From IMG/VR virus record IMGVR_UViG_3300033146_003076, positions 1-64,000 of that record: a stretch of DNA of 64,000 nt; one strand, 5' to 3'. The position numbers and the translations under genes were made by a program. The notes below the pieces were generated by a model that worked only from the letters and a program-made list of their open reading frames with translations, had not been told where the DNA came from and did not search any database. The first letter of the stretch is position 1. Every line of letters begins with the position of its first letter. This stretch comes from a virus. Positions 1 through 64,000 of this stretch are shown here, in pieces.

Positions 1-2
1 AT

Positions 3-1364
3 ACTGATGACGAATTATGTGGTGTACAAAAATATCCTTGTAAGACTTTAACTAAAGCTATGAGTATTGCTTCAACACAAAGTTTCAAAAAGATTCAACT
101 TGCTGGTAATTTAACTCTTGACCAAAGTGTAAGTGGAATGGAATTTATAAGTTGGAAAAACGGTCAAGTTGATTTAAACAGTCAATTAAGTTATGGTACT
201 CTTTTTAGAAAAACATACTTAGAAGGAACTATGAATGGGATAATTATGGCTTATGGTTGTAGGATTGGAAATTTACAAAATATCCAAGGATATTTAGAAG
301 GGTGTCTTTTCTTAGAAGAAACTCCTTTAGTAATGAAAGCTAATGGTAGTATTCTTATGTTTAACTGTGCTTCGGCTATAGCAGGTAATGCCTCTCCTGT
401 ATTTGATTATTCTAATGGTGGTATTGACTTATCTATGAGAGCTTATTCAGGTGGTATTAAAATTATAAATTCTACAGATGCTGATAATGTTTCAACTTAT
501 GAATTTATTGCTGGTAAATTTAATTTTGATAATAGTAATACTGCTGGAGATTTTAGTGTGAGAGGAGTTGTTGATACATCTAATATTGATTTAACCGCTA
601 CTGCAAATGTACAATATACAGGTTCAGTTTCTACTAATCGTGTTGAAGAATATGGTGGAGTAATACATCTTGATACTGTTAATGGTACTGATGGTTCTTC
701 ATATCCTATTGGTTTATCTCATGGTTCGGAGGCTTGTAAAACTTTAGCAAATGCTTTATTATTAGCCGAGGAATTTAAATGTAATATTATTGAATTAGAT
801 GGTGCTTTAACTATTACTACCGGTCAAGATATAAGTAATAAAACTATAATAGCTGAACGAAGTTTGGGTAATACTGTTACTGTTGAAACTGGTGCTATTA
901 CCAATGGAACATATTTTGAGAATGTTACTGTTGGTGGTGTTATGAATGGGTCTGTTAGATATACAAATTGTGTTATTACTGGTGTTGCTAATTTTGATGG
1001 TGGTGCTAAGAACTCACTAATTGTTGGAGATATAACTATAAGTGGTACTGGTTCAAATAATTTCACTGAGTGTGATACTTATATAACTTCATCTACTAAT
1101 CTTAATATTACTGTTGGTTCTGGTAATTTAAACATTATTAAAGGACGGATGGGTATTAATCTTCTTGGTAAAACTGGTGCAGAAGCATTAGTTATAGATT
1201 TAATTGCTGGTAGAGTAAATGTAGAATCATCTTGTGTTGCAGGTACTGTTATGGTTGCAGGTAATGCTAGTGTTGTAGATAATAGTTCATCAGGTTGTAC
1301 TGTGGATATATCAGCTTTAACAACAAGAAGACAAGAAACTAATAATAATATTTTTGGAGCATAA
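3..1364 (+). CDS. Beta-helix tail fibre/receptor-binding protein (5' end cut by window edge)
   Basis: The reading frame is open to the left edge, so the gene begins outside the window; the first ATG at 60 is probably internal. The protein is Ser/Thr/Asn/Gly-rich, lacks Lys/Glu-rich helical segments and consists of short beta-prone repeats, as in right-handed beta-helix virion fibres. Two related modules are visible: a CKTL..A...A stretch near the window edge followed by an I.L.G.LT strand, and the same arrangement again at about residues 215-250 after a GTDGSSYPIG motif. That GTDG..YPIG plus TL..A pattern is common in phage fibre modules. It heads the structural gene block. A receptor-binding role is inferred; fold and partner are not shown. 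Confidence 0.7.
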   Translation, partial: TDDELCGVQKYPCKTLTKAMSIASTQSFKKIQLAGNLTLDQSVSGMEFISWKNGQVDLNSQLSYGTLFRKTYLEGTMNGIIMAYGCRIGNLQNIQGYLEGCLFLEETPLVMKANGSILMFNCASAIAGNASPVFDYSNGGIDLSMRAYSGGIKIINSTDADNVSTYEFIAGKFNFDNSNTAGDFSVRGVVDTSNIDLTATANVQYTGSVSTNRVEEYGGVIHLDTVNGTDGSSYPIGLSHGSEACKTLANALLLAEEFKCNIIELDGALTITTGQDISNKTIIAERSLGNTVTVETGAITNGTYFENVTVGGVMNGSVRYTNCVITGVANFDGGAKNSLIVGDITISGTGSNNFTECDTYITSSTNLNITVGSGNLNIIKGRMGINLLGKTGAEALVIDLIAGRVNVESSCVAGTVMVAGNASVVDNSSSGCTVDISALTTRRQETNNNIFGA

Positions 1365-1368
1365 AAAA

Positions 1369-1677
1369 ATGAAAGAGACGATAGAAAAACATCAATTAAA
1401 GATTACAATAGGAGTCGCTGTAGTGGTTTTATTATTTATTATTGGAGCGACCGTACAATTTTCAAGTTGGAAAGCTAATATGGAACAAGATATTACATTA
1501 CTTGAAAAAGGTATGGAGCATCATACTCGTGCTTATGCTGAGCATGACACTAGGTTAGATTTATTAGAAAGTGAAAATACAGATATACAGGTACGACTTG
1601 CAATGATTGAAACTAAACTAACAAATATCGAAACTATATTAATTGAAATTAAAGAAGATTTAAAAAAAGGTAGGTGA
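1369..1677 (+). CDS. Single-pass membrane protein with coiled coil
   Basis: About 102 residues. A short basic N-terminus is followed by one hydrophobic segment (about residues 12-33) and then a heptad-like, charged coiled coil to the C-terminus. I chose the ATG at 1369 because GGAG lies 10 nt upstream; a TTG at 1354 in the same frame would overlap the previous gene. The shape (anchor plus periplasm/cytoplasm-facing coiled coil) resembles small lysis-cassette or fibre-associated membrane proteins of phages, but no family was recognised. Confidence 0.65.
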   Translation: MKETIEKHQLKITIGVAVVVLLFIIGATVQFSSWKANMEQDITLLEKGMEHHTRAYAEHDTRLDLLESENTDIQVRLAMIETKLTNIETILIEIKEDLKKGR

Positions 1678-1683
1678 ATTAAA

Positions 1684-2508
1684 TTGAGTTATCAAGACAA
1701 TGTACAACACAAAAATGATTGGTCCATTGAATTACAAGTGTCTGGGAGACAACCTCCTAAAATTATTACTTGGGATTTTCGTAATAGAGAAGTTTTACCT
1801 ACTTTCTGGTTTTCTGATGTACATTTAGGTCATCAACAATGCGATTTAGATTTGTTTAAAGCTAATGTTGATAGAGTTGGTGAGAAAGGAATACCTTGTG
1901 CAGATTTAGGAGATTTAATAGAAAATGCTACCAGAGATAGTGTTGGTAGTGGTGTTTATGACCAACAAGAAATAGCTCAGGAACAATTAGAACACGCTGT
2001 TGAATTATATAAACCATTAGCTGATGCAGGATTATTGAAAAGTATGCAACCAGGTAATCATGAGTTAAGATGTTATAATCAAGGTGGAATAAATCTCACC
2101 AGAGTCATGGCTAAAATGCTTGATGTTCAATATGGTGGTGTTGGTATTGTACATTATATTATGGTTGGTAAAGAAAGATATACAGTATATTCAACACATG
2201 GTGGCGGTGGTTCAACAACACCTGCTGGAAAACTTAATGCTATGTTAAGATTAGAAAAAATAGTAAACACAGATTTATATATACAAGGTCATGTTCACGA
2301 TACATTATATCAAGCAAGACAATTTTTTGATTTCAATAAAAGTGGTAGACATTTAGTAAAAAAGAAAAAACATTTCGTTTGTAATGGTGCTTACTTAGAT
2401 TATTGGGGTAGTTATGGACAAGTTAAAGCATACTCTCCAACTAATAAAGGTAATGCCCAGATAACTTTTGATGGAACAAAACATGAAACTAAGGTAAGTT
2501 TCGTTTAA
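1684..2508 (+). CDS. Calcineurin-like metallophosphoesterase
   Basis: A 274-residue protein with the full metallophosphoesterase motif set: DVH at residues 45-47, GD at 76-77, GNHE at 124-127, a His in THGGGG near 172 and GHVH at 202-205. These residues bind the dinuclear metal centre of the calcineurin superfamily. Start is a TTG at 1684 with GGTGA 8 nt upstream; no ATG fits near it. The enzyme class is secure, but the substrate (nucleic acid, nucleotide or phosphoprotein) cannot be told. Its place between fibre and capsid genes is unusual for a soluble enzyme; it may be a late accessory function. Confidence 0.85.
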   Translation: MSYQDNVQHKNDWSIELQVSGRQPPKIITWDFRNREVLPTFWFSDVHLGHQQCDLDLFKANVDRVGEKGIPCADLGDLIENATRDSVGSGVYDQQEIAQEQLEHAVELYKPLADAGLLKSMQPGNHELRCYNQGGINLTRVMAKMLDVQYGGVGIVHYIMVGKERYTVYSTHGGGGSTTPAGKLNAMLRLEKIVNTDLYIQGHVHDTLYQARQFFDFNKSGRHLVKKKKHFVCNGAYLDYWGSYGQVKAYSPTNKGNAQITFDGTKHETKVSFV

Positions 2509-2534
2509 AAATAAGAAATAATAGGTGAAAAAAT

Positions 2535-2954
2535 ATGGCATTAAAATTAGTAAAAGATTATAAAGGTTATGAAGCAGAATATTGGAAAATTAACGAGTTT
2601 CGTTACAATATTTTACAGGGTAGATGTGAAGTTATGTTAACTTTATATAAAGATAAATCTGTTCGTGATAGTTCCATTTCTGAGTTTATTTATAATGAAA
2701 CTTTAAGTTTTGATTATTCTTCAGAACCTACTTTGGCTTCACTTTATGTTAAGATCAAAGAACCAAACATGAAAATTGTTTATGATAATTTAAGGAATGT
2801 TACTTATATAAATGCAGATAATGAGGCTATTGATGCTACTGTGTTACAGAAAGAAGATGGTAGTTATTATTATGTTGATGATAATGATGCAGAAATTGTT
2901 GTTACTATTTTAAAAGAGAATGTGAACCCTTTTTCAGGTTCCGTTGATTGTTAG
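2535..2954 (+). CDS. Conserved-looking structural-block protein, function unknown
   Basis: 139 residues, start ATG at 2535 behind a GGTGA site. The protein opens with a KDYKGYEAEYWKI stretch and is mostly beta-prone, with acidic residues near the C-terminus. It is co-directional with and immediately upstream of the BppU-like gene, so a neck/tail/baseplate structural role is likely. No domain was recognised. Confidence 0.6.
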   Translation: MALKLVKDYKGYEAEYWKINEFRYNILQGRCEVMLTLYKDKSVRDSSISEFIYNETLSFDYSSEPTLASLYVKIKEPNMKIVYDNLRNVTYINADNEAIDATVLQKEDGSYYYVDDNDAEIVVTILKENVNPFSGSVDC

Positions 2955-2963
2955 GTGAATATT

Positions 2964-3347
2964 ATGACTTGTGAAAATACTAAAGATTATATTACAGAAA
3001 CTGATAATGTTTTTATTACTTATGTTGGTGATACTTTTATTAGGGATGAGGTTGTTGTAGATTCTGATGGTAATGCTATCGATATTACTGGTTACACTAT
3101 TTATTTTACTGTAAAGAAAAGTTATTCTGATTCTGATACTAATGCTGTTATTAAGAATACTATAACTACTTTTACTTCTGATTCTGAGGGTAAATATCAA
3201 TTAGTTGTTTCTAGTACTCTTACTTCTGCAATGGTTCCTGGCATTTATGTTTGTGACATAAAGACTAAAGATGCTAGTGATAATATTACTACTATCAAAA
3301 ACGGTAACTTTATTGTAAAAAGTAGTGTAACTGATGATACTTCTTAA
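2964..3347 (+). CDS. BppU-like N-terminal domain / Ig-like structural protein
   Basis: About 127 residues from the ATG at 2964, preceded by GGTGA (an in-frame GTG at 2955 is less likely). The pattern GDTF...D..G..ITGYTIYFTVKK...SEGKYQLVVSS..T..MVPGIYVCDI...I..GNF.V matches the small beta-sandwich found at the N-terminus of siphophage baseplate upper proteins and in capsid/tail Ig-like domains. This domain usually attaches receptor-binding modules to the baseplate. Assignment is by pattern only. Confidence 0.6.
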   Translation: MTCENTKDYITETDNVFITYVGDTFIRDEVVVDSDGNAIDITGYTIYFTVKKSYSDSDTNAVIKNTITTFTSDSEGKYQLVVSSTLTSAMVPGIYVCDIKTKDASDNITTIKNGNFIVKSSVTDDTS

Positions 3348-3378
3348 TTTTTTCTTCTTTTTCTTTCTTTTTTCTGGG
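3348..3378 (+). terminator. T-rich archaeal-type terminator
   Basis: The stop codon at 3345-3347 is followed by a pyrimidine tract dominated by runs of T (TTTTTTCTTCTTTTTCTTTC...). Archaeal RNA polymerase terminates at oligo-T tracts, and a promoter follows directly, so this is the likely end of the first transcription unit. Confidence 0.55.
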
Positions 3379-3383
3379 ATTTA

Positions 3384-3424
3384 ACCGGAATCTTTATAAA
3401 TAAATTTAATCATATTATATTAGT
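3384..3424 (+). promoter_or_regulatory. Archaeal TATA promoter, leaderless-type
   Basis: TTTATAAATAAATTTAATCA begins at about 3393, with purine-rich GGAATC just upstream as a possible BRE. The TATA centre is about 27 nt from the protease ATG at 3425, so transcription should start at or next to the start codon. The same 20-nt sequence recurs at 16,084, which strongly supports a functional promoter. Confidence 0.7.
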
Positions 3425-4981
3425 ATGGAAAAGAATATATCTGTACAAGAAATCATACATCATCCTGTTTTCAAGAAAATTGTATCTAAATTATCTGAGG
3501 GAACAAAATATTCTGGTTCTGATTTAGAGAAAGATGTAAAATTACCTTATGTTATTAAAGACAAAATTTTAATGAGTCCTGGTGTTTGGAATTCTTTTTT
3601 CTATTCAACTGATGCTATAATTTCTGCTTTTAAAAATACTGATTGGGAAGATAAAGAAGTACGTTCTTTATTTTTAGATCATGAAGACCGTAATGCCCGT
3701 GAATGGGTTGGTGAAGTAAATAATATTAGATTAAATGGTGAAAATCTTATTGGTGATTTGGTTATTGTTGATAAGAATACTGCGATTAAATTAGCTTATG
3801 GTGCTAAGATGGGTATTTCCCCTAAAGTCCATGGTGGTAATGATGATGGTAAGATGATTGATTTTTTATACGATAATTTTAGTGTTGTTATCAATCCTGC
3901 TATTAAAACTGCTTATATTAATAATAGTCAAAAAGAAGACTTAAAAAGTAAAAAACCTTATGGTGATGTTAGTTATGCTGACCCTGGTTATCAAAAAGAT
4001 GGTATGTTTCGTTATCCTTTGGATACTGTAAATCATGTCCGTTCTGCTTGGAATTATATTAATATGCCTAAAAATCAGAAATTTTATTCTGAGTCTGAAC
4101 TTGGTAAAATAAAATCTAAGATTAAACAGGCTGCTGAACGCCAAGATATTGAAATAAAAAATTCGGAGACAGAATTATCAGAATTACCTTTATTAGAAAG
4201 GGGTGCTGTAATAGAACGTCTTCATCATGATACTTATTTGTCATTAGTTAATTTTGTTAATGAACAGGGAGAATTACCTCCTGCACAATTTCTTTATGAA
4301 TCTCTTGCTAGAGATAATTTAAAGTATAACAAGAATTATTATGACAGAGAGGATAAATTAAAAAGTATATCAATAGATATTCAGGAGGTAACAAAAATGT
4401 CTGAAGAACAAACAGAAAATAAACCTGATGAGCAAGTTCAAGAAGTTAAAACTGAAGAAGTTAAAACTGAAGAAGTTAAAACTGAAGAAGTTAAAACTGA
4501 AGAAGTTAAAACAGAAGAAGTTAAGACTGAGGTTAAAGAGGAATCTGCAACTGAAGAAGTTAAAGCTGACGAAGTTAAGACTGAGGAAGTTAAAACAGAA
4601 GAACCTGCACAGGCAACAAACGAAATGAGCGATGTTATGGCTTTATTAAAAGACATACAATCAAAAATATCTGCTAATAGTGATGCAATTAAAGAAATGC
4701 AAGAAACAAAAAAAGAAAAAGCTGATGTTAAAAAAGACGATAAAAAGGAAGACGAAAAAGCTGAAAAAGTAGAAAAAGAAGTTATCAAGGATGATAAAAA
4801 GGAAGAAAAAAAGATGTCTGATAATGAAAAAACAATTCAAGAGATGTCCGAAAAGATTAATGTTTTAGAAGGTAAATTAAATGAACCTGAAAAACTAATA
4901 AAAAAAGTGGCTGAATTAAGTCAATCAACTGATACTGTTGATGCTGATGATTCATTTATGTCATTATTAAAATCATGCTAA
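3425..4981 (+). CDS. Prohead maturation protease fused to scaffold domain
   Basis: 518 residues. Residues about 40-165 look like an HK97-type (U35/S78-like) prohead protease, with candidate catalytic His86 in FLDHEDRN and Ser132 in the GISP motif. Residues about 178-245 carry a YGDVSYADPGYQ...RYPLDT..H...AW.YIN...K.K...A module common next to phage proteases. After a linker, residues 325-518 form a Lys/Glu-rich, EVKTE-repeated coiled-coil scaffold. The gene lies directly before the major capsid gene, the normal place for protease and scaffold. The enzyme should cleave the scaffold and trim the capsid protein inside the prohead. Likely leaderless mRNA from the promoter at 3393. Confidence 0.8.
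   Translation: MEKNISVQEIIHHPVFKKIVSKLSEGTKYSGSDLEKDVKLPYVIKDKILMSPGVWNSFFYSTDAIISAFKNTDWEDKEVRSLFLDHEDRNAREWVGEVNNIRLNGENLIGDLVIVDKNTAIKLAYGAKMGISPKVHGGNDDGKMIDFLYDNFSVVINPAIKTAYINNSQKEDLKSKKPYGDVSYADPGYQKDGMFRYPLDTVNHVRSAWNYINMPKNQKFYSESELGKIKSKIKQAAERQDIEIKNSETELSELPLLERGAVIERLHHDTYLSLVNFVNEQGELPPAQFLYESLARDNLKYNKNYYDREDKLKSISIDIQEVTKMSEEQTENKPDEQVQEVKTEEVKTEEVKTEEVKTEEVKTEEVKTEVKEESATEEVKADEVKTEEVKTEEPAQATNEMSDVMALLKDIQSKISANSDAIKEMQETKKEKADVKKDDKKEDEKAEKVEKEVIKDDKKEEKKMSDNEKTIQEMSEKINVLEGKLNEPEKLIKKVAELSQSTDTVDADDSFMSLLKSC
4397..4981 (+). CDS. Internal in-frame start: separate scaffold protein
   Basis: Within the protease gene and in the same frame, an ATG at 4397 is preceded by a perfect GGAGGT (4384-4389) with 7 nt spacing. 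This is a better ribosome binding site than most genes here have. Translation from it would give a 194-residue scaffold lacking the protease, made of EVKTE repeats, a coiled coil (about 225-300 of the full protein numbering +200) and an acidic C-terminus. The arrangement is the same in principle as lambda C/Nu3. The site is seen; its use is inferred. Confidence 0.7.
   Translation: MSEEQTENKPDEQVQEVKTEEVKTEEVKTEEVKTEEVKTEEVKTEVKEESATEEVKADEVKTEEVKTEEPAQATNEMSDVMALLKDIQSKISANSDAIKEMQETKKEKADVKKDDKKEDEKAEKVEKEVIKDDKKEEKKMSDNEKTIQEMSEKINVLEGKLNEPEKLIKKVAELSQSTDTVDADDSFMSLLKSC
4442..4600 (+). repeat. 15-bp tandem repeat encoding EVKTE units
   Basis: GAAGTTAAAACTGAA is repeated about six times in a row (4442-4531) and again, more diverged, to about 4600. 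It encodes EEVKT units in the scaffold domain. Near-identical neighbours show recent expansion by slippage. Confidence 0.8.
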
Positions 4982-5002
4982 TAACATGGAGGTCAAAATA
5001 AA

Positions 5003-5941
5003 ATGAAACAAACAATACAAGAATTAGCTGGAGAAACAACAACTTCAACTACTGGAATTAATACAGTACAGGGAAAGGAATGGTTGGACTCTGTGTTAAG
5101 AACTGCTCAACAAAAGATGTACTTTCATCAATTTGCTAAGGTGGTTAATACTGGAAAAGGTAATAAAGAAATTGCTGTCCCTATAGCTACAACTAACAAA
5201 GTTTTCACATCTGTGTCAACTCAAGCTGCTCTTAGAACAATGACAGAAATTGACAATTTAAATGCTGTTGTATTTACACCAGTAACTGCTAAATTAGGTG
5301 CTATCATATCTAAAGACGCTATTGATACATCACGTGTAGATTTAATCTCTTTCGCTAGAGAACAAATTGCTTATGATGCTGCATTAATGATTGATCAATC
5401 ATTTGCAACTGCTATCGAAGCTGCTTCAAGTCCTGCTGCTACATTATATGGTGGTGCCGCTACAAGTACTGCTACACTTGCTGATGGAGACGTTATTACA
5501 ACTGCTTTACTTGCAAAATGTCAAAGATACTTAAAAGCTAATGGATGGATGCCTGAACCTGATAAACCATTTGTATGTTTTATCCCTGCTGTTGCTGAAG
5601 AAACTTTCTTAGGTGACACACAATTCACTAATGCCGAAAAATATGGTAGTAATGAAGTTGTAATGAACGGTGAAATTGGTAAATATCTTGGTATAAAAAT
5701 AATTGTAACTGAACAATGTCCTTCTCATTCCGATTGGGGAAGTGGAAGTGATGTAGATGGTCACAGTTGTTTCTTAGCTAAATCTAAAGTTTCCTATGGT
5801 ATTGGTTACAGAGAACAACCAAAATTAGATTGGGAATACAAAAAAGATGAAGCTGCTTACAAGATCTATTTAGATATGGCTTATCAATGTAAAACATTAC
5901 AAGAAAATGCTCTTGTAGTTTTAAAAGTAACAGATATTTAG
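5003..5941 (+). CDS. Major capsid protein (HK97 fold)
   Basis: 312 residues, ATG at 5003 with GGAGGT 9 nt upstream. It lies right after the protease/scaffold gene, the hallmark position. The sequence has an N-terminal helical arm, an extended loop region with IAVPIATTNKVFTSVS, then LGAIISKDAIDTS and a peripheral/axial domain, ending in QENALVVLKVTD, typical for HK97-like coat proteins that end in a beta strand lining the shell. Expected to build the icosahedral head. Family identity is from position and general pattern, not from a database match. Confidence 0.85.
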   Translation: MKQTIQELAGETTTSTTGINTVQGKEWLDSVLRTAQQKMYFHQFAKVVNTGKGNKEIAVPIATTNKVFTSVSTQAALRTMTEIDNLNAVVFTPVTAKLGAIISKDAIDTSRVDLISFAREQIAYDAALMIDQSFATAIEAASSPAATLYGGAATSTATLADGDVITTALLAKCQRYLKANGWMPEPDKPFVCFIPAVAEETFLGDTQFTNAEKYGSNEVVMNGEIGKYLGIKIIVTEQCPSHSDWGSGSDVDGHSCFLAKSKVSYGIGYREQPKLDWEYKKDEAAYKIYLDMAYQCKTLQENALVVLKVTDI

Positions 5942-5985
5942 ATATATCTGATTTTTTTATTTTTTATTTTTTATTTTAAATGTTA
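5942..5985 (+). terminator. Oligo-T terminator after capsid gene
   Basis: Three T-runs (TTTTTTTA, TTTTTTA, TTTTTTA) follow the capsid stop codon, the strongest T-tract in this part of the block. It probably reduces transcription past the highly needed capsid gene. Confidence 0.6.
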
Positions 5986-5996
5986 AGGTTTAAAAA

Positions 5997-6293
5997 ATGA
6001 ATATAAATGTTAAATTAAAAGAAGGCGTAAATGTTATTGCTAATAGTAAATTAACTATGCGTAATGGAAAAGAGTATTCTATTTCTGAAGATTTGTATGA
6101 TTCTTCTGTTATGGATAAAATCAAATCTGTTTTTGCTAAAGTTGAAAAACATATTGTTGATGAAATTCCAAAAGAAGAAGTTAAGGTAAAACCTGTTTCT
6201 TCTGGTATAACTACTACTGATAGTCTTTATAATATGGATAATGGTGTTGGTAATAACAAATATAAACAATCTTTGAAAAAAAAGAAATATTAA
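5997..6293 (+). CDS. Small basic protein after capsid gene, unknown
   Basis: 98 residues, ATG at 5997 with AAGGT 7 nt upstream. N-terminal half is beta-prone (NVKLKEGVNVIANSKLTMRNGKEYSIS), the C-terminus ends in a Lys-rich tail (KKKK). Position between capsid and a structural gene suggests a head protein such as a head-completion or decoration factor, but nothing specific was recognised. Confidence 0.55.
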   Translation: MNINVKLKEGVNVIANSKLTMRNGKEYSISEDLYDSSVMDKIKSVFAKVEKHIVDEIPKEEVKVKPVSSGITTTDSLYNMDNGVGNNKYKQSLKKKKY

Positions 6294-6331
6294 TTTTTTT
6301 ATAAATATAAAATATGGGATGGTAATAAAAT
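6294..6331 (+). promoter_or_regulatory. Possible TATA promoter
   Basis: A T-run followed by TTTATAAATATAAAATA lies 25-30 nt before the ATG at 6332. It matches the archaeal TATA pattern and would give a nearly leaderless mRNA, but the surroundings are so A+T-rich that chance is possible. Confidence 0.35.
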
Positions 6332-6817
6332 ATGGCTGCAATTTTTACTTGGAAAGAATATAATGGTGCTGGAGGCACAGAAACCGATATTACTAATTTG
6401 AATATGGGTGATTTGGATCAAGCTAATATTGCTACCCCTTCTGATTATCCTATTATGGCTGGTTCTAATACTTTTGAAAAATATGTTAAAGGTGGTTTTA
6501 CTGGCACATTTTCTACAATAAATAATTTCCGATTTTATTTAAGTATCGGAACAATTCAAGCTAATGATCATATTTATTTCAATGGTCAAATTACTTCTTA
6601 TACTCAACCTATAAAAACTGATAGTACTATTGCTACTGTTGATATTCCTACTACTGAACCTGGTACTGCTAATGTTAGTATTGGGGGTAATTTATTGGGT
6701 AGTTTATCTGCTCCTGGAACAAGTGATTATATTGTTTTACAATATTCTTCTGCTTATGCTTCTGGTGTTGGTCAACAAGGCCCATTCACTTATACTTTTG
6801 TTTATGACGAGGCTTGA
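6332..6817 (+). CDS. Structural protein (capsid-associated or tail), unknown
   Basis: 161 residues, ATG at 6332. The protein begins with FTWKEYNGAGG..TDITNLNMG and is beta-rich throughout, ending with FTYTFVYDEA, the style of small phage virion proteins such as head decoration or tail spike-base proteins. It stops with TGA, evidence that TGA is a normal stop codon here. Function inferred from position only. Confidence 0.55.
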   Translation: MAAIFTWKEYNGAGGTETDITNLNMGDLDQANIATPSDYPIMAGSNTFEKYVKGGFTGTFSTINNFRFYLSIGTIQANDHIYFNGQITSYTQPIKTDSTIATVDIPTTEPGTANVSIGGNLLGSLSAPGTSDYIVLQYSSAYASGVGQQGPFTYTFVYDEA

Positions 6818-6917
6818 GCACATCCTTTTTCCAAAAAAGCAAAAACTAAAAATTCAAATTCACAGACATTTTATGTCTTAATCAAACTAATACAATAGTT
6901 AAAAGGAATTCAATACA

Positions 6918-7295
6918 ATGTGGACAGCTTATTATAAAGATGGAAGTTTATTAACTCAATATCCTGATAATGGTAATGAGAATCTTTTTTCTGATATTGT
7001 CCAAGATAATTTGGTTGGATTTCTTGTTGAAACAAAAAACAATTATCGTGTTTATGTTGACATAAAGAGTAAATTTATTGAGGTTAATGGTAAAAAAACT
7101 ATTTTCCCTGAAATTGATACTCCTTTTAGGTTAATATATTTTCGTCGTAATTATGTTTCCATTGTGTTTGGCAGTAATAATAAAATACCTAAAAAAGTAT
7201 TTTCTCATGTTGGCTGGCAAACTACTACAAAAGATGGAAAAAACAAGAAATATGTTTTAGGTTTATATGATAACCATGTTGAGGTTGTTTTATAA
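6918..7295 (+). CDS. Hypothetical protein in structural block
   Basis: 125 residues, ATG at 6918 with AAAGGAA upstream. Aromatic-rich and beta-prone (WTAYYKDGS, FRLIYFRRNYVSIVF, VGWQT). The stop overlaps the next start as TAATG, implying translational coupling. No family recognised; a minor virion protein is likely. Confidence 0.55.
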   Translation: MWTAYYKDGSLLTQYPDNGNENLFSDIVQDNLVGFLVETKNNYRVYVDIKSKFIEVNGKKTIFPEIDTPFRLIYFRRNYVSIVFGSNNKIPKKVFSHVGWQTTTKDGKNKKYVLGLYDNHVEVVL

Positions 7296-7483
7296 TGTCT
7301 GAAAAAACAGAGTCTCTTTCTTTTGAAAGGACTGTAAAAATTGAGTTAACATCTCAAGCTAGAAAGGTATTAAGTTATACTGATATATCTGAAGAAGATG
7401 TTGTTAATGATTATATAAAAAAAAACAAATTTTCTATTGGTGGACACAATATTGTTGTTTACTTAGAAAATTTAAATAGGTGA
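7295..7483 (+). CDS. Small hypothetical protein coupled to neighbours
   Basis: 62 residues, starting in the TAATG overlap at 7295 and ending just before the next GGTGA site. Mixed alpha/beta, charged, no motif recognised. Tight coupling with its upstream neighbour suggests that the two products act together. Confidence 0.5.
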
Positions 7484-7491
7484 ATAAAAAA

Positions 7492-10407
7492 ATGGCTGCT
7501 CCTTTAATTACAAGAAATATTGGGGATATAATTCCCTCTGAAGATCACAATGATATAATGCCTTATATTGAGGATGGTACTTATAGAGTTAATACTTTAT
7601 CTTTATCTTTGGGAGGTACTTCTGTTTTAACTTCTTCTTTATTATTAGAAAATGTTACTGTTGGTACTCCTTCTACTGATTTAGAAATAGCGAATAAAGC
7701 TTATGTTGATACTCAAATCTCAGGAGAAGATATTTGGGATAGAACTGGAACAACTGTCACATTTCATTATTCTGGTGACAATTTAAATTTGGGTGCGGGA
7801 AATATTATAACTTCTGGAACTGTTGATACTAGAAATGTTAGTGTTGATGGAAGTACATTAGATACACTTAAAACTAAGACTGATTTCGTTACCGTGACTC
7901 AAGCAGTAAATCTTGATACTATGGAAAGTGATATTACTGCTAATAATGCTAAAATAAGTTATACTGATTCGGCTGCTGTTGGGTTAAATACTACTCATAG
8001 AACAAGTGATGGTAAAAATCATTCAGATGTTGTTGCTAATAATGCTAAAATATCTTATACTGATTCCGCTGCCGTTGGATTGAATACAACTCATAGAGGT
8101 TTAAGTGATAATCCTCATACTGTAACAAAGTCTCAAGTATCTTTAGGTAATGTTCCTAATGTAGATTGTACTAATGCTAGTAATATTAGTTCTGGTACTT
8201 TACCAAGTTCGGTGTTACCACCTGTTGCATTAACTGAAGTTTCTGTTTATGCTGATGAGAGTGCTATGTTAGCAGCTACAACTCAAGAAGGAGACGTTGG
8301 TGTTAGAAGTGATCAAAATAAGTCTTATATGCATAATGGTGGTTCAGCTGGGACTATGGCTGATTGGACTGAGTTACAAACTCCGACTGATAGTGTTTTA
8401 AGTGTTAATGGTGAAACTGGTACTGTTGTTTTAAATCAAGATGAAGTATTGGATGGTTCTACTTATGTTCGAACTGAAAACAATTATACTAATACTGAGA
8501 AAAGTAATTTAAATAATCAAAGTGGTACTAATACTGGTGATCAAGATATAAGTGGCATTACTACTAATGCTTCTGATATTGATGATATTGAAACAAAAAC
8601 AGATTTTGTTACTGTAACTCAAGCAGTAAATCTTGATACTATGGAAAGTAACATTTCCACTAATAATGCTAAAATAAGTTATACTGATGGAACAAAAGTT
8701 GGGTTTATATCTGTTACACAAGCAGTAAATCTTGATACCATGGAAAGTAATATTACTACTAATAATGGTAAAATAAGTTATACTGACGCTGCTGCCGTAA
8801 CATTGAATACGGCTAAAATTACTAATCAAACACATACCGGTGATGTAACTGGTTCTACTGAATTAACAATAGCAGATAATGCTATTACTAATGTTAAAAT
8901 AGCTGATGATGCCGTTGGTCTTAATGAGTTAAGTGCTACAGGTACAGCGTCAAGTTCTAACTTCTTAAGAGGAGATAATACTTGGGCTACTCCTTCTGGT
9001 AGTGGGAATGTTTCTACAAGTGGAACTCCTGTTGATAATGATTGGGCTAGGTTTGTTGGTGCTACTGATATTGAAGGATTATCTGATAGTGAAATGAAAT
9101 CAGCTTTAGGTTTAGTTTCTGGCACAGATTTTTATAGTAAAAGTGCTGTTGATACTTGGAGAGATGGTGTAACTCAAACAGAGATGGGTTATGTAGCTGG
9201 TGTTTCTAGTGATATTCAAACTCAATTAAATAATAAACAATCTACTTTAACTTTTGGTATTTCTGATACTAATGCTGTTGATATCGATAGTGCTAGTGTT
9301 GTTGATAATGATTATGCAAAATTCACTGCTAATGGATTAGAAGGCAGAAGTTATACTGAAGTAAAAACAGATTTAAGTTTAAATAATGTACCTAATGTTG
9401 ATTGTACTAACGCAAGTAATATTACAACAGGTACTTTACCTAGTAGTGTGTTACCACCTGTTGCTTTAACTACTGTTGCGGTGTATGCTAATGAGGGTGC
9501 TATGTTAGCTGCTACAACGGAAGAAGGAGACGTTGGAGTTAGAAGTGACGAAGATAAAAGTTATATGCGTAATAGTGGTTCAGCTGGTACAATGGCAGAT
9601 TGGACTGAGTTACAAACTCCTACTGATAGTGTGTTGAGTGTTAATGGTGAAACAGGAACTGTTGTTTTAAATCAAGATGAAGTATTGGATGGTTCTACTT
9701 ATGTAAGAACTCATAATGATTTAACTGACACTTTGGCTGGGAATATTGCAACTAATAATGGTAAAATAAGTTATACTGATGCAACTGCCGTTGGATTAAA
9801 TACAGCTAAAATTACTAATGCTACCCATACCGGGGAAGTTACTGGTGCTACTACTTTAACTATTGCTGATAATATTATAGATGAAGCAAATTTAAAATTG
9901 GATGAAGCTGCTGTTAATGATTATGTCTTAACTGCTGATTCTAGTAAGACTGGCGGTATGAAATGGGCTGCAGCTGGTGCTGGTGGAAGTGGTACTGCTT
10001 ATACAGTAGAAAGGGTATTAGAGAATGAAATATTTACTAAAACATTTATGCAAATTCCTATCACAGATGAACTTAGTGGTAAAGATGTTAAAGAAGTAAG
10101 ACTAAGTTTAGGTGGATTACCAACTGGTCAAGCTGTTAAAGTGGACGTTCGGAAAAATGGGACAGCTACAACTGATAGTATATTTACAGGGGATGTTCCT
10201 ATTGAAATTGCTACTACTCAAACTGCTACTAATGGTGTGTACCAAAGTGGTTGTGATATAAGTGGTAGTACAACAGGTTCTGCTGGAACTACAATAGATT
10301 CTGCAAGAGATACTTTAGCTGCGGATGATGTATTGTGGGTAATAATTTCACAAGTAGGAAGTACTTTAACAGGTAGTGACTTAAATGTCCAGGTGGTAAT
10401 TAATTAA
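7492..10407 (+). CDS. Long repeat-rich tail fibre
   Basis: About 971 residues from the ATG at 7492 (GGTGA 9 nt upstream; an in-frame GTG at 7480 is inside that site). Begins with an attachment-type segment ([20 protein letters not shown]), then alternates Asn/Asp/Thr-rich coiled or beta repeats such as [11 protein letters not shown] and NNAKISYTD, which occur four or more times. Two modules of about 108 residues, each holding [29 protein letters not shown] and [17 protein letters not shown], are almost identical. This GDV..R.D...W.EL..P.D.V.SVNG.TG module is a hallmark of phage side fibres. Expected to be a trimeric host-contact fibre. Confidence 0.8.
8150..9712 (+). repeat. Duplicated 325-bp module within fibre gene
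   Basis: Two direct copies, about 8150-8475 and 9388-9712, encode nearly the same 108 residues and differ mainly at synonymous sites. The span given covers both copies and the spacer. Internal duplication is common in fibres and promotes recombination between fibre genes. Confidence 0.75.
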
Positions 10408-10408
10408 A

Positions 10409-11725
10409 ATGAATATAAGAACTAATTTAGAAGCTGAATATCTTTTTAATGGTAATGCTAATGATACTTCTGGTAATGGTAATAATGGTACTGTCACTGG
10501 TGCTACTTTAACTACTGATAAGTTTGGTAGATTAAATAGAGCTTATAGCTTTACTGGTACAAGTGGAGTAGACCAAGATATTATAGAAACAGATTTTACA
10601 TTTGCGACAGGTGATAAAACTGCTTCCTTTTGGTTTAAAACATCCCACACTGGTGCGTATCAACAAATGATGGCATCTAATTCGTTTGTAGGTAGTGCCG
10701 ATACTGGAATGGTAATTTTAATTACTTCTACAAATTATTTGGCTGTTTACATTGGTAATGCTGGTGGATCATCAGAACAATATTTAGACGCTAGTATTAA
10801 TGAAATTGTTACAGATAATGAATGGCATTTTGTTACAGCAACATTAAGTGGTACAACTTTATCATTAAATCTTGATAATGAACATTTTAATAGTTCTAGC
10901 ACAACTTCCGAATCAGAAGTTCAAACATACCCAGTTTCGTTTGGTGCGTCAACACAATCTACTAAATCATTTCCTTATACTGGACAATTAGCTTCACCTA
11001 TGCTTTGGTCAAGAGCATTATCAGCAGATGAAGTAACTCAGTTATATAATGATACAAAAACACAATACTCTTTATTCGATGATTGTGAATTATATTTAGA
11101 CTTTAAAGGTAATGCTAAAGATTGTAGTGGTAATGGTAATGATGGAACAGTTACAGGAGCTACTCTTACAACAGACCATTTAGATATAGCAAACCAAGCT
11201 TATGATTTTAACGGAAGTAGTTATTATATTGATTGTGGTGGAATAAGTACAGTACAAAGTATTAGTATTTGGATAAACCCTACAAGTGATATAACCACTT
11301 CCTCTGCCAATGGTGGAATTTTCGAAATGAGTGCGGGGAATGTATTATATTGTGGTGCTTATACTAGTGCTATACCTAACGAAATTTTAACCCTTCGTGC
11401 TGATAGTAATAAATATATATACTGGCAATCTTCCCAATTCACAGATAGTAAAATACCTGGTGGTGAATGGACTCATTTAGCTATAACTTTTCCAACAACT
11501 TCAACCGCTATATTATATGTTAATGGTGTTGCTAAAACTGCTAGTTATTATGATTCTCCTGTTGTTGATACAAATTGGGATGCTTTTTTAATTGGCGGGG
11601 GGAGTTACTATTTCAACGGTAAAATAGCTTCACCTATATTATGGTCCAGAGCTTTATCAACAGATGAAGTAACAAAATTATACGATTTAACAAAACATAA
11701 ATACATATATAAAAATGGGAATTAG
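10409..11725 (+). CDS. Double LamG (concanavalin A-like) adhesin
   Basis: 438 residues, start ATG at 10409, 1 nt after the previous stop. Two successive LamG/jelly-roll domains start with LEAEYLFNGNANDTSGNGNN and LYLDFKGNAKDCSGNGND, each followed by GTVTGATLTTD and ending with the sequence SPMLWSRALSADEVTQLY or its near copy. Such domains bind carbohydrate or Ca2+. The two domains are paralogous and a third sits in the next gene. Probably a fibre-tip lectin; sugar target unknown. Confidence 0.8.
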   Translation: MNIRTNLEAEYLFNGNANDTSGNGNNGTVTGATLTTDKFGRLNRAYSFTGTSGVDQDIIETDFTFATGDKTASFWFKTSHTGAYQQMMASNSFVGSADTGMVILITSTNYLAVYIGNAGGSSEQYLDASINEIVTDNEWHFVTATLSGTTLSLNLDNEHFNSSSTTSESEVQTYPVSFGASTQSTKSFPYTGQLASPMLWSRALSADEVTQLYNDTKTQYSLFDDCELYLDFKGNAKDCSGNGNDGTVTGATLTTDHLDIANQAYDFNGSSYYIDCGGISTVQSISIWINPTSDITTSSANGGIFEMSAGNVLYCGAYTSAIPNEILTLRADSNKYIYWQSSQFTDSKIPGGEWTHLAITFPTTSTAILYVNGVAKTASYYDSPVVDTNWDAFLIGGGSYYFNGKIASPILWSRALSTDEVTKLYDLTKHKYIYKNGN

Positions 11726-12365
11726 TCAAGACGATAATTTAAAATTGTATCTACCTATGAATGAAGGTAGTGGAACCACTTGTAATGATTACAGTGGAGA
11801 AGGTAATAATGGAACTATAACTGGTGCTAGTTGGACAAGTAAGAAGGATAGAGATAATGTACTGAGCTTTGATGGGACTGATGATTATGTTAATTGTGGC
11901 ACTAATATTTTGACAACAGCGGCAACATCTTTTAGTCTTTGGATAAAAAAATCTAGTGACACTATGAAACCATTTGCAGGATTAAAAATAGGGGGTGCTG
12001 GTGGTTCTATTTTTTATTGGGGTTCCACAGATGGAGGAACTGGTAGTGCTATGATGGGGTTTAGGGGTGAGCACGAGATTTATACCCCAACTAACTCATT
12101 AACTTCAGGGGTGTGGCAACATCTTATGTTTATTTATGATGGAAACAATGATGATTCTGTTACAAGTTACAAAATATATATTAATAATATAAATCAAATA
12201 TTAACCAGAAGGGGAGGTCTCATAACGGGGTCTACAACAACAAATTTTATTGGCTCAGAAAATGCAGGTTCCTTTGATGGTATTATTTCAGACGTACAAA
12301 TCTTTGACAAAGCTTTAACACAAGAACAAATAACACATATTTATAAAACAACTTACAGAGAATAA
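11715..12365 (+). CDS. Single LamG-domain adhesin
   Basis: 216 residues, start ATG at 11715, overlapping the previous gene by 11 nt. One LamG-like domain: LKLYLPMNEGSGTTCNDYSG at the start, GTITGASW, then FSLWIKK, SGVWQHLMFIYDG and the terminal DVQIFDKALTQEQITHIY. Related in layout to both domains of the previous gene, so the three domains arose by duplication. Likely part of the same receptor-binding assembly. Confidence 0.8.
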   Translation: MGISQDDNLKLYLPMNEGSGTTCNDYSGEGNNGTITGASWTSKKDRDNVLSFDGTDDYVNCGTNILTTAATSFSLWIKKSSDTMKPFAGLKIGGAGGSIFYWGSTDGGTGSAMMGFRGEHEIYTPTNSLTSGVWQHLMFIYDGNNDDSVTSYKIYINNINQILTRRGGLITGSTTTNFIGSENAGSFDGIISDVQIFDKALTQEQITHIYKTTYRE

Positions 12366-12377
12366 GGAGGAACAAAA

Positions 12378-12638
12378 ATGGCAACAAAACAAGAAGAATT
12401 TAATGCTTTTTTAGAAGCACAAGAAGTAGAAGGGTACAAATTAGGGGATATAGAAGGTACACCTGAAGCTGATATGATTAAATATACAGAACTTAAAATA
12501 GGAGTTAAACAAGAAGCTGCTAAATTAGAAGCGTTTAATAAAGTATGGGATTTAAAGTTTCAAGAATTATCAGAAGAACAAGACGCTGCTAGAATAGCTT
12601 TAGGAAAAGAAAAGCAAACAGCACAAGATTTATTGTAA
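12378..12638 (+). CDS. Small helical protein, unknown
   Basis: 86 residues, ATG at 12378 behind AAGGAGG (strong site). Strongly helical and rich in Glu/Lys/Ala/Gln (EEFNAFLEAQEVEGYKLGD at the start, SEEQDAARIALGKEKQTAQ at the end). May be a fibre chaperone or linker given its place after the adhesin genes; this is inference. Confidence 0.6.
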   Translation: MATKQEEFNAFLEAQEVEGYKLGDIEGTPEADMIKYTELKIGVKQEAAKLEAFNKVWDLKFQELSEEQDAARIALGKEKQTAQDLL

Positions 12639-12670
12639 ATAATTATTTTTTTATAATTTATTTTTGTCAA
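12639..12670 (+). terminator. T-rich tract, possible terminator
   Basis: TAATTATTTTTTTATAATTTATTTTT follows the stop codon at 12638. It fits an archaeal oligo-T terminator and separates the fibre/adhesin genes from the next genes, but the T-runs are broken by A. Confidence 0.4.
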
Positions 12671-12680
12671 GGAAGAGAAA

Positions 12681-13406
12681 ATGTTAATAGAAAACTATAA
12701 TGAAAATATAACAAAAGAGTTAAGTAGTAGTAATATCTTAGAAGAGACTGATATGTTACTTTTGGAAAAGAATATGGGTTCCATAAAACATGCCTTAAAA
12801 CATTCACAGATTTTTAGGACTGATGTTGAGGCTAGAGTTAGTGTTTTAAATGATATAAAACATCCTGATGCTGATAGTAAATATTGGCAATCTATGCGTG
12901 AATTAAAAGTTCAAAGTGACCAAATGTTTTATTTAAATTTTGATTATAAAGAAAAGATTATTGATCAAGAAGAACTTGAACATTTCCTTTTAACAAAAGA
13001 TTATGAAAACAATTTTGATAAAAAGCGTGATAAGATAAAACTTGAAAAAGTTAAATATGAATTATTACAGATGGAATTAACAGCAAAAGACAGAATTCGT
13101 GAAATTGATATGTGGAGTAAGATTCAAAAAGAATTAGAACCTGTAATGAAATATAGTAAAGATGATGTTAATGAGCATCAATTATTAAGTTATGGTTCAA
13201 GGTTTATTAATGAATATATTACTTCCATAAATATGAAATCTAAACCTAGCCCTTCAGAAGCAAGAAATGCCCAGGGATTACTTTTAACCACTCTTAGCAA
13301 AATAGAAAAAGATGGAAAAATGGATTTGTTATGGGATAAATCATCTATTGAAGTGAGAGATTTTTTAATTAAAAATAATTTGGTTAAAAATAAAACAATT
13401 AGTTAA
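12681..13406 (+). CDS. Helical protein, possible virion protein, unknown
   Basis: 241 residues, ATG at 12681 with AAGGA upstream. Predominantly helical with charged coiled-coil stretches (for example DKKRDKIKLEKVKYELLQME around residues 114-133). The pattern is reminiscent of scaffolding-like or neck-associated phage proteins, but there is no diagnostic motif. Lies directly before an inserted HNH gene. Confidence 0.55.
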   Translation: MLIENYNENITKELSSSNILEETDMLLLEKNMGSIKHALKHSQIFRTDVEARVSVLNDIKHPDADSKYWQSMRELKVQSDQMFYLNFDYKEKIIDQEELEHFLLTKDYENNFDKKRDKIKLEKVKYELLQMELTAKDRIREIDMWSKIQKELEPVMKYSKDDVNEHQLLSYGSRFINEYITSINMKSKPSPSEARNAQGLLLTTLSKIEKDGKMDLLWDKSSIEVRDFLIKNNLVKNKTIS

Positions 13407-13424
13407 TTATATTAAGGAGTTATT

Positions 13425-14033
13425 ATGTGTATAAAATTATGTAAAGTTAAACATTGTAATCATAAACATTATGCAAAAGGTTACTGTGCCAAACATTGGA
13501 AACAAATAAATAGGTATGGAAAAATATTAAACAGAACTAGATTTGATTTAAATGAAATAATTAATTACAAAAAACATGCTGAAATAGTTATTTATAATAA
13601 ACATAAAAAAGGTTGTGAACCCAAAGAAAAATGCAGGTCTATTATTGATTTAAAAAATGTTGATAAAGTTAAATCTTTTAAATGGTCATTAACAGCTTTG
13701 GGTTATGTAAAATGTGTTAATCAAAGAATATGGTTACATCGATTAATTACCACTTGCCCAGGTGGAAAGTATGTAGATCATATAAATCATAATCTTTTAG
13801 ATAATAGAAATATAAATTTAAGAATAGTTACTATCCAACAAAATAATCAAAATAATAGTGTATCAAAAGGATATAGTTGGGATAAGTCTAAAAAAAGTTT
13901 TGAAGTGTATATTAATATTAATGGAAGGAAAAAATATATTGCCTTAACAAAAACAGAAAAAGAAGCGATAATATTAAGAAAAAAAGCTGAAATAAAATAT
14001 TTTAAGGAATATAGGTATAAAAAAATAGAATAA
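13425..14033 (+). CDS. HNH homing-type endonuclease with AP2-like domain
   Basis: 202 residues, ATG at 13425 with AAGGAG upstream. N-terminus has a zinc-knuckle-like C..C...C..H (CKVKHCNHKHYAKGYCAKHW). The HNH_3-type nuclease core spans about residues 100-140: IWLHRLI, then VDHINHN and NLRIVT.QQN. Residues about 149-180 (KGYSWDKSKKSFEVYI) resemble the AP2 DNA-binding fold that often follows this nuclease. Free-standing HNH genes are mobile in phage structural regions. It interrupts the head-tail gene order and is followed by a short non-coding stretch with a palindrome. Confidence 0.8.
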   Translation: MCIKLCKVKHCNHKHYAKGYCAKHWKQINRYGKILNRTRFDLNEIINYKKHAEIVIYNKHKKGCEPKEKCRSIIDLKNVDKVKSFKWSLTALGYVKCVNQRIWLHRLITTCPGGKYVDHINHNLLDNRNINLRIVTIQQNNQNNSVSKGYSWDKSKKSFEVYININGRKKYIALTKTEKEAIILRKKAEIKYFKEYRYKKIE

Positions 14034-14088
14034 AAAATATGATAGTAAAAGATTAGATGTGAACAACTGTATGGTTTGGTTGGATGTT

Positions 14089-14106
14089 GTTTGTGTTGAC
14101 ATAAAC
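14089..14106 (+). promoter_or_regulatory. Operator-like palindrome (diverged copy)
   Basis: GTTTGTGTTGACATAAAC matches the recurring palindrome GTTGGTGTnnACACCAAC at most positions. It lies 30 nt upstream of the ATG at 14136, between the HNH gene and the connector genes. This is the only copy found in the rightward block; a regulatory role is inferred. Confidence 0.4.
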
Positions 14107-14135
14107 TTTACTTAATAAAAAAAGGTAAAAATAAA

Positions 14136-14426
14136 ATGGCACAATATTCAGCAGTATATGGAACAGCTCGTTATGGTATGTCTCGTTATGGCGTACTTTT
14201 AAATGAGCTTGAAGGAGAAGTTTGGATCAAGAAAAAAGTAATTCAAACTATATCTGGCAGTGTTTTTATTAAGGGGAAAAATGAAGAATCTATTTCTGGT
14301 TCTGTTTATATATTCGGTTCCGGAGAACATATTTCAGGTTCTATTTATATTTGTAATCCTGAACTTCCTTTGATGATAGATTTAGATTTAGAACCGCCAC
14401 AGCTTTTGTCTGTGTCTATAATGTGA
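14136..14426 (+). CDS. Small repeat protein in head-tail region
   Basis: 96 residues, ATG at 14136 with AAAGGT upstream. Begins AVYGTARYGMSRYG, a YG-repeat opening seen in small phage proteins next to connectors, followed by three ISGSV/I-Y/F-I repeats (residues about 38-75) and an acidic Pro-rich end. Probably a small beta-structured virion protein; function not known. Confidence 0.55.
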   Translation: MAQYSAVYGTARYGMSRYGVLLNELEGEVWIKKKVIQTISGSVFIKGKNEESISGSVYIFGSGEHISGSIYICNPELPLMIDLDLEPPQLLSVSIM

Positions 14427-14439
14427 GGAAAAATAAAAA

Positions 14440-15312
14440 ATGGCAGTACTTTTAAAATGGAAAAAACCATCCAGTGAATCTAACTATAATTCAGTTTATA
14501 TTTATAGGTCTGATACTGAGTTGGGTGTTTATGCAGAGGTTGGAAATCAACCTATTTGTGATGCCAGTTATTATGATATGGCTGGTTCTGGTGAATCTTG
14601 GTATAGAATTAGATTTTATGATAGTACTTCTGCTACATATTCTGATTATTCTGATGCTATGCAGGGTGGAGACTTTTATGCTTATTGTTCTCTTAATGAT
14701 ATTCGTGTTGCTACCAATATCACTTCAAATCAGGTTAATGATACAGATTTAGCCCAGATAATGAAATTTTCTTGTACTCAACTAAATAATGATATAAATA
14801 TTTTGGTTAATGATGAGAAAGTTTTAGAATTAGATGTTGAACGTGATAATACTATTAATGGTACAAATGTTACTTTTTATACTGTTAATCGTTTTATTGG
14901 TGATAAGAATAATGATTTCATTGTTAATACTGATGATGTTGTTGCTTATACTTTGAATGCTGATGGTACTCGTTTGAATTATGCAATTTCTAGTATTGAT
15001 GCTAATTTAGGTAAAATTGTTTTAGGTATTGCTCCTCCTTCTGGAGAACAATTATATTTTACTTATGTTTATGCTATGCGTAGAGTTGATGTTGTTGATT
15101 CTATGATCCGTGATGCTGCAATTTTATGTACTGCAATGTGGTGTTATCGTAAATTAAATACTGGTAAAGCTACTCGGTTTAAGATGGGCAGTTTAACAGT
15201 TTTCCGTGATATGAATTCCCCCAAAGATTTTAGATTGCTTTATTATGAAGCAATTACTAATATTAATGCTGGAGTTATTGCAAATATTGCTGAAACAGAT
15301 TTAATTATATAA
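14440..15312 (+). CDS. Head-tail connector protein with N-terminal FN3-like domain
   Basis: 290 residues, ATG at 14440. Residues about 5-80 form a fibronectin-III-like domain (LKWKKPSSESNYNSVYIYRS, then GESWYRIRFYDSTS..YSDYS). The rest, starting with YCSLNDIRVATNI and a helical stretch NDTDLAQIMKFSCTQLNNDI, looks like the gp6/gp15-type adaptor that binds the portal ring. It precedes the head-closure and tail completion genes, in standard siphovirus order. An FN3 fusion is common as a surface decoration. Connector role is inferred from order and pattern. Confidence 0.6.
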   Translation: MAVLLKWKKPSSESNYNSVYIYRSDTELGVYAEVGNQPICDASYYDMAGSGESWYRIRFYDSTSATYSDYSDAMQGGDFYAYCSLNDIRVATNITSNQVNDTDLAQIMKFSCTQLNNDINILVNDEKVLELDVERDNTINGTNVTFYTVNRFIGDKNNDFIVNTDDVVAYTLNADGTRLNYAISSIDANLGKIVLGIAPPSGEQLYFTYVYAMRRVDVVDSMIRDAAILCTAMWCYRKLNTGKATRFKMGSLTVFRDMNSPKDFRLLYYEAITNINAGVIANIAETDLII

Positions 15313-15331
15313 GGAGAAAGGTATTGTAAAA

Positions 15332-15694
15332 ATGGTAGGAATAATATGTGATGGTACAATGATTGATGATATAATAGATGAATTTAGTATCCCTATAATT
15401 TGTCGTGTTGTTTCTAAATCTTTTGTTGATGAGTATGGTGATGCATCTGAATCTTATAAAGATTACAGTATTAATGTTGTGGTTCAATCTTGGTCTGCTG
15501 ATACTCAAGAGGTTAAAGAAGGAATGTTTCATGCTGGTGCTTTAACTTTAACTTTTCGTCAGGATGATCAATTTCTTGCTGTTGAAGGTAATAAGGTAAA
15601 ATACTTGGATGTTTGGTATAAGATTAATCGTGTAATTAAACAACCTATTGCTGGCACTTTATATTATGTGTATTGTTTACTTAAGAAGGGGTAA
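15332..15694 (+). CDS. Head closure/stopper-like protein
   Basis: 120 residues, ATG at 15332. Mostly beta: IICRVVSKSFVDEYGDASESYKDY, VVVQSWSADTQEVKEG and KVKYLDVWYKINRVIK, a layout like the small barrel head-tail joining proteins (HK97 gp7/SPP1 gp16 type). Its place between connector and tail completion genes agrees. No diagnostic residues exist for this family. Confidence 0.5.
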   Translation: MVGIICDGTMIDDIIDEFSIPIICRVVSKSFVDEYGDASESYKDYSINVVVQSWSADTQEVKEGMFHAGALTLTFRQDDQFLAVEGNKVKYLDVWYKINRVIKQPIAGTLYYVYCLLKKG

Positions 15695-15705
15695 TTTATT
15701 ATAAT

Positions 15706-16074
15706 ATGAAAAAAGACATTTTGTTTTTTGTAATTTTAATTTCTCTACTTTTTTTCTTTTTTTATTCAACTTTTTCCAATATTTCTTATCTTGAGAAGGA
15801 GGTTAGGCATGAAGTTGATTCTGTTAAAAAGTTTTATTTTTATAATCATACTGATGATGGCCTTTTCCGTAATAAATCTGAATTAATTAAGTTTGGGGGG
15901 GATTGTGAAACTTGGGCTTTGTATTATAATTCTATATTTAGTGAGAAATATTATACTTCTTTGTTAGTGTTTCCTTTTGATGAATATAAGAATCATGCTG
16001 TTTTATCTGTTTCTGATGGTTCTGAATATTGTATAATTAATCAGGTGTATTATGATTGTTATCAGATTGAATGA
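15706..16074 (+). CDS. Membrane-anchored transglutaminase-like cysteine protease
   Basis: 122 residues, ATG at 15706. Residues about 4-25 are a hydrophobic signal-anchor (FFVILISLLFFFFYS). The outer domain has FGGDCETWALYYN, the Cys motif of transglutaminase-like peptidases, and a His in KNHAVLSVSDG, followed by Asp/Asn. In Methanobacteriales viruses, enzymes of this general fold cut pseudomurein peptides, but this protein is far shorter and lacks cell-wall-binding repeats. Candidate lysis or entry function. It stands between connector genes with its stop just before a promoter, so it may be a separately acquired gene. Confidence 0.6.
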   Translation: MKKDILFFVILISLLFFFFYSTFSNISYLEKEVRHEVDSVKKFYFYNHTDDGLFRNKSELIKFGGDCETWALYYNSIFSEKYYTSLLVFPFDEYKNHAVLSVSDGSEYCIINQVYYDCYQIE

Positions 16075-16079
16075 ATAGG

Positions 16080-16112
16080 AAGTTTTATAAATAAATTTAA
16101 TCATAATATACT
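16080..16112 (+). promoter_or_regulatory. Archaeal TATA promoter for tail genes
   Basis: TTTATAAATAAATTTAATCA at about 16084, the same 20 nt as the promoter at 3393, preceded by AGGAAG as possible BRE. Transcription should begin near 16,113-16,116. Two identical promoters ahead of head and tail operons suggest shared late timing. Confidence 0.7.
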
Positions 16113-16218
16113 ATATAGATATAGTAATATAATCTATGTTAATCACATTTAATTGTGATTTATTATTATAAGAGATGATTGTTGTTGTCTCTTTTATACC
16201 GTTGTTGCGGAGCTTAGA
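16113..16218 (+). promoter_or_regulatory. Structured 5' leader of the tail operon
   Basis: About 104 nt untranslated. Contains a perfect hairpin AATCACA/TGTGATT around 16143-16161 and an AGAGA/TCTCT stem around 16172-16195, then GGAG before the ATG at 16219. Unlike the first late promoter, this transcript is not leaderless. The hairpins may control stability or translation. Confidence 0.5.
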
Positions 16219-16701
16219 ATGACAAATAAAACTATTACTTCAAAAATACATGTTTTAGGTCTAAATCCTTCTTCTCTTTACAGCGACATTTACAAAATAT
16301 TTTATAATGTTTTAAAACGTAATGTTTGTGTTGGCACCAAGCGTGTTTGGTTCAGTGCATTTCCTGATATTGATATTGATAATAAAGATGATTATCCTTT
16401 TTTCATTATTGATTCCCCTTCCTTAGAAGATAGTAAATTCACACAAATCCGTGAAAAAATAAATACTAGTATTGATATTGAGGTTAGTACAACAAGTTCT
16501 CGAACAAGAGATGAATATGCTTCAGATATTTTATATCAATTAAAATTAAATAAACATTATTTACGAAAACTTGGTATTACAAAATTAAAATTAGTTGGTG
16601 ATGATTCCAGTATGATTATGCGTGATGAAATTAAGATTCATACAAAATCATTAAGTTACACTTTTGAATTTGTTCAAACCAAGGTGTCACCATCATGGTA
16701 A
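16219..16701 (+). CDS. Tail completion/neck protein
   Basis: 160 residues, ATG at 16219 with GGAG upstream. Pattern LYSDIYKIFYNVLKRN, FPDIDIDNKDDYPFFIIDSP and LSYTFEFV fits the small alpha/beta tail terminator-like proteins that lie before the gp10-like gene. Overlaps the next gene by 7 nt. Assignment by gene order. Confidence 0.5.
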   Translation: MTNKTITSKIHVLGLNPSSLYSDIYKIFYNVLKRNVCVGTKRVWFSAFPDIDIDNKDDYPFFIIDSPSLEDSKFTQIREKINTSIDIEVSTTSSRTRDEYASDILYQLKLNKHYLRKLGITKLKLVGDDSSMIMRDEIKIHTKSLSYTFEFVQTKVSPSW

Positions 16702-17195
16702 CTTTACCCCCTGTTGGTTTAACAATAAAAACTAGCGTTAAAAAAATAAAAGGTAAACGTATTTTATTACCTTCAACTTGGAGAAAGTTTAGTGAAGAAT
16801 TGATGGATGATTATTCCAAAAAAACTTTACGTGCTATCAGGAAATACGCACCAAAGGGCCAGACTGGTTATTTCAAAAGTAATATTAAAATTGATAAAGG
16901 TGGAAAATTAATTAAAACTATAAGTTTTGGTGGAGTTCCATGGGTTGAGGCTTTAGAAAAAGGTTGGAAAGGTCATTGGATTCCACGTTATTGGGTGGAC
17001 CAATATACTAAATTTCCTGGAAATGCTCGTTTCAAACAATTAAGTAAAGCCGAAATTGCTAATACTGGCGGTTGGTTTTATTCAAATTCAGTAAATTATA
17101 AACATAAAGGTTTTATCAAAAAGGGTTTTCTTGCTGGTCAAAAGAACTTCCAAGGAACTGTTGATAAATCTTTTAACAAAACAATAAAACGGTGA
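16695..17195 (+). CDS. HK97 gp10-like tail/neck protein
   Basis: 166 residues. Helical N-terminal part (WRKFSEELMDDYSKKTLRAIRKYAPKGQTGYFKSNI) followed by WVEALEKGWKGHWIPRYWV, a typical pattern for the HK97 gp10/minor structural family that contains A.... P..TG.L..SI and a later EFGT-like strand. Located where tail completion proteins are expected. Basic, possibly contacting DNA or the tail tube. Confidence 0.55.
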   Translation: MVTLPPVGLTIKTSVKKIKGKRILLPSTWRKFSEELMDDYSKKTLRAIRKYAPKGQTGYFKSNIKIDKGGKLIKTISFGGVPWVEALEKGWKGHWIPRYWVDQYTKFPGNARFKQLSKAEIANTGGWFYSNSVNYKHKGFIKKGFLAGQKNFQGTVDKSFNKTIKR

Positions 17196-17200
17196 TTATA

Positions 17201-17452
17201 ATGACAAAGTATAAGATAACAAATGTTTCACGTTTAACAACACGAATTAAGTATGGTGATAATGATTTTGAGTTTATAAAAAATAAAGAAGTTATAGAGA
17301 CAGATAAAAAACCACTAAATAAAACATGTGGTATAACGATTGAAATCGTTCCTGAACAGATTATGAAAGAAGAGAAGAAAATTAAAGTTTCTTTTAAAGA
17401 GACTGTAAAAAAAGAATTAAAAAAAGAAAATAATAATCAGGAGGATGATTAA
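17201..17452 (+). CDS. Small basic protein before tail tube gene
   Basis: 83 residues from the ATG at 17201; GGTGAT is 6 nt upstream, so an in-frame GTG at 17192 is part of that site. Short beta N-terminal half, then a Lys/Glu-rich helical tail. Sits 2 nt before the tail tube gene. Unknown function. Confidence 0.5.
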   Translation: MTKYKITNVSRLTTRIKYGDNDFEFIKNKEVIETDKKPLNKTCGITIEIVPEQIMKEEKKIKVSFKETVKKELKKENNNQEDD

Positions 17453-17454
17453 AT

Positions 17455-18114
17455 ATGGGAGTAAGTGATTTAACAGTAGAACAATGGACTGAGATCGCAT
17501 TTGTAGAAATTGCAGATAATGCGGAAACCCCTAATGTGGTTCAGTTTGGTACAATAACAGATACATTAGATATTTCAATTGGTACACGAGATGTAGAGGC
17601 TATAGCTTTATTAAGTTCTGGTAGAGTTGCAAAGTTTACACCGGAAGATGTAACAGAAATAACATTAGAATTATATCCAATTGGTGTAACATCAATAGGA
17701 TCTTCACCAAATGGTATTTTAGCTTGGTATTGGGGACAAAATCCTGGAACTAATGCTGGAAGGAATGAATTTGGTAGAAAATATTTTAGGGTTAGTATGT
17801 TATGGACTAATACAATTACAGATTTGACCTCAGTTCCTTTGGTAAGTGCTGGGCAGGAGACTATTGGTGATTATTTGAGAATGTCATTTTGGATGAGTTA
17901 TATGACTGATGCTAAGATGGATTTCACAGATGATATTTTAAAACAAACTGTAACATTTAAATGTTTACCATTTGACCGTGCTGGTGCTTCAAGAATAGTT
18001 TTCGAAGAATACTATGTTGATGGTTCAACAGTAGAGTATATGCCTGTTATGCCCGCCTTTATCAGTGGAGTTGCACCAACAGATCCAACTACTTGGGCGA
18101 ACCCAACTCCTTAA
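17455..18114 (+). CDS. Major tail tube protein
   Basis: 219 residues, ATG at 17455 with AGGAGG upstream. Beta-rich with VEIADNAETPNVVQFGTITDTLDI, TEITLELYPIG and KQTVTFKCLPFD, as expected for tube-forming proteins. Position directly before two chaperone genes and the tape measure, and the following strong T-tract, match a highly expressed tail tube protein. Confidence 0.7.
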   Translation: MGVSDLTVEQWTEIAFVEIADNAETPNVVQFGTITDTLDISIGTRDVEAIALLSSGRVAKFTPEDVTEITLELYPIGVTSIGSSPNGILAWYWGQNPGTNAGRNEFGRKYFRVSMLWTNTITDLTSVPLVSAGQETIGDYLRMSFWMSYMTDAKMDFTDDILKQTVTFKCLPFDRAGASRIVFEEYYVDGSTVEYMPVMPAFISGVAPTDPTTWANPTP

Positions 18115-18152
18115 ACATTTATTTTTTTATTTTTTATTTTTATTTCAAAGTG
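18115..18152 (+). terminator. Oligo-T terminator after tail tube gene
   Basis: TTTATTTTTTTATTTTTTATTTTTATTTC follows the stop codon, similar in layout to the tract after the capsid gene. Both abundant virion proteins are thus followed by T-rich attenuators. Confidence 0.6.
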
Positions 18153-18162
18153 AGGTTGTATT

Positions 18163-18501
18163 ATGGAAGAAGAATTTCAAGATATAAAGAAGAGAATATT
18201 TAAACATAAAAACTCAGAGGAACTATTTCTAAAACGTGTTCCTGTAGGTACTGTTAAATTGTTTAAAGCTTATGCGAACGATGAGTTTGCTGGTGATTAT
18301 GGATTATGCCTTAAAAGTATGACTGATGAATTATTAGTTAAACCTCCTATTTATATGAATTTACAAGAACAATTATTTAAATTATTTGAAGAACTTGAAG
18401 AATTAAAAAAGAAGATTGAAGGTATTGACTCTCCTGAAACTGAGTCAAATAATATTGTTGAACGTGTTAATGGCGTTAGAATGATAAAAAGAAAAGATTG
18501 A
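18163..18501 (+). CDS. Helical protein between tail tube and chaperones, unknown
   Basis: 112 residues, ATG at 18163 behind GTGAGG. Contains VPVGTVKLFKAYANDEFAGDYG, reminiscent of short DNA-binding RHH-like segments, and a Glu/Lys coiled coil (about 62-87). No clear relation to tail proteins; possibly a tail chaperone or a regulatory protein carried in the operon. Confidence 0.5.
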   Translation: MEEEFQDIKKRIFKHKNSEELFLKRVPVGTVKLFKAYANDEFAGDYGLCLKSMTDELLVKPPIYMNLQEQLFKLFEELEELKKKIEGIDSPETESNNIVERVNGVRMIKRKD

Positions 18502-18512
18502 GGATTAAAAAA

Positions 18513-18899
18513 ATGGGAATAGATATTGAAAAATTTAAAAGACACTGTAATATGGGTGTTGATGTTATTTTAGAAAATGATGATGGTGCGAAGGATACTT
18601 TTAAATTAAAACCTTTAAATCCAAAACAGTTAGTACAATTTAATATTTTGGCTGAAGGTTATGAAGCTGGAACTTTATCTGATAAAGATACAGAGTCTAT
18701 GTTTGATTTATTTACAGATGTTGTATTAAATTCATTTCCAGAATTAGACAAATCACTTGCCGAAAATTTCGCATTAAATAATTTAATTAATTTTATGAGT
18801 ATTATGGACAAATTGGCTCCTAAAGTTGATAAAAAGAAAATGGATCAATTAAAAAAAATGAAAGCATTACAACAATCTAAAGTTGCTTCCAATGAATGA
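18513..18899 (+). CDS. Tail assembly chaperone (G-like)
   Basis: About 128 residues from the ATG at 18513; GAGG lies in front (an in-frame TTG at 18498 overlaps the previous gene). Acidic N-terminal domain (VDVILENDDGAKDTFKLKPLNPKQLV) plus helical C-terminus with Lys. Two overlapping small genes between tail tube and tape measure are the signature of tail assembly chaperones. The run of eight A (18,851-18,858) near the end resembles a slippery site, but a -1 slip there does not enter the next gene's frame. Confidence 0.6.
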   Translation: MGIDIEKFKRHCNMGVDVILENDDGAKDTFKLKPLNPKQLVQFNILAEGYEAGTLSDKDTESMFDLFTDVVLNSFPELDKSLAENFALNNLINFMSIMDKLAPKVDKKKMDQLKKMKALQQSKVASNE

Positions 18900-19134
18900 A
18901 TTAACTAAAAAGTCAATTATGGGTCGTGTTTTAGGTGGAAATAACAATTCCCCTAAAGATGTTGCTGACCAATTTATCCAAATCCACCATATTTTTATGA
19001 AAGAGTATGGTTGGATACACCCTGATGTATTTTATTCATTACCTATTGATTTCATTAATAATATGGTAAAAGAAATAAATAATAGTCGAAAAGAAGAAAA
19101 TAAGAAAAATAAAAAAAAAGGTAGAAAAAGGTAA
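18892..19134 (+). CDS. Tail assembly chaperone, second part (T-like)
   Basis: 80 residues from the ATG at 18892, overlapping the previous stop by 8 nt. Contains DVADQFIQIHHIFMKEYGWIHPDVFYSLPIDFINNM, like the short helical second chaperone segment (gpT type) and a Lys-rich tail. Either translational re-initiation or a +1/-2 shift near 18,880 could join it to the first chaperone. The next start follows immediately. Confidence 0.6.
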   Translation: MNELTKKSIMGRVLGGNNNSPKDVADQFIQIHHIFMKEYGWIHPDVFYSLPIDFINNMVKEINNSRKEENKKNKKKGRKR

Positions 19135-20841
19135 ATGGCAGGAATTAAAGCAAAAGCAGATCTTGAAATAACTCTTAAAGTTAAAAATGAACTTTTAAAT
19201 AAACAGTTAGATCTAACTAAAAAGAAATTAGAACAATTAATTAAAACTAATGACAAATTAGGTCGTACTCGTCCCAGAACCCAAACTGGCAAAGACGCAA
19301 AAAAAACATCCCAAGATAAAAACGAAGAAAAGATATTGGCTGAAAAACGAAAAATTGCTAATATGGAAGTACAAAATGCAAGTTATATAGAAAGTAAAAA
19401 AAAGAAAAGAGCTCAAGCAGAACAGCAAAGAGTTCTTAAACCTGAAACCAACAAAAAAGATGCAAAACAACAAGAAAATAATTTTCAATCTATGCGTAAT
19501 GAATTAATGTTAAGTGGGATTTCTGAAAAGAAAGCTATTTCTGCAACAAATACTCTTAAAAAAAATATGAGTGATTTGGGTTTCACTATGAAAAAAAATG
19601 GGGATTTTTTTAATGAGTCTACTAACCAAACAATTGGTTTTAATAAAGCTGCTGGTTATCTTTCTCGTAGTGTAATGCCAAAATTCCATGGGCAATTCTT
19701 ATCTTTAATGTTTATTGGTCAAGGAATGTCTGCTACTTTTGGAGGTATGATTCAAAGTGCCTTACAATCAACAGGTATTTTTGAAGCATTTGGAGGTGTA
19801 TTACAAAGTATTTTATTACCTGTTTTGATGCCATTAATTATGAGATGGTTGCCAAAATTAATGAAGTGGTTAGAATCACCTGGTGCTAAAGAGTTTGCTG
19901 CACAAGTTATTATTATGGGTTCTGCTTTAGGTACCACATTGTCTATGATTTCACAAGTTGTATTATTATTGGGTTCTTTAGGATTTAGTTTAAAAGATAT
20001 AGGATTATGGTTTAAGAATGGCCCCTCAGTTATTTCTAGTTTTTTTAAAGGATTAAAAAATAGTTGGATTCTTATTAAGACTGCTTTTAAAAGTAAAGGT
20101 TTATTAGCTGGTTTAAAATTAGGATTTAAATCTGTTGGTCAAAGTATTGCAAAATGGTTGCCTTTAATAAATGGTGTTGTTGGTGGTTTAACTATTTTTT
20201 GGGGTATTTTAACTGACAATATTTGGCCTGTTTTAAAAGGGATAATTTTGGTTATTGGTGCTATTTTAACTGTTATTTTTGGTTGGCCTGCCGCTCTTGC
20301 CGCTGCGATTGTGGGTGTTGTTTTGATGTTTGATAAATTTGCTTTATTGAGAGGAATAATTTATTCTATTACAGCCGCCAGTGTAAGTTGGTTATCTGCA
20401 TTAGAATTAATTGGTCAGGCAGTTGGTAAAATATTTAAAGGAGATTGGAAAGGATTAAAAGAGGTTTTTAGTATGGACAATATGTTAAATAATACTTTGT
20501 CCGGAAAATTAGTTAAATCTGCCGCTTATCAGTTTCAAGCTGTTCAAAAAGAAGGTATTGGTGCTAAATCTACTGAAATAGATTTACAAGGGAATCTTAA
20601 AAATATACCTAAAATGGCTAGTGGTGGAATTGTTAATGACCCTACTTTAGCCGTTATTGGAGAAGCCGGCCCAGAAGCAGTTATTCCTTTAAGTTCTAAT
20701 AATAGTAATTTTGCTGGAAATAAAGAAATATATTATAATCCTACTATTAATGTTAATGTTAGTGGTGGTTCTTTTAATGAGCAGGATTTAGCCGATAAAA
20801 TAAATAAAGCATTATATGATGCGTTACAAAGAGGTATTTAA
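19135..20841 (+). CDS. Tape measure protein
   Basis: 568 residues, ATG directly after the previous stop. N-terminal Lys/Glu coiled coil (about 1-150), central hydrophobic membrane-like segments (about 190-430, for example LFIGQGMSATFGGM and GLTIFWGILTDNIWPVLKG), and a C-terminal MASGGIVNDPTLAVIGEAGPEAVIPL (short parts quoted), the classic ending of tape measure proteins. It sets tail length and enters the host envelope during DNA injection. By the usual length relation, 568 residues imply a short tail. Confidence 0.85.
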   Translation: MAGIKAKADLEITLKVKNELLNKQLDLTKKKLEQLIKTNDKLGRTRPRTQTGKDAKKTSQDKNEEKILAEKRKIANMEVQNASYIESKKKKRAQAEQQRVLKPETNKKDAKQQENNFQSMRNELMLSGISEKKAISATNTLKKNMSDLGFTMKKNGDFFNESTNQTIGFNKAAGYLSRSVMPKFHGQFLSLMFIGQGMSATFGGMIQSALQSTGIFEAFGGVLQSILLPVLMPLIMRWLPKLMKWLESPGAKEFAAQVIIMGSALGTTLSMISQVVLLLGSLGFSLKDIGLWFKNGPSVISSFFKGLKNSWILIKTAFKSKGLLAGLKLGFKSVGQSIAKWLPLINGVVGGLTIFWGILTDNIWPVLKGIILVIGAILTVIFGWPAALAAAIVGVVLMFDKFALLRGIIYSITAASVSWLSALELIGQAVGKIFKGDWKGLKEVFSMDNMLNNTLSGKLVKSAAYQFQAVQKEGIGAKSTEIDLQGNLKNIPKMASGGIVNDPTLAVIGEAGPEAVIPLSSNNSNFAGNKEIYYNPTINVNVSGGSFNEQDLADKINKALYDALQRGI

Positions 20842-20843
20842 TA

Positions 20844-21368
20844 ATGACAACTATATTATTTCAAGGTACAGGAGATTATGTAAAAATATTTTCTGTAAAG
20901 GTTGATGAACAAATTGATAAATCCCCTGTTAGTTGGGCTGATTTAGTACCTAAGGCTCAGTGGGGAACTAAACCTGCTAAACGATATGTTATGGATTTCA
21001 AGAATGTTACTAATGCCTTTGTTATTACTGGCACAATTTGTGCTGATAGTTTAGGTGTAACTGGTTCTGTGTTAGATGCACGAGATTTATTAAAAAGTTT
21101 TATTGTTGGTGGTGGTACTGTAAATATGAAATATGGTCTTGCCGCTGAGTTAGCTGGTTTAGACCCCTCTTATTCTGCTACTTCTAATTCTTATTATGGT
21201 AGTGCTGGTTTTGAGGTTATAATTACACGATTACAATTTAGTGAGGACCCAAAAGGAGGGGACTCTGGGGCTAATATTAGTAGTTCAACTGCTGAGGCTA
21301 TTAAAGGAGTTCCAGAATTATTTAATGTTACTTTAACTTGTCAATGTGGTGTAGATTATTCTTCTTAG
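20844..21368 (+). CDS. Distal tail / tail tip protein
   Basis: 174 residues, ATG at 20844. Beta-rich; KVDEQIDKSPVSWADLVPKAQWG and RYVMDFKNVTNAFVITGTIC resemble small tail-tip proteins placed between tape measure and hub. Ends with paired Cys in TCQCG. Position supports a distal tail role; sequence evidence is weak. Confidence 0.55.
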   Translation: MTTILFQGTGDYVKIFSVKVDEQIDKSPVSWADLVPKAQWGTKPAKRYVMDFKNVTNAFVITGTICADSLGVTGSVLDARDLLKSFIVGGGTVNMKYGLAAELAGLDPSYSATSNSYYGSAGFEVIITRLQFSEDPKGGDSGANISSSTAEAIKGVPELFNVTLTCQCGVDYSS

Positions 21369-21392
21369 AATAATTGGATGGAATAGAAAAAA

Positions 21393-24300
21393 ATGGTAAA
21401 TATTAATTTAGTTGAAAATCATAGAGTCTATATTTTAAAGAAAGATAAAAACCCTAGTGTTGGTACCCCACTTGTTGCAGATTATTATGATTTTACTGAT
21501 TATTTAATGAATTTTAGTATTAATAAACAATTATGTAAACTTGCTACTCTTAATGTTACCATGGCTGGTATTGATACTCTCACCTTAAGAGATTATGTTA
21601 AAGCAGGGAATTATTTGTTTGTTATGACTGGTTATAATGATGGGTCTGTTCATAATAAATTAATTGGTAAATTTTTGTTAGAAAAACCAATATATGGAAA
21701 TAAAGGTTCTGTTAGTATAACTGGAATACAAAGTTCTGGGAAAAACACTAATAATAAACAATTGTCTCGTACTGATAATTCTTATAAGAAAACTTTTCAA
21801 ACTGAAACTTTAAATACTGTTTTTTTTGGTGCAACAGGAGTTTGTGTTGACAGTAACTCTGTTAATGTTTTAGATAATGGTCTTGATAGTTCTCTAGTAA
21901 ACAATAAAATATCTGTTGATGTCGATTATAATAAGCGAACTAATGTTGTTCAAAAGGTTTGTGAAAATGCTAATATTGAATGGGATATATTTCATGGGGT
22001 AAATGATTCAACAAATCCTTTTAGTGCTGGTGATTCTCTTATTATAAAAAGTAAGATTGGTACAACTTCTTCTAGTCAACATACTTTTTATTTAAGTGGA
22101 GAACATACAAATTGTTATGCTTCTTATGGTGTTAAAAGTGTTTCTAATTTATGTAATAATGTCATTATTAAAGGTACTGATTTAGCCGGAGATCCAATTG
22201 AAACAAATATGTTTGCTGGTGGCGTTGCCGATAGTTATATTGATACGTCTAAGTTAGGTGCATCTTATACTTCTTTTGATGGTTGGTTATATGATGATGT
22301 TCCTTCTTATCCTTGTGGTTTAATTAAAGATACTATGGATAATGGCGATACGAATATGTATCTTTTAGAAGGGGTAGACTATACTATAACTATTGTTACT
22401 GTTATTCCTGGTTCTCCAAACACTGTTAGAATAATGAATAATGGTCAAAATTCAACCGATTTAGAAGTTGGTGAAAGTTTCACTTATTTTAATGATTCTT
22501 ATATATATATAGATGCGATTGATGTATCTGGTTCACCTTATACTTGCACATTTACTTTATTTTCTTCTGAACCTGCTTCTATTAAAATTTCAAAAGGATC
22601 CGTTATTGGTTATCATGATGGGTCTATTGTTTTTGTGAAAATTGATAATGAAGTAATAAAAGGAACCGTTGATGATTCTTCTTCATTATATACTAAGATA
22701 TTTAATATAACTCGTGCTGTTAATACTACTACTGTGATGGGATCTTCAACATTCCCTTTTGACACAGAAAGGGCAACACATAGAAAGGGTTCAGATGTTG
22801 TATTTTTGAGAGATGGTGTTGCAAGTTCAGGTGTTTTAAGTGTTGATGTTCCACTTCTTAGTGTCACTGATTTACAAGCTAATGCAGGGACAATATATAT
22901 TGGTTCTGAAAGATGTGTAAATCTTGCTACAAATCATATAACTAATTGTGTTTCTGTTGTAAGAATTGACCAAACTAGTTCTTCTACTGAAGCTGATAGT
23001 TGGAAAGGTTGTTATGCACATAGTACTGGGATTAGAATTTTAAGAGCAAATAAAAGTGGAGGAGGTTATTATACACCTGATGATCCTTATCCTACTTCAA
23101 ATATTGATAATGATGGTTTATTTAGTGAGGTTTTTACTGATGAAAATTCTGTTACTAAAGATGGATTGGATAAGAAATGTCAATTATTATTAATAAATCG
23201 TGCTGATATTGATGATGTTGTTGAAATTGAACCAGATAATGTTGGTGCTTGGTTTACTGATATAAATTTGGGTGATGCCGTTTCTATTTCTGGTTCGAGT
23301 ATAATTAATTTAGAAGATGTGACTGAGTATCGTTTTGTTGAGTATGATTATAGTTGGCCTGCTGCAAAATGTAAAATTTATTTGAATAAAATTGAGAAAA
23401 TAAATTCCTTTAATACAAAAGATAATTTTACTGAAAATTTTGCTTCAATGTCTAATAAAATGTCTAATAATAGTATAAGGAAAAATGAATTTAATAATTA
23501 TACAGATATTTCTTCTGCTGGTGAAAAATTAGGCTTTGACTTTTTTAATAAAGAAGTTAATGGTATTAATATTGATTCAGATATTTCTAATTTGGGTGAT
23601 GATGATACTGATAAGGCTGTAAATGTTGGTTTATTAAAACAAAGTCTTAGCGATAGTGGGGCTAATTTATGGGCGGAAAGTGGAAGTAATTTAAGACCTA
23701 CTTCTTCCGGCAAATCTATTTTTCCTAATGGTTCTGGTAATGTTGGTACTTCTTCTGAATATTGGGATAAATCTTATATTTCTGAAATGTATTTACATGA
23801 AAATTATTATTTTAAACATGTGGCTGGAACTAATGATTATTTAGAATTATTTTGTAATGAAGAAAATCTGAGTGGTTCTAATCCTGCAACACTATTACAA
23901 TTTGATAAAGGAAATTTAAGTTTAAGTAGTGGTTATAAAATTCCTCGTAGTTATTTTAAGGATAGTTTTATTATTCCTTTAACTGATGAGTCTGCTAATG
24001 TTGAGACTGTTTTACAAGATACTTTTACACAGGAAGGTTCAATTTATTATGATACTGCCACTGATAAGTTAAGATTAATGACTGAAAGTGGATGGGAAGA
24101 TGTTGGTGGAGACAATTCCCCTTTAACAACGAGAGGTGATATTTATATTTATTCAACTACTAATGCTAGACTTGCTGCTGGCTCCAACGGTCAAGTTTTA
24201 ACGGCTGATAATACTATCGCAGACGGTTTAAAATGGGCTACTCCTTCCAGTGGTTTTACAGATCCTATGACTCATGTAGGAGATATTATTTATAAAGATT

Positions 24301-25229
24301 CTTCAAATATTACAACTCGTTTGCCACTTGGATCTTCTGGAAAAGTATTAAAAAGTGATGGTAGTAATTTAATTTGGGGGGATGAACAAACAAATTATTG
24401 GGAATTAGACACTGGCGTTACTCCTGGATTATTATCCCCCATAAGTAATTATGATGTTCATTTAAAAAATATTTTAAATGATTCTTCTGCTCCAACAATT
24501 TCTTTTTATAAATGTAGAGAGAATGTTGGAGTAAAACAAAATCTAACTGTTAGTGATACAATCTGTGCTATATCTTCCAACTTTGAACAATCATCAGGTG
24601 GTGTAAAAAATGGTTTTTCTTTTGCTGCTAAAATGTTGGATGTTGCTATTGGTAGTGAATTAGTAGGATTATATTTAAATACATGGGATTCTAGTACAAG
24701 TGCATTAACAGAAAGGTTACGTTTGGATGGTAATGGTTTTACTATAAATTCTAGTAAAATGTTAAATTCTTTAAGTTTATACTCTAATAGTTCTGTTGTT
24801 CCTCAGTGTGTAATTGATACTGATGGGGCACATGCAAATGGCGGAAAAATTTATTTTAAAAAAGAAAGAAGTGGTGGGTCTATATCTGATTCAGATGTTG
24901 TATCTCAAATTCAAAGTGTTTTTAAAAATAGTGCAAGTGAACTTATAACTGCATCAACCATAGAAGTTAAAGTTGATGATGTAACTGATGGTACTGAGGA
25001 TACTTCTGTTTTTATTAGTAATATGAATAATGGTATTTACAAAAATCAATTCAAAATTGCTGCCAATGAAGTTTATTTAGGGGATGTTGATAATACAAAT
25101 CGTACAACCATATCCTCTACAACAGGGCATATAAAAGTTAATAATGGTTCTGCTTATGGTAAACTTACTGTTAGCACTTCTTCCCCTTCTGGAGGGGCAT
25201 CAGGAGATATTTGGTTTAAATATAGTTAA
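21393..25229 (+). CDS. Baseplate hub / tail-tip protein with fibre C-terminus
   Basis: 1278 residues, ATG at 21393. N-terminal 300 residues (YYDFTDYLMNFSINKQLCKL, LIGKFLLEKPIYGNKGSVSI, DVDYNKRTNVVQKVCENANI) look like the hub domains of siphophage tail-tip proteins that form the tube end. From about 870 on, fibre modules follow: YYDTATDKLRLMTESGWEDV, PLTTRGDIYIYSTTNARL, ADGLKWATPSSG, GDIIYKDSSNITTRLPLGSS and WELDTGVTPGLLSP. These are classic phage fibre repeats. Thus hub and a host-contact fibre are fused. No peptidase or intramolecular chaperone motif was seen. Confidence 0.7.
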   Translation: MVNINLVENHRVYILKKDKNPSVGTPLVADYYDFTDYLMNFSINKQLCKLATLNVTMAGIDTLTLRDYVKAGNYLFVMTGYNDGSVHNKLIGKFLLEKPIYGNKGSVSITGIQSSGKNTNNKQLSRTDNSYKKTFQTETLNTVFFGATGVCVDSNSVNVLDNGLDSSLVNNKISVDVDYNKRTNVVQKVCENANIEWDIFHGVNDSTNPFSAGDSLIIKSKIGTTSSSQHTFYLSGEHTNCYASYGVKSVSNLCNNVIIKGTDLAGDPIETNMFAGGVADSYIDTSKLGASYTSFDGWLYDDVPSYPCGLIKDTMDNGDTNMYLLEGVDYTITIVTVIPGSPNTVRIMNNGQNSTDLEVGESFTYFNDSYIYIDAIDVSGSPYTCTFTLFSSEPASIKISKGSVIGYHDGSIVFVKIDNEVIKGTVDDSSSLYTKIFNITRAVNTTTVMGSSTFPFDTERATHRKGSDVVFLRDGVASSGVLSVDVPLLSVTDLQANAGTIYIGSERCVNLATNHITNCVSVVRIDQTSSSTEADSWKGCYAHSTGIRILRANKSGGGYYTPDDPYPTSNIDNDGLFSEVFTDENSVTKDGLDKKCQLLLINRADIDDVVEIEPDNVGAWFTDINLGDAVSISGSSIINLEDVTEYRFVEYDYSWPAAKCKIYLNKIEKINSFNTKDNFTENFASMSNKMSNNSIRKNEFNNYTDISSAGEKLGFDFFNKEVNGINIDSDISNLGDDDTDKAVNVGLLKQSLSDSGANLWAESGSNLRPTSSGKSIFPNGSGNVGTSSEYWDKSYISEMYLHENYYFKHVAGTNDYLELFCNEENLSGSNPATLLQFDKGNLSLSSGYKIPRSYFKDSFIIPLTDESANVETVLQDTFTQEGSIYYDTATDKLRLMTESGWEDVGGDNSPLTTRGDIYIYSTTNARLAAGSNGQVLTADNTIADGLKWATPSSGFTDPMTHVGDIIYKDSSNITTRLPLGSSGKVLKSDGSNLIWGDEQTNYWELDTGVTPGLLSPISNYDVHLKNILNDSSAPTISFYKCRENVGVKQNLTVSDTICAISSNFEQSSGGVKNGFSFAAKMLDVAIGSELVGLYLNTWDSSTSALTERLRLDGNGFTINSSKMLNSLSLYSNSSVVPQCVIDTDGAHANGGKIYFKKERSGGSISDSDVVSQIQSVFKNSASELITASTIEVKVDDVTDGTEDTSVFISNMNNGIYKNQFKIAANEVYLGDVDNTNRTTISSTTGHIKVNNGSAYGKLTVSTSSPSGGASGDIWFKYS

Positions 25230-25256
25230 ATAATGTAAGGGGGATGTGAATAGAAA

Positions 25257-27341
25257 ATGGCTTTTTCAACAAGTGAAAAATTTGCAGCATCAAAAATTGC
25301 TTATGCTTCCTCTTCTTCCGTAAATAATTGGGCTGTTTATACTTCAGGCAATTATTATGCTAAACTCGTTGGTGCCGCAGCAAGAGCTAGTTCAGGATAT
25401 TTAAGAATATATGGTTTTGGTTTTTCAACTTCTGATTTTACATCAAGAAGTATTGATTTTATTTCTTATTCTTCAAGAATAGTAGGGGTAACATTTACAC
25501 TTAATTGTAAGACTTATTCTGGTAATATTGTTTATGATGAAGAAGTATACTTAAAAACAGATTCAGGGACTGGCCATTCAGGTAATAATAAAGCAAGTGG
25601 TAGTTCTTGGGGTACTAGTTATTATGATAAAAATTATGGGTCTAGTAGTGATACATGGGGACATTCTCTTGATATAGGTGATGTTACTGGATTAAATTTT
25701 GGAGTTTTATTAAAAATACAACTTGGACCTGTTGGTGCTGGAGATAATCATAGAGGGAATGTTCGTATGACTACTGAGGGTAGTGATGAAAAAACACGTT
25801 CTACAGTTTATTATAAAAAACCCGCATATTACCCTGATATTAGTATAAGGTCTGCTACTAATATAGATTATGAATCCGCTACTATAAGAGGTGATATTGA
25901 TATTTTACAAGATTATGATGAAGTAGATACCCAATTTTGTTATAGAGAATATAATTTTGGTAGTGCAGATTTTAGTCCTTCCCAAACAATTGCAGATGGA
26001 GTTCAAACATATAATGTTTCTGGTAATAGTTATGAGATAACTCTTAAAGAAATTAATGTTTCTTTGGGTGCAAGATTTATGGTTAATGGCCAAGTTACTT
26101 GTCATTTAGATGAAGATGAAGGAAGCAGATTAGATGTTGGAAGTGGTAATGCATTTATTGAGGTTACAAATATTTCTGGAAATACAGTTAGTTTTAAATT
26201 ATGGGATAATGTTGGGGCTTGGACTACAACTAGTTCAATTACTAGAGATTCAACAGGAACATATTCTGAAAATATTTCTTCTTTGGATAGTGAAACAGAT
26301 TATATTTATTATTTTAAACAAATTACTTCTGACTCAGGGGTTGATAGTGATTATTATTCTTTGGAAACAGAGCATAATAGTCGTGTTACAACATTTACAA
26401 CATCTGCCCCACCTAGTTCAGGAGTACATTATAATGTTGGTGGTCTTTGGAAAGATATTGGAGAAGTACATTATAAAATAGGTTCTACTTGGGAAAAGAT
26501 TGATGAAGTTTATTATAATCTTTTTTCTTGGTCTGTAGGAGGTAATTTATCTGTTGCAAAACATGCTTTAGGTGGGGCTGGAACTCAGTCTGCTGGTTTA
26601 TCTTTTGGAGGTTTTACTGGTTCTTATTCTAATGCCACGGAGGAATATAATGGTACTTCTTGGTCTGGAGGGGGCAATTTAACTAGTGCCCGGTATATGT
26701 TAGGTGGATGTGGTACTCAAACAGCTGGTTTAAGTTTTGGGGGATATAATCCAAGTTATTCTTCTGTTACTGAAGAGTATGATGGTTCTAGTTGGAGTGG
26801 TGGTGGTAATTTGAATACTGCTCGTTATGGTTTAGCCGGTTGTGGCACTCAATCTTCTGGTTTATCTTTTGGTGGAACTACTGGTAGTAGAAGTAATATT
26901 ACTGAGGAGTATGATGGTTCTAGTTGGAGTAGTGGTGGTAATTTGTCTACTGCCAGATTTGGTTTAGCTGGGTGTGGGACCCAATCTTCTGCCTTATCTT
27001 TTGGTGGAACTAATGGTGCTTCTTCTTATAATATTACCGAAGAGTATGATAGTGGTTCTTGGAGTAGTGGGGGAACTTTAAATACTGCTAGATTTGGTTT
27101 AGCTGGTTGTGGTACTCAAAGTTCTGGTTTAAGTTTTGGAGGAACTTCTGGTGGTCCTTCTAATGTTACCGAAGAATATGATGGTGGTTCATGGAGTATT
27201 TGTTCTAATTTAAATACCGCTAGATATGATCTGGGTGGTGTTGGATTAAGTGCGAGTGGGTTATCTTTTGGTGGTCATGAGGGAAGTGGATATTCACAAG
27301 CTACCGAAGAATATAATCTTTCTTGGAAATTATTAGAATAA
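25257..27341 (+). CDS. Tail fibre with C-terminal kelch-like propeller
   Basis: 694 residues, ATG at 25257. N-terminal half is beta-rich with FN3-like segments (YYPDISIRSATNIDYESATIRG, and ATFTTSAPPSS before a VHYNVGGLWKDIGEVHY attachment pair). Residues about 427-690 are six 44-residue repeats with GGNL.TAR..L.GCGTQS.GLSFGG....N.TEEYD.SW. Such kelch-like repeats fold as a beta propeller and are common at the tips of aquatic virus fibres. Last gene of the rightward operon, as usual for host-specificity genes. Confidence 0.8.
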   Translation: MAFSTSEKFAASKIAYASSSSVNNWAVYTSGNYYAKLVGAAARASSGYLRIYGFGFSTSDFTSRSIDFISYSSRIVGVTFTLNCKTYSGNIVYDEEVYLKTDSGTGHSGNNKASGSSWGTSYYDKNYGSSSDTWGHSLDIGDVTGLNFGVLLKIQLGPVGAGDNHRGNVRMTTEGSDEKTRSTVYYKKPAYYPDISIRSATNIDYESATIRGDIDILQDYDEVDTQFCYREYNFGSADFSPSQTIADGVQTYNVSGNSYEITLKEINVSLGARFMVNGQVTCHLDEDEGSRLDVGSGNAFIEVTNISGNTVSFKLWDNVGAWTTTSSITRDSTGTYSENISSLDSETDYIYYFKQITSDSGVDSDYYSLETEHNSRVTTFTTSAPPSSGVHYNVGGLWKDIGEVHYKIGSTWEKIDEVYYNLFSWSVGGNLSVAKHALGGAGTQSAGLSFGGFTGSYSNATEEYNGTSWSGGGNLTSARYMLGGCGTQTAGLSFGGYNPSYSSVTEEYDGSSWSGGGNLNTARYGLAGCGTQSSGLSFGGTTGSRSNITEEYDGSSWSSGGNLSTARFGLAGCGTQSSALSFGGTNGASSYNITEEYDSGSWSSGGTLNTARFGLAGCGTQSSGLSFGGTSGGPSNVTEEYDGGSWSICSNLNTARYDLGGVGLSASGLSFGGHEGSGYSQATEEYNLSWKLLE
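26538..27320 (+). repeat. Six tandem 132-bp kelch repeats
   Basis: Six in-frame units of about 132 bp, with the middle four most alike and the last most diverged. High similarity allows copy-number and sequence shuffling in the receptor-binding region. Confidence 0.8.
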
Positions 27342-27366
27342 AAATAAAATAAAAAAAATAAAATAG
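27342..27366. terminator. Convergent intergenic region
   Basis: Only 25 nt, A-rich on this strand (AAATAAAATAAAAAAAATAAA), separates the two opposing operons. On the minus strand it reads as T-runs after the coiled-coil gene; on the plus strand the terminator is less obvious, so the fibre transcript may run into the opposite genes. Confidence 0.45.
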
Positions 27367-27708
27367 TTATTTTCCTTGTTCAATTGTTGCTAAATGTTTA
27401 TCAATATTTAATAATGCTATTTCTAAACCTTTAATGTTTTTTGTTAATGCTTCTTTTTCTTTTAACTGTTCAGATTTTTTACTCATTTCAACAAACTTTT
27501 TTACTTCTTCGTCGTCTTCCAAATCCATTACTTTCACAAGTTTTGATTTTGCATCATTTAATTGTGATGTTATTTGATTTTTGTATGCTTTTCTTTCATA
27601 AATATTTTGTTGTAATTCTTGTTCAGTCATTGTTTGTGTTTCCACTATTTCTAAAACATAATTATCTTCTTTTTTCTTTAATGTTGTGTTTACATCTACT
27701 TGTGCCAT
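27367..27708 (-). CDS. Coiled-coil protein, unknown
   Basis: 113 residues, start ATG at 27708 behind GAGGT. Almost entirely helical and charged (Gln/Lys/Glu/Asp), with heptads from about residue 30. Last gene of the leftward block, in front of the GT gene in transcription terms downstream of it. May be a virion or packaging accessory protein; nothing specific recognised. Confidence 0.55.
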   Translation of the reverse strand: MAQVDVNTTLKKKEDNYVLEIVETQTMTEQELQQNIYERKAYKNQITSQLNDAKSKLVKVMDLEDDEEVKKFVEMSKKSEQLKEKEALTKNIKGLEIALLNIDKHLATIEQGK

Positions 27709-27721
27709 TTTTTCTTTTACC

Positions 27722-28804
27722 TCATATCTCCTTATCTTTTTCAGAAAAGATAATTTCTTTTAGGAACTTGTCCCATTTTTTAAAAAATTTGTTTAAGCTC
27801 CAATCAATATTATTACATTTTTTTTGGAGTGTATTGTAAATATCTTTTTGTATTAGTAATGTTTTTGTGTATGATAAAAATTGCATATTATAATACTCTG
27901 ACCCCGGTTCTCCTTCTATTAATATGCCTGGTGGTTGATTTGTCATGGTATTAACTAATGCTGCTTTCTTTGATGTTATTACTGGTGTACCACACATTAA
28001 ACTTTGCATTATACTTGTACAACATGTTTCATCGTATGTGTTTGGGTATACCATTAATACACTTTCTTTCATATGTCTTGCTAGTTCTTCTTGTGGTACA
28101 GTTCCGTGATACACAACCTGTTTCATTTTTTTTGCTCTTGAATATAATTTTTCATATTCATCTTTTTCTCCTGTTGCGTACATATCCATCCCACTAAATA
28201 TGTGTAATTCTGTGTAAGGTATTTTCCTTAATTTTGGAAACATGTCCAGTAATTCTTTTAATCCTCTGTATGGTGCTGATGCGTATATAATTTTCCTGTG
28301 TACTTTTTCTAAGTTCACCATATTAAATATTGTTCCGTCTACTCCTAATGGTATTGGTACAATTTTATTTTTTACTTCTGGAAACTTTGTACAAATGTTT
28401 TCTTTGTGCCATTCTGATACAGAAACAATTTTATCAATTTTGTTTATTGCTTCTCCAATTTTATCCATCGCCGGTGTATCCACAAAATCATGGCACCATA
28501 ATACAACTTTACAGTTATGTTTTTTTATGTCAAAGAAATTAATAAAATATGAATCTCTTAATACTATTAGGATGTCTGGTTTATGATCATATAATCCATC
28601 ATGAACATTTTCTGCAAATTTATATTTAACTCCATTATATTCTTTTTCTTCTATGGTATTACAATATACACTTACATCATTAGTTTTTGCTAAGTGTTTT
28701 GCTAAATGGATTAATACTGTTTCTGTTCCACCCATCCCTTTTATTTTAAGATCGTTTGGACTAAATAATGCTTGTGCTGTTGTTAGGAAAAATATCTTTA
28801 CCAT
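27722..28804 (-). CDS. Family 1/4-type (GT-B) glycosyltransferase
   Basis: 360 residues. N-terminal Rossmann part has GMGGTETVLIHLAKHLAK, the acceptor-side glycine motif of GT4 enzymes. The C-terminal part has KIIYASAPYRGLKELLDMFP, VVYHGTVPQEELARHM and an EX7E-like region YDETCCTSIMQSLMCGTPVI, which binds the nucleotide sugar. Expected to transfer a sugar from an NDP-sugar to a glycan, protein or modified DNA base. Start overlaps the upstream gene's end by 7 nt. Neighbours suggest virion or cell-surface glycosylation, but acceptor is unknown. Confidence 0.85.
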   Translation of the reverse strand: MVKIFFLTTAQALFSPNDLKIKGMGGTETVLIHLAKHLAKTNDVSVYCNTIEEKEYNGVKYKFAENVHDGLYDHKPDILIVLRDSYFINFFDIKKHNCKVVLWCHDFVDTPAMDKIGEAINKIDKIVSVSEWHKENICTKFPEVKNKIVPIPLGVDGTIFNMVNLEKVHRKIIYASAPYRGLKELLDMFPKLRKIPYTELHIFSGMDMYATGEKDEYEKLYSRAKKMKQVVYHGTVPQEELARHMKESVLMVYPNTYDETCCTSIMQSLMCGTPVITSKKAALVNTMTNQPPGILIEGEPGSEYYNMQFLSYTKTLLIQKDIYNTLQKKCNNIDWSLNKFFKKWDKFLKEIIFSEKDKEI

Positions 28805-29469
28805 CCGCTATCCTCCACGCTGGTTACTTTAACATTCTCTTTTTTGATAGGTTCTTCTATGATTTCTTTTTCAGGTTCCTTTTCTTCAACAACTTCTGGT
28901 TCTATTACTTCTTTTTCAAACATTGCTGCTTTTCTTTTTGGTGTTGGAACTTCTTTATCTTTATTCATTTCTTCGATGTCAATTGGTTCATCCATTTTCC
29001 TGTTAATAGTTATTAAACCTTGTTTTTCTAATTCTTTAAGATTATTGACGCTAACTTTTATGTATTCAATTTTACTTATTTTTGTTGGATTTAATGCTTC
29101 TGTCATTCTTGTTAATATTTTTTCTTGTAAATCTAGTTGTCCTCTTATTTCTTTTATTGCTTTAAGTTTTATTGTATCTTCTATTTCAATGTTATCCATC
29201 ATTCTCCATGTGATGTCATTAATTTTTTTAAGTTGATCAGCTGTGTTAAGTATTGGTTCTATTAATTGTTGTTTAACTTTTTCATCTCCTGCAATAATTT
29301 CAGAAGTTTTATTAACAAATTTATTGTATGCTGTTGTAACAGAATTGGCAGTAATGTTCATTTCAAATTCTGTGTTAAGTTTTTCTGCTACCATTGTGTT
29401 TGGCATGTTTAATCCTTTCAGTTCACCCATTCTCATTAACACTTCTGGTTCATATAATTTATCTTCCAT
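28798..29469 (-). CDS. HTH protein, candidate small terminase subunit
   Basis: 223 residues, start ATG at 29469. N-terminus (LMRMGELKGLNMPNTMVAEK followed by ANSVTTAYNKF) looks like a helix-turn-helix; the centre is helical and could oligomerise; the C-terminal 60 residues are highly acidic and disordered (EPEVVEEKEPEKEIIEEPIKK). N-terminal HTH, helical oligomerisation core and flexible tail are the layout of small terminases. No large terminase is in the window, so this is a hypothesis. Confidence 0.45.
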   Translation of the reverse strand: MEDKLYEPEVLMRMGELKGLNMPNTMVAEKLNTEFEMNITANSVTTAYNKFVNKTSEIIAGDEKVKQQLIEPILNTADQLKKINDITWRMMDNIEIEDTIKLKAIKEIRGQLDLQEKILTRMTEALNPTKISKIEYIKVSVNNLKELEKQGLITINRKMDEPIDIEEMNKDKEVPTPKRKAAMFEKEVIEPEVVEEKEPEKEIIEEPIKKENVKVTSVEDSGW

Positions 29470-29490
29470 ATTATTTTCCTCTTTTCCCTA

Positions 29491-29724
29491 TTATTGGTTA
29501 AACCATTTTTTTTCAAGTATATAATAATTTGAACTACTCATTTTCCTTTTGAATACATATCCTTTTTCAATTGCCATTTTACCATAATTTTTTATTGTTG
29601 CCGCTGGAATTTTACTTTTTTCTTCCATCTCTACAGCATTTAATCCTTCTGGATATTTACGCAATAGTTCGCAAATTATATCGACTTTTTCTCTTTTCGT
29701 AAGTAAATGTAGGTTTATCGACAT
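29491..29724 (-). CDS. Small winged-HTH protein
   Basis: 77 residues, ATG at 29724. LTKREKVDIICELLRKYPEG followed by NAVEMEEKSKIPAATIKNYGKMAIEKGYV is a winged helix-turn-helix pattern, with a wing at SSSNYYILEKKW. A DNA-binding regulator is likely. Overlaps the upstream gene by 68 nt, an unusually long overlap. Confidence 0.6.
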   Translation of the reverse strand: MSINLHLLTKREKVDIICELLRKYPEGLNAVEMEEKSKIPAATIKNYGKMAIEKGYVFKRKMSSSNYYILEKKWFNQ

Positions 29725-30019
29725 AGTATACTTTTTGATTTCCTCTTATTCTTTTCTTCACACTTCCTTCTTCAATAAGTTTTGCTAATAGATCCATAAC
29801 ATAAATCACATTTTTTGTTTGTATTAAATTCATTATTTGTGTTAATCCTAAATCACTTGAATCGTATAATACTTTTTTTATTGCTAATTCTCTGTTATGA
29901 ACCCAAATTGTGTGATAATAATTTCCTCTTTTCTGAAGTGCGGGTTCATTTTTATGTTTATTAATATATCTTTTCATATAATAATAATAAGCAATCTTAG
30001 TTATGAATACTCCAGACAT
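29657..30019 (-). CDS. Winged-HTH-like protein
   Basis: 120 residues, ATG at 30019 overlapping the upstream stop. Basic N-terminus, then LGLTQIMNLIQTKNVIYVMDLLAKLIEEGSVKKRIRGNQKVYYV, a winged-helix pattern. Probably binds DNA. Forms a pair with the adjacent wHTH gene. Confidence 0.55.
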   Translation of the reverse strand: MSGVFITKIAYYYYMKRYINKHKNEPALQKRGNYYHTIWVHNRELAIKKVLYDSSDLGLTQIMNLIQTKNVIYVMDLLAKLIEEGSVKKRIRGNQKVYYVDKPTFTYEKRKSRYNLRTIA

Positions 30020-30534
30020 TATATTTTATCTTCATCATCATCAAGATTAACATACAATAATGCTCCAACTGGTCCATCTTCCACACTTAATGAATCCACA
30101 ATAAATTCGTATTCTCTGTTTAAGTTAATAAATTTATCTTTGAATTCTTTACTTAATGCTTTACATAACATCTTTTTTGTATATTCTCTTATCTGTGATA
30201 TTTTACTTAATGTTTTATCTCTTATAATGAGTTTATTTCCTAAGAAGTTTTTCCCATCATATAATGGTTTTGTTAATTCATTTGAACTACTTTCTGTCAT
30301 AAATTTTACAACTTTCTCTCTTATCCTTCTATTTCTTATGGAATATTTTTCTTCTCTCAAATTAACATCTGCTAATACTTCCAACAATTTACTTGATGAA
30401 TATCCTTTGTATGGATTAATTTGATATATTTTTCCTAATTCTTTTTCAGTTTCTTTTTTCACTAATTCATAACCTAATTGTTTTGCCATATCTTTAACTA
30501 ATTCTAATGTTTTATTTACTTTTTCTTTTGCCAT
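30019..30534 (-). CDS. Hypothetical protein, unknown
   Basis: 171 residues from the ATG at 30534, chosen because GAGAGGAAATAAA stands in front; a longer frame to 30576 would overlap the upstream gene. Mixed alpha/beta, basic, with acidic C-terminus (DDDED). No motif recognised. Lies among nuclease and HTH genes. Confidence 0.5.
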   Translation of the reverse strand: MAKEKVNKTLELVKDMAKQLGYELVKKETEKELGKIYQINPYKGYSSSKLLEVLADVNLREEKYSIRNRRIREKVVKFMTESSSNELTKPLYDGKNFLGNKLIIRDKTLSKISQIREYTKKMLCKALSKEFKDKFINLNREYEFIVDSLSVEDGPVGALLYVNLDDDEDKI

Positions 30535-30535
30535 T

Positions 30536-31039
30536 TTATTTCCTCTCATGTATCCCTTTTTCTTCTGGATATACATTTTTTAACATTCTTATTTCTGTAT
30601 CATAATAAAGTCCATGAATATAATCTACTAATTTGTATAGCTTTTTATTAAAACTTCTTTTTGCATATCTTATTTGTGTACTATCTAAAAGATGTTTTAT
30701 CTCGTCGCTGATATTAAGTAGTTCAAATTTAGGTTCTGACTTTGTGTCAACATAAACCTTTGTATCCCAAAATTTATGGTATGAATTAATACATTCAAAT
30801 ACTAAATTTGCCACATCTGTTTTTACATCTTTTACATCTTTTGCATCATATTTTTTTATGTAGTAATGTTTAAGTAAAGAGTGTTTATCTCCCATATCTT
30901 CAAAGAAGTTTTTACATCCACTTTTTATAATAAGGTCTATATTAAAATTCCTTAATACATTATTATCTACTGCTATAATACAACAACTTATTGGTCCAAA
31001 CTTTGCTTCTGCTCCTTTAACTGTTACTAATAGTTTCAT
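30536..31039 (-). CDS. Unknown protein with faint RNase H-like look
   Basis: 167 residues, ATG at 31039. The N-terminus VKGAEAKFGPISCCIIAVDNN has the shape of the first strands of RNase HII (glycine, acidic residue, then hydrophobic strand), and SGCKNFF could follow as the next element. Later acidic residues are not clearly conserved. I therefore only note the resemblance. Overlaps the upstream gene by 4 nt. Confidence 0.4.
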   Translation of the reverse strand: MKLLVTVKGAEAKFGPISCCIIAVDNNVLRNFNIDLIIKSGCKNFFEDMGDKHSLLKHYYIKKYDAKDVKDVKTDVANLVFECINSYHKFWDTKVYVDTKSEPKFELLNISDEIKHLLDSTQIRYAKRSFNKKLYKLVDYIHGLYYDTEIRMLKNVYPEEKGIHERK

Positions 31040-31386
31040 CTTGTTTTCCTCATATCTTCAGGGATCATATTAATTATTCTTGCTGATGATGTTAAGTAGG
31101 TCATTGTCCCTTTAGTACATTTAGCACTGAATGTTATTTTGTTTAATTTAAATAAATGTCCTTCTAAAAATATATCTTTTTTACGTAAATCTTCAAGTGA
31201 TAATACAAACTCTTTTTTACAGTATTTACACCATACTTTAATATTTTTATTATTCTTTCTATAATTAATAACTAATCTACAATGCCTATTTTTCATAGGG
31301 TCAATTTTTTTATCTAACGCCATTTTCTCGTTAAATTGTATTGCTGTTTTGTTTGTGTTTATCTTAAAATATTTTTTCTCAGACAT
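31036..31386 (-). CDS. Small protein with CxxC motif
   Basis: 116 residues, ATG at 31386. Central VWCKYCKKEFVLSLEDLRKK has one CxxC; a second Cys pair is not obvious (single Cys in SAKCTKGT), so a full zinc ribbon is not assured. Flanked by short overlaps with both neighbours (ATGA-type), so it is part of one translation-coupled unit. Confidence 0.5.
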   Translation of the reverse strand: MSEKKYFKINTNKTAIQFNEKMALDKKIDPMKNRHCRLVINYRKNNKNIKVWCKYCKKEFVLSLEDLRKKDIFLEGHLFKLNKITFSAKCTKGTMTYLTSSARIINMIPEDMRKTR

Positions 31387-31825
31387 TTTCTAGTATTTCC
31401 TCTCTTCTTTTTTTGTTTGCATCCACAATCCTAACTTCTAAATTTGGTGGATATTTCTTTTTTTTCTCTTCTAACATTTCAATTGTTTCACTTTTTATTA
31501 CTTCAAATATTATCCCTCTTGTAATGTCTAAAATATCTGCTCTTCCATTATTAATAAATATTGGTTCAACTAAAACATCGTATCCTTTTTTTCTTAATTC
31601 TTTGAATACTTCAAATTTAGTATCTTCGTGCAAATCTGTATTATTTGGATAATAAATGAAATGATTAATATAACTTCCACTTTTGTTTGAAAATCTTATC
31701 AATCTTAATATTTCGTTTTGTTTGAATTGTTTTGTTTCTTTTTTTCTGTTAACCATTCTTTCATAAGATTTTTGTTTAGCAAGTTTTGCTTTTTCTAATC
31801 TTTTGTTGAATAGTTCTTGGTTCAA
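31379..31825 (-). CDS. PD-(D/E)XK nuclease-like protein
   Basis: About 148 residues from a TTG at 31825, chosen because AGGAGG stands 6 nt upstream; the longer frame to 31861 has no such site. N-terminus is basic and helical. The C-terminal half carries HEDTKFEVFKELRKKGYDV (first acidic helix), NNGRADILDI (catalytic Asp) and IIFEVIKSE (E-x-K), the core of PD-(D/E)XK nucleases, matching small archaeal/viral restriction-like nucleases. Likely cuts DNA in recombination, repair or host degradation. Confidence 0.65.
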   Translation of the reverse strand: MNQELFNKRLEKAKLAKQKSYERMVNRKKETKQFKQNEILRLIRFSNKSGSYINHFIYYPNNTDLHEDTKFEVFKELRKKGYDVLVEPIFINNGRADILDITRGIIFEVIKSETIEMLEEKKKKYPPNLEVRIVDANKKRREEILENV

Positions 31826-32460
31826 ATTATTCCTCCTATGTGTCCAACATGGAACGAACAATCTATTGCTACTGTGTATTTGTTTTCTTTCATTACTTTA
31901 AAGAAGAAATATGTGTCCTCTCCAATAATGTTTCCATCAATGTTTTCACATCTGAATGCGAATGAATGTTTTTCTCTTATTAAAGAAGGGATTGTTGTAG
32001 GCATTAAACACATACCTAATCCTGGACAACCACATTCCAAATACTTTTCTTCTTTTTTTACTAATTCAGGATTAATTTTAGTCATAATAGGGATAGAGAT
32101 TTCTTCATTAAAGTTATATGCTACAACTTGTCCTGGTTCTGTTCTACTATTATACCAACCCCCAACAATATCAAATTCAGAGAACATTGCTTTTCTAACA
32201 AAATTTTCTAATTCAATTACATCAAATTGGTGATCAGAATCAATCCACAGTATATAATCACATTTCTTTTTTATTGCTTCATCAACGATCATGTTTCTTG
32301 CTGTATCAACAAAACAGCTATCAATTGTAATAATTTCATAATCATCAAATTTATCTGCAAATAAATCTTTAATGTGTAAGTGTCTTTGTAGTCCCATGAT
32401 TGATGTAACTGCTTGTGTTGGCACTTGTTTATACATTGGTATCCCTATTGCAATTTTCAT
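31822..32460 (-). CDS. Family 2-type (GT-A) glycosyltransferase
   Basis: 212 residues, ATG at 32460. Starts with IAIGIPMYKQVP and has the metal-binding ILWIDSDHQF, the DxD motif of GT-A enzymes, then GGWYNSRTEPG and CGCPGLGMCLMPT before GEDTYFFFKV. Such small GT2-like proteins are widespread in phages. Together with the GT-B gene at 27.7 kb it suggests glycan addition to virions, host surface or DNA. Stop overlaps the TTG start of the nuclease gene. Confidence 0.8.
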   Translation of the reverse strand: MKIAIGIPMYKQVPTQAVTSIMGLQRHLHIKDLFADKFDDYEIITIDSCFVDTARNMIVDEAIKKKCDYILWIDSDHQFDVIELENFVRKAMFSEFDIVGGWYNSRTEPGQVVAYNFNEEISIPIMTKINPELVKKEEKYLECGCPGLGMCLMPTTIPSLIREKHSFAFRCENIDGNIIGEDTYFFFKVMKENKYTVAIDCSFHVGHIGGII

Positions 32461-32462
32461 TT

Positions 32463-32663
32463 TTATTCTTTAATTTCTTGAACTTCTACTGCTTCAACTG
32501 GTCCGTCTTCTTCTGGATTATTTTGTGCTTCTTGTTCTTGTTTTGCTCGTTCAACTAATACTTTATACAATTCTTGATGTTGATTTTGTTTGTATCTTAT
32601 TTCTTCGTTTAAATCAAATAATAATACTTTAATATCTTTTGTTTCTAATTTATTTACGTCCAT
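32463..32663 (-). CDS. Small acidic protein, unknown
   Basis: 66 residues, ATG at 32663 behind GAGGT. Helical N-terminal half, then a tail of Glu/Pro/Val (NNPEEDGPVEAVEVQEIKE). No function recognised. Confidence 0.45.
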   Translation of the reverse strand: MDVNKLETKDIKVLLFDLNEEIRYKQNQHQELYKVLVERAKQEQEAQNNPEEDGPVEAVEVQEIKE

Positions 32664-32685
32664 TTTCTTTTTACCTCACTTGTTT

Positions 32686-33408
32686 TTAATTTTGAATTCC
32701 ACGTTGTAGATCTGATGTGTCTTGGTTTCTTAATGCGAATAATAATTTTTCTGCATTGATTACTTTATCTAATGGTAATGTTTTTAGTATTGTTATACAT
32801 CTTCCTATTGTTTCTTCTTTCATTCCTTTTTTTATGTATGGATTACCTTTTGATACAAGTTCATCTTTTCTATCTTGAATATGTTCTCTTAATTGTTTAC
32901 AAGTCCATCTTTCATCAATACCTTCTTTTTCCAGCATTTCTCTTTCTAATGGATTAAGTCCGTGTTTTTCTAATTCGAAATAATATTCCCAGAAAATACT
33001 TCCATCTTTCTTTTTGTATGGTTTAATTTGTGTTTCTATATTATCTTCTTGAGAATTAATATATTCAATTAATTCTGGTCGTCTATTAATTAATCTCATA
33101 CCTTGCCAGATTCTATCAATTGAAACGAATTGTTTTAAGTCAGGGTGTTGTCTAACTTTATTTAATATATCCTTAATACTTTCTTTTGGAAAATCACTTG
33201 TTATTCCTTTAATCATCATACACAATTTAATTGTATTATTCTGAATTAATTCTACATGTTTATTCCATTCAACAATTATCTTTTCAACAACTTCATTAAT
33301 TTCTGTTGTTGTTATTTCTCTTGTTTGTTTTTTGTTATAAATTACTGCTTCTTTCACTGGTTGTTCTTCGACTATTTGTTGTCCTGTTGTTGGTTGTTCT
33401 TCTTCCAT
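32686..33408 (-). CDS. Helical protein in replication region, unknown
   Basis: 240 residues, ATG at 33408. Gln/Glu/Pro-rich N-terminus, then helical blocks (EINEVVEKIIVEWNKHVELI; SIDRIWQGMRLINRRPELIE). Sits just downstream of the OB-fold gene in the operon, so it may work with the ssDNA-binding protein, for example as recombination mediator. No motif supports this. Confidence 0.45.
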   Translation of the reverse strand: MEEEQPTTGQQIVEEQPVKEAVIYNKKQTREITTTEINEVVEKIIVEWNKHVELIQNNTIKLCMMIKGITSDFPKESIKDILNKVRQHPDLKQFVSIDRIWQGMRLINRRPELIEYINSQEDNIETQIKPYKKKDGSIFWEYYFELEKHGLNPLEREMLEKEGIDERWTCKQLREHIQDRKDELVSKGNPYIKKGMKEETIGRCITILKTLPLDKVINAEKLLFALRNQDTSDLQRGIQN

Positions 33409-33411
33409 TTT

Positions 33412-33975
33412 TTAGTATCCCTCAATTTCCATCCTGACTTCTTTTTGTGCTTTATATAATTTCTTTGTTATTTCTTTTAATGCATCGCACCAATTATCAT
33501 CAAAACTTGCTCCTTTGTTTAATGATGCTAATGCGTATGATTCTGCTATAATCCCACAAGCATTATTGAAAGCCATTCCAAAAGAAAATTTATCTGCTTC
33601 CATTGCTTTATAATCTGGGTTTATTTTTGGTTTGAATGCAGGTTTCTGTGTAATTTGTGTTTCTTCTTTTTTTACTGGCATTGTAACCCCATTGTCTAAA
33701 GTATCTTGTTTATCTGTATCACTACTCATACTAACAGATTCAACTATTGATTCTACGTTTCTAAATATTGTGGGATTTCCATTATATACACTTTCTGTTT
33801 CTTTGTAAACTACTTGAACAGTGCTTCCTACATTTATTTCTATACCCATTTCATAATCCCAACAAGAATATTTATGTCCATCTATTGTGAATTTGATATA
33901 TTTTGCTCCTTTCTTGTTAAGTTTTTCTTCTTTTTCTTGTACAATTCCACTCATTTGTTTTACAATTTGTTCCAT
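33412..33975 (-). CDS. OB-fold ssDNA-binding protein candidate
   Basis: 187 residues, ATG at 33975 with GAGGT upstream. Residues about 7-75 (MSGIVQEKEEKLNKKGAKYI, FTIDGHKYSCWDYE, VQVVYKETES, IFRNVESIVE) follow the strand order of RPA/SSB OB-folds. A flexible linker follows, then a helical C-terminus. Placed among replication genes. Function in coating ssDNA is inferred from the fold pattern. Confidence 0.55.
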   Translation of the reverse strand: MEQIVKQMSGIVQEKEEKLNKKGAKYIKFTIDGHKYSCWDYEMGIEINVGSTVQVVYKETESVYNGNPTIFRNVESIVESVSMSSDTDKQDTLDNGVTMPVKKEETQITQKPAFKPKINPDYKAMEADKFSFGMAFNNACGIIAESYALASLNKGASFDDNWCDALKEITKKLYKAQKEVRMEIEGY

Positions 33976-33987
33976 TTTATTGACCTC

Positions 33988-34308
33988 TTAACCCATATAA
34001 CTTGGGGTTAGTTTATTTTCTTTTTCAACTTTATTTTGATTTTTTATAAAATAATTTGCATCTTTCTTTTCTACTTTAATTTTTCTACTATTTAATTTAC
34101 CATGGTATACTCCTGATAATAAACTCATAGCAAATATTGTTTCCAGTTTTTTCTGATCTTCTGGATCTAATTGTGCTTCAATGTTCCCATAATATTTCCA
34201 GAAATCTTTTATTTTGAATGGTGTTTGTTCCATGTAATCTGTAACAATTTTAGTAAAATCTGTTACATTTTTTAATACAATATACTTCTCTTCTTTTTTC
34301 TTTTCCAT
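33988..34308 (-). CDS. Basic protein at operon start, unknown
   Basis: 106 residues from the ATG at 34308 with TTGAGG upstream; the frame could extend to 34335 but that would start inside the operator. Very Lys-rich, mixed alpha/beta (YIVLKNVTDFTKIVTDYMEQ). First gene after a promoter/operator, followed by the OB-fold protein. Unknown function. Confidence 0.5.
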   Translation of the reverse strand: MEKKKEEKYIVLKNVTDFTKIVTDYMEQTPFKIKDFWKYYGNIEAQLDPEDQKKLETIFAMSLLSGVYHGKLNSRKIKVEKKDANYFIKNQNKVEKENKLTPSYMG

Positions 34309-34315
34309 TTTTGCC

Positions 34316-34362
34316 TCAACTGGTGTCAACACCAACTACATAAATCTCTATCTATATAAATG
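34316..34362 (-). promoter_or_regulatory. Promoter with operator over the start site
   Basis: Read on the minus strand: CATTTATATAG (TATA, 34353-34360) and then, 29 nt downstream centre to centre, the palindrome GTTGGTGTTGACACCAGTTG (34316-34335). The palindrome would cover the transcription start, an ideal position for a repressor. The TATA box overlaps the stop codon of the zinc-ribbon gene. This is the clearest promoter-operator pair in the window. Confidence 0.7.
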
Positions 34363-34654
34363 TTTTGATTTTTTCGGAGTTGGCACAACTTGAGCAAAGG
34401 AATTGTGTAACTTTTATTTTCCTTCCTTTCTTAGTCTCTTCACTATTATATATCTCCCTTACAGTCTTTTTACCACATTTAGGACATATAGAGGGTTTAT
34501 CTTGATTAAATGTGTTGAATATTGTCACATTATAATGTTCTTTTAAACAGTACTTGCATACTTTCACATCTTTATTTTTATATTTTAAACAGTATGTTAA
34601 TGTTTCTTTTCCACAGTTATCACATTTCCTAATAATTGATCCGTGTATTTCCAT
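34352..34654 (-). CDS. Double zinc-ribbon protein
   Basis: 100 residues, ATG at 34654. Three to four CxxC knuckles: CDNC, CKYC, CPKC and CSSC, spaced as two zinc ribbons, with basic residues between. Archaeal viruses often carry such small zinc proteins, likely DNA- or RNA-binding regulators. Its end overlaps the next promoter's TATA box. Confidence 0.65.
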   Translation of the reverse strand: MEIHGSIIRKCDNCGKETLTYCLKYKNKDVKVCKYCLKEHYNVTIFNTFNQDKPSICPKCGKKTVREIYNSEETKKGRKIKVTQFLCSSCANSEKIKTFI

Positions 34655-34657
34655 TTT

Positions 34658-34900
34658 TTATTTCCATGCTTCTCTTATTGTTTTCAGACATTTTGTTAAT
34701 CTTATTAATTCTTTTGCTTGATAATTATTTTTTTTAGTTAGTTTATCTCTTGATACTTTTAATCTATTAAATATCTTTTTACTTATACTTTCTTCTTGTA
34801 TTATTTCTAATAATATTTTAATATCTTTTTTTATATTTTCATCTATTGTTGTGTATTTCAATATTCTTTCTATTTTTCCTTTATTTCTTGCTGTAGTCAT
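34658..34900 (-). CDS. Small basic helical protein, unknown
   Basis: 80 residues from the ATG at 34900. Helical, Lys/Ile-rich (TTIDENIKKDIKILLEIIQEE). The frame could extend upstream into a repeat-rich region, which I consider non-coding. Unknown function. Confidence 0.45.
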   Translation of the reverse strand: MTTARNKGKIERILKYTTIDENIKKDIKILLEIIQEESISKKIFNRLKVSRDKLTKKNNYQAKELIRLTKCLKTIREAWK

Positions 34901-34909
34901 TTTTCTGAA

Positions 34910-35058
34910 AATAAAAACCAAAAGACAAGAGACAATCAAATAAGAGAGAGGGGTTTTTTTTATTGTCTTTTGGTCATCTCTTTATTAAAGAGTATAAAGG
35001 GAAGGATAAGGTAAAGAGGTCTAAACCCTACCCTTCCTGATGATGAATGAGTTTTTTA
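34910..35058 (-). ncRNA. Structured intergenic region, possible small RNA or leader
   Basis: A 150-nt gap after the RNA ligase gene holds three stems on the minus strand: GGAAGG/CCTTCC (about 35036 with 35001), CTCTTTAATAAAGAG (34978-34992) and a long-range ACCAAAAGACAA/TTGTCTTTTGGT pair (34963-34974 with 34916-34927), with a run of eight A/T between. It could be an RNA, a terminator plus leader, or both. Nothing is translated. Only pairing potential supports it. Confidence 0.4.
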
Positions 35059-35060
35059 AA

Positions 35061-35912
35061 TTATATTTTACTTATTCTTGTTTTAAACAATCTTGCTGTT
35101 AATTTACCAATAGCTTTTATTGCTGCTTGACTTTCTACTATTTCTCCTTTTGCTTCTCTTAATACATCTTCCATCATTGCTTTAATGACTTTTCCTGTAT
35201 CTTCAATTTTATCAGTGTTATCTAACTTATCAAGAACATGTGTTAATCTCATTGGAGTGACCCATTCTTCAGCAATTTCTTCTGCTTCTTTTAATATTTT
35301 AAGTTGTTCTGGGTCAACTTCTCGAGGAGTTTTAGTTTCCATGAATTCATTTCTTTTATGTTTTGTAATAACCCTATTACCTCTTTTATCAGTAAATTCT
35401 TCCAAAGGTTTAATCACAATCCCTTCTCTTATTTTATCAGTTCCACAACCCCTTTTCATAGCTACAATTGATGGTGAATCTTTTTCTTTGTTTAATAATT
35501 CTAAACTTGTTGATATTTTTTTATATGGTACAAATTCAAGATTTAACTTATTTGCAACATCTTTAGCATTAGGAACATTTAACCAAGCAGTATCTATTTT
35601 AACTTCAAACACAATAAACATTGGTTCTTTACCATAGGTTCCACTCATGGCTTGTTGCTTTCCACCGTATTGTTCTCCATAAATTGTAACATTTATATCT
35701 TCAAATTGTTCCATAAAACAGTTGTGTAATTCAGTGGTATTAAAAATACTCACAAATGTTTCATATTTACATCCACCAGAATGAAAAAATATAGTGTTGT
35801 TTTTCCACTGGAGTCTTGCTGAAGTACCATGAACCTTTTCCATAGCATAACATTCTTTAAAATTAAAAATTCTATCATCTTTGTACAAATTTTGGATATG
35901 GAGGTAACCCAT
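35061..35912 (-). CDS. RNA ligase (Rnl2-like)
   Basis: 283 residues, ATG at 35912 with GGTGA upstream. Nucleotidyltransferase motifs are present: motif I K26 in MEKVHGTSAR (adenylated lysine), the YGEQYGG region near 80, FEV near 102, motif IV EGIVIKPL (163-170) and motif V ITKHKRNEF with K184/K186. The family joins 3'-OH and 5'-phosphate RNA ends and repairs tRNAs cut by host defence. C-terminal domain is helical, as in Rnl2. With the DHH protein nearby, an RNA repair or decay module is plausible. Confidence 0.85.
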   Translation of the reverse strand: MGYLHIQNLYKDDRIFNFKECYAMEKVHGTSARLQWKNNTIFFHSGGCKYETFVSIFNTTELHNCFMEQFEDINVTIYGEQYGGKQQAMSGTYGKEPMFIVFEVKIDTAWLNVPNAKDVANKLNLEFVPYKKISTSLELLNKEKDSPSIVAMKRGCGTDKIREGIVIKPLEEFTDKRGNRVITKHKRNEFMETKTPREVDPEQLKILKEAEEIAEEWVTPMRLTHVLDKLDNTDKIEDTGKVIKAMMEDVLREAKGEIVESQAAIKAIGKLTARLFKTRISKI

Positions 35913-35913
35913 T

Positions 35914-35973
35914 TTATTTCACCTTTTTTTTGTATGAATTTACTTCTTTCCATAAATGTTCACATTTATTCAT
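35914..35973 (-). CDS. Very short leader ORF
   Basis: 19 codons starting at 35973 with AGAGGT 9 nt upstream (MNKCEHLWKEVNSYKKKVK). Its last codons overlap the GGTGA site of the RNA ligase. Could be a leader peptide that couples translation, or a non-functional start. Weak evidence. Confidence 0.35.
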   Translation of the reverse strand: MNKCEHLWKEVNSYKKKVK

Positions 35974-35978
35974 TTTTA

Positions 35979-36191
35979 TTAACCTCTTGTAATATTTTGT
36001 AAAGGACTGTGTATTATTTTCTCAATATGATTAACCGAGTTATTATAATGATGATAATAAGAAGTATTATAATGGTCAACCACTACAACCTCTTTACAAT
36101 CAATTTCTGTTGTCTTAATATTCATAATGAATAAAGACTGAAAAATAATAAAAAGTGTTAAACATAAGATTATAATTTTATCAAAGTTCAT
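35979..36191 (-). CDS. Small membrane protein
   Basis: 70 residues, ATG at 36191. Residues about 4-25 form one hydrophobic segment (IIILCLTLFIIFQSLFIMNI), followed by a short His/Asn/Tyr-rich outer part. Overlaps the DHH gene stop by 4 nt. Unknown role. Confidence 0.5.
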   Translation of the reverse strand: MNFDKIIILCLTLFIIFQSLFIMNIKTTEIDCKEVVVVDHYNTSYYHHYNNSVNHIEKIIHSPLQNITRG

Positions 36192-37072
36192 TTTAACTCC
36201 TTGTTTATGAATTCATTAAAATATTCAATACCTATATGGAATCCTGCTGCATTTTTATGCCCACCACCACCAAATTCTTTTGCAATAATACTAACATCCA
36301 ATTCACCAATACTGTTTAATCCAAATATTACTTTATCTTTATTAAAACCATATTTTAAGGCAATATCATAACCATTATTACAAATCATATTTCCTAATAA
36401 TGATCCATCATATATATTACTATTATTAATAAATAATGTTTTTTTGTTTCTAAATGTTACGGGTAATCCAGTACTAATAATTTTTTCAATTCTTTCTTTT
36501 TTTAGTTCAAATAACATTTTACCTTTTTCAAGTAATGGTTCCATCTTATTTGTATCACTATTAGTTATTAATTCAATCCATCTTTCAATGGACCAGTTTT
36601 TGTTTAGTTCTGCAAACCAGTGTGTTTTTTCTCCTAGTTTATGTTGCCACCTATCATAATCATCAACCAAGTTTATTTCTTTTGTGCTGGTCCTCGTTTT
36701 ATACAAATATTCATATGTTAATAACGCTCCACACCGATCTAAATTTCTTATTCCTGGTTGGTTAATATCTTCCCACATTTCTTCTAATTTTTCTTTTGCT
36801 GATTTATGATGATCACACCATACTAAATAATAATTATTTTTTATTGTTTCCATTTCTTCTTTTTCTAATGAAAAATCAACAATAAAAACCATATCATAAT
36901 GAGGCACTGTTTCATTTACTAATAAATGTTTTAATTTATCTTTATAATTAGTATATCCCACTTCTATTAATTCACAAGTATGGTTTTCTATATTCATATA
37001 ATTCTTAACTATTGCTCCGGCTAATTTCCCATCAGAATCGTTATGATGTATACATAGTATCTTTTTATTCAT
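36188..37072 (-). CDS. DHH/DHHA1 phosphoesterase
   Basis: 294 residues, ATG at 37072. All hallmarks are present: HHNDSDGKLAG at 9-19, VDFS near 65-68, CDHHKSA at 86-92, DDYDRW near 147, and the DHHA1 motif FGGGGHKNAAGF near 267-278. The superfamily contains RecJ exonuclease, nanoRNase/oligoribonuclease NrnA and c-di-AMP phosphodiesterases. The short length fits NrnA-like oligonucleotide turnover rather than full RecJ. Substrate cannot be read from sequence. Confidence 0.85.
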   Translation of the reverse strand: MNKKILCIHHNDSDGKLAGAIVKNYMNIENHTCELIEVGYTNYKDKLKHLLVNETVPHYDMVFIVDFSLEKEEMETIKNNYYLVWCDHHKSAKEKLEEMWEDINQPGIRNLDRCGALLTYEYLYKTRTSTKEINLVDDYDRWQHKLGEKTHWFAELNKNWSIERWIELITNSDTNKMEPLLEKGKMLFELKKERIEKIISTGLPVTFRNKKTLFINNSNIYDGSLLGNMICNNGYDIALKYGFNKDKVIFGLNSIGELDVSIIAKEFGGGGHKNAAGFHIGIEYFNEFINKELK

Positions 37073-37272
37073 TTTTTCCCTCTTATTTCTTCAATGGTGT
37101 CGTAAACAGCTTTTTGCAATTTATTATTACACTCACAACAAACATCTCTGTATTGTTGTTTATCCACACCTACAATAAATTCACTATAACCTGGTTGATT
37201 AAAATATATTTCTACAAATACCATGCCATCTCCCATTTTCTTCCCACATAAATCACATGTTATTACTTTCAT
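37069..37272 (-). CDS. Small zinc-ribbon protein
   Basis: 67 residues, ATG at 37272 overlapping the upstream stop. CDLC near residue 6 and CCEC near 47 form two CxxC knuckles for one zinc ion. Helical tail. Possible regulator or nucleic-acid-binding protein. Confidence 0.6.
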   Translation of the reverse strand: MKVITCDLCGKKMGDGMVFVEIYFNQPGYSEFIVGVDKQQYRDVCCECNNKLQKAVYDTIEEIRGKK

Positions 37273-37547
37273 TTTCTGTCCAACGCAGCAGTACCTTTTC
37301 TGCTCAACAATCCATCTTGTTGTAATGTTTCCATTACCATCTGTAATGTTTCTTTATCAACAGATTTCATAAATGATGCTTGACTGTGTTGTTTCATAAT
37401 TGGATATCTTTGTCCTAATAATTCTAACGCTGCAGCACCTTTTAATTCTTCTGAAGTCTTAGAATATGGGTCAATCCCTAAAGCATCTAACACATCACTT
37501 ATTGCTCTTGCTTTGTCCACTAATGTATCTTTTTTAAACCATACCAT
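37269..37547 (-). CDS. Small helical protein, unknown
   Basis: 92 residues, ATG at 37547. Ala/Leu/Gln/Met-rich and helical (ARAISDVLDALGIDPY; ETLQMVMETLQQDG), with less Lys and Asn than its neighbours, so composition is noticeably different. Short ATGA-type overlaps on one side. Not recognised; may be an acquired gene. Confidence 0.5.
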   Translation of the reverse strand: MVWFKKDTLVDKARAISDVLDALGIDPYSKTSEELKGAAALELLGQRYPIMKQHSQASFMKSVDKETLQMVMETLQQDGLLSRKGTAALDRK

Positions 37548-37549
37548 TT

Positions 37550-37792
37550 TTATTTTACCTCTTGATTATTTAATTTATTCAGCTTGTAAGAAAACATACT
37601 AGCATATCTGTTCCATGTTTGATGTTTAACAGCCAAATATCCTAATCTTTCATAATTAGGTTGTTCATGTAACTGTTCGTGTGCGTGTTTCTTTGCATAC
37701 TTCTGTTCAAAATCATAATATATTTGAGATATATCTAACTCTGGTGCTGCTGTTAATAATCTCTCAATCCCATCTACTCTTCCTTGTCTCAT
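37550..37792 (-). CDS. Small helical/HTH-like protein
   Basis: 80 residues from the ATG at 37792 with TTGAGG upstream; a longer frame from TTG 37831 is less likely. Helical, with HAHEQLHEQPNYERLGYLAV in the middle and positively charged end. Could be an HTH regulator; weak pattern. Confidence 0.45.
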   Translation of the reverse strand: MRQGRVDGIERLLTAAPELDISQIYYDFEQKYAKKHAHEQLHEQPNYERLGYLAVKHQTWNRYASMFSYKLNKLNNQEVK

Positions 37793-37827
37793 TCTAATTT
37801 TCCTCAATCCATTCTCTAAAAATATCT

Positions 37828-38124
37828 TCAATTGTCATTCTTGATTATTTCTAATATTTTTTTCTTTAAAATCACTCTATCATTTTTCCTTTGATTGATA
37901 ACTGCTTTAAGTTCGTGATATTCTGTATATGCTAAAACCCTTGATGTAAGTTTTGATAAATTAAACATATCTAACATACTAATTTTTAAAGTTACCTTAG
38001 GGTTTTTAATATCAAATGCTGGTAAAACAGTATCAATAAATTTATCTACTGTAAAACTTTCATTCTTTCTGATACGACCTTTAGACCGTTCACCTACTTG
38101 TACAAATTTTGTTGTATTAACCAT
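37828..38124 (-). CDS. Small basic protein, unknown
   Basis: 98 residues from the ATG at 38124 with GGAGGA upstream. N-terminus Lys/Arg-rich (FVQVGERSKGRIRKNESFTV), then helices. The longer frame to 38151 would overlap the upstream gene's coding end. Unknown; may bind nucleic acid. Confidence 0.45.
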   Translation of the reverse strand: MVNTTKFVQVGERSKGRIRKNESFTVDKFIDTVLPAFDIKNPKVTLKISMLDMFNLSKLTSRVLAYTEYHELKAVINQRKNDRVILKKKILEIIKNDN

Positions 38125-38125
38125 T

Positions 38126-38308
38126 TTATTTTTCCTCCAATTCATTATCATCCATATAATTGTATTTCCAGTCTCCTTTAGCTTCTGCTTGAACAGCTTG
38201 CCTAAAGAAATATGTCAAATTAATTCCTCTCTTATTTAATTTATCTTTCATAGATTTTTCTAAGTCCATTGAAATTTTTATTAAGTTTTTAAATATTTTT
38301 GTTACCAT
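38126..38308 (-). CDS. Ribbon-helix-helix-like protein
   Basis: 60 residues, ATG at 38308. A short strand (TKIFKNLIKISMDL) followed by two helices (EKSMKDKLNKRGI and LTYFFRQAVQAEA) is the RHH pattern of CopG/Arc regulators, which bind palindromes as dimers. It is therefore one candidate for the regulator of the recurring palindromic operators. Overlaps the upstream gene by 7 nt. Confidence 0.5.
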   Translation of the reverse strand: MVTKIFKNLIKISMDLEKSMKDKLNKRGINLTYFFRQAVQAEAKGDWKYNYMDDNELEEK

Positions 38309-38559
38309 GTTTTTCTTTCTTCCATATATTTAACTAACATATCATCAACATCATCTTCTGGATTTTCTTCTATGTATTCTTCCTTTTCTTCTCTTAATAT
38401 TTCTTCTTTTTGTCTTAAAAGTGAATGTTCATAATGCATTGTTTCCAGCGTGTCTATTATGTCATCTGCGTTATCTTCTGTTATGAAATATAGATCTGCC
38501 ATTGTATTAACTAAACATTGGACTTGCTTTTTTAAGTGTTTTAAAATAATTTCTTCCAT
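38302..38559 (-). CDS. Acidic helical protein with leaderless promoter
   Basis: 85 residues, ATG at 38559. Strongly acidic helix in the second half (EEILREEKEEYIEENPEDDV). It is the first gene behind the TATA box at 38581-38588, at the distance expected for a leaderless mRNA. Function unknown. Confidence 0.5.
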   Translation of the reverse strand: MEEIILKHLKKQVQCLVNTMADLYFITEDNADDIIDTLETMHYEHSLLRQKEEILREEKEEYIEENPEDDVDDMLVKYMEERKTW

Positions 38560-38578
38560 ACCAACCCTATATATAGCC

Positions 38579-38590
38579 TATATATAAATG
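38579..38590 (-). promoter_or_regulatory. Leaderless-type TATA promoter
   Basis: Minus-strand CATTTATATATA; centre about 26 nt before the ATG at 38559. Matches the CATTTATATA box at 34353. A second TATATATA stretch lies even closer to the ATG. Confidence 0.6.
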
Positions 38591-38607
38591 TTTCGTTTTT
38601 AGAATTT

Positions 38608-38625
38608 GTTGATGTTAACACTAAC
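38608..38625 (-). promoter_or_regulatory. Operator-like palindrome upstream of promoter
   Basis: GTTGATGTTAACACTAAC, a member of the GTTGGTGTnnACACCAAC family, 20 nt upstream of the TATA box. Here it lies upstream of, not over, the start site, so it could bind an activator or a repressor acting by looping. Confidence 0.5.
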
Positions 38626-38629
38626 TTTC

Positions 38630-38668
38630 AAAAATAAAAAGAAAAAAAAGAAAAAAAAGTTAGCCAGA
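38630..38668 (-). terminator. T-rich terminator on the minus strand
   Basis: The plus strand is an A/G tract (AAAAAGAAAAAAAAGAAAAAAAAG), i.e. T-runs on the transcribed minus strand, placed after the mini-gene at 38705-38797 and before the next promoter. Good archaeal terminator position. Confidence 0.55.
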
Positions 38669-38704
38669 ATTGATTAATTTGGCCCAGACTATTTAAAGGT
38701 TTTG

Positions 38705-38797
38705 TTAATTATCATTAAATTCTATTTCCACATCTGACAAATCTGTTTCTTCTCTAACAAGTTCACCTTGTTTGTAATATAAATTTATACTTTTCAT
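38705..38797 (-). CDS. Mini-protein, 30 residues
   Basis: Starts at ATG 38797 behind GGTGAT, ends at TAA. Acidic (QGELVREETDLSDVEIEF). A good ribosome binding site and tight fit with the neighbour support a real gene; function unknown. Confidence 0.5.
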   Translation of the reverse strand: MKSINLYYKQGELVREETDLSDVEIEFNDN

Positions 38798-38804
38798 TTT
38801 TAAA

Positions 38805-39080
38805 TCACCTGTTAAATCTTTTATTATAAGCGTCACAATCATTATTGTATTCTATATGTCTATGGGTACAATCATGTTTAGTTATTGCACAGTAGCCATA
38901 GTAACTCTTATTATCATAATGTGGTTCTCTAAGGTATCCACACATGTTCATATCTTTCTGTGCATGTTTTAACATTTCTCCAACATCTACCTTATGTCCA
39001 GGGTATGATTCTTTAACTATATCATTAAGATGTTGATTATGTTTTCTATCCTTGTTTGCTTTTCTTCTATTCTTTGTCAT
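38805..39080 (-). CDS. Cys/His-rich small protein
   Basis: 91 residues, ATG at 39080. Basic N-terminus (KNRRKANKDRKHNQHLND), then MCGYLREPHYDNKSYYGYCAITKHDCTH with Cys/His that could hold zinc, and a final DCDAYN. Similar Cys-rich small proteins occur in phages with unknown role. Confidence 0.5.
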   Translation of the reverse strand: MTKNRRKANKDRKHNQHLNDIVKESYPGHKVDVGEMLKHAQKDMNMCGYLREPHYDNKSYYGYCAITKHDCTHRHIEYNNDCDAYNKRFNR

Positions 39081-39225
39081 CTCTTAACACCCATTCTAAT
39101 AATGCCACAGCACGTTCTACTAACTCTGTGAAACTTTCTTCATAATCAATAGGATTTTTATTATGTCTTTTTAATTCTTCTTGATACATCACTAATCTTT
39201 CAGTTATTTCAGTTTTAGTTTTCAT
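39067..39225 (-). CDS. Mini-protein, 52 residues, helical
   Basis: ATG at 39225, TAG at 39067-39069, overlapping the start of the next gene by 14 nt. One long amphipathic helix pattern (TEITERLVMYQEELKRHNKN; FTELVERAVALLEWVLRDD). Unknown function; the overlap suggests coupled translation. Confidence 0.5.
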   Translation of the reverse strand: MKTKTEITERLVMYQEELKRHNKNPIDYEESFTELVERAVALLEWVLRDDKE

Positions 39226-39259
39226 CTTCTATTCTTTCTACATATATTATTTTATAAGT

Positions 39260-39652
39260 TTAGTTACAATTTCTTTTTTTTACATCTTTTATTAATTCTT
39301 TTATATCAAAATCTTTTTTTAAATTAATATAAATTTTATCTATTATTTTATCTTTTGTTTCTGGGTTAAAATTTATTCCCTCAAAAGAAGCATAAAAACC
39401 ACCTGTATTAGATTTCATTCCAAAACTCCTTCTACATGAATCATCTGATAATTTTTCTATTTGTCTTTTAATACTATCTCTAAACAAATGGGGTGACTCT
39501 TCAACTACTCTATTAATCTTAATTTTTAATTCTTTTTCTAATATTTCCTGATACTTTTCTTGAAATATTTCTCTAATAGTAGATTTTATTTCATCATCCA
39601 TTATAGAATTAATTAATTCTTTTCTTTCTGGTTTTGTTAATTTAATATTCAT
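39260..39652 (-). CDS. Hypothetical helical protein
   Basis: 130 residues, ATG at 39652. Helical N-terminus (TKPERKELINSIMDDEIKST), then KELKIKINRVVEESPHLFRD and CRRSFGMKSNTGGFYASF. No known motif. Lies in a run of small genes of unknown function. Confidence 0.5.
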   Translation of the reverse strand: MNIKLTKPERKELINSIMDDEIKSTIREIFQEKYQEILEKELKIKINRVVEESPHLFRDSIKRQIEKLSDDSCRRSFGMKSNTGGFYASFEGINFNPETKDKIIDKIYINLKKDFDIKELIKDVKKRNCN

Positions 39653-39743
39653 TTTCTACCTCTTCTAATACATCATAATATTTCTTTATACATTTCAAAG
39701 TTAATTCTTTATCAAATTCTACGAACTCTATATTTTTATTCAT
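39642..39743 (-). CDS. Mini-protein, 33 residues
   Basis: ATG at 39743, TAA at 39642-39644; overlaps the next start by 11 nt and begins 4 nt before the upstream stop. Helical and acidic. Real-gene support comes from tight coupling on both sides only. Confidence 0.45.
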   Translation of the reverse strand: MNKNIEFVEFDKELTLKCIKKYYDVLEEVENEY

Positions 39744-39955
39744 CTTTTATAGCACCCACATCTTCTCATTATTTCTTTAACAGTATCAATTTTATGCATA
39801 CTAATCTCATCATAATCCTCACCCATACTTTCATAATCTTTACATAATGTAATTAATTCTTCGTTTAAAGATTTCACTGAAATAAACATATTATCCTTTT
39901 TAAAACCTTCATGATTTGCCAATTTATTTAGTTCAGATAGGTTATATAATTTCAT
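39740..39955 (-). CDS. Small hypothetical protein
   Basis: 71 residues, ATG at 39955, sharing one base with the upstream stop. Helical, with a C-terminal CGC. Similar to many small phage accessory proteins; function unknown. Confidence 0.45.
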   Translation of the reverse strand: MKLYNLSELNKLANHEGFKKDNMFISVKSLNEELITLCKDYESMGEDYDEISMHKIDTVKEIMRRCGCYKR

Positions 39956-40257
39956 TATTTATTCCTCTTCAAATTATAATACATCGCCGTTAAATGATGA
40001 GTTGATATATCATTGTCCCAGTTATCTGCATACTTCTTAGCATAGCCCATTTCTATCCATTTATCCATGGCTTTATCATAACCTATATCATAACCTGCTT
40101 CTTCTGAAAACTCGTACTTAAACTTGTCTATAAGCTTAACTTGCATAGCTTGTCTATCACTTAATGGATTATGTAACATAAGATATTTAAGGAAACAACT
40201 ATCTTTAGTGCAACCATCTTCAGCACAGATTTCTTGTAAAAGTTTTCTATCTTTCAT
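39955..40257 (-). CDS. Hypothetical protein with N-terminal Cys cluster
   Basis: 100 residues, ATG at 40257. CAEDGCTKDSC in the N-terminal part could bind a metal; then DRQAMQVKLIDKFKYEFSEE and a Trp/Tyr-rich helical end (YADNWDNDISTHHLTAMYY). Unknown function. Confidence 0.5.
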   Translation of the reverse strand: MKDRKLLQEICAEDGCTKDSCFLKYLMLHNPLSDRQAMQVKLIDKFKYEFSEEAGYDIGYDKAMDKWIEMGYAKKYADNWDNDISTHHLTAMYYNLKRNK

Positions 40258-40262
40258 TCTAT

Positions 40263-40385
40263 TTAATCTACAACATAATCTATTTCATCGACACAATCAC
40301 AAGATTTTATATGTCTCAAAAGTCTTATTATCTCAATACTTTGCCCATTTTCATTTAAAGTTATTTCAATCTTTGCAAAACTCAT
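40263..40385 (-). CDS. Mini-protein, 40 residues
   Basis: ATG at 40385, TAA at 40263-40265. FAKIEITLNENGQSIEIIRL strand-helix start and a CDC near the end. Ends 6 nt before the next gene. Likely real by packing; role unknown. Confidence 0.45.
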   Translation of the reverse strand: MSFAKIEITLNENGQSIEIIRLLRHIKSCDCVDEIDYVVD

Positions 40386-40403
40386 TTTCTCTTACCTCAT
40401 CTT

Positions 40404-40553
40404 TCATTTTATCTTACTAATGTAAAGTACACCACATCTTGAACACATGGCTATAGTGTATTCAATATCTATTAATATAAATTTTGCATTTATTTTCTTA
40501 AATGTTTTATCTTCTCTATGATGAAAAAAATAACATATTATTTTATTTAACAT
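40404..40553 (-). CDS. Mini-protein, 49 residues, with CxxC
   Basis: ATG at 40553, TGA at 40404-40406. Basic, with His-His (FFHHRED), INAKFILIDIEYTIA and CSRCGVLYI at the end; one CxxC plus Cys7 may form a half zinc site. Unknown role. Confidence 0.45.
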   Translation of the reverse strand: MLNKIICYFFHHREDKTFKKINAKFILIDIEYTIAMCSRCGVLYISKIK

Positions 40554-40559
40554 TTTCTC

Positions 40560-40745
40560 TTACTCCTCTTGACTATATTTATCAAATCTTTCTCTAGCTT
40601 TGTTAAGTTCTTTCGGTGTGAATAAGTATTCATTTATTCTTTCGCCTCTTGACCTATTAATATAGATATATGTTTTTTTATCAAATATAACTGTTTTTAT
40701 GTTTTTCATTTTATATAATGCCCTCCCCCCTACTTCATCTTTCAT
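40560..40745 (-). CDS. Small basic protein, unknown
   Basis: Up to 61 residues from the ATG at 40745; an internal ATG at 40709 would give 49 residues and has a purine-rich GGGGGGAGGG further upstream. Basic beta-helix pattern (VIFDKKTYIYINRSRGERIN). Start uncertain. Confidence 0.4.
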   Translation of the reverse strand: MKDEVGGRALYKMKNIKTVIFDKKTYIYINRSRGERINEYLFTPKELNKARERFDKYSQEE

Positions 40746-40808
40746 TTTATATGACCTTCTTCCAGATGTTAGGAAAAAGGTTTTTCTTTCTCCGATTCAG
40801 TACCATTT

Positions 40809-41285
40809 TTAATTACCCTTCCTAATTCTTAATCTTATACAAACTTCTTCGTTGAATATTTTATTCCAATTACCCACATAATAATAGTTTTGTAATATTC
40901 TAACTTCTGCCATTTTTAACCCAGTAACAGTATTATAAGATTGTAGTATTGTTTTTTTATAATTTAAAGGATTTGTTTTTATTAGTTCTTGTACTATTTT
41001 TGAAGAACCAATATAATTCTCCCAATCAGAACTAACTTTTTTATGTATCTTTAATTTCCTTGTACTAACAATCCTTTTTCCCTTTTTATCTTTAATATGT
41101 TTACCATCTTTCATTTTAAATTTTGGTGGTTTAGTTTTGTTTGTTTTCCAATATTTTTTTATACCAAAATATTTCATACCGGAAGAAATTTCTTTTATTT
41201 CATATAAAAATCCTATATACTCATCAATATTTTCTGGAACATTTTTCCATACAATTCCTTTATATTGTGATTCTTTATTTGACAT
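40809..41285 (-). CDS. GIY-YIG-type (Seg-like) endonuclease
   Basis: 158 residues, ATG at 41285. IGFLYEIKEISSGMKYFGIKKYW corresponds to the two GIY and YIG strands (here LYE and YFG), followed by DWENYIGSSKIVQELIK and KKTILQSYNTVTGLKMAEVRIL, the conserved part of phage Seg-like nucleases that hold an Arg/Glu active site. Likely a free-standing homing or DNA-processing nuclease. Catalytic Arg/Glu are not certain, so activity is not assured. Confidence 0.6.
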   Translation of the reverse strand: MSNKESQYKGIVWKNVPENIDEYIGFLYEIKEISSGMKYFGIKKYWKTNKTKPPKFKMKDGKHIKDKKGKRIVSTRKLKIHKKVSSDWENYIGSSKIVQELIKTNPLNYKKTILQSYNTVTGLKMAEVRILQNYYYVGNWNKIFNEEVCIRLRIRKGN

Positions 41286-41469
41286 TTTTTAATTTAACGA
41301 ATAGTTTTATTATTTGTTTTTCTCTTGGTTTGAGATTTTTATTTTTTATTAGCATATCTAAATCTTTTTGTAATTCTTTTGGATGTACTTGTTGAATATG
41401 TATTTTTGCATTCCTATGTAACCTTTTACAGTATGGACATTTACTCAATAGTTCTTCTTTTATTTCCAT
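41275..41469 (-). CDS. C2H2 zinc-finger protein
   Basis: 64 residues, ATG at 41469. CPYCKRLHRNAKIHIQQVH matches a classical C-x2-C-x(n)-H-x(3-5)-H finger, followed by Lys-rich helices. Such single-finger proteins are common in archaeal viruses and bind DNA. Overlaps the GIY-YIG gene start by 11 nt. Confidence 0.65.
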   Translation of the reverse strand: MEIKEELLSKCPYCKRLHRNAKIHIQQVHPKELQKDLDMLIKNKNLKPREKQIIKLFVKLKNVK

Positions 41470-41489
41470 TTTATTTAAATCTTTTGTTT

Positions 41490-41550
41490 CTAGTTAGTGT
41501 CAACTCCAAGTTCAAAAGGGCTTTGATTAGACTGTCCCCCTTGAAGATGA
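41490..41550 (-). promoter_or_regulatory. Dispersed element copy 1 with operator half-palindrome
   Basis: Minus strand: AAGGGGGACAGTCTAATC (41528-41545) followed by a diverged palindrome GAGTTGACACTAAC (41494-41508). It lies just downstream of the transglutaminase-like gene stop and upstream of the zinc-finger gene. First of ten same-direction copies found. Confidence 0.6.
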
Positions 41551-41554
41551 AATT

Positions 41555-41974
41555 TTACCAAATACCATTTCCAGTTTTATTGAATCTACTTTCTAAATGG
41601 TTCCATTTGTTGTTGTAAAAATATTCCAATGTGTCGTGCTTGTCTCCGTTTCCATCATATCCTCGGACTAACCTTGACCAAACTCCTTGTTTGTATAACA
41701 TGTATTGTTTTAACATTGCTTTATCTGTACAATCTCCTTTGAGTTCTTCCCAAGTAATATCTATTCCTCTTTGAAACCAATGAAATTCATACATAACAGA
41801 CATTTCTACCCACGATGATATTTGGTATACTTTTGCTTCTGTGTTGTTTCCTAATTTGCTAACAATATTATCTGAGAACATTTCTATTCTTGGATCATAT
41901 CCTTCAACAAACAATGGCATTAATAATAAAAAAAAGAAAAAAAGAGTAAAGGATTTGTATCTCTTACTTTTCAT
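41555..41974 (-). CDS. Secreted transglutaminase-like cysteine protease
   Basis: 140 residues from the ATG at 41974. Residues 1-23 are a signal peptide (LFFFFLLLMPLFVEG, then YDPR). The exported part has WEELKGDCTDKAMLKQYMLY, the Cys motif, and GDKHDTLEYFYNNKWNHLE, the His and following strand of the transglutaminase-like fold. A third acidic residue follows. This resembles secreted archaeal transglutaminase-core proteins and the catalytic part of pseudomurein endopeptidases, but has no binding repeats. It may cut the host envelope during lysis. Confidence 0.65.
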   Translation of the reverse strand: MKSKRYKSFTLFFFFLLLMPLFVEGYDPRIEMFSDNIVSKLGNNTEAKVYQISSWVEMSVMYEFHWFQRGIDITWEELKGDCTDKAMLKQYMLYKQGVWSRLVRGYDGNGDKHDTLEYFYNNKWNHLESRFNKTGNGIW

Positions 41975-41975
41975 C

Positions 41976-42425
41976 TTAATCTTTCCACGGATTAATTTCA
42001 CCTATACTACTTGCTAATTCTGTAGATTTAACTCCTGCTTGATCAGTGTATTCGTAGTTATAATCTTTTACCAATACTTCTGCTTCTGCTCCAATAAGAT
42101 TATCTGTTTCGATTCCATTCTCAGAGAATTCCCAACCTAAGTTTTTGAATACTTTTGTTGAGTTTGAGTTTGGTGTTAATGCTGTGTTATAAGTTCCATC
42201 TTCATTCTTATATTTGTAATATGTTTCGAATGCTAATGTTAAATATTCACCGTTTTCTTCTTTGTATGCTTCGTCCAATATACTAAACAACAATACTAAT
42301 TTATAACCAAATTTACTTTCTGTTTTCTTTGGTTTAATTTCGTTTAGTCTTGCTTTGTAGTACCCTTTCTTTGTGTACGGTCTTTTCATTTTCACAGCCA
42401 CTTTATCACTTACTTCTAATTTCAT
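41976..42425 (-). CDS. OB-fold-like protein, possible second SSB
   Basis: 149 residues, ATG at 42425 with GAGGT upstream. KGYYKARLNEIKPKKTESKFG, LVLLFSILDEAYKEENGEYL, and FKNLGWEFSENGIETDNLIG resemble the phage DUF669-type ssDNA-binding proteins (beta barrel with a K.S.KFGG-like loop). Acidic C-terminus. Position near the MCM gene fits replication. Not certain. Confidence 0.5.
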   Translation of the reverse strand: MKLEVSDKVAVKMKRPYTKKGYYKARLNEIKPKKTESKFGYKLVLLFSILDEAYKEENGEYLTLAFETYYKYKNEDGTYNTALTPNSNSTKVFKNLGWEFSENGIETDNLIGAEAEVLVKDYNYEYTDQAGVKSTELASSIGEINPWKD

Positions 42426-42501
42426 TTTCTATTTACCTCGTTTTATTTATTTTTTATTTATTATTTATTTATTTTGGCAATAATGGTAATTTAACCCAAT
42501 C

Positions 42502-42846
42502 TTATTTACCATAAACACTATTTTTTTCAACCAAATGTATTATTGAAACAGTTCCATGTGTTATACCTTTCCTTTTAAATTCCGTAGTTAATAAACCTTC
42601 CTCTTTTATCCACTTAATATCTCTATCAAATGTTTTTCTACAATGTGAATATCCTTTTGTTCTTAATCTTCTGTATAACCTTTCTTTTGAAATACCTTCT
42701 TCTACATGTTTCATAATTAGGTTTCTTCTCAGATCTAAACTATGTGTTGACGCTGGTTGTACTTCTACTAAAATATTTTGTTTCTTTAATATTGGCATTA
42801 TCTTTTTAAGTTCATCTGTTGAACATATTATTTTTATTTCTACCAT
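42502..42846 (-). CDS. Winged-HTH-like protein
   Basis: 114 residues, ATG at 42846. Residues about 40-90: RRNLIMKHVEEGISKERLYRRLRTKGY followed by RKTFDRDIKWIKEEGLLTTEF, a winged HTH pattern. Could regulate or participate in replication initiation next to MCM. Followed by a 75-nt non-coding stretch before the SSB-like gene. Confidence 0.55.
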   Translation of the reverse strand: MVEIKIICSTDELKKIMPILKKQNILVEVQPASTHSLDLRRNLIMKHVEEGISKERLYRRLRTKGYSHCRKTFDRDIKWIKEEGLLTTEFKRKGITHGTVSIIHLVEKNSVYGK

Positions 42847-42954
42847 TTTTCTTTACCTCTTATTTTTTTAATATTTTTATCGGACCAGATACGAAATCTA
42901 GAAATAGTACATTTGAGGTGAAATAAATCAAAATCACACCTGGTCTTTCGATAA
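42847..42954 (-). other. Intergenic region downstream of MCM
   Basis: 108 nt between the MCM stop and the next gene. Contains GACCAG/CTGGTC inverted repeat (42895-42900 with 42937-42942) and GAGGT-like sites. May hold a terminator or leader; no gene seen. Confidence 0.35.
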
Positions 42955-45783
42955 TTATATAGTTTTGTAAAATCCTGGTCTTGGTCTTATTATATCTCCT
43001 CTATGGACTAAAATATTAATTATCCCATCAAAATCTATTTCTTTTTCTCCTGTTAAGTTACTCCATTTCTCTAATACTTCTTCATGTGGACTTATTCCAA
43101 TTTCATTTTTACATGAGTCTATACATTCCCTTAATACATACATCTTATCTCTTTTCTTTTTAGGGACAATTTGTTCTATTGCATTAATATTTAATCTTCC
43201 ATCGGCAATATCATTAGTCATTATACCTTGTGCTTTAAATGATTCAACAAATATTTCTATTGCTTCTTCTGCGTCTTGTACTTCTATAATTTTACTTAAC
43301 CTTGATTTCGCACATGCTGTTGAAACTCTTATTATATTTGTAATTAATCTACTAGAAAAATATGCTTGTTCATCACCTGGATTTGCTGGTTTTGTTAATT
43401 TTATATATTCATTAGTTATATGTTTTATTGCTTCATTACTCATAACTGGTTTAACATAATTTTTAACATAAGCTAAATATTTTAATATTTTCTCATTGTT
43501 ATAATTAACATCAACCTCATCATCTTCATTATACTTATTGAATATTGTTTTGATTATTTTTCTTTGATGTTCTTCTGTTTCTATTGCATGCATTGGAAAT
43601 ACTAAATCAAACCTATCCATAAAGTCTTTAGGGAACCCAATTTGTTTCCATACTGCTTCATACTTATCAAAGACTCTATTAACTGGGTTTGCTGTTGCTA
43701 AAACTGTTGTTTCTGTTCTTATTATACTATGAATATTTGCTTTGTCAAATGGTACTTCTAAGTCCATTAATGCATTATTAAGTTTAGCCATATCATCTTT
43801 TTCTAATTTATCACATTCATCAAGAACAACTAAACTTCCTGTTGATAATGCTAACACCCCTGCTTCTAATACCCAACATCCTAATTCTTCATCTTTTGTT
43901 ATTGCCGCAACTAATCCAACTCCTGTTGTTGATGATCCACTAGATAATCTACTATTAGGCAGATAATGTAATGAACATTTTGCTAATTTTGTTTTACCAG
44001 AATTATGCGTGATTACACCATTATCTAAAATAAAATTATGGGTGTCCGGCACAATTAAGTCCCACATTTCTTTTTTTTCCTTGCTCTTGTATAATTGTGT
44101 AATTTTGCATGGCATGATTGACAAAGAATTGTTAAATTGTCCAGAACATTGTTTTTGTTGTTCCCATCTATGTGATGAATAACCAAGTCCATTTTTGTAT
44201 TGTTTTTTCCACAAGTGTGACAAATCCAGTACAAATATTCTTTTGCTATTTTTACATACTTTTTTCTGTTTTTGCTTAAACCCACGCTTAACCCATTTTT
44301 GTAAGCCGGATTTTTTTCTCCTTCTTTTCCTTTGAATTTGTATAAATTTTGAGAAATTCCTAAACTTACTTGTTCTTTGAAGGACCTCATAGGTATGCCC
44401 ATCATTTTTAACCTTCTTATTATTACATGATGATCGTGCCCCACTATTTTTCCTATTTGTGTTGCAGATAATTGTTTTTCTTGATATAACCTTTTTATTA
44501 AGTTTAAATCCAAATTTACCCACATATTGTTTTTTTCTAATGTTTGATCTCGTTGCATATTTTTCATCATTTTTAACCACCCTTAATAATAAATCTGTTA
44601 TTTTTAATTCATTTGTTTTTATTTCCATGATGATCTTATTTCTTATTACTATCCATATATGGTCTTTTGAACATTTTAATTCCTCTTTCTCTGTACAAAT
44701 AATATATACATCTTTTTGGCCTGTGCATTTCGGGATGCACATACTTTCAACTTTTTCAAATTTATCATTAATTGTTAAACAAGTTTTTGCTTCTGATATT
44801 TTTTTTAATCCATCTTTTGTTTGGATTAATTGGTCTTTTAACATACATCCTGGATTTCCACATATTAATACATGGATTAAACCTCTTTCTTCTAATTTAT
44901 TATTGATGTATAAATGTTCTCCACCAATTAGCTGTAAGAATAATGCTTTTTTAATTATATCATGTCCATAAATAGTTCCATAAATCTCTTGGATAATATT
45001 TTCTCTAAAGTTTGTTTGTGTTGACATTAACTTTATTTCTTCAATATCATCTTCAGATAATTTTACAGTTCCTATTCCTTCTTCAATCATTTCTATGTTA
45101 TTTGCTTCAACATATTTAATTTGATCTACACTATTATCTTTTCTTGGTTTTTCTTTTAATATTCCTGTAACTTTAATTTTTTTACTTGGTTGAACATTTT
45201 TATCTATGTTCTCATGACATAATGAACCTTTCAATGATATTAACATTGTTCGTGGTTTTTGTGCAGGGTCAATCATATTAATATCTTCTTCGATAACTAA
45301 CTTTTGTAAATCTTCTAAATCTCTTGTTGTTTCTTTGAATCTTGTTTTATTTCCACATTGACATATTTGTGGTTTTGTTATTTTTTCAGAGAGTTGTACG
45401 AGAGGTATTGTATTTCCACATGAAGGACAATCATAGTGTATTACTTTTGGGAAATGTGTAACTTCTGTTGTCTTTCTTATATATCCTGTTATAGATACTA
45501 ATTTTGAAACATCTTTTGCTCTTAGTTTCCAAATATCTTTATGTTCTGACTGTGGTATGTTTGTAAATCTGATAGAAGTATTTTTCTTTCCGGATATACC
45601 TTCGTATGCTATTTCACATACTTTAATTGCTTCTTCAAAATCATCTAAGATATAATCTCCTAGTTCTGGTGATACTTGGATAATTTTCCCAAAATCCACG
45701 TATAAAGAATTATTTATTATTACATTATCACTTTTATTAAAAAAGGTTTTTGCTGAATCGATTAGTTTTGCTATTTCACTCAT
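42955..45783 (-). CDS. mcm: MCM replicative helicase with intein
   Basis: 942 codons, ATG at 45783. Extein: N-terminal domain with zinc site CPSC (119-122) and CQC (141-143); AAA+ core with Walker A GNPG(309-312)|SGKT(595-598), split by the intein; Walker B VLDECDK near 653-659; sensor-1 TANP near 696-699; arginine-finger-like MDRFDLVF near 722-729; C-terminal winged helix. The spliced protein is 660 residues, a normal archaeal MCM. It should unwind the virus DNA. The intein covers residues 313-594. The Walker A here is GNPGSGKT rather than GDPGxAKS, so it is a diverged viral MCM. The next genes in the leftward direction are wHTH and SSB-like. Confidence 0.9.
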   Translation of the reverse strand: MSEIAKLIDSAKTFFNKSDNVIINNSLYVDFGKIIQVSPELGDYILDDFEEAIKVCEIAYEGISGKKNTSIRFTNIPQSEHKDIWKLRAKDVSKLVSITGYIRKTTEVTHFPKVIHYDCPSCGNTIPLVQLSEKITKPQICQCGNKTRFKETTRDLEDLQKLVIEEDINMIDPAQKPRTMLISLKGSLCHENIDKNVQPSKKIKVTGILKEKPRKDNSVDQIKYVEANNIEMIEEGIGTVKLSEDDIEEIKLMSTQTNFRENIIQEIYGTIYGHDIIKKALFLQLIGGEHLYINNKLEERGLIHVLICGNPGCMLKDQLIQTKDGLKKISEAKTCLTINDKFEKVESMCIPKCTGQKDVYIICTEKEELKCSKDHIWIVIRNKIIMEIKTNELKITDLLLRVVKNDEKYATRSNIRKKQYVGKFGFKLNKKVISRKTIICNTNRKNSGARSSCNNKKVKNDGHTYEVLQRTSKFRNFSKFIQIQRKRRRKKSGLQKWVKRGFKQKQKKVCKNSKRIFVLDLSHLWKKQYKNGLGYSSHRWEQQKQCSGQFNNSLSIMPCKITQLYKSKEKKEMWDLIVPDTHNFILDNGVITHNSGKTKLAKCSLHYLPNSRLSSGSSTTGVGLVAAITKDEELGCWVLEAGVLALSTGSLVVLDECDKLEKDDMAKLNNALMDLEVPFDKANIHSIIRTETTVLATANPVNRVFDKYEAVWKQIGFPKDFMDRFDLVFPMHAIETEEHQRKIIKTIFNKYNEDDEVDVNYNNEKILKYLAYVKNYVKPVMSNEAIKHITNEYIKLTKPANPGDEQAYFSSRLITNIIRVSTACAKSRLSKIIEVQDAEEAIEIFVESFKAQGIMTNDIADGRLNINAIEQIVPKKKRDKMYVLRECIDSCKNEIGISPHEEVLEKWSNLTGEKEIDFDGIINILVHRGDIIRPRPGFYKTI
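44002..44847 (-). mobile_element. Intein in the MCM Walker A loop
   Basis: 282 codons inserted between Gly312 and Ser595 of MCM. Block A begins with Cys (CMLKDQLIQTKDGLKKIS), block B is CSKDHIWIVI, and the C-terminal blocks read WDLIVPDTHNFILDNGVITHN followed by Ser+1. All residues for splicing are present: Cys1, block B His, penultimate His, terminal Asn and Ser+1. Walker A is a classic insertion site, so without splicing the helicase would be inactive. The middle 500 nt read as basic, non-conserved sequence in this frame but encode an HNH nuclease in another. Confidence 0.85.
44055..44570 (-). CDS. HNH endonuclease nested out of frame inside the intein
   Basis: 171 residues, ATG at 44570 (second ATG 44567), stop at 44055-44057, shifted by one base relative to MCM. 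N-terminal HTH (LSATQIGKIVGHDHHVIIRRL, residues 34-54) and an HNH core: CHTC at 117-120, VIHHIDGNNKNN at 130-141, DNLTILCQSCHAKLH at 144-158. GGTGGT lies 5 nt before the ATG, inside the intein reading frame, so it has its own ribosome binding site. It should make the double-strand cut that spreads the intein. The host frame is open over the full length too. Confidence 0.8.
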   Translation of the reverse strand: MMKNMQRDQTLEKNNMWVNLDLNLIKRLYQEKQLSATQIGKIVGHDHHVIIRRLKMMGIPMRSFKEQVSLGISQNLYKFKGKEGEKNPAYKNGLSVGLSKNRKKYVKIAKEYLYWICHTCGKNNTKMDLVIHHIDGNNKNNVLDNLTILCQSCHAKLHNYTRARKKKKCGT

Positions 45784-45789
45784 CTTTCT

Positions 45790-45915
45790 TCACCTTTTAT
45801 CCTTTTTTGTTAATATTAGTAATCTGTTGATAACTTCATCATAACTTTCTCTGTTAGTTATTCTTCTCTCTTTTAATTCCTCTCTTGTTGTTTTTTCAAT
45901 TTGTATCGTTGTCAT
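45790..45915 (-). CDS. Small RHH/antitoxin-like protein
   Basis: 41 residues, ATG at 45915, TGA at 45790-45792. MTTIQIEKTTREELKERR...ESYDEVINRLL has the strand-helix-helix look of archaeal antitoxin-like RHH proteins (TTI.V...TRE.LKELG..ESYDEVI..LL). It sits between MCM and the PAPS-reductase-like gene. Such proteins regulate transcription or pair with toxins; no toxin gene is next to it. Confidence 0.65.
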   Translation of the reverse strand: MTTIQIEKTTREELKERRITNRESYDEVINRLLILTKKDKR

Positions 45916-45930
45916 TTTACACCTCTTCTT

Positions 45931-46854
45931 TTATTTTGTTTTTACATTATGATATTTTAATAATTTACCCATATTACCATCACACCAAACATTTAATATA
46001 GTATTATGAAGTTTAGGGTTTTCAATTTTCATTCTTTGAAATCTGTTTGGTTCTTTTTCTAAGTGAACTCCAAAACCACAACCAACACATCCTGTACGTT
46101 TTGCTTTTGTTGTTTCCCATTTACCTTCAACTTTAATTATTTCTCCATAAGCATCACAATAATCTAGATCATATTGTTTAATATATTCTAGTATGTCCTG
46201 TTCTGTCCAGAAACCTAAAGGAGTACATTGTCCTTTTTCCCAATCGATACACCCATTTTGAAGATATTGTTTTTTTCTTTGTTGTCCGTCACTAGCCATG
46301 GTTGCAATAAATCCTTTCATGCCTGATTTTTTATTAAATCTTTTTATTGGTTCTTTCTTTAAATAATGGCAGCACATATCACTTACTTCTATATCTGAAG
46401 TAATTATATCTTTCCATTTATTAGATATTTTAAACATTGTTTTACTTCCATCCTTCATTATCCCTGTTATTAACCTACTTCTTAAGTAATCTGACTTTGT
46501 ATGTTTTGCTTGATAAATAAAATGTGCTTGTTGTTTAGTTGGGAATGGTATACCATATTTATTCCACACTTCCAACATACTCTTTTTTGGTTTTAAAACA
46601 ATGTTTGCTTTTTTTAATGCGTGATCTCTTGTGTGTAGTTCAGTTCCTGTATCTACAAATAATACTTTAACATCTGGAAAAAAGGATTTTATTAAATGTA
46701 ACATAACTTCCGAATCTTTACCCCCACTATAAGAGATATAAACCTCTCCATTATATTCTTGATAGAACTTTCTAATCTTAATTAACGAAAGATTAATCTT
46801 TACATTTAAAGATAATTTCTGTCTTTGTTCTAATTGCCATTTTTCCATCTTCAT
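45931..46854 (-). CDS. PP-loop PAPS-reductase-like protein
   Basis: 308 residues from the ATG at 46854, about 28 nt behind a TATA box (leaderless). SYSGGKDSEVMLHLI at 41-55 is the PP-loop for ATP; then VLFVDTGTELH and a Cys cluster (SDMCCHYLKKEP; KAKRTGCVGCGFGV) as in CysH/DndC-like proteins with an Fe-S cluster. Phage members are thought to act on sulfur transfer, including DNA phosphorothioation or tRNA modification. No other Dnd gene is visible. Substrate unknown. Confidence 0.8.
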   Translation of the reverse strand: MKMEKWQLEQRQKLSLNVKINLSLIKIRKFYQEYNGEVYISYSGGKDSEVMLHLIKSFFPDVKVLFVDTGTELHTRDHALKKANIVLKPKKSMLEVWNKYGIPFPTKQQAHFIYQAKHTKSDYLRSRLITGIMKDGSKTMFKISNKWKDIITSDIEVSDMCCHYLKKEPIKRFNKKSGMKGFIATMASDGQQRKKQYLQNGCIDWEKGQCTPLGFWTEQDILEYIKQYDLDYCDAYGEIIKVEGKWETTKAKRTGCVGCGFGVHLEKEPNRFQRMKIENPKLHNTILNVWCDGNMGKLLKYHNVKTK

Positions 46855-46878
46855 TATACCCAATCTATATACAACCTG

Positions 46879-46890
46879 TATATAAACCTT
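46879..46890 (-). promoter_or_regulatory. Leaderless-type TATA promoter
   Basis: Minus strand: AAAGGTTTATATACAGG, centre about 28 nt before the ATG at 46854. The AAAAGGTTTATATAC core matches the promoter at 63485. TTG at 46863 is an alternative start but would lie at the very start site. Confidence 0.65.
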
Positions 46891-47050
46891 TGTTTTACTT
46901 TTCAGTAGTTATCTAACAATCTCTAACTTCACAAGGAGAAAAGAATTAGACTGTCCCCCTTTGGATAAAGAAAATAAAGGAAAGGAAGATTTTAGTTTTC
47001 ATTTAAACGGAGATAAAAATGGATTGTTTCCTTCCCTTTATTTTTTGTGA
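46891..47050 (-). other. Gene-free 160-nt region with inverted repeat and element copy 2
   Basis: Contains, on the minus strand, AATAAAGGGAAGGAAA (47027-47045) pairing with CTTCCTTTCCTTTATT (46971-46988) as a long imperfect stem, and the dispersed element AAAGGGGGACAGTCTAATTC (46946-46965). Lies between the ATPase gene's stop and the PAPS-reductase promoter. Probable terminator plus regulatory site. Confidence 0.5.
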
Positions 47051-48085
47051 TTAAGATCGTCTGTTGATATTTACTGAATAGTTTCTTTGTTCTTCTGATA
47101 CTTTAAATAATTCTTCAATGAATAACATCTTTTTAATGAATCTTTCTGATGTCCTTATTGTGTTTACAATTCCTTTTTTAATTAAAATCTTTTTAAGTTC
47201 TGTTGTTGTTATATCTTTTGTTCCTATAAGAGAATGTAATAATACTCTCTCTCTACTTGATACTTTTAGTTCTGATTTTAATTCTTTCTTCCAGTCTAAA
47301 TCATTTTGTTTACAGAAGTTATATGTTTTGAATGCTTTGTATTGTGTTCTTAAGTTTATGTCGACACAAACTTCTTTTTTTATTAATTCAATTAAATGTT
47401 TTGTTACTTCTTTTTCAAATGTTTTTGTTGCTATTAGTCGCATTATATTTATTATTTCTTCTTTCGTGAAAAATACTTCAATATAATCCCCTCTTGATTG
47501 TAATGCGTTTAAGTCTTCTTGTAATCCCTTTATAGCTATTGCATTATAATCAAATATAAATTTACAATTACATTCAAACTTGTCTGGTAAATCTTCTTGA
47601 ACTTTTGAATAATTGTTTTTTGTTAATAAACATTTATCCTCACTTTCTGTTGCTGCTTTTAATAAGTTTAATGCATCTTGCATCTTTAACAATTTAACAA
47701 AATCTTTCAACCAGATAATCTTCCCATTATTTTCATACAATAATCTGTATAAATATGCTGATGAAATATCTCCAGATAATTCTACAAATTCTGCATTATC
47801 ATTATTTAATACTGTTCTTATTTGTTTACTTTTCCCAACGCCTGCAGTTCCTTTAACAAATAAAATTTTACTATATCCTTGAGTAACTTTCTTTATTGCA
47901 TTACCTAATTTATAATAATACTTTTTTGTTATTTCTTCTTCATTCATTTTTTTTCTTGCAAGGGTCTTGTTTTCCAAATATGTTAAGTCTGGGTTATACA
48001 ATTCCATTGGGTCTAAATCTGGTCTTAAATGTTTTAACCATTCAACGTAGTTATCATACGTTGTTATCTCTTTTTGTGTTATCAT
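47051..48085 (-). CDS. P-loop (AAA-type) ATPase with C-terminal HTH
   Basis: 344 residues, ATG at 48085. Walker A VKGTAGVGKSKQ at 78-88; a possible second motif KIIWLKDF near 127; CNCKFIFDYNA near 170 as sensor-like strand. C-terminal third (LKVSSRERVLLHSLIGTKDITTTELKKIL) looks like winged HTH. Layout is that of ORC/Cdc6- or DnaC-like initiators/loaders, which would cooperate with MCM. The acidic Walker B is not canonical, so ATP hydrolysis is uncertain. Confidence 0.65.
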   Translation of the reverse strand: MITQKEITTYDNYVEWLKHLRPDLDPMELYNPDLTYLENKTLARKKMNEEEITKKYYYKLGNAIKKVTQGYSKILFVKGTAGVGKSKQIRTVLNNDNAEFVELSGDISSAYLYRLLYENNGKIIWLKDFVKLLKMQDALNLLKAATESEDKCLLTKNNYSKVQEDLPDKFECNCKFIFDYNAIAIKGLQEDLNALQSRGDYIEVFFTKEEIINIMRLIATKTFEKEVTKHLIELIKKEVCVDINLRTQYKAFKTYNFCKQNDLDWKKELKSELKVSSRERVLLHSLIGTKDITTTELKKILIKKGIVNTIRTSERFIKKMLFIEELFKVSEEQRNYSVNINRRS

Positions 48086-48554
48086 TTTCTTCTTGCCCCA
48101 CTTCTAGTTCATAGTATTTTTTATTCTCTTCTACAAACTCTTTAACTTCTTTTATTACATTCTCTACTAAAGACACATATCTCACGCACTTATTATCTTT
48201 TTGTATAGATATGTAACCTTGATATTTTAACAGGTTTACTATTGCATAATACTGATGGTCATTTGACCCTAATTCTTTTTTTATTTCTTTTGCTGTTGTA
48301 AATCTTTTCTTCAATAATATACAAAACAATTTATATCTTTTTCTTGACGGTTTTATTCCTATCCTTTTCTTCATTAACCCTGATGGTATTTGTCCTGTTT
48401 TATGTATTCTTTCTAGTTCTGTTCTTACTATTTTCTTAATGTTTATTTCTGAAAACATTGCCACCATATCCCTTATTCCTGTTTTAAATATATATTTCCT
48501 TAATATTTCTTCAACTTTTTCTTCAATAATTATTTGTGTTTTCTCTTCTAACAT
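48054..48554 (-). CDS. Winged-HTH protein, unknown
   Basis: 166 residues, ATG at 48554. The middle (SRKRYKLFCILLKKRFTTAKEIKKELGSNDHQYYAIVNLLKYQGYI) is a good winged-helix pattern. Acidic tail. Overlaps the ATPase gene by 32 nt, so the two are translated together and may form an initiator pair. Confidence 0.6.
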   Translation of the reverse strand: MLEEKTQIIIEEKVEEILRKYIFKTGIRDMVAMFSEINIKKIVRTELERIHKTGQIPSGLMKKRIGIKPSRKRYKLFCILLKKRFTTAKEIKKELGSNDHQYYAIVNLLKYQGYISIQKDNKCVRYVSLVENVIKEVKEFVEENKKYYELEVGQEENDNTKRDNNV

Positions 48555-48570
48555 AATTCTTCACCTTTTT

Positions 48571-48699
48571 TTATTTGTCCATAAAAATTAATTTAAATCC
48601 TTCATAACGGAATTTGCATCCACACTCTTTACACTCATAATGGGTTGGGTGTGTTATTAATCTCATCTTTCTACATTTAGCACATTTTCTTATTACCAT
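48571..48699 (-). CDS. Mini zinc-ribbon protein, 42 residues
   Basis: ATG at 48699 behind GGTGAT, TAA at 48571-48573. CAKCRKM and CKECGCKF give two CxxC knuckles, 16 residues apart, a complete zinc ribbon. Likely binds nucleic acid or an RNA polymerase subunit. Confidence 0.6.
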   Translation of the reverse strand: MVIRKCAKCRKMRLITHPTHYECKECGCKFRYEGFKLIFMDK

Positions 48700-48710
48700 T
48701 ATATCACCTT

Positions 48711-49172
48711 TCAATATTTGTGAGCATTATCCATATTATTTGTATGTTTGTTTAATGCATTCTCAATCTTTAAAATCATATCTATCACATCATCAATTCT
48801 TTTATTTGTTGAAACAAACATTTCTTCGGTAGATTCTTTTACTTTTTTTATTTTCATTATTCTATCCATATCTTTTGGTTCAATAATATGTCCTGTTGTT
48901 TGATGGTTTTCTTTTATTCCATTAGTGACTGCATCATTTGTTGATATTTCTGAATCAACCTTGAAATTTTTATTTATAAATTTATCACTTCCCCCCACTA
49001 AACTAACTCTTGCAAGTTCTAAACCATTATATGCTCCTTGCCCATAATCATCTTTAGAACCACATTCTAATTGTATTTGTTTTAAATCTTTTAGTGCCAT
49101 TTCAATCGTTTGTTTTACTATTCCTGAAAATATGTCACTTCTTTTTACTTTTTTTAATTCTTCTTCATCCAT
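48711..49172 (-). CDS. Hypothetical protein, unknown
   Basis: 153 residues, ATG at 49172 with AAGGAGG upstream. Helical start (KVKRSDIFSGIVKQTIEMAL), a Gly-rich middle (GQGAYNGLELARVSLVGGS) and a long helical end. Its ribosome binding site follows element copy 3. No family recognised. Confidence 0.5.
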   Translation of the reverse strand: MDEEELKKVKRSDIFSGIVKQTIEMALKDLKQIQLECGSKDDYGQGAYNGLELARVSLVGGSDKFINKNFKVDSEISTNDAVTNGIKENHQTTGHIIEPKDMDRIMKIKKVKESTEEMFVSTNKRIDDVIDMILKIENALNKHTNNMDNAHKY

Positions 49173-49704
49173 TTTTCTTTTCCTCCTTAACCGGTTCAGC
49201 AGAGATTAGTGCGTCCCCTTTATCTTCTTTAAAATTAGCATAATATGTTTTCATTATTTCTGTTGTTTCTTTGATTGCGTTTAATTCGTTAATTAAATCT
49301 TTACACAAGTCCATTACTTCAATAATATATAAATTTATTGTTTCCAGTGTTGCCTCTGGTTCGTTATGTTTTCTTCCTTCATTAGTGTGTTTAATCTTAT
49401 TAATATAATTATAAATCTCTATTAACCTTACACTATTCTTACCATACTTTTCAAGAACCATATCTTGGGATATAATATTATTGGTTATTAATTCAATCAT
49501 CTTGTTATACTTTTGTTTATTCTTTTCTTCTTTACTGATAACAATAATCCTTTCATCAAATAATGTTCCTATCTCTCCTTTTAGTATAACTTTAGATGGT
49601 GGATAATTTAATGGATTGTCTATTCTACAAAAACAATCATTATCCAAATATAATTTTATATCTTTCTCGTCAATATACTTTAATTTAACTTCTTCTTCTC
49701 CCAT
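49165..49704 (-). CDS. Hypothetical protein carrying element in its 3' end
   Basis: 179 residues, ATG at 49704. Acidic start, long helical centre, and a C-terminal KGDALISAEPVKEE that is encoded by the dispersed element AAAGGGGACGCACTAATC. Because the same DNA occurs as non-coding elsewhere, the tail sequence probably reflects the element rather than the protein. Function unknown. Confidence 0.5.
   Translation of the reverse strand: MGEEEVKLKYIDEKDIKLYLDNDCFCRIDNPLNYPPSKVILKGEIGTLFDERIIVISKEEKNKQKYNKMIELITNNIISQDMVLEKYGKNSVRLIEIYNYINKIKHTNEGRKHNEPEATLETINLYIIEVMDLCKDLINELNAIKETTEIMKTYYANFKEDKGDALISAEPVKEEKKNG
49200..49222 (-). promoter_or_regulatory. Dispersed element copy 3
   Basis: Minus-strand AAAGGGGACGCACTAATC inside the 3' end of the 49165-49704 gene, about 35 nt upstream of the next gene's AAGGAGG and ATG. 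No palindrome follows here. Confidence 0.55.
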
Positions 49705-49715
49705 TTTTTCTTCCT

Positions 49716-50300
49716 CTAATGTTTATTAAAACAAACATTTCCTTTCTTCATACAATATTTACATTCAATACATGTTAACCCTTTTGTTTGATTAAGACAT
49801 TGCACAAACTTTTTTGGTAAAGGATCTTGTTTAAGTTTCATTTTAGATACTCCATCAAATTGTTTATATTTAGTTTTCCATATTCCTTTATCATCACTAA
49901 TGTATAATGTAAAGTTCTTAGGTCTTTTTACTTTGATGTCTACATTTTTAGTGTATGTGTAAAAGATTATGTCTGGGAATGTTTTACATATCTTAACCCA
50001 TTTATCAAAATATTCTTGACTATAAAATTCTCCACATGTGTGTATTCTAAAATATTTTATGTTTTGTTTTTTTATTAGTTTACTTATTTCTTCCACAAAA
50101 TCTTTTCTTCTTGATGCTCTTAGATTATTATTAAGGAAAGGTGTCTGTGCAGGATATAATCTTTTAAACTTATTATAGTAACAGTGTTTAAGGCATCCTT
50201 GTTCTTTACATCCTTTAATCTTTTTGCATATTGTGTTGTTAATATTAAATGATACTATCTTTGTTTTACTATTTGGTGGACTTAACTTTAGTTGATTCAT
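49716..50300 (-). CDS. Gp88-like protein
   Basis: 195 residues from the ATG at 50300 with GAGGT upstream. Follows the phage Gp88 pattern: NSKTKIVSFNINNTICKKIKGCKEQGCLKHCYY (Cys cluster then CYY), later RIHTCGEFYSQEYFDKWVKI and IIFYTYTKN, ending with Cys-rich CLNQTKGLTCIECKYCM. The clusters suggest an Fe-S or zinc protein. The family is common in phages; its function is unknown to me. Upstream lies an operator palindrome. Confidence 0.7.
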   Translation of the reverse strand: MNQLKLSPPNSKTKIVSFNINNTICKKIKGCKEQGCLKHCYYNKFKRLYPAQTPFLNNNLRASRRKDFVEEISKLIKKQNIKYFRIHTCGEFYSQEYFDKWVKICKTFPDIIFYTYTKNVDIKVKRPKNFTLYISDDKGIWKTKYKQFDGVSKMKLKQDPLPKKFVQCLNQTKGLTCIECKYCMKKGNVCFNKH

Positions 50301-50331
50301 TATCTTTACCTCTTGTTTAAAAAATAAAATG

Positions 50332-50349
50332 GTTGGTGTTGCCACCAAC
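50332..50349 (-). promoter_or_regulatory. Operator-like palindrome
   Basis: GTTGGTGTTGCCACCAAC, close to the consensus palindrome, 32 nt upstream of the ATG at 50300 and 15 nt after the stop of the upstream gene. No obvious TATA box in the 40 nt upstream, so it may act on read-through RNA or on a weak promoter. Confidence 0.55.
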
Positions 50350-50364
50350 TTTTAAAGAACTCTT

Positions 50365-50733
50365 TTACAAATTGTTTTTTTCTCTAATGATTGCTTCCAT
50401 TGTTACTACTAATTTTGTTGCTTGTTCCATCGCTTCGTCTGGTGTTAGTGCATAACATTTAACTTCCCCTGAGAATTGTCCTTTTGCATTAACAGAGATT
50501 TTAACACTATCTTTTGGGTCTACTACTACTTCTGCTGCTTTTGTTTTCTCTTCTTCTACTTTACCATTTGGTTTTTTTACTGTTTTCTTTTCTTTAAGTT
50601 CCTGTATAAGAAGTGAGTTCTTTAACACTTTTGTTTTGATGTCTTGTAATAACATAATAACATCACCCATTTCTTCTTTTGTTTGTTCCATTTTAACTTC
50701 TTCAATTTCAATTTTTTCTATGTCTTGTTCCAT
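50365..50733 (-). CDS. Hypothetical protein with helical N-terminus
   Basis: 122 residues, ATG at 50733. Charged helix (GDVIMLLQDIKTKVLKNSLL) then Lys/Glu linker and a beta-prone end (VKISVNAKGQFSGEVKCYAL) with a final helix. Unknown function. Confidence 0.45.
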   Translation of the reverse strand: MEQDIEKIEIEEVKMEQTKEEMGDVIMLLQDIKTKVLKNSLLIQELKEKKTVKKPNGKVEEEKTKAAEVVVDPKDSVKISVNAKGQFSGEVKCYALTPDEAMEQATKLVVTMEAIIREKNNL

Positions 50734-50754
50734 TTTCTATTTACCTCATTTAAT

Positions 50755-51084
50755 TTATTCTTCTTCGTTGTGAAAGTTTTCGTACCAATCTGCATCTTTT
50801 AATGTTGTGTCTAATATTGACCATATAAAGATCGCTAAATTAGGGATACATAAAAAGAATACACCAATTATACATGCTGATAATCCTACCCAAAACTTCC
50901 ATAAATCTCTCTTTGCTGTGTATAACCAAGTCCAATAACTAAACAGTACTGCTAAAATTACTGCTGTTGATTTCTTCTTTGTTTTACCAACTGAAATTGT
51001 TTTAACTCTACATCCACAACCAGGACAGATTTCACAATTCTCTACTACTTTTTTCCCACATTCTCTACAATATTTTTCATTCAT
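50755..51084 (-). CDS. Zinc-ribbon membrane protein
   Basis: 109 residues, ATG at 51084. N-terminal zinc ribbon CREC...CEICPGCGC, then a basic linker and two hydrophobic segments (about 39-58 and 66-91) as in TM2-type proteins. Small zinc-ribbon/TM2 proteins are common in archaea. Could act in the host membrane during infection. Confidence 0.6.
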   Translation of the reverse strand: MNEKYCRECGKKVVENCEICPGCGCRVKTISVGKTKKKSTAVILAVLFSYWTWLYTAKRDLWKFWVGLSACIIGVFFLCIPNLAIFIWSILDTTLKDADWYENFHNEEE

Positions 51085-51096
51085 TTTTTCTTAACC

Positions 51097-51516
51097 TCAT
51101 TCTATTTTTATTTTAGAAGGGAATGTCACAATAACATTTTCTTCTATATCTACTATATCTACTTCATTACTCTTAGCAAAACTTTCAAATACTTTTTTAT
51201 CTAACATTTCCTTTATACAAACTGGCATGTTTTCTTTAGCCCATGTAATTGCAGTTTTAGAATCGTATATCAATTTTTTCCTAACTTGAATACCAATTCC
51301 TCCATAATGTTTTTTATTTCCTGTTTGATAATATTCTTTTTTAACTTGTTCTTTTATTATATCTTTCCTTTCTTCTATTACTTTATTATGGTTACTTATT
51401 TCTTCAATTAATATCTTGTTTTCTTCATCAAATTGTTCTTGTTTTTGTTTTAATTTGTTTGTTAATTCTTCTTTCTGTTCTATCTTTTCTTTTAATTTTT
51501 TTATCTGTTCTTCCAT
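51097..51516 (-). CDS. Gp157/Gam-like coiled-coil protein
   Basis: 139 residues from the ATG at 51516 with GAGGT upstream. N-terminal 65 residues are coiled coil (EQKEELTNKLKQKQEQFDEE); the second half has HYGGIGIQVRKKLIYDSKTAITWAKENMP, VFESFAKS and TFPSKIKI, the layout of the siphovirus Gp157 / Mu Gam-like family that binds DNA ends or inhibits host nucleases. Family-level inference only. Confidence 0.55.
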   Translation of the reverse strand: MEEQIKKLKEKIEQKEELTNKLKQKQEQFDEENKILIEEISNHNKVIEERKDIIKEQVKKEYYQTGNKKHYGGIGIQVRKKLIYDSKTAITWAKENMPVCIKEMLDKKVFESFAKSNEVDIVDIEENVIVTFPSKIKIE

Positions 51517-51535
51517 TTTTAACCTCATTCTATAT

Positions 51536-51790
51536 TTAATCTGTTATTATTGCTAATTCTTCTCCAAGAATACTTCCAATAATTATACATTTTTTATTTT
51601 CTATTTCTCCAAAATCTTTTTTATATCTGTCCGCAGAAGCAAATATATTTACATTCTCTTTAAGCAATTTTATGATTTCAAACAGGTTTGTTTTATTATT
51701 TTCTATTATAAAACAATCTTTCTCTGAGTCATATCTTGCATTTTTTAACATTTCAATTATTTCATTTTTAGTAAATCTTTTCTCACTCAT
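51536..51790 (-). CDS. Small hypothetical protein
   Basis: 84 residues from the ATG at 51790 with GAGGT upstream; a longer open frame to 51874 is element sequence, not coding. Pattern EKRFTKNEIIEMLKNARYD, CFIIENNKTNLFEIIKLLKE; alpha/beta. Function unknown. Confidence 0.5.
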   Translation of the reverse strand: MSEKRFTKNEIIEMLKNARYDSEKDCFIIENNKTNLFEIIKLLKENVNIFASADRYKKDFGEIENKKCIIIGSILGEELAIITD

Positions 51791-51809
51791 TGTTGTTACC
51801 TCATTCAAT

Positions 51810-51842
51810 TTGGTGTTATCACTAACGATTAGTGCGTCCCCT
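51810..51842 (-). promoter_or_regulatory. Dispersed element copy 4 with diverged palindrome
   Basis: Minus strand AAAGGGGACGCACTAATC followed directly by GTTAGTGATAACACCA, a diverged member of the palindrome family, then GAGGT and the ATG at 51790. Same order of parts as the copies at 58.6, 59.4 and 60.6 kb. Confidence 0.6.
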
Positions 51843-51977
51843 TTACTTCTCATGTTCAGGGTATTTGTCTGCACTTCTAATATATCTTAACATTCTATCA
51901 TGTTTAGTTTCTAAGTTTAATTCTCCTAACATTCTTATTTCCCATTCTGGCAATTCACTTAATGGTGGTCTTTCCAT
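51843..51977 (-). CDS. Mini-protein, 44 residues
   Basis: ATG at 51977 behind GGAGGGGG, chosen over a longer frame. RPPLSELPEWEIRMLGELNL then basic helix and KYPEHEK at the end. Stop lies at the edge of element copy 4. Unknown. Confidence 0.5.
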   Translation of the reverse strand: MERPPLSELPEWEIRMLGELNLETKHDRMLRYIRSADKYPEHEK

Positions 51978-51978
51978 T

Positions 51979-52242
51979 TTAGTTTTCCCCCTCCATGGCC
52001 AAATTATATCTTTCACTAATATAATCATTTGGAACATCTTTTATTTTTAAGTTTTCAATGTATTGTTCTTCTGCGTCTTCATAATCATCTTTAACTAAAC
52101 CTTCATATAATTCATTTGGAAATTCATCTATATCATTTCTGTATGATTCTAATATATTTTCTTCATTAGATTCAATCCAACTATTATATTCATCTGCTTC
52201 ATCTCCTCTTCTTTCTGCTTCTTTAACCCACGCATCACTCAT
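51979..52242 (-). CDS. Acidic protein, unknown
   Basis: 87 residues, ATG at 52242. Very acidic with many Asp/Glu/Asn/Tyr and helices (WVKEAERRGDEADEYNSWIE). Could mimic DNA charge, as some phage anti-defence proteins do, but there is no direct evidence. Confidence 0.45.
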   Translation of the reverse strand: MSDAWVKEAERRGDEADEYNSWIESNEENILESYRNDIDEFPNELYEGLVKDDYEDAEEQYIENLKIKDVPNDYISERYNLAMEGEN

Positions 52243-52243
52243 T

Positions 52244-52453
52244 TTACAACCCTCTACTCTCTAATTTTTCATGTAATTCTATTGATTCTTCTTTTGTTAA
52301 TTCATCTGTATAACTTCTTACAATCTCTTTTAATCTTAAAACCACTTCATCTGGTTGTGTTGATTCATACAATCCAAACTCTGCTGTTGCCCATACTTCC
52401 TCTAATAGATCAACCATTGTCATTTTAAATTTATCTTGTTTTTCTTTTTCCAT
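52244..52453 (-). CDS. Small acidic helical protein
   Basis: 69 residues from the ATG at 52453 with GGTGA upstream. Helical, Glu-rich (KMTMVDLLEEVWATAEFGLY). Spaced 1 nt from its downstream neighbour. Unknown role. Confidence 0.5.
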   Translation of the reverse strand: MEKEKQDKFKMTMVDLLEEVWATAEFGLYESTQPDEVVLRLKEIVRSYTDELTKEESIELHEKLESRGL

Positions 52454-52460
52454 TTTATCT

Positions 52461-52898
52461 TCACCAACTGGAATGATATTCAAAATACCAGTCCTTATTT
52501 AATTTTAAACATTTATCAATAAACTTAATTGTTAGTTTTAGATTATCAAAATACCATTCATTATATTTAACACCACCATAAAAGAATCCTTCTTTTGTTG
52601 GTAATAAATCTTCTGCTCTTCCTTTTTCTTTTAATACTGTTTCACATAGATTCTTTAGCTCTTCTAATTCATCTCCCGATACTTCATAATTACCACAATC
52701 ATCTTTTCCATTCTGGCAATTTTCCACAAACCATAAATGAATTGCATTAGCTTTTCTCCAATACCCTGCTTCAAAAGATATTGTTTTTAATTTCATCCCT
52801 TTCATTTCTGGAAATAATTTGTTTACTTGTTTTGTTTCGCTTTCTTTTTTACCTGACCAAAAATATTGTTTCGCATATAAATACATATCTAATCCCAT
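52461..52898 (-). CDS. Conserved phage protein (MGLDMYL family)
   Basis: 145 residues from the ATG at 52898 with GGAGGG upstream. Starts MGLDMYLYAKQYFWSG and contains FEAGYWRKANAIHLWFVENC and NGKDDCGNYEVS, a pattern seen in many tailed phages of bacteria and archaea. Function unknown; conserved Trp/His/Cys could mark an enzyme. Confidence 0.65.
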   Translation of the reverse strand: MGLDMYLYAKQYFWSGKKESETKQVNKLFPEMKGMKLKTISFEAGYWRKANAIHLWFVENCQNGKDDCGNYEVSGDELEELKNLCETVLKEKGRAEDLLPTKEGFFYGGVKYNEWYFDNLKLTIKFIDKCLKLNKDWYFEYHSSW

Positions 52899-52899
52899 T

Positions 52900-53442
52900 T
52901 TAATCCCTCCGTATTGATTTTGGATAATCAATACATTCTAATTGATTGAATGTTTTCATCCCATCTTCAAATTCTTTCATTTGTTTTTTATTATACCCTT
53001 TCTTGTCTGAGTACCATTCTTTTGTTGTAAGGTATTGTTTTGCATTATGTTTAATAAATTCTCCATTATCATTTCTTGTAATAAAACAATATTGAATATT
53101 ATTTTTTTCATCAAACTTCAAATACAAAAACCCATCATTATTATCTAATGTCTTTAGGAATGTTTCAAATCTTCCTATTCTTTTTTTATCTAAGATATAT
53201 TCATTATCTCTGTTTTCAGTTACTGCATCATAATAATCACAAAAAGAATTCATATCATTAAACTTTCCGTAACAACTCCCATAAAGATATTCTTTGAACT
53301 CATAAAATTTATGTTTTTGTTTCATGTATCCTCTTATTGCTGTTCCTATTCTTCTTATCGCATACATACCATATAACCATTGGAAATGTATTACCTTTAA
53401 GTCTCCTCTACGATTTAAGATTATTTGAAATCTTTGTCCCAT
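52900..53442 (-). CDS. Conserved phage protein (MGQRFQI family)
   Basis: 180 residues, ATG at 53442. Begins MGQRFQIILNRRGDLKVIHFQWLYG and is rich in Tyr, Lys, Asp. Similar MGQRxQ..-HxQWLYG proteins occur next to the MGLDMYL and MGTRG families in phages; all three occur together here. Unknown function. Confidence 0.6.
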   Translation of the reverse strand: MGQRFQIILNRRGDLKVIHFQWLYGMYAIRRIGTAIRGYMKQKHKFYEFKEYLYGSCYGKFNDMNSFCDYYDAVTENRDNEYILDKKRIGRFETFLKTLDNNDGFLYLKFDEKNNIQYCFITRNDNGEFIKHNAKQYLTTKEWYSDKKGYNKKQMKEFEDGMKTFNQLECIDYPKSIRRD

Positions 53443-53443
53443 T

Positions 53444-53611
53444 TTAATTTGCCTCCAATTTATAATTCTTAATTTGTTTTGTTGCTTTTAATGCAGCATT
53501 ATTTAATATCTCTCTTAGGTCTGAAGTTGATATAGTAAATGTTTCCCCTTTACTATTCTTCAAGTATATTGTGTTATGACTTATCCATAACATTTTGAAA
53601 TCTTTTTCCAT
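53444..53611 (-). CDS. Mini-protein, 55 residues
   Basis: ATG at 53611, TAA at 53444-53446, fitted between neighbours with 1-2 nt gaps. LWISHNTIYLKNSKGETFTISTSDLREI then helix; beta-hairpin plus helix. Its stop is followed at once by the GGAGGCAAATTAAA site of the next gene. Unknown role. Confidence 0.5.
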   Translation of the reverse strand: MEKDFKMLWISHNTIYLKNSKGETFTISTSDLREILNNAALKATKQIKNYKLEAN

Positions 53612-53613
53612 TT

Positions 53614-54135
53614 TTATTCCTCCTTCACATTATCTTTTTCATATTTCTTATTAGATGGTAATTTGTTTAATTTATATTCTGATAATAAATTTTCTCCATC
53701 ATAATTACAATATGATTCAAATTTCATTTTGTCTAAATCAATAACATAATAATATTCACAGAACAATGTGTCTTTAATAAATTCAGATGAATCAACCATT
53801 ATTCCAATATCTCCATTCATATATTCTGTGATTTCTCCTTGCAGGTTTCTTAATAATTGATAATACGTATTAATCTTTATGTTATCCATGCTACCTCCAA
53901 CAGCAGTGTTTGCATATTTAGAATATTTTTTTATATGTTCTTTTGTTGGTTTAGATTCTTCATCTTTAATCAACTCAATATTATTTATGTTTTCTTTTAC
54001 ATCTTTCCAATCAATCATTTTTCTTAATTCTTCAAGAATATTTATTCCTAATCCTTCCGGATATGAATCGTAATGATTATACATACCAAAAAACTTTTCA
54101 TTAACTTTAAAACATACGCATCCTCTTGTTCCCAT
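53614..54135 (-). CDS. Conserved phage protein (MGTRG family)
   Basis: 173 residues, ATG at 54135 with GGAGGT upstream. MGTRGCVCFKVNEKFFGMYNHYDSYPEGLG matches a phage family recognised by MGTRG...YNHYDSYPxGLG. The family is widespread but uncharacterised; the HxD-type Tyr/His motif hints at enzymatic or nucleotide-binding roles. Confidence 0.65.
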   Translation of the reverse strand: MGTRGCVCFKVNEKFFGMYNHYDSYPEGLGINILEELRKMIDWKDVKENINNIELIKDEESKPTKEHIKKYSKYANTAVGGSMDNIKINTYYQLLRNLQGEITEYMNGDIGIMVDSSEFIKDTLFCEYYYVIDLDKMKFESYCNYDGENLLSEYKLNKLPSNKKYEKDNVKEE

Positions 54136-54183
54136 TATAATCTACCTCCATAGATTTATTTTAATTAATTTGCAGGGTTACAC

Positions 54184-54228
54184 AGAAATTAGACTGTCCT
54201 CTTTCTTTACTTTGTGTTGACTCTAACT
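54184..54228 (-). promoter_or_regulatory. Dispersed element copy 5 with half operator
   Basis: Minus strand AAAGAGGACAGTCTAATTTC (54188-54207); upstream of it, AGAGTCAACACAAA is a half-site of the palindrome family. The element is one of the more diverged (GAGG for GGGG). It lies between the mini-gene at 54229 and the MGTRG gene. Confidence 0.5.
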
Positions 54229-54333
54229 TTACTTTTCCCAACTAAATTTGTCTCTTACTTCTAAGACTTCTATTCTTTCTCTTTTACAATCCCATTCCAT
54301 CCCAGTCATTAAACATAATTTATTAATATCCAT
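54229..54333 (-). CDS. Possible mini-protein, 34 residues
   Basis: ATG at 54333, TAA at 54229-54231. DINKLCLMTGMEWDCKRERI with two Cys, then a charged helix. The ribosome binding site is weak (GAGTGG, 9 nt away) and there is no other ATG in frame, so it may not be translated. Confidence 0.35.
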   Translation of the reverse strand: MDINKLCLMTGMEWDCKRERIEVLEVRDKFSWEK

Positions 54334-54368
54334 TATGTTCCACTCAACTGTGTTTATTACATACTTAG

Positions 54369-54599
54369 TCATTTTTTCTTTTTCTTTTCTTTTGTTGAAG
54401 GGTCTTGTTTATTTATTATCTCGTTAAGTATATCTTCATCTATAATGTATAGTTCTCTTTCTGTCCTACCCATTATTCCTTTCAATCTTATTCTGTTTAC
54501 TTCTCCTGTTTTCTTACTCTTTATTATTTTGTTTACAAACTCTTTACCTTTTGTTGTTAATTTTCTTTCTTTGGTGTATCCCAATTTTTCTAGTGTCAT
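54369..54599 (-). CDS. Small basic protein, unknown
   Basis: 76 residues, ATG at 54599 overlapping the upstream stop by 4 nt (ATGA). Lys/Arg-rich, with RERELYIIDEDILNEI, and a Lys tail (KEKKKKK). Possible DNA-binding. Confidence 0.5.
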   Translation of the reverse strand: MTLEKLGYTKERKLTTKGKEFVNKIIKSKKTGEVNRIRLKGIMGRTERELYIIDEDILNEIINKQDPSTKEKKKKK

Positions 54600-54763
54600 T
54601 CTTCTTCTACCTCTCCTATTAATCCTACTGTCATGTGTTTACAATCTTTATGTCCAAACTCTCCAAAAAATAAACTGTTTGCTAGGTTAATATTCATTTC
54701 ATCTAATGATGTTCTGTCTATTTCTTCTCCATTTTCAAATAATCCATATATGTATGCCTTCAT
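54596..54763 (-). CDS. Mini-protein, 55 residues
   Basis: ATG at 54763, TGA at 54596-54598 (ATGA overlap with the next). MKAYIYGLFENGEEIDRTSL then FFGEFGHKDCKHMTVGLIGEV; alpha/beta. Coupled to the next gene. Unknown. Confidence 0.5.
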   Translation of the reverse strand: MKAYIYGLFENGEEIDRTSLDEMNINLANSLFFGEFGHKDCKHMTVGLIGEVEEE

Positions 54764-54796
54764 TTTATCCTCTTATTATTTTGTCGTTTGTGTCGT

Positions 54797-55216
54797 TTAA
54801 TTTCTTTTTTTAAGATAATTAATAATTAAATCAAATTGTTTTGTACTTAGTATTGTATTACCCCATGTAGATTTGTATCTTCTAAATACTGTGTGTTTAC
54901 TTTCTTTTCTTAATGAGGGTATTGAATATGTTTTAATCCATCTTAATTCTGTTTCAGAAACAATCTTTAATATTTTATCTTCATAACTTTCTAATTTTAT
55001 TTTATCTAATTTTTCATTTATTATTTCTATTTGTTTTTCGTATTCTTTTTTTCTTTTAATTAATGCAGATCTATTATTGTGTGCATAATATAATTCTTCA
55101 ATGAATTCTGAAACATTATACACTTCTGGATCTTCTTTAATTTCTTTTATAAAAAATTCATTAAATCTTTCGTTTAATCTATCTTTCATTTTTATTTTTT
55201 TATCTTTCATTTTCAT
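54797..55216 (-). CDS. Basic coiled-coil protein next to origin region
   Basis: 139 residues, ATG at 55216 with AGGT upstream. N-terminal run of Lys/Met then acidic/basic coiled coil (about 50-80) and a C-terminal basic domain (WIKTYSIPSLRKESKHTVFRRYKS). It is the first gene downstream of the candidate origin; by position it could be an origin-binding protein, but no motif shows this. Confidence 0.5.
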   Translation of the reverse strand: MKMKDKKIKMKDRLNERFNEFFIKEIKEDPEVYNVSEFIEELYYAHNNRSALIKRKKEYEKQIEIINEKLDKIKLESYEDKILKIVSETELRWIKTYSIPSLRKESKHTVFRRYKSTWGNTILSTKQFDLIINYLKKRN

Positions 55217-55627
55217 TTTTTTTATTACCTATATCTATTTATATCTTCTCTTTTTCTTTGGCGTCAACTTGGCCCTTTTACGCACACTTCAGAAATAATG
55301 GTTTTTGAAACCTTTTACAAAAGGGTCAACTTGGCCCTTTTACGCACACTTGTTTGCTCTTTTTTCTTTAATCTCTAACTCAACTCTTCTTTTTTTGTTA
55401 TTACTAAGAAAAGACTACACTTATAAATATAGGGTATATATATATATATATAAATATATTAATATAGTTATATATATACTGTGTTGTGCGTAATGGCACC
55501 ACTTTGGCCCTTTTGTAAAAGTATAGGTAAACAGTTTTTTCCAAAGTGTGCGTAATTACCCTTTTTTAGTGCCAAAGAATTAAAGGTCTTTTTAGAACTT
55601 TTTTTGTAAAGTTTGTGTTAACATTAA
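55217..55627. other. Gene-free repeat region, candidate replication origin
   Basis: 411 nt without a gene. Two identical 27-nt direct repeats (55263-55289, 55325-55351) contain TTACGCACACTT; opposite-orientation copies (AAGTGTGCGTAA at 55544-55555, TGTGCGTAA at 55485-55493) lie to the right. CTTTTACAAAAGGG at 55312-55325 pairs with CCCTTTTGTAAAAG at 55508-55521. Between them is an alternating TA tract, about 55434-55477, as an easily melted core. Symmetric binding repeats around an A+T core is the design of archaeal origins. No gene flips strand here, so the role is inferred from structure only. Confidence 0.6.
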
Positions 55628-55628
55628 C
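55611..55628 (-). promoter_or_regulatory. Operator-like palindrome next to origin region
   Basis: GTTTGTGTTAACATTAAC, a member of the palindrome family, directly downstream of the mini-gene at 55628 and just right of the origin-like repeats. It may coordinate transcription with replication. Confidence 0.5.
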
Positions 55629-55786
55629 TAATCTTGATCATAAAGAATTTGTATTAAATCATATTTAATTTCTTCTAGTTTTCCAATTAATTCAAATGTT
55701 TCTTTTTTAGATAAGTTATGTATTCCATTTGTTCTATGTTCACATTTCCCAAACTCATAATATATTTTTATTAATTCATCTTCCAT
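55628..55786 (-). CDS. Mini-protein, 52 residues
   Basis: ATG at 55786 with GGAGGT upstream (strong), TAG at 55628-55630. EDELIKIYYEFGKCEHRTNG and a helical end. The single Cys-x-His near residue 15 is not enough for a zinc site. Unknown. Confidence 0.5.
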   Translation of the reverse strand: MEDELIKIYYEFGKCEHRTNGIHNLSKKETFELIGKLEEIKYDLIQILYDQD

Positions 55787-55800
55787 TTTATTTTACCTCC

Positions 55801-56013
55801 TTAAAAGAATATCATCTCATCATAATCTATTATTTTAATAAACCATTCAAAATTATTTAATATATTAATAAAGCCATCTATGTTATGTGCTTCATTCTTT
55901 TGGTATAACTTTAATAGGTTTTTAAATTCTTTAATACTTTCTTCTTTAATAATGATGATTGGGTATTCACTTGCTTCATTATCATATAATTTAATTGTTC
56001 TTATTTTTTCCAT
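55801..56013 (-). CDS. Small hypothetical protein
   Basis: 70 residues, ATG at 56013. Beta-helix pattern (KIRTIKLYDNEASEYPIIII, then NLLKLYQKNEAHNIDG). Overlaps the upstream gene by 23 nt. Unknown. Confidence 0.45.
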   Translation of the reverse strand: MEKIRTIKLYDNEASEYPIIIIKEESIKEFKNLLKLYQKNEAHNIDGFINILNNFEWFIKIIDYDEMIFF

Positions 56014-56113
56014 TTTCTTTTCCTCTTAACTTTTCAATTAATCTTAAGACATCTTCATCTTTTGTTCTTTGGTATAACCTATTTAATATTTCTAATTCTT
56101 CTTCATTCATCAT
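55991..56113 (-). CDS. Mini-protein, 40 residues
   Basis: ATG at 56113 with GGAGAG upstream, TAA at 55991-55993. Overlaps both neighbours. Helical (EELEILNRLYQRTKDEDVLRL). Unknown role. Confidence 0.45.
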   Translation of the reverse strand: MMNEEELEILNRLYQRTKDEDVLRLIEKLRGKENGKNKNN

Positions 56114-56237
56114 CGTCTCTCCAATCTAAAACAATAATGTGTGGACAACCTTCACAAGTATATTTATCATAAACATAATTATCATATTTTGTTTTTCCAG
56201 CGTATTCTAATGGTTTTATACAATTTGGACATATCAT
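56103..56237 (-). CDS. Mini zinc-ribbon protein, 44 residues
   Basis: ATG at 56237 with GAGGTG upstream, TGA at 56103-56105. CPNC near the start and CEGC near 28 form a zinc ribbon; ends in DDDE. Similar small ribbons recur across this block. Confidence 0.6.
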   Translation of the reverse strand: MICPNCIKPLEYAGKTKYDNYVYDKYTCEGCPHIIVLDWRDDDE

Positions 56238-56238
56238 T

Positions 56239-56694
56239 TTATTGCACCTCTTTTCTTAATTCTTTAATATCAATTTCTATATTATCAAATAAGAAAACAA
56301 CAAAATCATTATTTGTAAGTTTAATAATTTCTTCTTCTGTTGCTTCTTTTAATTTCTCTTTTAATAAATCTAAATCAGTATCCTTATAATTATAACTTGT
56401 ATAACTATAATTCTCACAAGTATGAAATCCTCCCTGTACATCATTACGAATATCAAATTTTAATATTTTATTAATTTCATTTCTGGCCATTTGTAATATA
56501 TGATCATAAATAATATAACAAATATCTAAATCTTTAAATGGTGCTTCTGTTTTTTTTGCCCATTCTTCACATAAATCATAAAATTTTGAAACAGTTATAT
56601 TTACTTCTCTTGCTACTCTTATTGCCTCATAGATATTGCTACTACCAAAAGGACAACAATAATGTTTAAATTCATTAATACTATCTAATCCCAT
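56239..56694 (-). CDS. Hypothetical protein, unknown
   Basis: 151 residues, ATG at 56694. HYCCPFGSSNIYEAIRVARE, then FYDLCEEWAKKTEAPFKDLD and a helical acidic C-terminus. The Cys-Cys-Pro near the start could bind a metal. Function unknown; lies 1 nt after the preceding mini-gene. Confidence 0.5.
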   Translation of the reverse strand: MGLDSINEFKHYCCPFGSSNIYEAIRVAREVNITVSKFYDLCEEWAKKTEAPFKDLDICYIIYDHILQMARNEINKILKFDIRNDVQGGFHTCENYSYTSYNYKDTDLDLLKEKLKEATEEEIIKLTNNDFVVFLFDNIEIDIKELRKEVQ

Positions 56695-56695
56695 T

Positions 56696-56815
56696 TTATT
56701 GCCCCCTCCCTTCGTAAACTTCTTTTAAAAACTCATCATATTTTATCCAAAATTTACATTCTTTTTTAACAGAACATAAATTACAATCTTCTTTTTCTAA
56801 ATATTCACATTTCAT
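56696..56815 (-). CDS. Mini Cys-rich protein, 39 residues
   Basis: ATG at 56815 behind GGAGGA, TAA at 56696-56698. CEYLEKEDCNLCSVKKEC has four Cys in about 18 residues, a tight zinc or Fe-S cluster pattern. First gene after element copy 6. Confidence 0.55.
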   Translation of the reverse strand: MKCEYLEKEDCNLCSVKKECKFWIKYDEFLKEVYEGRGQ

Positions 56816-56835
56816 CTTTTCCTCCTTAACTCTCT

Positions 56836-56862
56836 CAAGCAGTGATTAGTGCGACCCCCTTT
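56836..56862 (-). promoter_or_regulatory. Dispersed element copy 6
   Basis: Minus strand AAAGGGGGTCGCACTAATCA, upstream of the Cys-rich mini-gene and 15 nt downstream of the previous gene's stop. No palindrome follows; instead CTGCTTGAGAGAG leads to GGAGGA. Confidence 0.55.
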
Positions 56863-56877
56863 GTATTAAAGGGATTG

Positions 56878-57207
56878 TTAATATTCTCCACTTAACATAA
56901 ATACATTATCAGTAAAGAAACATTTAACATTTCTTTTTGCGTCTGTCCATTTGTATTCCTGTTTGTATAATTCTTTTGTATCTCCATCTGTTATGATCAT
57001 CATTGCCATTTCTTCTTCTACTTCTAGTTTAACTGTACAGAATGGTTCTTTTATTTTATTTTTTAGTATTACAAGAGCGTCTGTTACAAACCATGAGTAA
57101 CCATTCTCCATTAGGTATTTAATTCCATCTGTGCATTTAGCGTTTAATATATCATAGTATTTTTCTGTTCCGTTGAATATGTGTAATTCTTTTAGTTCTT
57201 TATCCAT
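56878..57207 (-). CDS. Hypothetical protein, unknown
   Basis: 109 residues, ATG at 57207. KELHIFNGTEKYYDILNAKC, GYSWFVTDALVILKNKIKEP and MAMMIITDGDTKELYKQEYK; a compact alpha/beta protein resembling small phage proteins of unknown function. Spaced 1 nt from the next gene. Confidence 0.5.
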   Translation of the reverse strand: MDKELKELHIFNGTEKYYDILNAKCTDGIKYLMENGYSWFVTDALVILKNKIKEPFCTVKLEVEEEMAMMIITDGDTKELYKQEYKWTDAKRNVKCFFTDNVFMLSGEY

Positions 57208-57208
57208 T

Positions 57209-57400
57209 TTACAATCCCCACTGTGTTAGTTGATTACTAACTTGTATTTTTTCTTCATCATTAATGCTATCAAAATACTGCATTAACAATTTATATCCTG
57301 CTTCGTAGTTACCGCTGCATTGATTTCTATTATTTAATTCTCTTGTTATAACTTTAATCTTATGTTTCAAGAACTCTGTTGATATTTCTTTTACATCCAT
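57209..57400 (-). CDS. Small helical protein
   Basis: 63 residues, ATG at 57400 behind GAGGT. Helical, with CSGNYEAGYKLLMQYFDSIN in the middle. Unknown. Confidence 0.5.
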   Translation of the reverse strand: MDVKEISTEFLKHKIKVITRELNNRNQCSGNYEAGYKLLMQYFDSINDEEKIQVSNQLTQWGL

Positions 57401-57413
57401 TTTATTTTACCTC

Positions 57414-57584
57414 TTATTTATCATTCTTTATAACTTCTAAATAAGTTTCAATATTTTGAATAACATCATAATAACATGCGTCTATTAACATATTACTATC
57501 TTCTGGTATCTTTATATTTCTATTTTTCAAAAATACCATTAGTAAAATATTTAATTTTTCTTCTTCTTCCTCATTCATTTCCAT
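57414..57584 (-). CDS. Mini-protein, 56 residues
   Basis: ATG at 57584 with GAGGT upstream, TAA at 57414-57416. Acidic N-terminus (EMNEEEEEKLNILLMV), then DACYYDVIQNIETYLEVI. Ends right before the next ribosome binding site. Unknown. Confidence 0.5.
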   Translation of the reverse strand: MEMNEEEEEKLNILLMVFLKNRNIKIPEDSNMLIDACYYDVIQNIETYLEVIKNDK

Positions 57585-57596
57585 TTTATTTTACCT

Positions 57597-57971
57597 CTAA
57601 CATTCTGCTTCGAATCTACATTCTCCTTGTGCTTCTACACATTCTAATATTTTCTTACCTAATCCTTCTCTCGCATACCATGTTAATAATTCTTTAACTT
57701 TACTTTCATTTACTTTAAAATATTCAGCCAACTTTTCATAAGTATAACCACATTTTCCTTTAAAATAATTATCTAATTTACTTTTGAACCCTTTTAGATT
57801 TTCTTTACATTCCTTTAATCCTTTCCTAATATCTTTTAAGTTGTCTTCATCAAAATAATATTCTATGTATGCTGGTTCAAATCCTTTTGATCCAAAAAAC
57901 TCAGCATCATCACTGGATTGTATTCCAAATCAGAACTTTCCTTCTATGTCTCCTGAAAAATATCTTCCCAT
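57597..57971 (-). pseudogene. Conserved phage protein interrupted by in-frame TGA
   Basis: ATG at 57971 with GAGGT upstream, stop TAG at 57597-57599, 124 sense codons. Codon 14 (57930-57932) is TGA: MGRYFSGDIEGKF-stop-FGIQSSDDAEFF. Phage proteins of this type read GKFWF.VQSSDDA, so TGA replaces a tryptophan TGG by one base. The 110 codons after it are open, with conserved-looking YIEYYFDEDNL and Cys/Glu-rich end. No Met follows the stop, so without read-through the protein is lost. Recent nonsense mutation or read error is likeliest; recoding is possible. Confidence 0.75.
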
Positions 57972-57972
57972 T

Positions 57973-58272
57973 TTAATTACCTCTAAATTGTTTTATTATT
58001 TTATTTATTGCATACCTTTGTGAATCTATGATCCTTGTGCTTAAAGGGTCTGTAAAATCAAGATAACAATTCCTTTTCTTAATATACATCATTTGGTTAT
58101 AGTCTTTGTTAAATCCCCCTGGTGCGTTTAAGTATCCATCCATATCTATGTTAATTGTTTCTATTGTCTTTCTTCCATGTCTGTTTGTTATTAGTATTTG
58201 TTTTGTTTCTGTGTTTAATTCTGCTGTTTGGTTGTTATCTCTTACAGATTTGTTTGTTTCTTTAATCATCAT
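57973..58272 (-). CDS. Small hypothetical protein
   Basis: 99 residues, ATG at 58272 with GAGGTG upstream. TKQILITNRHGRKTIETINI, GGFNKDYNQMMYIKKRNCYL, and DFTDPLSTRIIDSQRYAINK. Beta-rich start, helical end. Unknown role; ends 1 nt from the interrupted gene. Confidence 0.5.
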   Translation of the reverse strand: MMIKETNKSVRDNNQTAELNTETKQILITNRHGRKTIETINIDMDGYLNAPGGFNKDYNQMMYIKKRNCYLDFTDPLSTRIIDSQRYAINKIIKQFRGN

Positions 58273-58273
58273 T

Positions 58274-58555
58274 TTAATTCACCTCAAAATTAAACTCTGT
58301 AATTAAGATCATGTTTCTTCTATCGTATAAAAAATATAAATCTAAATCTATAAGAAAATTTCCTTCATTTTTTATTTCCACTACAATTTCATAATCGCTG
58401 GGGAAATAATCATCCTCTGCATAACTTTTAAAACTTAAATCTATTTTTGCTTCTGAAAAAAGTTCTTTTAGTTTTCTTTTAATATCTTTTAAATCATTAA
58501 ATCTCATTCCTTCCATCATTGAAAAAAATATATCCATGTTGTTTATGTGCATCAT
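58274..58555 (-). CDS. Small hypothetical protein behind element copy 7
   Basis: 93 residues, ATG at 58555 with AAAGGAGG upstream. Helical N-terminus (FNDLKDIKRKLKELFSEAKI), then beta (IVVEIKNEGNFLIDLDLYFLYD). First gene after a full element plus palindrome, so probably under that control. Function unknown. Confidence 0.5.
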   Translation of the reverse strand: MMHINNMDIFFSMMEGMRFNDLKDIKRKLKELFSEAKIDLSFKSYAEDDYFPSDYEIVVEIKNEGNFLIDLDLYFLYDRRNMILITEFNFEVN

Positions 58556-58573
58556 TTTCTTTTCCTCCTTTGA

Positions 58574-58610
58574 GTTGGTGTTGACACCAACGATTAGTCT
58601 GTCCCCTTTA
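58574..58610 (-). promoter_or_regulatory. Dispersed element copy 7 with perfect operator
   Basis: Minus strand AAAGGGGACAGACTAATC (58592-58609) directly followed by GTTGGTGTCAACACCAAC (58574-58591), then CTCAAAGGAGG and the ATG at 58555. The palindrome is perfect (9+9). The element touches the stop codon of the upstream gene. Confidence 0.7.
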
Positions 58611-59021
58611 ATTATCTTCTTCCATACATTTCAAATAATCTTTTTTTGCTTTTTTAAAGGACTGTAAATATTTCTCTTTTAATTCTTCTTCTGTTATCCC
58701 TATTGCTTCTAGTGTTTCATCAATATCATAAGTAATACAATATTCATGGTTAGCTAATTCATATCTAAACATTTGAAATTGATATTCTTTATCTTTCCTT
58801 AGTTCTTCTTCTCTTTTGTGTTGTTTCTCCATTAGTTCTGAATAGTCTTTTTCATTTTCCTTTTTAATAAATCCACAATAACCTATTGTTACTATTTCTT
58901 TTTTTGTGCAATTAAATTTCTTTAATCCTTCGTTCATTTGTTCTTCTGAGAATGCAAAGAATATTGGAAATTCATTTATTTCTTTTTGCACTAATTCTTG
59001 ATTCATAATATATTTATTCAT
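58608..59021 (-). CDS. Conserved phage protein (FAFSxEQ type)
   Basis: 137 residues, ATG at 59021 with GGAGC upstream. FPIFFAFSEEQMNEGLKKFN, GYCGFIKKEN and a helical EEL-rich middle with MFRYELANHEYCITYDIDETLEAIGI; this pattern occurs in phage proteins of unknown function. Very charged. Role not known. Confidence 0.6.
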   Translation of the reverse strand: MNKYIMNQELVQKEINEFPIFFAFSEEQMNEGLKKFNCTKKEIVTIGYCGFIKKENEKDYSELMEKQHKREEELRKDKEYQFQMFRYELANHEYCITYDIDETLEAIGITEEELKEKYLQSFKKAKKDYLKCMEEDN

Positions 59022-59034
59022 TTTATTAGCTCCT

Positions 59035-59379
59035 TTATTTTATTAATAAACCTTTTTGATATAATTTTTGTCTTTTTATTCTTGTTTCTTGTGATGCCTT
59101 AACTTGTGTTTCCCTATCATAATATATCATACTGCCACCTCTTTCTTTTCTTCTTAATAGGTTTTGTTCATGTTTATCTGGATCACCTATCCATCTAATT
59201 AAACTTCTTGATACATTAAATCTTTTTGCTAATTTTCTTTGCGATATTTCTCCATACAATCTCTTTATCATTTTTCTATCTTCTAAAGATAATTTAACCC
59301 TTTTATCTTTATTTCTGGGTATTTTAAGATGTGTGTATTCACTTTTATAAGGCATATTACTCACGCTCCATTTATTCAT
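59035..59379 (-). CDS. HTH DNA-binding protein
   Basis: 114 residues from the ATG at 59379; a longer frame to 59448 runs through element copy 8 and is discarded. KLSLEDRKMIKRLYGEISQRKLAKRFNVSRSLIRWIGDP (residues about 29-66) is a resolvase/sigma-like helix-turn-helix with basic flanks. It stands directly behind a full element plus palindrome, so an autoregulated repressor of this operator family is a sensible hypothesis. Confidence 0.6.
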   Translation of the reverse strand: MNKWSVSNMPYKSEYTHLKIPRNKDKRVKLSLEDRKMIKRLYGEISQRKLAKRFNVSRSLIRWIGDPDKHEQNLLRRKERGGSMIYYDRETQVKASQETRIKRQKLYQKGLLIK

Positions 59380-59391
59380 TTTCCCCTTTGA

Positions 59392-59428
59392 GTTGGTGTT
59401 GACACCAACGATTAGTCTGTCCCCTTTA
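59392..59428 (-). promoter_or_regulatory. Dispersed element copy 8 with operator
   Basis: Minus strand AAAGGGGACAGACTAATC followed by GTTGGTGTCAACACCAAC and CTCAAAGGGG before the ATG at 59379. Identical to copy 7 over more than 36 nt, evidence that the module was copied as a unit. Confidence 0.7.
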
Positions 59429-59830
59429 TTATAAAAGGTCTTGTTCACGAAAGGAATAATATTCTTCTTTAGTTACTATAATATGATCTATTAGTTTAAT
59501 ATCTATTATTTCTCCTGCTTCCTTAATTTTCTTTGTAACTTCTTTATCTTGTGTTGATGGTTTGTTATTTCCGCTTGGGTGGTTGTGAGCCATTATTATT
59601 GCGTTACAGCTCATTGTTATTGCTTTCTTAAATATTTCTCTTGGTGCAATAATTGTGGCGTTAAGAGTACCTATTGCCACGATTTCTCTATATATTGGGT
59701 TGTTTGCTGTGTTTAATCCTATTACTATCACAAACTCCCTATCTTCTTCTTCAAATTCTCTTAGATATTTCTTTAAGATCTTTGGTGAATTTATTTTTTT
59801 GTTTGTTTCTATTTCTTTTAACAGTTTCAT
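59429..59830 (-). CDS. RadC-like JAB-domain protein
   Basis: 133 residues, ATG at 59830. The JAB/MPN core is clear: GTLNATIIAPREIFKKAI, AHNHPSGNNKPS (82-92), D95, AGEIIDIKLIDHIIV and EYYSFRE. This metal-protease-like fold is found in RadC/YeeS-type proteins of mobile elements and phages. It lacks the N-terminal HhH region of full RadC. Function in phage biology unknown to me; anti-defence or ubiquitin-like processing are open. Confidence 0.85.
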   Translation of the reverse strand: MKLLKEIETNKKINSPKILKKYLREFEEEDREFVIVIGLNTANNPIYREIVAIGTLNATIIAPREIFKKAITMSCNAIIMAHNHPSGNNKPSTQDKEVTKKIKEAGEIIDIKLIDHIIVTKEEYYSFREQDLL

Positions 59831-59831
59831 T

Positions 59832-59984
59832 TTATCCCATATATGAGTTTTTTACTTCGTACAATTCTTTTACTTCATACTTCTTATAAATTAATTCTAA
59901 TTGGTAATCTATAACTGCGTCTGTTTCTTGTTCTTCCATTCCTGGTTCAACTTTATTTAATATTTCTAATATCTGTTCCAACAT
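59832..59984 (-). CDS. Small acidic protein, 50 residues
   Basis: ATG at 59984 with GAGGG upstream. LEQILEILNKVEPGMEEQET then a helix with Tyr/Lys/Glu (LIYKKYEVKELYEV). Ends 1 nt before the RadC-like gene. Unknown. Confidence 0.5.
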   Translation of the reverse strand: MLEQILEILNKVEPGMEEQETDAVIDYQLELIYKKYEVKELYEVKNSYMG

Positions 59985-59994
59985 TTTCTTTCCC

Positions 59995-60171
59995 TCAATA
60001 TTCAAAAAATACATTATTTCCCATTTGGAAGTCGTATTCTTTATTATTTAAATTGGGTAATTTCCAGTTAAATGTTTCTCCTTTACAGTGCAAATTTATT
60101 CCTTCTACTAAATAAGGGTATTTTTTATTTTTTGACCTAATAGTCATTTTCTTTATAATCCAATGTTTCAT
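59995..60171 (-). CDS. Mini-protein, 58 residues
   Basis: ATG at 60171 with GGAGGA upstream, TGA at 59995-59997. Basic start (KHWIIKKMTIRSKNKKYPYL), then beta (GETFNWKLPNLNNKEYDFQM). Unknown. Confidence 0.5.
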   Translation of the reverse strand: MKHWIIKKMTIRSKNKKYPYLVEGINLHCKGETFNWKLPNLNNKEYDFQMGNNVFFEY

Positions 60172-60184
60172 TTTGTTTTCCTCC

Positions 60185-60565
60185 TTATTCTAATACAACT
60201 CTTTCATGTTTACACCAAGAATCTTTTTGAAATTCCTCAAAATCTTTGTAGGTTATTCCTTTTGTTCCTTTAAATCTATCAAATGTTTCTTCAATATGTT
60301 TTAATTTTGGGTTTTCAATTTGTTCAAACCTTTGAGATCCCTTTCCTGTTTCTATTGTTGGTTTACAAACACTGGCAAAATCAATTCCAAAGAAGTATCC
60401 TATTTGAATGTATGCAATTTGGTTCTTCTTATTTAGTACATGAACCCAAGAATAGTCTTTTGTTACTGGGATATATACTTTATATCCATTTTCTATTAAT
60501 ACTTTGACATATTTTTTTAATGTTTCTTTATCTCTTCCCTTAAAATTTAAATCTTTTTGTTTCAT
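60185..60565 (-). CDS. Hypothetical protein behind element copy 9
   Basis: 126 residues, ATG at 60565 with AAAGGTGA upstream. Alpha/beta: KETLKKYVKVLIENGYKVYI, WVHVLNKKNQIAYIQIGYFF, then a region with TGKGSQRFEQIENPKLKHIE. Similar proteins occur in other phages. First gene after element plus palindrome. Function unknown. Confidence 0.55.
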   Translation of the reverse strand: MKQKDLNFKGRDKETLKKYVKVLIENGYKVYIPVTKDYSWVHVLNKKNQIAYIQIGYFFGIDFASVCKPTIETGKGSQRFEQIENPKLKHIEETFDRFKGTKGITYKDFEEFQKDSWCKHERVVLE

Positions 60566-60579
60566 TTTATCACCTTTGA

Positions 60580-60616
60580 GTTGGTGTCAACACCAACAAT
60601 TAGTTTGTCCCCTTTT
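60580..60616 (-). promoter_or_regulatory. Dispersed element copy 9 with operator
   Basis: Minus strand AAAGGGGACAAACTAATT followed by GTTGGTGTTGACACCAAC (60580-60597), then CTCAAAGGTGA and ATG at 60565. Compared with copies 7 and 8 the palindrome centre is inverted (TG for CA), showing that the centre is not fixed. Confidence 0.7.
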
Positions 60617-60705
60617 TATTTGTTAAAGGATTGTGAATTTCTTGTTCCTTCAAGAGTATCACATAAGGGTGTGTAGTGTTCCATTAATATTATCATATCT
60701 TTCAT
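60616..60705 (-). CDS. Mini-protein, 29 residues
   Basis: ATG at 60705 with GAGGT upstream, TAA at 60616-60618, ending at element copy 9. KDMIILMEHYTPLCDTLEGT. Low information; accepted because of the ribosome binding site and packing. Confidence 0.4.
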   Translation of the reverse strand: MKDMIILMEHYTPLCDTLEGTRNSQSFNK

Positions 60706-60722
60706 TTTCTTTTACCTCTTTT

Positions 60723-60881
60723 TTATTTTCTCGAAGTTCCTATCAAAACTCCTACTAATGCTCCATTTACCATACATCCTACTAAAGGTATGTAATCTGT
60801 GTAATCCGCCCCAAATTGTATCATTGAGTTACCTATAATCACTATTGTTATGCCTATTAATAATTTTATATTTTGGTTCAT
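60723..60881 (-). CDS. Small two-helix membrane protein (holin-like size)
   Basis: 52 residues, ATG at 60881 with GAGGT upstream, TAA at 60723-60725. Two hydrophobic segments (LLIGITIVIIGNSMI and PLVGCMVNGALVGVLIG) joined by FGADYTDYI. Size and two segments resemble class II holins, but no lysis gene is adjacent. Overlaps the next gene by 4 nt (ATGA). Confidence 0.5.
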   Translation of the reverse strand: MNQNIKLLIGITIVIIGNSMIQFGADYTDYIPLVGCMVNGALVGVLIGTSRK

Positions 60882-61021
60882 TTTCTTTTACCTCTCATTA
60901 ATTTTTCGTAATCATTATTTTTATCGCATAAGATCTTTAATCTTGATGCTAACATTTCTTCTCCTGCTTCTGGGTATCTTTCTGCGATCCATTTTGCTTT
61001 CCTTAAAAATGCTTTATTCAT
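60878..61021 (-). CDS. Mini-protein, 47 residues, helical
   Basis: ATG at 61021, TGA at 60878-60880, ATGA overlaps on both sides. NKAFLRKAKWIAERYPEAGE then LASRLKILCDKNNDYEKLMR. Helical; possible DNA-binding. Part of a translation-coupled chain of three mini-genes. Confidence 0.5.
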   Translation of the reverse strand: MNKAFLRKAKWIAERYPEAGEEMLASRLKILCDKNNDYEKLMRGKRK

Positions 61022-61134
61022 TTTCTGTTTGATTCTGGGTTTTTCCCAGAATTTAATCTGTTGTTATAAGTTGGATTAACAACTTTAAACATCAATTTAC
61101 TTATGTTATCTAAATATTCTTTTTTGTATTTCAT
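61018..61134 (-). CDS. Mini-protein, 38 residues
   Basis: ATG at 61134, TGA at 61018-61020, ATGA overlap with the next. KYKKEYLDNISKLMFKVVNP then NNRLNSGKNPESNRK. Its 3' end contains a perfect hairpin (61032-61052). Start of the coupled chain. Confidence 0.45.
   Translation of the reverse strand: MKYKKEYLDNISKLMFKVVNPTYNNRLNSGKNPESNRK
61032..61052 (-). repeat. Perfect hairpin, iteron-like
   Basis: ATTCTGGG/CCCAGAAT with a 5-nt T-rich loop, inside the end of the 61018-61134 gene. The ATTCTGGG arm is the start of the iteron-like motif that recurs at 61151, 61321 and, inverted, at 63603. Confidence 0.6.
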
Positions 61135-61440
61135 TTTCTTTTCCTCTTTGATTCTGGGTTAATCCCCTAATCTTATCTTCATTTGGTTGTGTCAACACCA
61201 TCCACTTTAAACTTAAAGTTAATGTTGACACCAACTCTAGTGATTAGTGCGTCCCCTTTAATCTGTTAAAAAAAATAGTTCCTTCAGTTAGGGGTTAAGA
61301 AGGAACTTAGAATAAGTGTGATTCTGGGTTAATCCCTTAATAGCCTGCAGGTATTCACCTGAATATTATTATGGGATTATTCCCTAATTTGTTTAAGTTG
61401 GAGTTAATGTCAACACCAACTCTTAAAAGGAGGTGTTTGG
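61135..61440. promoter_or_regulatory. Gene-free control region with element copy 10, operators and iterons
   Basis: Holds two ATTCTGGGTTAATCCC motifs (61151, 61321) and a variant ATTATGGGATTATTCCC (61368); operator palindromes at about 61184-61203, 61218-61235 and 61404-61421; element AAAGGGGACGCACTAATC at 61241-61260 (minus strand). This is the densest cluster of regulatory repeats in the window. It stands at the upstream end of the long leftward operon and could serve as its main control region. Confidence 0.6.
61266..61307 (-). terminator. Hairpin followed by T-run (intrinsic-type terminator)
   Basis: Minus strand: AGTTCCTTC ... GAAGGAACT (61277-61285 with 61299-61307) followed by TATTTTTTTTAAC. 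Nine-base-pair stem plus T8 is an intrinsic-type terminator. It would stop RNA coming from the upstream K/N-rich genes before element copy 10. Confidence 0.6.
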
Positions 61441-61859
61441 GAAAAGGGACTTCTCCTTTTCCCATTTAAGTATGAAGAGAGAATGTAAAGGAATTACCAC
61501 AAGGGGATCTATACCTTTAACCTTATTAATCTTTAATCTAATTAACTATAACTATTATAATTAATTATTTAGAATTTTATTTATTTAATTTATTTTAAAA
61601 TAATTTAAACTAAATAAATATAGAAATATAAATAAGTAGAATACTTTAAAAGGTTATTCTTCTAAAACCTTTTATACTTTTTTAAAACTACAATTTTAAT
61701 ATAGTTGATTTAAGTTGTTATACTTTTTTTCAACTATCTTATTTGAATATAGTTTTATTAAGTAAATTACTTATTTGTTTTGTGTTATGACTAGGCATAA
61801 TCACACAAATAAATTTGTGAAAACAACATTAATTTGTCGCTTGAGTGGTTTATTCTAAC
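61441..61859. other. A+T-rich gene-free stretch with hairpins
   Basis: 419 nt without an open frame of note. Short hairpins are visible: GGAAAAGG/CCTTTTCC (61440-61462), AAAGGTT/AACCTTT (61649-61672) and CACAAA/TTTGTG (61804-61819). Very A+T-rich. Could hold the 3' region of the next gene or an origin-like element. Confidence 0.5.
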
Positions 61860-62654
61860 TTAATTTAAATGATTCATAAATAAATCATTTAATACTCTTT
61901 GTTGTGATTTCTTAATACTTTTTAGTATTAAGTTTGAGAAGTTATAATTTAAACTATAACTTCTCTTTTGGACCTTATTACATATAAAAAAAGCATATAA
62001 TTGTTTTGCTTTATTTGTTATTATTCCACTTCTTAATAGGTTTAATTCCCTATTATAAAGTGGTTTTAAGTAAGTTTTAAACTTAATATCCTTTTTAATG
62101 TTCTTTATTTGGATATTAATATATTTAATTAATTCTTTAAAATATTGATGCTTTGCTTTATAGCCATCAATTTTATTTAAAAATGAAATATCAAAAGAAT
62201 ATTTATTTAAGATTTCTGTTTTAATCTTTTCGATTAATTCAACAGAATTATTATTGTTATTATCATTATCATTAGGAATATAATTATAATTAGAAATATT
62301 ATTATTGAAATCTTTAAAAAAAGATATTCTTTTTTTCTGTTCTTTAAAAGAAATATCAATTTTTTTGTTATTAATTGAAAACTTTTTAAGGTTTTCAAGA
62401 TAATTATATCTTTTCTTTTGTTGTTCAAAAGAAAAAACATTGTTTACTTTAGTTTTAAGAATACTTTTAAACTCAAGTATCCTTTTTTTATGTCCTTGCA
62501 ACTGTGCAAGAACTTTAAAAGCAACACTAGGGTATACTTTGTTATAATTAGTATTAAAACTATTCTTATATAGTAATAATACTTTATAATCCTTTAAAGA
62601 AGTGTTGCTTATTACTTCCTTAATATCTTTTTTAATAGTAATTCTGTTTTCCAT
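61860..62654 (-). CDS. Lys/Asn-rich protein in hairpin-dense DNA, unknown
   Basis: 264 residues, ATG at 62654. Very rich in Lys, Asn, Phe, Tyr and Leu, basic; FEQQKKRYNYLENLKKFSIN and FKEQKKRISFFKDFNNNISN are two related segments; an Asn run near 130-137. No known motif. The DNA is packed with perfect short hairpins (stems 6-11 bp), such as GAGAAGTTATA/TATAACTTCTC at 61936-61965. The coding sequence thus has a second layer of constraint or origin. Composition differs from the rest of the block. Confidence 0.55.
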   Translation of the reverse strand: MENRITIKKDIKEVISNTSLKDYKVLLLYKNSFNTNYNKVYPSVAFKVLAQLQGHKKRILEFKSILKTKVNNVFSFEQQKKRYNYLENLKKFSINNKKIDISFKEQKKRISFFKDFNNNISNYNYIPNDNDNNNNNSVELIEKIKTEILNKYSFDISFLNKIDGYKAKHQYFKELIKYINIQIKNIKKDIKFKTYLKPLYNRELNLLRSGIITNKAKQLYAFFICNKVQKRSYSLNYNFSNLILKSIKKSQQRVLNDLFMNHLN

Positions 62655-62712
62655 TTTCTTGACTTATTTTTTAAATTTAATTCAAATAAAAAAAATAAAA
62701 TAATAGTCTAAT

Positions 62713-63036
62713 TTATAGACTAAAATTTTTATACTCGCTCTCTAATTCAGTTTTATTTGATTTTCTAACTAATCCAATAACTGAATTTTTCACAAGAAAT
62801 TTTTCTACATTATCTTTTAAAGTTTCAATTTCTTTTAAACTTTCTGTTGAAACTTTTGTTTTAAAATTAGTTTCTTTTGAAATTTTAACTTCATTTCCTT
62901 TGGTATCTTCCAAAGTAATTGTTGATTTAATTGCTTTTGTACTTGCAATTATTTCTTTTTGTGTGTTGATTCTTTTAATTGCTTTTTCTTGCAATTCTTT
63001 TAATTCAAATTCAATATATTTATTTTTGTTTTCCAT
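62713..63036 (-). CDS. Helical protein in hairpin-dense DNA, unknown
   Basis: 107 residues, ATG at 63036 without a strong site upstream; a perfect palindrome (63049-63069) lies just in front. ELKELQEKAIKRINTQKEII, then VKISKETNFKTKVSTESLKE. Helical with a beta centre. Hairpins CTTTGG/CCAAAG (62898-62915), AATTGC/GCAATT (62929-62950 and 62977-62996), AAAGTTT/AAACTTT (62819-62843) lie in the coding DNA. Function unknown. Confidence 0.55.
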   Translation of the reverse strand: MENKNKYIEFELKELQEKAIKRINTQKEIIASTKAIKSTITLEDTKGNEVKISKETNFKTKVSTESLKEIETLKDNVEKFLVKNSVIGLVRKSNKTELESEYKNFSL

Positions 63037-63048
63037 TTTTTGTCTCCA

Positions 63049-63069
63049 ATATAACTTTTAAAGTTATAT
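63049..63069. repeat. Perfect 21-bp palindrome
   Basis: ATATAACTTT-T-AAAGTTATAT, the longest perfect palindrome seen. Located 13 nt upstream of the ATG at 63036. Candidate operator or extruding hairpin. Confidence 0.7.
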
Positions 63070-63126
63070 TTATTTTGTTGGTTTAAACGGCATTTAATCC
63101 TCTTTAAACCTTTAAATAATCCCTTT

Positions 63127-63228
63127 TCAGGCATTAATTGGTTTATATCCTTTGTGTTGTCCTTTGCTTATTCTTATGGGTCTTTTGTTCCTTTGATAAT
63201 TTGTGTTTAATTCTTTTATTGTTTTCAT
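63127..63228 (-). CDS. Mini-protein, 33 residues, basic
   Basis: ATG at 63228 with GGTGA upstream, TGA at 63127-63129. KTIKELNTNYQRNKRPIRIS then GQHKGYKPINA; strongly basic. Possible nucleic-acid binder. Confidence 0.5.
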   Translation of the reverse strand: MKTIKELNTNYQRNKRPIRISKGQHKGYKPINA

Positions 63229-63244
63229 TTTGTCACCTTTTTTT

Positions 63245-63463
63245 TTAAATATCTTTTTTATGTACCCATAACTTAAAAGAAAACCTATTAAATGGTTTCT
63301 TTATTAATGGTATTAACCAATTTGTAAATGGTAAACATAATAAAATAATACTCACAATTATAAATAAATATGGTATATTAATTGATTTACCATATTGTTT
63401 ATATGTTTCTCTTTTACAATTCATTTTTTTAAGCATTTTGTTAATACTTTTTTGGTTTGTCAT
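63245..63463 (-). CDS. Small membrane protein, first gene of leftward block
   Basis: 72 residues, ATG at 63463. Basic N-terminus, a hydrophobic segment (about 30-48: PYLFIIVSIILLCLPF), then IPLIKK and a basic tail. TATA box 25 nt upstream indicates a leaderless mRNA. As the first gene after the promoter, it is likely made early. Function unknown. Confidence 0.6.
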   Translation of the reverse strand: MTNQKSINKMLKKMNCKRETYKQYGKSINIPYLFIIVSIILLCLPFTNWLIPLIKKPFNRFSFKLWVHKKDI

Positions 63464-63482
63464 ATATAGATAATAGTGTAGT

Positions 63483-63496
63483 GGTATATAAACCTT
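63483..63496 (-). promoter_or_regulatory. Leaderless-type promoter of the leftward block
   Basis: Minus strand CAAAAGGTTTATATACC, TATA centre about 25 nt before the ATG at 63463. Shares AAAGGTTTATATAC with the promoter at 46879. It is the most upstream promoter of the leftward genes in the window. Confidence 0.65.
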
Positions 63497-63504
63497 TTGG
63501 TTGT

Positions 63505-63716
63505 TTCTGACATTATCCCGTAATCTTTTTTTGTATTCTGGTATTATTCCATAATTTGGTGGTTTTTTATACTTTTTTGTGTCGTTTGTGTCGGTTATTT
63601 GTTATTATGGGATAATACCAGAACGTGAGGATCAGGATTCTTGTCGGAATGATACCAGAATATACCTGCATGGCTTCTGTTGGGATTATACCAGAACGTA
63701 TGTCGGGATATACCCC
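63505..63716. repeat. Iteron-like repeat cluster
   Basis: Copies of TTCTGGTATTATCCC or its complement: ATTCTGGTATTATTCC at 63535, ATTATGGGATAATACCAGAA at 63603 (the two form an inverted pair around 48 nt), GGAATGATACCAGAA at 63645, GGGATTATACCAGAA at 63682 and a partial GGGATATACCC at 63705. Direct and inverted copies in about 200 nt upstream of the leftward promoter. Possible origin iterons or operators. Confidence 0.65.
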
Positions 63717-64000
63717 CCATCGTTTTTATTCAATAGGAAGTAATAACTGCTATAGTCACTTGTTATTATTGCTTATACATTTTTGAGAATTCTTACTGCT
63801 TTTCACTGTTTTCCTGTTGATTCTTACTGTTTTCCACTAATTCCGAATTTCGTTTTCTCCGTATTTCGTACTTTTGAGAAACCTATTTCCTGTGGAACTC
63901 TGTTATTTGGGTTGGTGAGTATGGGGATTAGGCTATTCTTCCTTATGAAATGAAAGGGTTATCCTTTATTATGGGTTATTGGCTACTACCCTACTTTTTA
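63717..64000. other. Gene-free right end of window
   Basis: No convincing gene. Contains imperfect direct repeats of ATTCTTACTGTTTTCCAC (two copies around 63790-63840) and TTTCGT-type motifs near 63848-63875. Less A+T-rich than the coding DNA nearby. May be the boundary between the leftward block and genes beyond the window. Confidence 0.5.

Follow-up and report, generated by a model that had tools for sequence, protein, structure and literature searches.

The early region of an archaeal tailed virus carries ten directional copies of a 17-nt element, and an 18-bp dyad recurs both beside them and throughout the genome. Our tentative reading, to which we give somewhat less than an even chance, is that the ten 17-mers and 22 dyads, judging from their sequence and placement, may be two parts of a single operator/stoperator-like transcription-control system. 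The window analysed here is a stretch of 64,000 nucleotides (positions 1 to 64,000) of the IMG/VR record IMGVR_UViG_3300033146_003076, the full record being 78,863 bp long. The host domain is indicated by an MCM helicase gene with an intein at the Walker A motif (42955..45783, minus strand), which marks the virus as archaeal, together with the use of TATA promoters of the form TTTATATA.

The 17-mer, AAAGGGGACnnnCTAAT, is found ten times, always on the minus strand between 41.5 and 61.3 kb (starts at 41526, 46945, 49205, 51828, 54188, 56845, 58593, 59411, 60599, and 61243). An earlier sequence-only reading had described ten one-directional minus-strand copies, all within 5 nt of these positions, with AGA, AGT, GCA or AAA as variable bases; both points stand, while the length it gave, 16 nt, has to be corrected to 17 nt. 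Six copies match AAAGGGGACnnnCTAAT exactly, three show one mismatch and one shows two, when shuffled sequences yield 0.37 expected matches (maximum 2) at up to two mismatches. On both strands of the 78,863-bp record, a weight matrix scores the ten copies at 24.4–29.3 bits and the next-best site at 13.0 bits, so the scan of the rest of the genome that had been proposed adds no copy on either strand, and the plus-strand structural genes (1–27 kb and 64.6–78.9 kb) contain none. Successive spacings of 5.4, 2.3, 2.6, 2.4, 2.7, 1.7, 0.8, 1.2, and 0.6 kb bear out the impression of a higher density towards the operon start.

All ten copies lie among non-structural genes, in the transcribed direction. 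Nine are essentially intergenic (12% of random positions; P ~6e-8) and eight have a start codon 25–60 nt downstream (8% of random positions; P ~7e-8). Gene junctions with a 17-mer also have larger gaps than the others (median 73.5 vs 10 nt). The earlier statement that the element precedes the ribosome binding site of the next gene applies to seven copies only, at which a gene with a Shine-Dalgarno begins 29–52 nt downstream (29–37 nt to the ATG in six). The other three (61243, 46945, and 41526) lie 25–58 nt before a TATA-like box. Such boxes occur at no fixed offset from the 17-mers, are enriched at none, and are absent from the seven junction copies and from the 80 nt downstream of them, in agreement with the view that the element is not a TATA box. 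A U-tract, as expected of an intrinsic terminator, was looked for after each 17-mer and found after none of the ten.

The dyad, GTTNRTGTYRACAYNAAC, had been overlooked in the sequence-only reading. It is present in 22 copies in the whole 78,863-bp genome, when about 0.1 would be expected above 16 bits, and its settings include promoters, gene junctions, and the interior of early and late genes. Five dyads are found at TATA boxes. One begins 24 nt after a TTTATATA box (34360, minus strand), at the expected start site (34319..34336), another precedes by 19 nt the TTTATATA at 38588 (minus strand; dyad 38608..38625), a third (41493..41510) lies between the 17-mer at 41526 and TTTAAATA at 41479, and the last two flank the TTTAAGTT at 61217, upstream (61218..61235) and downstream (61185..61202). 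With the copy at 61403..61420, located in a structured noncoding stretch, the latter two form a cluster of three at 61.2–61.4 kb. Nine dyads are inside genes, for example in the late ORFs 6918-7295 (7050..7067), 16219-16701 (16324..16341), and 21393-25229 (21840..21857), in ORFs 30536-31039 (30740..30757) and 47051-48085 (47354..47371), and in the MCM gene (45014..45031); as a consequence, a role in segregation or packaging is possible. Elsewhere, a dyad at 14089..14106 is followed 30 nt on by the start of late ORF 14136, one at 50332..50349 occupies, with no 17-mer, the gap before a GP88-like gene, and one at 55611..55628 opens the intergenic stretch containing the TATA box at 55454. The two halves vary independently, as pairing at variable positions is not clearly above that of shuffled halves (P 0.06 and 0.88), which favours a protein site in duplex DNA over an RNA hairpin.

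A dyad accompanies seven of the ten 17-mers at a distance of 15 nt or less, when about 0.2 of ten would be expected by chance from 22 sites in 78.9 kb, and in four cases the distance is exactly 1 nt. These four are the copies at 51828..51844 (AAAGGGGACGCACTAAT; degenerate dyad 51809..51826; ATG 51790, 37 nt on), 58593..58609 (AAAGGGGACAGACTAAT; dyad GTTGGTGTTGACACCAAC, 58574..58591; ATG 58555, 37 nt on), 59411..59427 (AAAGGGGACAGACTAAT; dyad 59392..59409; ATG 59379, 31 nt on), and 60599..60615 (AAAGGGGACAAACTAAT; dyad 60580..60597; ATG 60565, 33 nt on), all with the dyad downstream. The copy at 54188..54204 (AAAGAGGACAGTCTAAT; ATG 54135, 52 nt on) has its dyad 5 nt upstream (54210..54227), and the one at 41526..41542 (AAGGGGGACAGTCTAAT) is followed by a dyad at 15 nt and by the TATA-like TTTAAATA at 46 nt. 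At 61243..61259 (AAAGGGGACGCACTAAT), a hairpin and T8 directly precede the 17-mer, with the dyad, TTTAAGTT, and second dyad downstream. The copy at 46945..46961 (AAGGGGGACAGTCTAAT) lies 58 nt before the AAAGGTTTATATAC promoter (46886) of a PAPS-reductase gene. Finally, the copies at 49205..49221 (AAAGGGGACGCACTAAT; ATG 49172, 32 nt on) and 56845..56861 (AAGGGGGTCGCACTAAT; ATG 56815, 29 nt on) have type-B leaders; the former is located within the 3′ end of ORF 49165-49704, where, as had been noticed, it codes the protein tail, and yet it retains its 32 nt to the next ATG.

The conserved block begins sharply at the 17-mer, the 34 nt upstream being without similarity between copies, and over the 34 nt downstream two types of leader can be distinguished, one with the dyad and one with CTGCT..GTTAAGGAGG. 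In addition, the proteins neighbouring the 17-mers are not paralogues of each other. We conclude from these three observations that the 17-mer has been kept for its own sake.

Related viruses contain 25 dyads where 1.4 are expected (several being the same orthologous site counted twice), compared with 6 where 5 are expected in control viruses. These sites were found solely with the matrix derived from the window: de novo discovery in the relative G001 gave nothing convincing above shuffles, and a matrix iterated on the relatives drifted, became degenerate and was left out of the results. The 17-mer was not found in G001, of which about 8 kb of early region is covered, nor in 23 fragmentary relatives whose early regions are mostly missing. 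Its exact pattern has 12 single matches in IMG/VR, which share no context and are taken as chance, and one match in the genome collection, in a bacterial contig (~0.2 expected by chance). The dyad pattern returned 87 single-site contigs from IMG/VR. Proviruses and the host were also sought in the genome collection by a portal-based search, with no match.

Two genes of the window encode candidate regulators. A 114-aa helix-turn-helix (HTH) protein (59035..59379, minus strand) is encoded directly behind a complete 17-mer and dyad cassette; it has a weak Pfam HTH_38 match, obtained on a longer ORF, helices at residues 32-79 in an AF2 model, and phage homologues annotated as HTH. One of the Rhodobacter phages with such homologues was examined and carries neither the 17-mer nor the dyad. 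The other candidate is a 166-aa winged-helix protein (48054..48554, minus strand), TrmB-like below the Pfam cut-off and with a weak MecI match. The proteins scanned included no recognisable integrase or clear repressor.

Under the operator/stoperator reading, the dyad would be the duplex-DNA site of a dimeric, probably virus-encoded, repressor, which at a promoter would block transcription start. Inside transcription units, a dyad together with a directional 17-mer at the junctions of the early operon would, when repressor is present, halt or slow RNA polymerase or prevent re-initiation, and the 17-mer would be the directional site of the same or a second factor, serving the downstream gene. 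We infer protein binding, the identity of the protein, and the effect on polymerase from the arrangement of the sites. Among the closest known systems is that of L5 and the other cluster A mycobacteriophages, in which a monomeric repressor binds an asymmetric 13-bp site present more than 20 times, in an orientation that follows transcription (PMC9283540). The occurrence of 17-mers and dyads at both promoter-like and internal places matches the operator plus stoperator distribution of L5 (PMC9283540), with short sites at promoters (predicted from sequence; three 17-mers before TATA-like boxes) and in short intergenic gaps (seven at junctions), orientation following transcription, and scatter over the genome, here of the dyads. 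The likeness to stoperators that had been suggested from the 17-mers holds for the anatomy (one orientation, transcription direction, short intergenic gaps, promoter-like and internal copies) and fits better now that the dyad has been added. L5 differs, however, in having one asymmetric site, whereas two parts are found here, the virus is archaeal, and its regulators are candidates only. The asymmetric element is also limited to ten early copies (41.5–61.3 kb), so that the copy number of L5 is reached by the dyads alone, and the widespread site is symmetric, which weakens the stoperator reading. A stronger version, in which genome-wide two-component stoperators would combine a symmetric repressor site, scattered over early and late genes, with a directional 17-bp partner that gives the block its polarity at ten junctions of the early region, is one that we consider rather unlikely.

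The SAS and ESAS repeats of cluster K mycobacteriophages provide another comparison: they are asymmetric, have one orientation, and are restricted to non-structural genes, where they occupy junctions whose gaps exceed 50 bp (PMC3203893, PMC11373665), and about half or more of these asymmetric repeats have an adjoining inverted repeat, as do seven of our ten 17-mers. SAS differ in overlapping the Shine-Dalgarno 3–9 nt before the start, whereas the 17-mer is 29–52 nt away from the start and separate from the Shine-Dalgarno, and ESAS repeats stay with SAS, whereas the dyad is also found alone and genome-wide.

ESAS also join inverted repeats to putative promoters (PMC11373665), and we weighed the possibility that our cassettes are internal promoters, modelled on ESAS, on the intergenic repeats of halovirus HF2, on the HGTV-1 motifs, and on T4 PeSL. 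The 17-mer would then be a virus-specific TATA-less core or upstream element for a viral activator recruiting the host polymerase to early-middle genes, and the dyad its operator. Restriction to non-structural genes, one orientation, distances of 29–52 nt to starts, and larger-gap junctions all fit, and the hairpin and T8 before copy 61243 imply that a new promoter is needed there. The layout is that of HF2 class I repeats, which are proven promoters: they too occur in an archaeal tailed virus, as early-middle intergenic repeats of ~50–60 bp, with one class per region and conserved blocks in native orientation (PMC8707807). Similarly, HGTV-1 motifs and T4-type PeSL are repeated regulatory cassettes that include an inverted repeat and precede many genes in one arm of the genome (PMC3950731). 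Yet HF2 repeats have a TATA box at −26, HGTV-1 upstream regions have a normal BRE/TATA box, and PeSL contain a bacterial early promoter, whereas the seven junction copies are devoid of a TATA-like box in a virus that uses TTTATATA promoters. Moreover, the normal TATA promoter downstream of copy 46945 would make a second promoter redundant. We regard this explanation as doubtful, albeit worth serious consideration. The letters GGGGAC.CACTA of the 17-mer resemble promoters of single-subunit polymerases, but a T7-like promoter seems improbable, as the 17-mers are early only and no such polymerase was recognised among the proteins scanned with Pfam/PHROGs, which included most of the largest ORFs.

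It is less likely still that the 17-mer acts in the mRNA, from a position some 30 nt ahead of the start codon, where it would be a processing site, stabiliser or translational-regulator site similar to a start-associated sequence. Its direction, its intercistronic location, and the distance of 29–37 nt to the ATG in six copies would suit such a role, as would a 7-bp hairpin that several leaders can form just before the Shine-Dalgarno. However, type-B leaders lack this hairpin, three copies precede TATA-like boxes and would hence lie outside the leader, and dyads also occur in late and coding regions, with RNA pairing no better than in shuffled halves. A genome search for an antisense partner found no complementary transcript beyond the antisense of the 17-mers themselves, and Rfam gave no known RNA family at the 17-mer sites. 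Very little probability goes to dyads being dispersed partition (centromere-like) or replication sites next to unrelated regulatory 17-mers. Their scatter, late coding regions included, and the cluster by the structured noncoding region would be explained, but the 1-nt spacing in four cases and the five dyads flanking TATA-like boxes would not, and neither ParA nor ParB was recognised among the scanned proteins. Least probable of all is that transposition spread the 17-mer as a copy or remnant of a transposon or REP end. This idea derives from 16 copies of AAAGGGGACATTCTAATC at the ends of a multicopy element in one verrucomicrobial genome, but distinct verrucomicrobial matches number 2, vs 4 for a reversed-pattern control, a stricter related pattern gave no further matches, and a plasmid match falls inside istA rather than at an IS end. 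Nor would transposition be expected to place ten copies at gene junctions with a single orientation.

A two-part layout is known from some bacterial viruses but, in this form, does not seem to have been described for archaeal viruses. Little is known of how archaeal viruses time their genes and, to our knowledge, there are hardly any descriptions of a programmed block to the archaeal polymerase within operons. If the two-component stoperator reading were true, no elongation-control network of this kind would have been described before for an archaeal virus, and the network would act on the archaeal (Pol II-like) polymerase. The 22 operator-like dyads and their ten directional partners, the dyad being common to related viruses, offer defined DNA targets in the search for the regulator, and the same sites make it possible to ask whether stoperator-type control arose outside mycobacteriophages.

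The directional element is present in ten copies, all on the minus strand (10/10), against 0.37 matches expected. A matrix built from these copies and applied to the entire record on both strands gave them 24.4-29.3 bits and the next-best site on either strand 13.0 bits, which bears out the one-directional arrangement proposed in the sequence-only reading, although the element is 17 nt long rather than 16 nt. Nine of the ten 17-mers are essentially intergenic, as compared with 12% of all positions (P about 6e-8), and eight are located 25-60 nt before a start codon, as compared with 8% of positions (P about 7e-8; gene starts as called in this analysis). Gaps carrying a 17-mer have a median length of 73.5 nt, versus 10 nt for other gaps. 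The one copy previously placed within a gene end, 49205 (copies are named by start coordinate), does lie inside the upstream gene, yet it is 32 nt ahead of the next ATG, so that its placement goes with the downstream gene. At record positions 64041-64057 there is an additional AAAGGGGAC nonamer that lacks CTAAT; it is followed by GTCCC, making a hairpin possible.

Directly behind several copies stands GTTGGTGTYRACACCAAC, and a symmetric matrix identifies 22 18-bp dyads in the record, scoring 17-32 bits against 12.8 for the next-best site; about 0.1 sites would be expected to exceed 16 bits. Their consensus is GTTNRTGTYRACAYNAAC. These occupy 13 intergenic positions and nine within genes, in both the early (minus-strand) and late (plus-strand structural) regions, and include two sites beyond the window, at 73151 and 74418; dyad 51809 was scored as intergenic, since the likely start of the ORF at that place lies downstream of the listed one. 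Seven of the ten 17-mers have a dyad at most 15 nt away, four of them at 1 nt. Together, 17-mer and dyad form a two-part regulatory repeat that is real and highly significant. Downstream leaders are of two types, one with the dyad (58593, 59411, 60599, 51828, 61243) and one with CTGCT..GTTAAGGAGG (49205, 56845), while no similarity was found upstream of the 17-mers and no paralogy among flanking proteins, which makes the 17-mer the constant part. In a verrucomicrobial genome, 16 copies of AAAGGGGACATTCTAATC stand at ends of a multicopy element that has tandem repeats at its termini and is bounded by TGTCAAC, a layout resembling the virus cassette (17-mer plus adjoining dyad); in a control comparison, these matches were not above chance.

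The record (78,863 bp, the window covering 1-64,000) encodes on its plus strand an HK97-type major capsid protein, large terminase, portal and tail proteins, according to protein family scans, and as judged from sequence the virus is tailed. Replication and accessory genes (27-64 kb, minus strand) include an MCM helicase (42955-45783, minus strand) that carries an intein at its Walker A motif, PAPS reductase, RNA ligase, DHH phosphoesterase and RadC. TATA boxes of the form AAAGGTTTATATAC are followed by ATG at +29 to +33, a distance that suggests leaderless transcripts, and a tRNA (record 66061-66169) has a long insert of 49 nt around its anticodon that is probably an intron of the archaeal tRNA kind. 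The MCM helicase, TATA boxes and tRNA point to an archaeal host. A GP88-family protein (Pfam PF17338; 49716-50348) has phage homologues chiefly from mycobacteriophages, which include stoperator phages; this may be coincidence.

The closest relative found (IMGVR_UViG_3300009320_000019; 56.6 kb) shares 56% identity in the capsid protein, 45% in portal, 36% in terminase and 40% in MCM. The consensus scan of related genomes failed to recover the 17-mer in this relative or in 23 mostly late-region fragments, an absence that is only moderately informative, as the relative has about 8 kb of early region, where some four copies are expected at window density. The dyad matrix finds seven sites in it and 25 across all relatives versus 1.4 expected, the independent number being below 25 because some relatives have orthologous sites in common; in 41 control contigs of other MCM-bearing viruses, it finds 6 versus 5.

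Several dyads accompany promoter-like sequences. One lies 24 nt after TATA 34360, two others are located upstream of TATA 38588 and of TTTAAATA 41479, respectively, and TTTAAGTT 61217 is flanked by a dyad on either side. This flanked site comes after a hairpin, GTTCCTTC..GAAGGAAC with T8, and may thus be where the early operon begins. At 61264-61563 (minus strand), a noncoding stretch that includes one dyad and has a hairpin with T8 at its end gives a more stable fold than shuffled sequence (z -3.76), and is possibly a structured noncoding RNA or a terminator region ahead of that operon. Repeated hairpins, GATTCTGGGTT-AACCCAGAATC, unlike the dyad in sequence, lie at 61030-61388 before small early genes. 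Iteron-like repeats TTCTGGTATNATCCC, some direct and some inverted (63502-63699), with a TATA promoter alongside at 63492, are a possible replication origin.

The mechanism is most likely transcriptional. That the 17-mers are RNA leader elements appears improbable. No common structure was found on folding the ten leaders. The dyad arms keep all seven pairs in 10 of 22 sites counting G-U, and in four without. Arms of RNA hairpins should covary, and at the two variable positions those of the dyad do not pair clearly better than shuffled arms (P 0.06 and 0.88), so the dyad looks like a duplex-DNA site. Somewhat less unlikely is that the cassettes are TATA-less internal promoters. Seven copies lie, as earlier described, shortly upstream of a ribosome binding site, but 61243, 46945 and 41526 are not closely before a Shine-Dalgarno; each of these three is followed at 25-58 nt by a TATA-like box, the remaining seven by none, and such boxes are scarce on the minus strand (about 0.5-0.7 per kb). 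Over both alternatives we tentatively favour an operator/stoperator-like system.

A 114-aa HTH protein (59035-59379, minus strand), encoded directly behind the complete cassette 59411, is a possible autoregulator. In its structural model, residues from about 32 to 79 form a helical core (pLDDT 77-88 in the best blocks, mean 64.6). Homologues in Rhodobacter phages are 46-49% identical, a putative cross-domain gene link, and both 17-mer and dyad are absent from the one such phage checked. A 166-aa winged-helix protein may be considered another candidate regulator.

Among known systems, L5 stoperators comprise operators at promoters and intergenic sites oriented by transcription (PMC9283540), and cluster K SAS/ESAS comprise an asymmetric one-way repeat in non-structural genes, about half of the cases having an inverted repeat as well (PMC3203893, PMC11373665), ESAS including putative promoters (PMC11373665). 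The intergenic repeats of HF2 contain a TATA box and have been proven to be promoters (PMC8707807), and HGTV-1 has TATA-like motifs and inverted repeats ahead of many genes (PMC3950731). The layout described here is common to all of these, but fits the full definition of none, and this archaeal-virus 17-mer and dyad are best regarded as intergenic control repeats of the phage type in a new version.

Follow-up and report, generated by a model that had tools for sequence, protein, structure and literature searches.

Introduction

Inteins are usually described as a single polypeptide in which the splicing and endonuclease domains share one reading frame. In the 'fractured genes' of Dassa et al. 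(2009), split inteins reportedly flank a free-standing endonuclease gene that sits between their two halves. Canonical organization is represented, for example, by the dCTP deaminase intein of phage CL131, which carries an in-frame HNH endonuclease and self-excises in E. coli (PMC6293099). For MCM helicases, the Pyrococcus CDC21-1 inteins occupy the P-loop as mini-inteins without an endonuclease (PMC6801210). The nearest published precedent for an out-of-frame HNH is the ShiLan domain of mycobacteriophage methylases, an insertion in which the host gene remains open while the HNH is encoded in the third frame, with a GTG start and no detectable ribosome binding site; the host protein is thought to retain the insert (PMC11855218, 2025). 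Applejack provides a further methylase case. Two intein papers, PMC5050341 and PMC8966425, make no mention of out-of-frame nesting. The ShiLan paper's remarks on overlapping frames cite a preprint on actinobacteriophage inteins of 'non-canonical architecture' (10.1101/2025.01.02.630785), and actinophage examples, among them the Clown case discussed below, may already be reported there.

The intein analyzed here, which interrupts a viral MCM helicase, departs from the canonical bifunctional design in that its HNH lies in the +1 frame. We consider it highly likely that a mini-intein in the MCM P-loop captured an entire +1 HNH gene, yielding a composite mobile element with a separately made nuclease.

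Results

An intein splits the P-loop of a viral MCM helicase

A 78.9-kb viral contig, of which the first 64 kb constitute the window (the whole stretch of DNA that was analyzed), carries on its minus strand an ORF (45783..42955) whose translation is an MCM helicase of 942 amino acids, matching Pfam MCM (E=9e-48), MCM_OB and MCM_lid. The nearest MCMs by similarity belong to archaeal tailed viruses, and an archaeal host is therefore likely for this virus. Its other genes (35061-37072, 45931-46863, 1684-2508) include a T4 Rnl2-like RNA ligase, a DHH phosphoesterase, a PAPS-reductase-like PP-loop protein and a DNA repair exonuclease.

The initial annotation had claimed that an intein with Cys1, a terminal His-Asn and Ser+1 splits the Walker A motif of this protein, and the translation and profile matches confirm it (Table 1). 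The P-loop is divided between GNPG and SGKT, and all of these residues are present along with the block-B His (CSKDH). The MCM frame encodes a splicing domain that is recognized by Pfam Intein_splicing (PF14890, E=1.2e-12, covering intein residues 28-282, a span much in excess of the profile segment that it matches) and by NCBIfam intein_Cterm (TIGR01443, 5e-04). Positions 1-78 and 68-224 of PF00493 fall on opposite sides of the insert, so both extein halves are intact and in one frame, and the insertion site is empty in 14 viral MCM relatives. In an alignment with the TerL and PolA inteins described below, Cys1, His63 and Asn282 are invariant; the C-terminal block aligns weakly with the Pho RadA intein, and a tblastn search of phages with the whole intein returned weak C-terminal matches only. 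With its catalytic residues, splicing profile, intact exteins and insert-free relatives, the insert has the attributes of an intein, and we would expect it to undergo protein splicing. That it is instead a self-splicing group I intron has next to no probability. While related HNHs do occupy group I introns of phage polA, Rfam gave no match at 43800-45000, nor at any of seven +1-class loci, although it detected the known introns, and here the splicing blocks and catalytic residues are intact within a continuous frame.

Table 1. Coordinates of features at the MCM intein locus, numbered from the first nucleotide of the window.
Feature	Coordinates	Strand	Basis
MCM N-extein, ends ...HVLICGNPG (first P-loop half)	44848..45783	-	ORF; Pfam MCM, MCM_OB
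MCM C-extein, begins SGKTKLAK	42955..44001	-	Pfam MCM, MCM_lid
Intein, 282 codons, Cys1 to His-Asn, Ser+1	44002..44847	-	PF14890, TIGR01443/intein_Cterm
Intein N-terminal splicing part, blocks A and B (CSKDHIW)	44571..44847	-	Translation; TerL/PolA intein alignment
Filler: HNH gene read in MCM frame, stop-free	44068..44570	-	No recognized domain; predicted disordered
Intein C-terminal splicing blocks (MWDLIVPDTHNFILDNGVITHN)	44002..44067	-	Translation, NCBIfam, alignments
Nested HTH-HNH endonuclease gene of 171 codons, shifted +1 from the MCM/intein frame	44055..44570	-	Pfam, PHROG, model
GGTGGT, Shine-Dalgarno-like site for HNH gene	44576..44581	-	Duplex energy -8.3 kcal/mol
TAA in HNH frame, four codons upstream of HNH ATG	44583..44585	-	Sequence

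A complete HNH gene lies within the intein, one base out of frame

The MCM intein's own frame contained no endonuclease match in the ORF list or in Pfam. The endonuclease was instead said to be an HTH-HNH ORF shifted by one base, with its own ATG (44570) and stop and with GGTGGT 5 nt upstream, and the sequence, Pfam and PHROG all bear this out. Its product matches PF01844 (2e-05, above the cut-off) and the PHROG HNH family (3e-14) and retains the HNH motif columns (HH-D, NN, N and H); with such a match to a known family, the second frame cannot be open by chance. The gene stops directly before block F, the start of the C-terminal splicing block. In the structural model of the product, the HTH (residues 20-70) has pLDDT >90 and the HNH fold is moderately confident (pLDDT about 75-86); a Foldseek search with this model returned nothing below 0.001.

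The internal start is a good one. Among 1023 internal ATGs it outranks 98%, and among 46 predicted gene starts of the 64-kb window 72%; just 2.2% of those internal ATGs have a Shine-Dalgarno-like duplex as good as that of the HNH gene. This start signal suggests that the HNH may be expressed separately, which would uncouple the nuclease level from splicing. Some phage genes use programmed ribosomal frameshifts, and since the two frames differ by +1, a shift from the MCM frame could conceivably produce a nuclease fused to the N-extein and the N-terminal intein part. However, the HNH frame is closed by a stop four codons ahead of its start, which would confine the shift to the intervening 12 nt or to a point past the ATG; moreover, an ATG with a strong Shine-Dalgarno-like site exists and the fusion product could not splice, making such a frameshift distinctly improbable. 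A real architecture in which the HNH is an unexpressed relic is also unlikely: decayed PolA versions are known, as described below, but relics readily lose the ORF, motif residues, start and Shine-Dalgarno-like site, all of which the MCM-intein HNH keeps. Separate initiation of a nested gene remains our preferred reading.

Stop codons are selectively absent from the host frame

Across the 175-codon open stretch there are 24 stops in the third frame and none in either the MCM or the HNH frame. Each MCM codon begins on the wobble position of an HNH codon, and therefore an MCM-frame stop can arise only where a wobble T precedes AA, AG or GA. At those at-risk sites where a T would leave the HNH amino acid unchanged, HNH codons carry T in 0 of 32 cases, as compared to 40 of 67 elsewhere in the gene (Fisher 5e-10), whereas wobble T is equally common before AA, AG or GA and otherwise across the virus (66% vs 67%). 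When the HNH protein was back-translated with viral codon usage, a mean of about 21 MCM-frame stops was expected (P(no stop) = 4.3e-17). The claim that the intein frame stays open across the HNH gene for reasons other than chance is thus fully borne out.

The same count bears on whether two compensating sequencing or assembly indels have displaced an ordinary in-frame endonuclease domain, the scenario that the initial annotation had named as its possible undoing. The contig is metagenomic and known here from its assembly alone. Nevertheless, an untranslated frame would be expected to hold those roughly 21 stops, and their avoidance argues against an assembly slip; in addition, the HNH frame is closed just upstream of its ATG, the gene ends exactly before block F, and many contigs, as well as two isolates sequenced independently, repeat the layout. 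We therefore regard an artefact as extremely improbable, and take the overlap of an intein with a whole HNH gene to be genuine.

The +1 arrangement recurs in TerL and PolA inteins

A tblastn search with the MCM-intein HNH matched the annotated terminase of cyanophage S-EIV1, whose TerL intein (337 aa) has an HNH in the +1 frame. The TerL intein of Gordonia phage Clown has the same arrangement. Both are isolated phages, and the deposited annotation gives the terminase only. For a broader census of IMG/VR we used a DNA pattern anchored solely on the C-terminal splice junction, which consequently selects for no HNH frame. At the TerL site, 28 contigs contained an intein; 27 of these encoded an HNH, all in +1 and none in frame, and one was a mini-intein. 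At the PolA site, there were five distinct inteins with a +1 HNH (L124, L125, L163, L166, L168), three distinct inteins with an in-frame HNH (for example, L164 and L167) and one mini-intein. Clustering at 95% identity left 19 distinct nested HNHs, not counting that of the MCM intein. Therefore, the out-of-frame arrangement is not unique to MCM, and it is always +1 among the nested cases found. Searches of genome contigs, which gave only a very limited view of cellular genomes, with the TerL HNH alignment revealed no relative, and with the TerL-site pattern revealed non-terminase sequence only.

At the nested TerL and PolA loci, the host frame matches the Pfam splicing domain and the +1 frame matches HNH or HNH_3, whereas in the in-frame PolA intein L164 both matches fall in one frame. 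A SET match on the filler of L131 was set aside as weak or spurious. Both frames were open in all 35 of the overlaps examined, with 3 to 30 stops in the third frame. Similar to the MCM locus, wobble T was absent from at-risk sites in 17 representative TerL and PolA cases (0/511, vs 523/1521 at other sites), and it did not differ between the two kinds of site in the exteins of the same genes (0.29 vs 0.29). The PolA nested HNHs have internal starts with Shine-Dalgarno-like sites at the same position as in the MCM intein. Inspection of start signals revealed no clear start codon for the TerL nested HNHs; in S-EIV1 (L008:1341-2336), for example, the HNH frame runs open through almost all of the intein, its N-terminal splicing part included.

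The genetic code offers a rationale for this choice of frame. With an HNH at +1, any host-frame stop includes an HNH wobble T, such that under the standard code a synonymous T-to-C change can always remove it. In the other frame, a Met codon followed by a codon starting with A creates an unavoidable TGA. Indeed, the HNH protein could not be encoded with the other frame open in the MCM case or in 32 of 34 other cases (P exactly 0). These considerations suggest a +1 rule for nested HNHs, which should be regarded as a tendency because ShiLan uses the third frame.

The HNH is the conserved product of the overlap

Single-sequence scans of IMG/VR confirmed no close relative of the MCM-intein HNH or of the MCM itself, nor did the sets searched yield one of the intein, and two-frame selection could therefore be assessed in the TerL and PolA families only. 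When TerL or PolA relatives were compared in 17 pairs, the HNH-frame protein was in every pair better conserved than the host-frame reading (for example, 91% vs 75% and 64% vs 32% identity). Conservation of the host-frame reading was close to that of the third frame, which is unused, and substitutions were commonest at position 3 of HNH codons. The HNH is therefore the conserved product, and the host frame is merely stop-free. The initial annotation had proposed a test for synonymous-site constraint in both frames. Constraint is seen in the avoidance of MCM-frame stops and in the conserved HNH frame of the TerL and PolA families; the host-frame residues of those families fare like the third frame. 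For the MCM intein, selection on two frames is suggested by its stop avoidance together with these parallel families.

A functional domain in the MCM-frame filler, with the HNH overprinted on it or the reverse, would also leave two frames open. However, the filler has no family match, its TerL and PolA counterparts show only this background conservation, and AlphaFold assigns it low confidence (pLDDT <50 at residues 81-224 and 236-255). In the same prediction, strands appear at the splicing ends (residues 7-77 of the N-terminal part, confident to about residue 40 only) and confidence exceeds 70 only close to both termini. A functional filler is thus very improbable as compared to a stop-free passage through the HNH gene.

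Nested HNHs probably have separate origins and can decay

The three nested HNH groups (MCM, TerL and PolA) differ from one another. The nearest kin of the MCM-intein HNH are free-standing viral HNHs, and those of the TerL HNHs are each other. Outside their own group, the PolA nested HNHs are closest to HNHs of phage polA group I introns (32-44% identity, E down to 1e-35). Rfam detects these introns, which interrupt the same motif about 20 nt or less from the intein site (TGRLS/C-x-[DE]PNLQN), intron ends being approximate; exon 1 extends to ...TGRLSSSNPNL or ...RLSSSKP. The intron HNH genes occupy L174:1465-2001, L175:1465-1950, L176:1459-1944 and L177:1471-2001. The in-frame PolA intein HNHs form a separate lineage. 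Since the PolA nested HNHs are kin to those of introns at nearly the same site, they point to capture of complete endonuclease genes that already targeted that site. More generally, kinship to free-standing (MCM) and intron-borne (PolA) HNHs fits gene capture rather than a frameshifted native domain. Inteins have probably captured whole HNH genes at least three times, and the earlier proposal that an HNH gene invaded a mini-intein out of frame gains support from both the MCM sequence and its TerL and PolA relatives.

Two PolA inteins illustrate decay. In L171 (near 8455, minus strand), an intein near-identical to that of L163 has HH changed to HR in the nested HNH motif. In L172 (10292-10756), a mini-intein has an out-of-frame remnant of an HNH gene, its 3' part, and is a putative decay intermediate of the nested arrangement. 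In both, the splicing parts persist as the nuclease degenerates, which is what a selfish passenger would be expected to do. Observations bearing on homing are limited to a patchy distribution and this decay of the nuclease in the related PolA intein.

Discussion

In our proposed mechanism, a splicing-competent mini-intein would have taken up an HNH gene at the position where inteins usually carry their endonuclease. Ribosomes translating MCM would cross this gene out of frame and thereby produce a disordered linker inside the intein, which would excise itself together with the linker to restore MCM. A second initiation at the internal ATG would yield a 20-kDa HTH-HNH nuclease, predicted to cut the P-loop DNA of intein-free MCM alleles and so to drive homing, while non-T wobble bases in the HNH codons would keep the MCM frame open. 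The MCM locus would then behave as an intein combined with a homing endonuclease gene that stands on its own.

We think it likely, with somewhat less assurance than for the MCM locus itself, that inteins and endonucleases are generally associated in a second way, by out-of-frame nesting, arising from at least three independent HNH invasions (MCM, PolA and TerL) and persisting at +1 because stops are removable there, with the nuclease thereby translated separately. The HNHs would derive from free-standing elements or from group I introns aimed at the same site. Out-of-frame overlap thus appears to be a means by which mobile genes have repeatedly lodged inside inteins. A class of viral inteins that keeps its endonuclease as an overlapping gene of its own would separate nuclease dosage from host splicing, and it offers a route for a mini-intein to gain an endonuclease without domain fusion, one source apparently being a group I intron whose insertion site almost coincides with that of the intein. 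Standard annotation misses nested endonucleases, as in S-EIV1 and Clown, and some inteins whose own frame seems to lack an endonuclease do in fact carry one. From the +1 rule follows, moreover, a testable prediction as to which overlaps can arise.

Among known systems, the TerL inteins of S-EIV1, Clown and IMG/VR resemble the MCM intein in combining a host-frame splicing domain and a +1 HNH with a stop-free host frame, and in having an HNH gene that ends at or near block F; they differ in extein and site, in their zinc-finger type HNH, and in an HNH frame that is open over nearly the whole intein. The +1 PolA inteins share with MCM a compact HTH-HNH gene of about 170-190 codons, placed after the N-terminal splicing part and with an internal start preceded by a Shine-Dalgarno-like site, but their HNHs are of the HNH_3 subtype and homologous to those of polA group I introns. 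The CL131 intein and PolA inteins L164 and L167 likewise unite a Hint domain and an HNH in one intein, yet there the HNH shares the intein's frame and belongs to its polypeptide.

Our survey also encountered two C5 DNA methylases on other viral contigs (L060:1264-2817 and L071:1285-2730) with a ShiLan-like organization, each having a +1 HNH of 142 codons (74% identical to one another) and no intein blocks. In Gordonia phage Forza, an HNH-like stretch lies among tRNA genes (L034:1501-1674) where the record has no annotated feature. ShiLan itself lacks the intein splicing domain that the MCM intein has. The Pyrococcus CDC21-1 inteins share the MCM P-loop insertion and lack the endonuclease. Finally, the fractured genes resemble the MCM intein in having the endonuclease as its own gene at an intein, but in those systems the host gene is broken into separate ORFs, whereas the MCM ORF is continuous.
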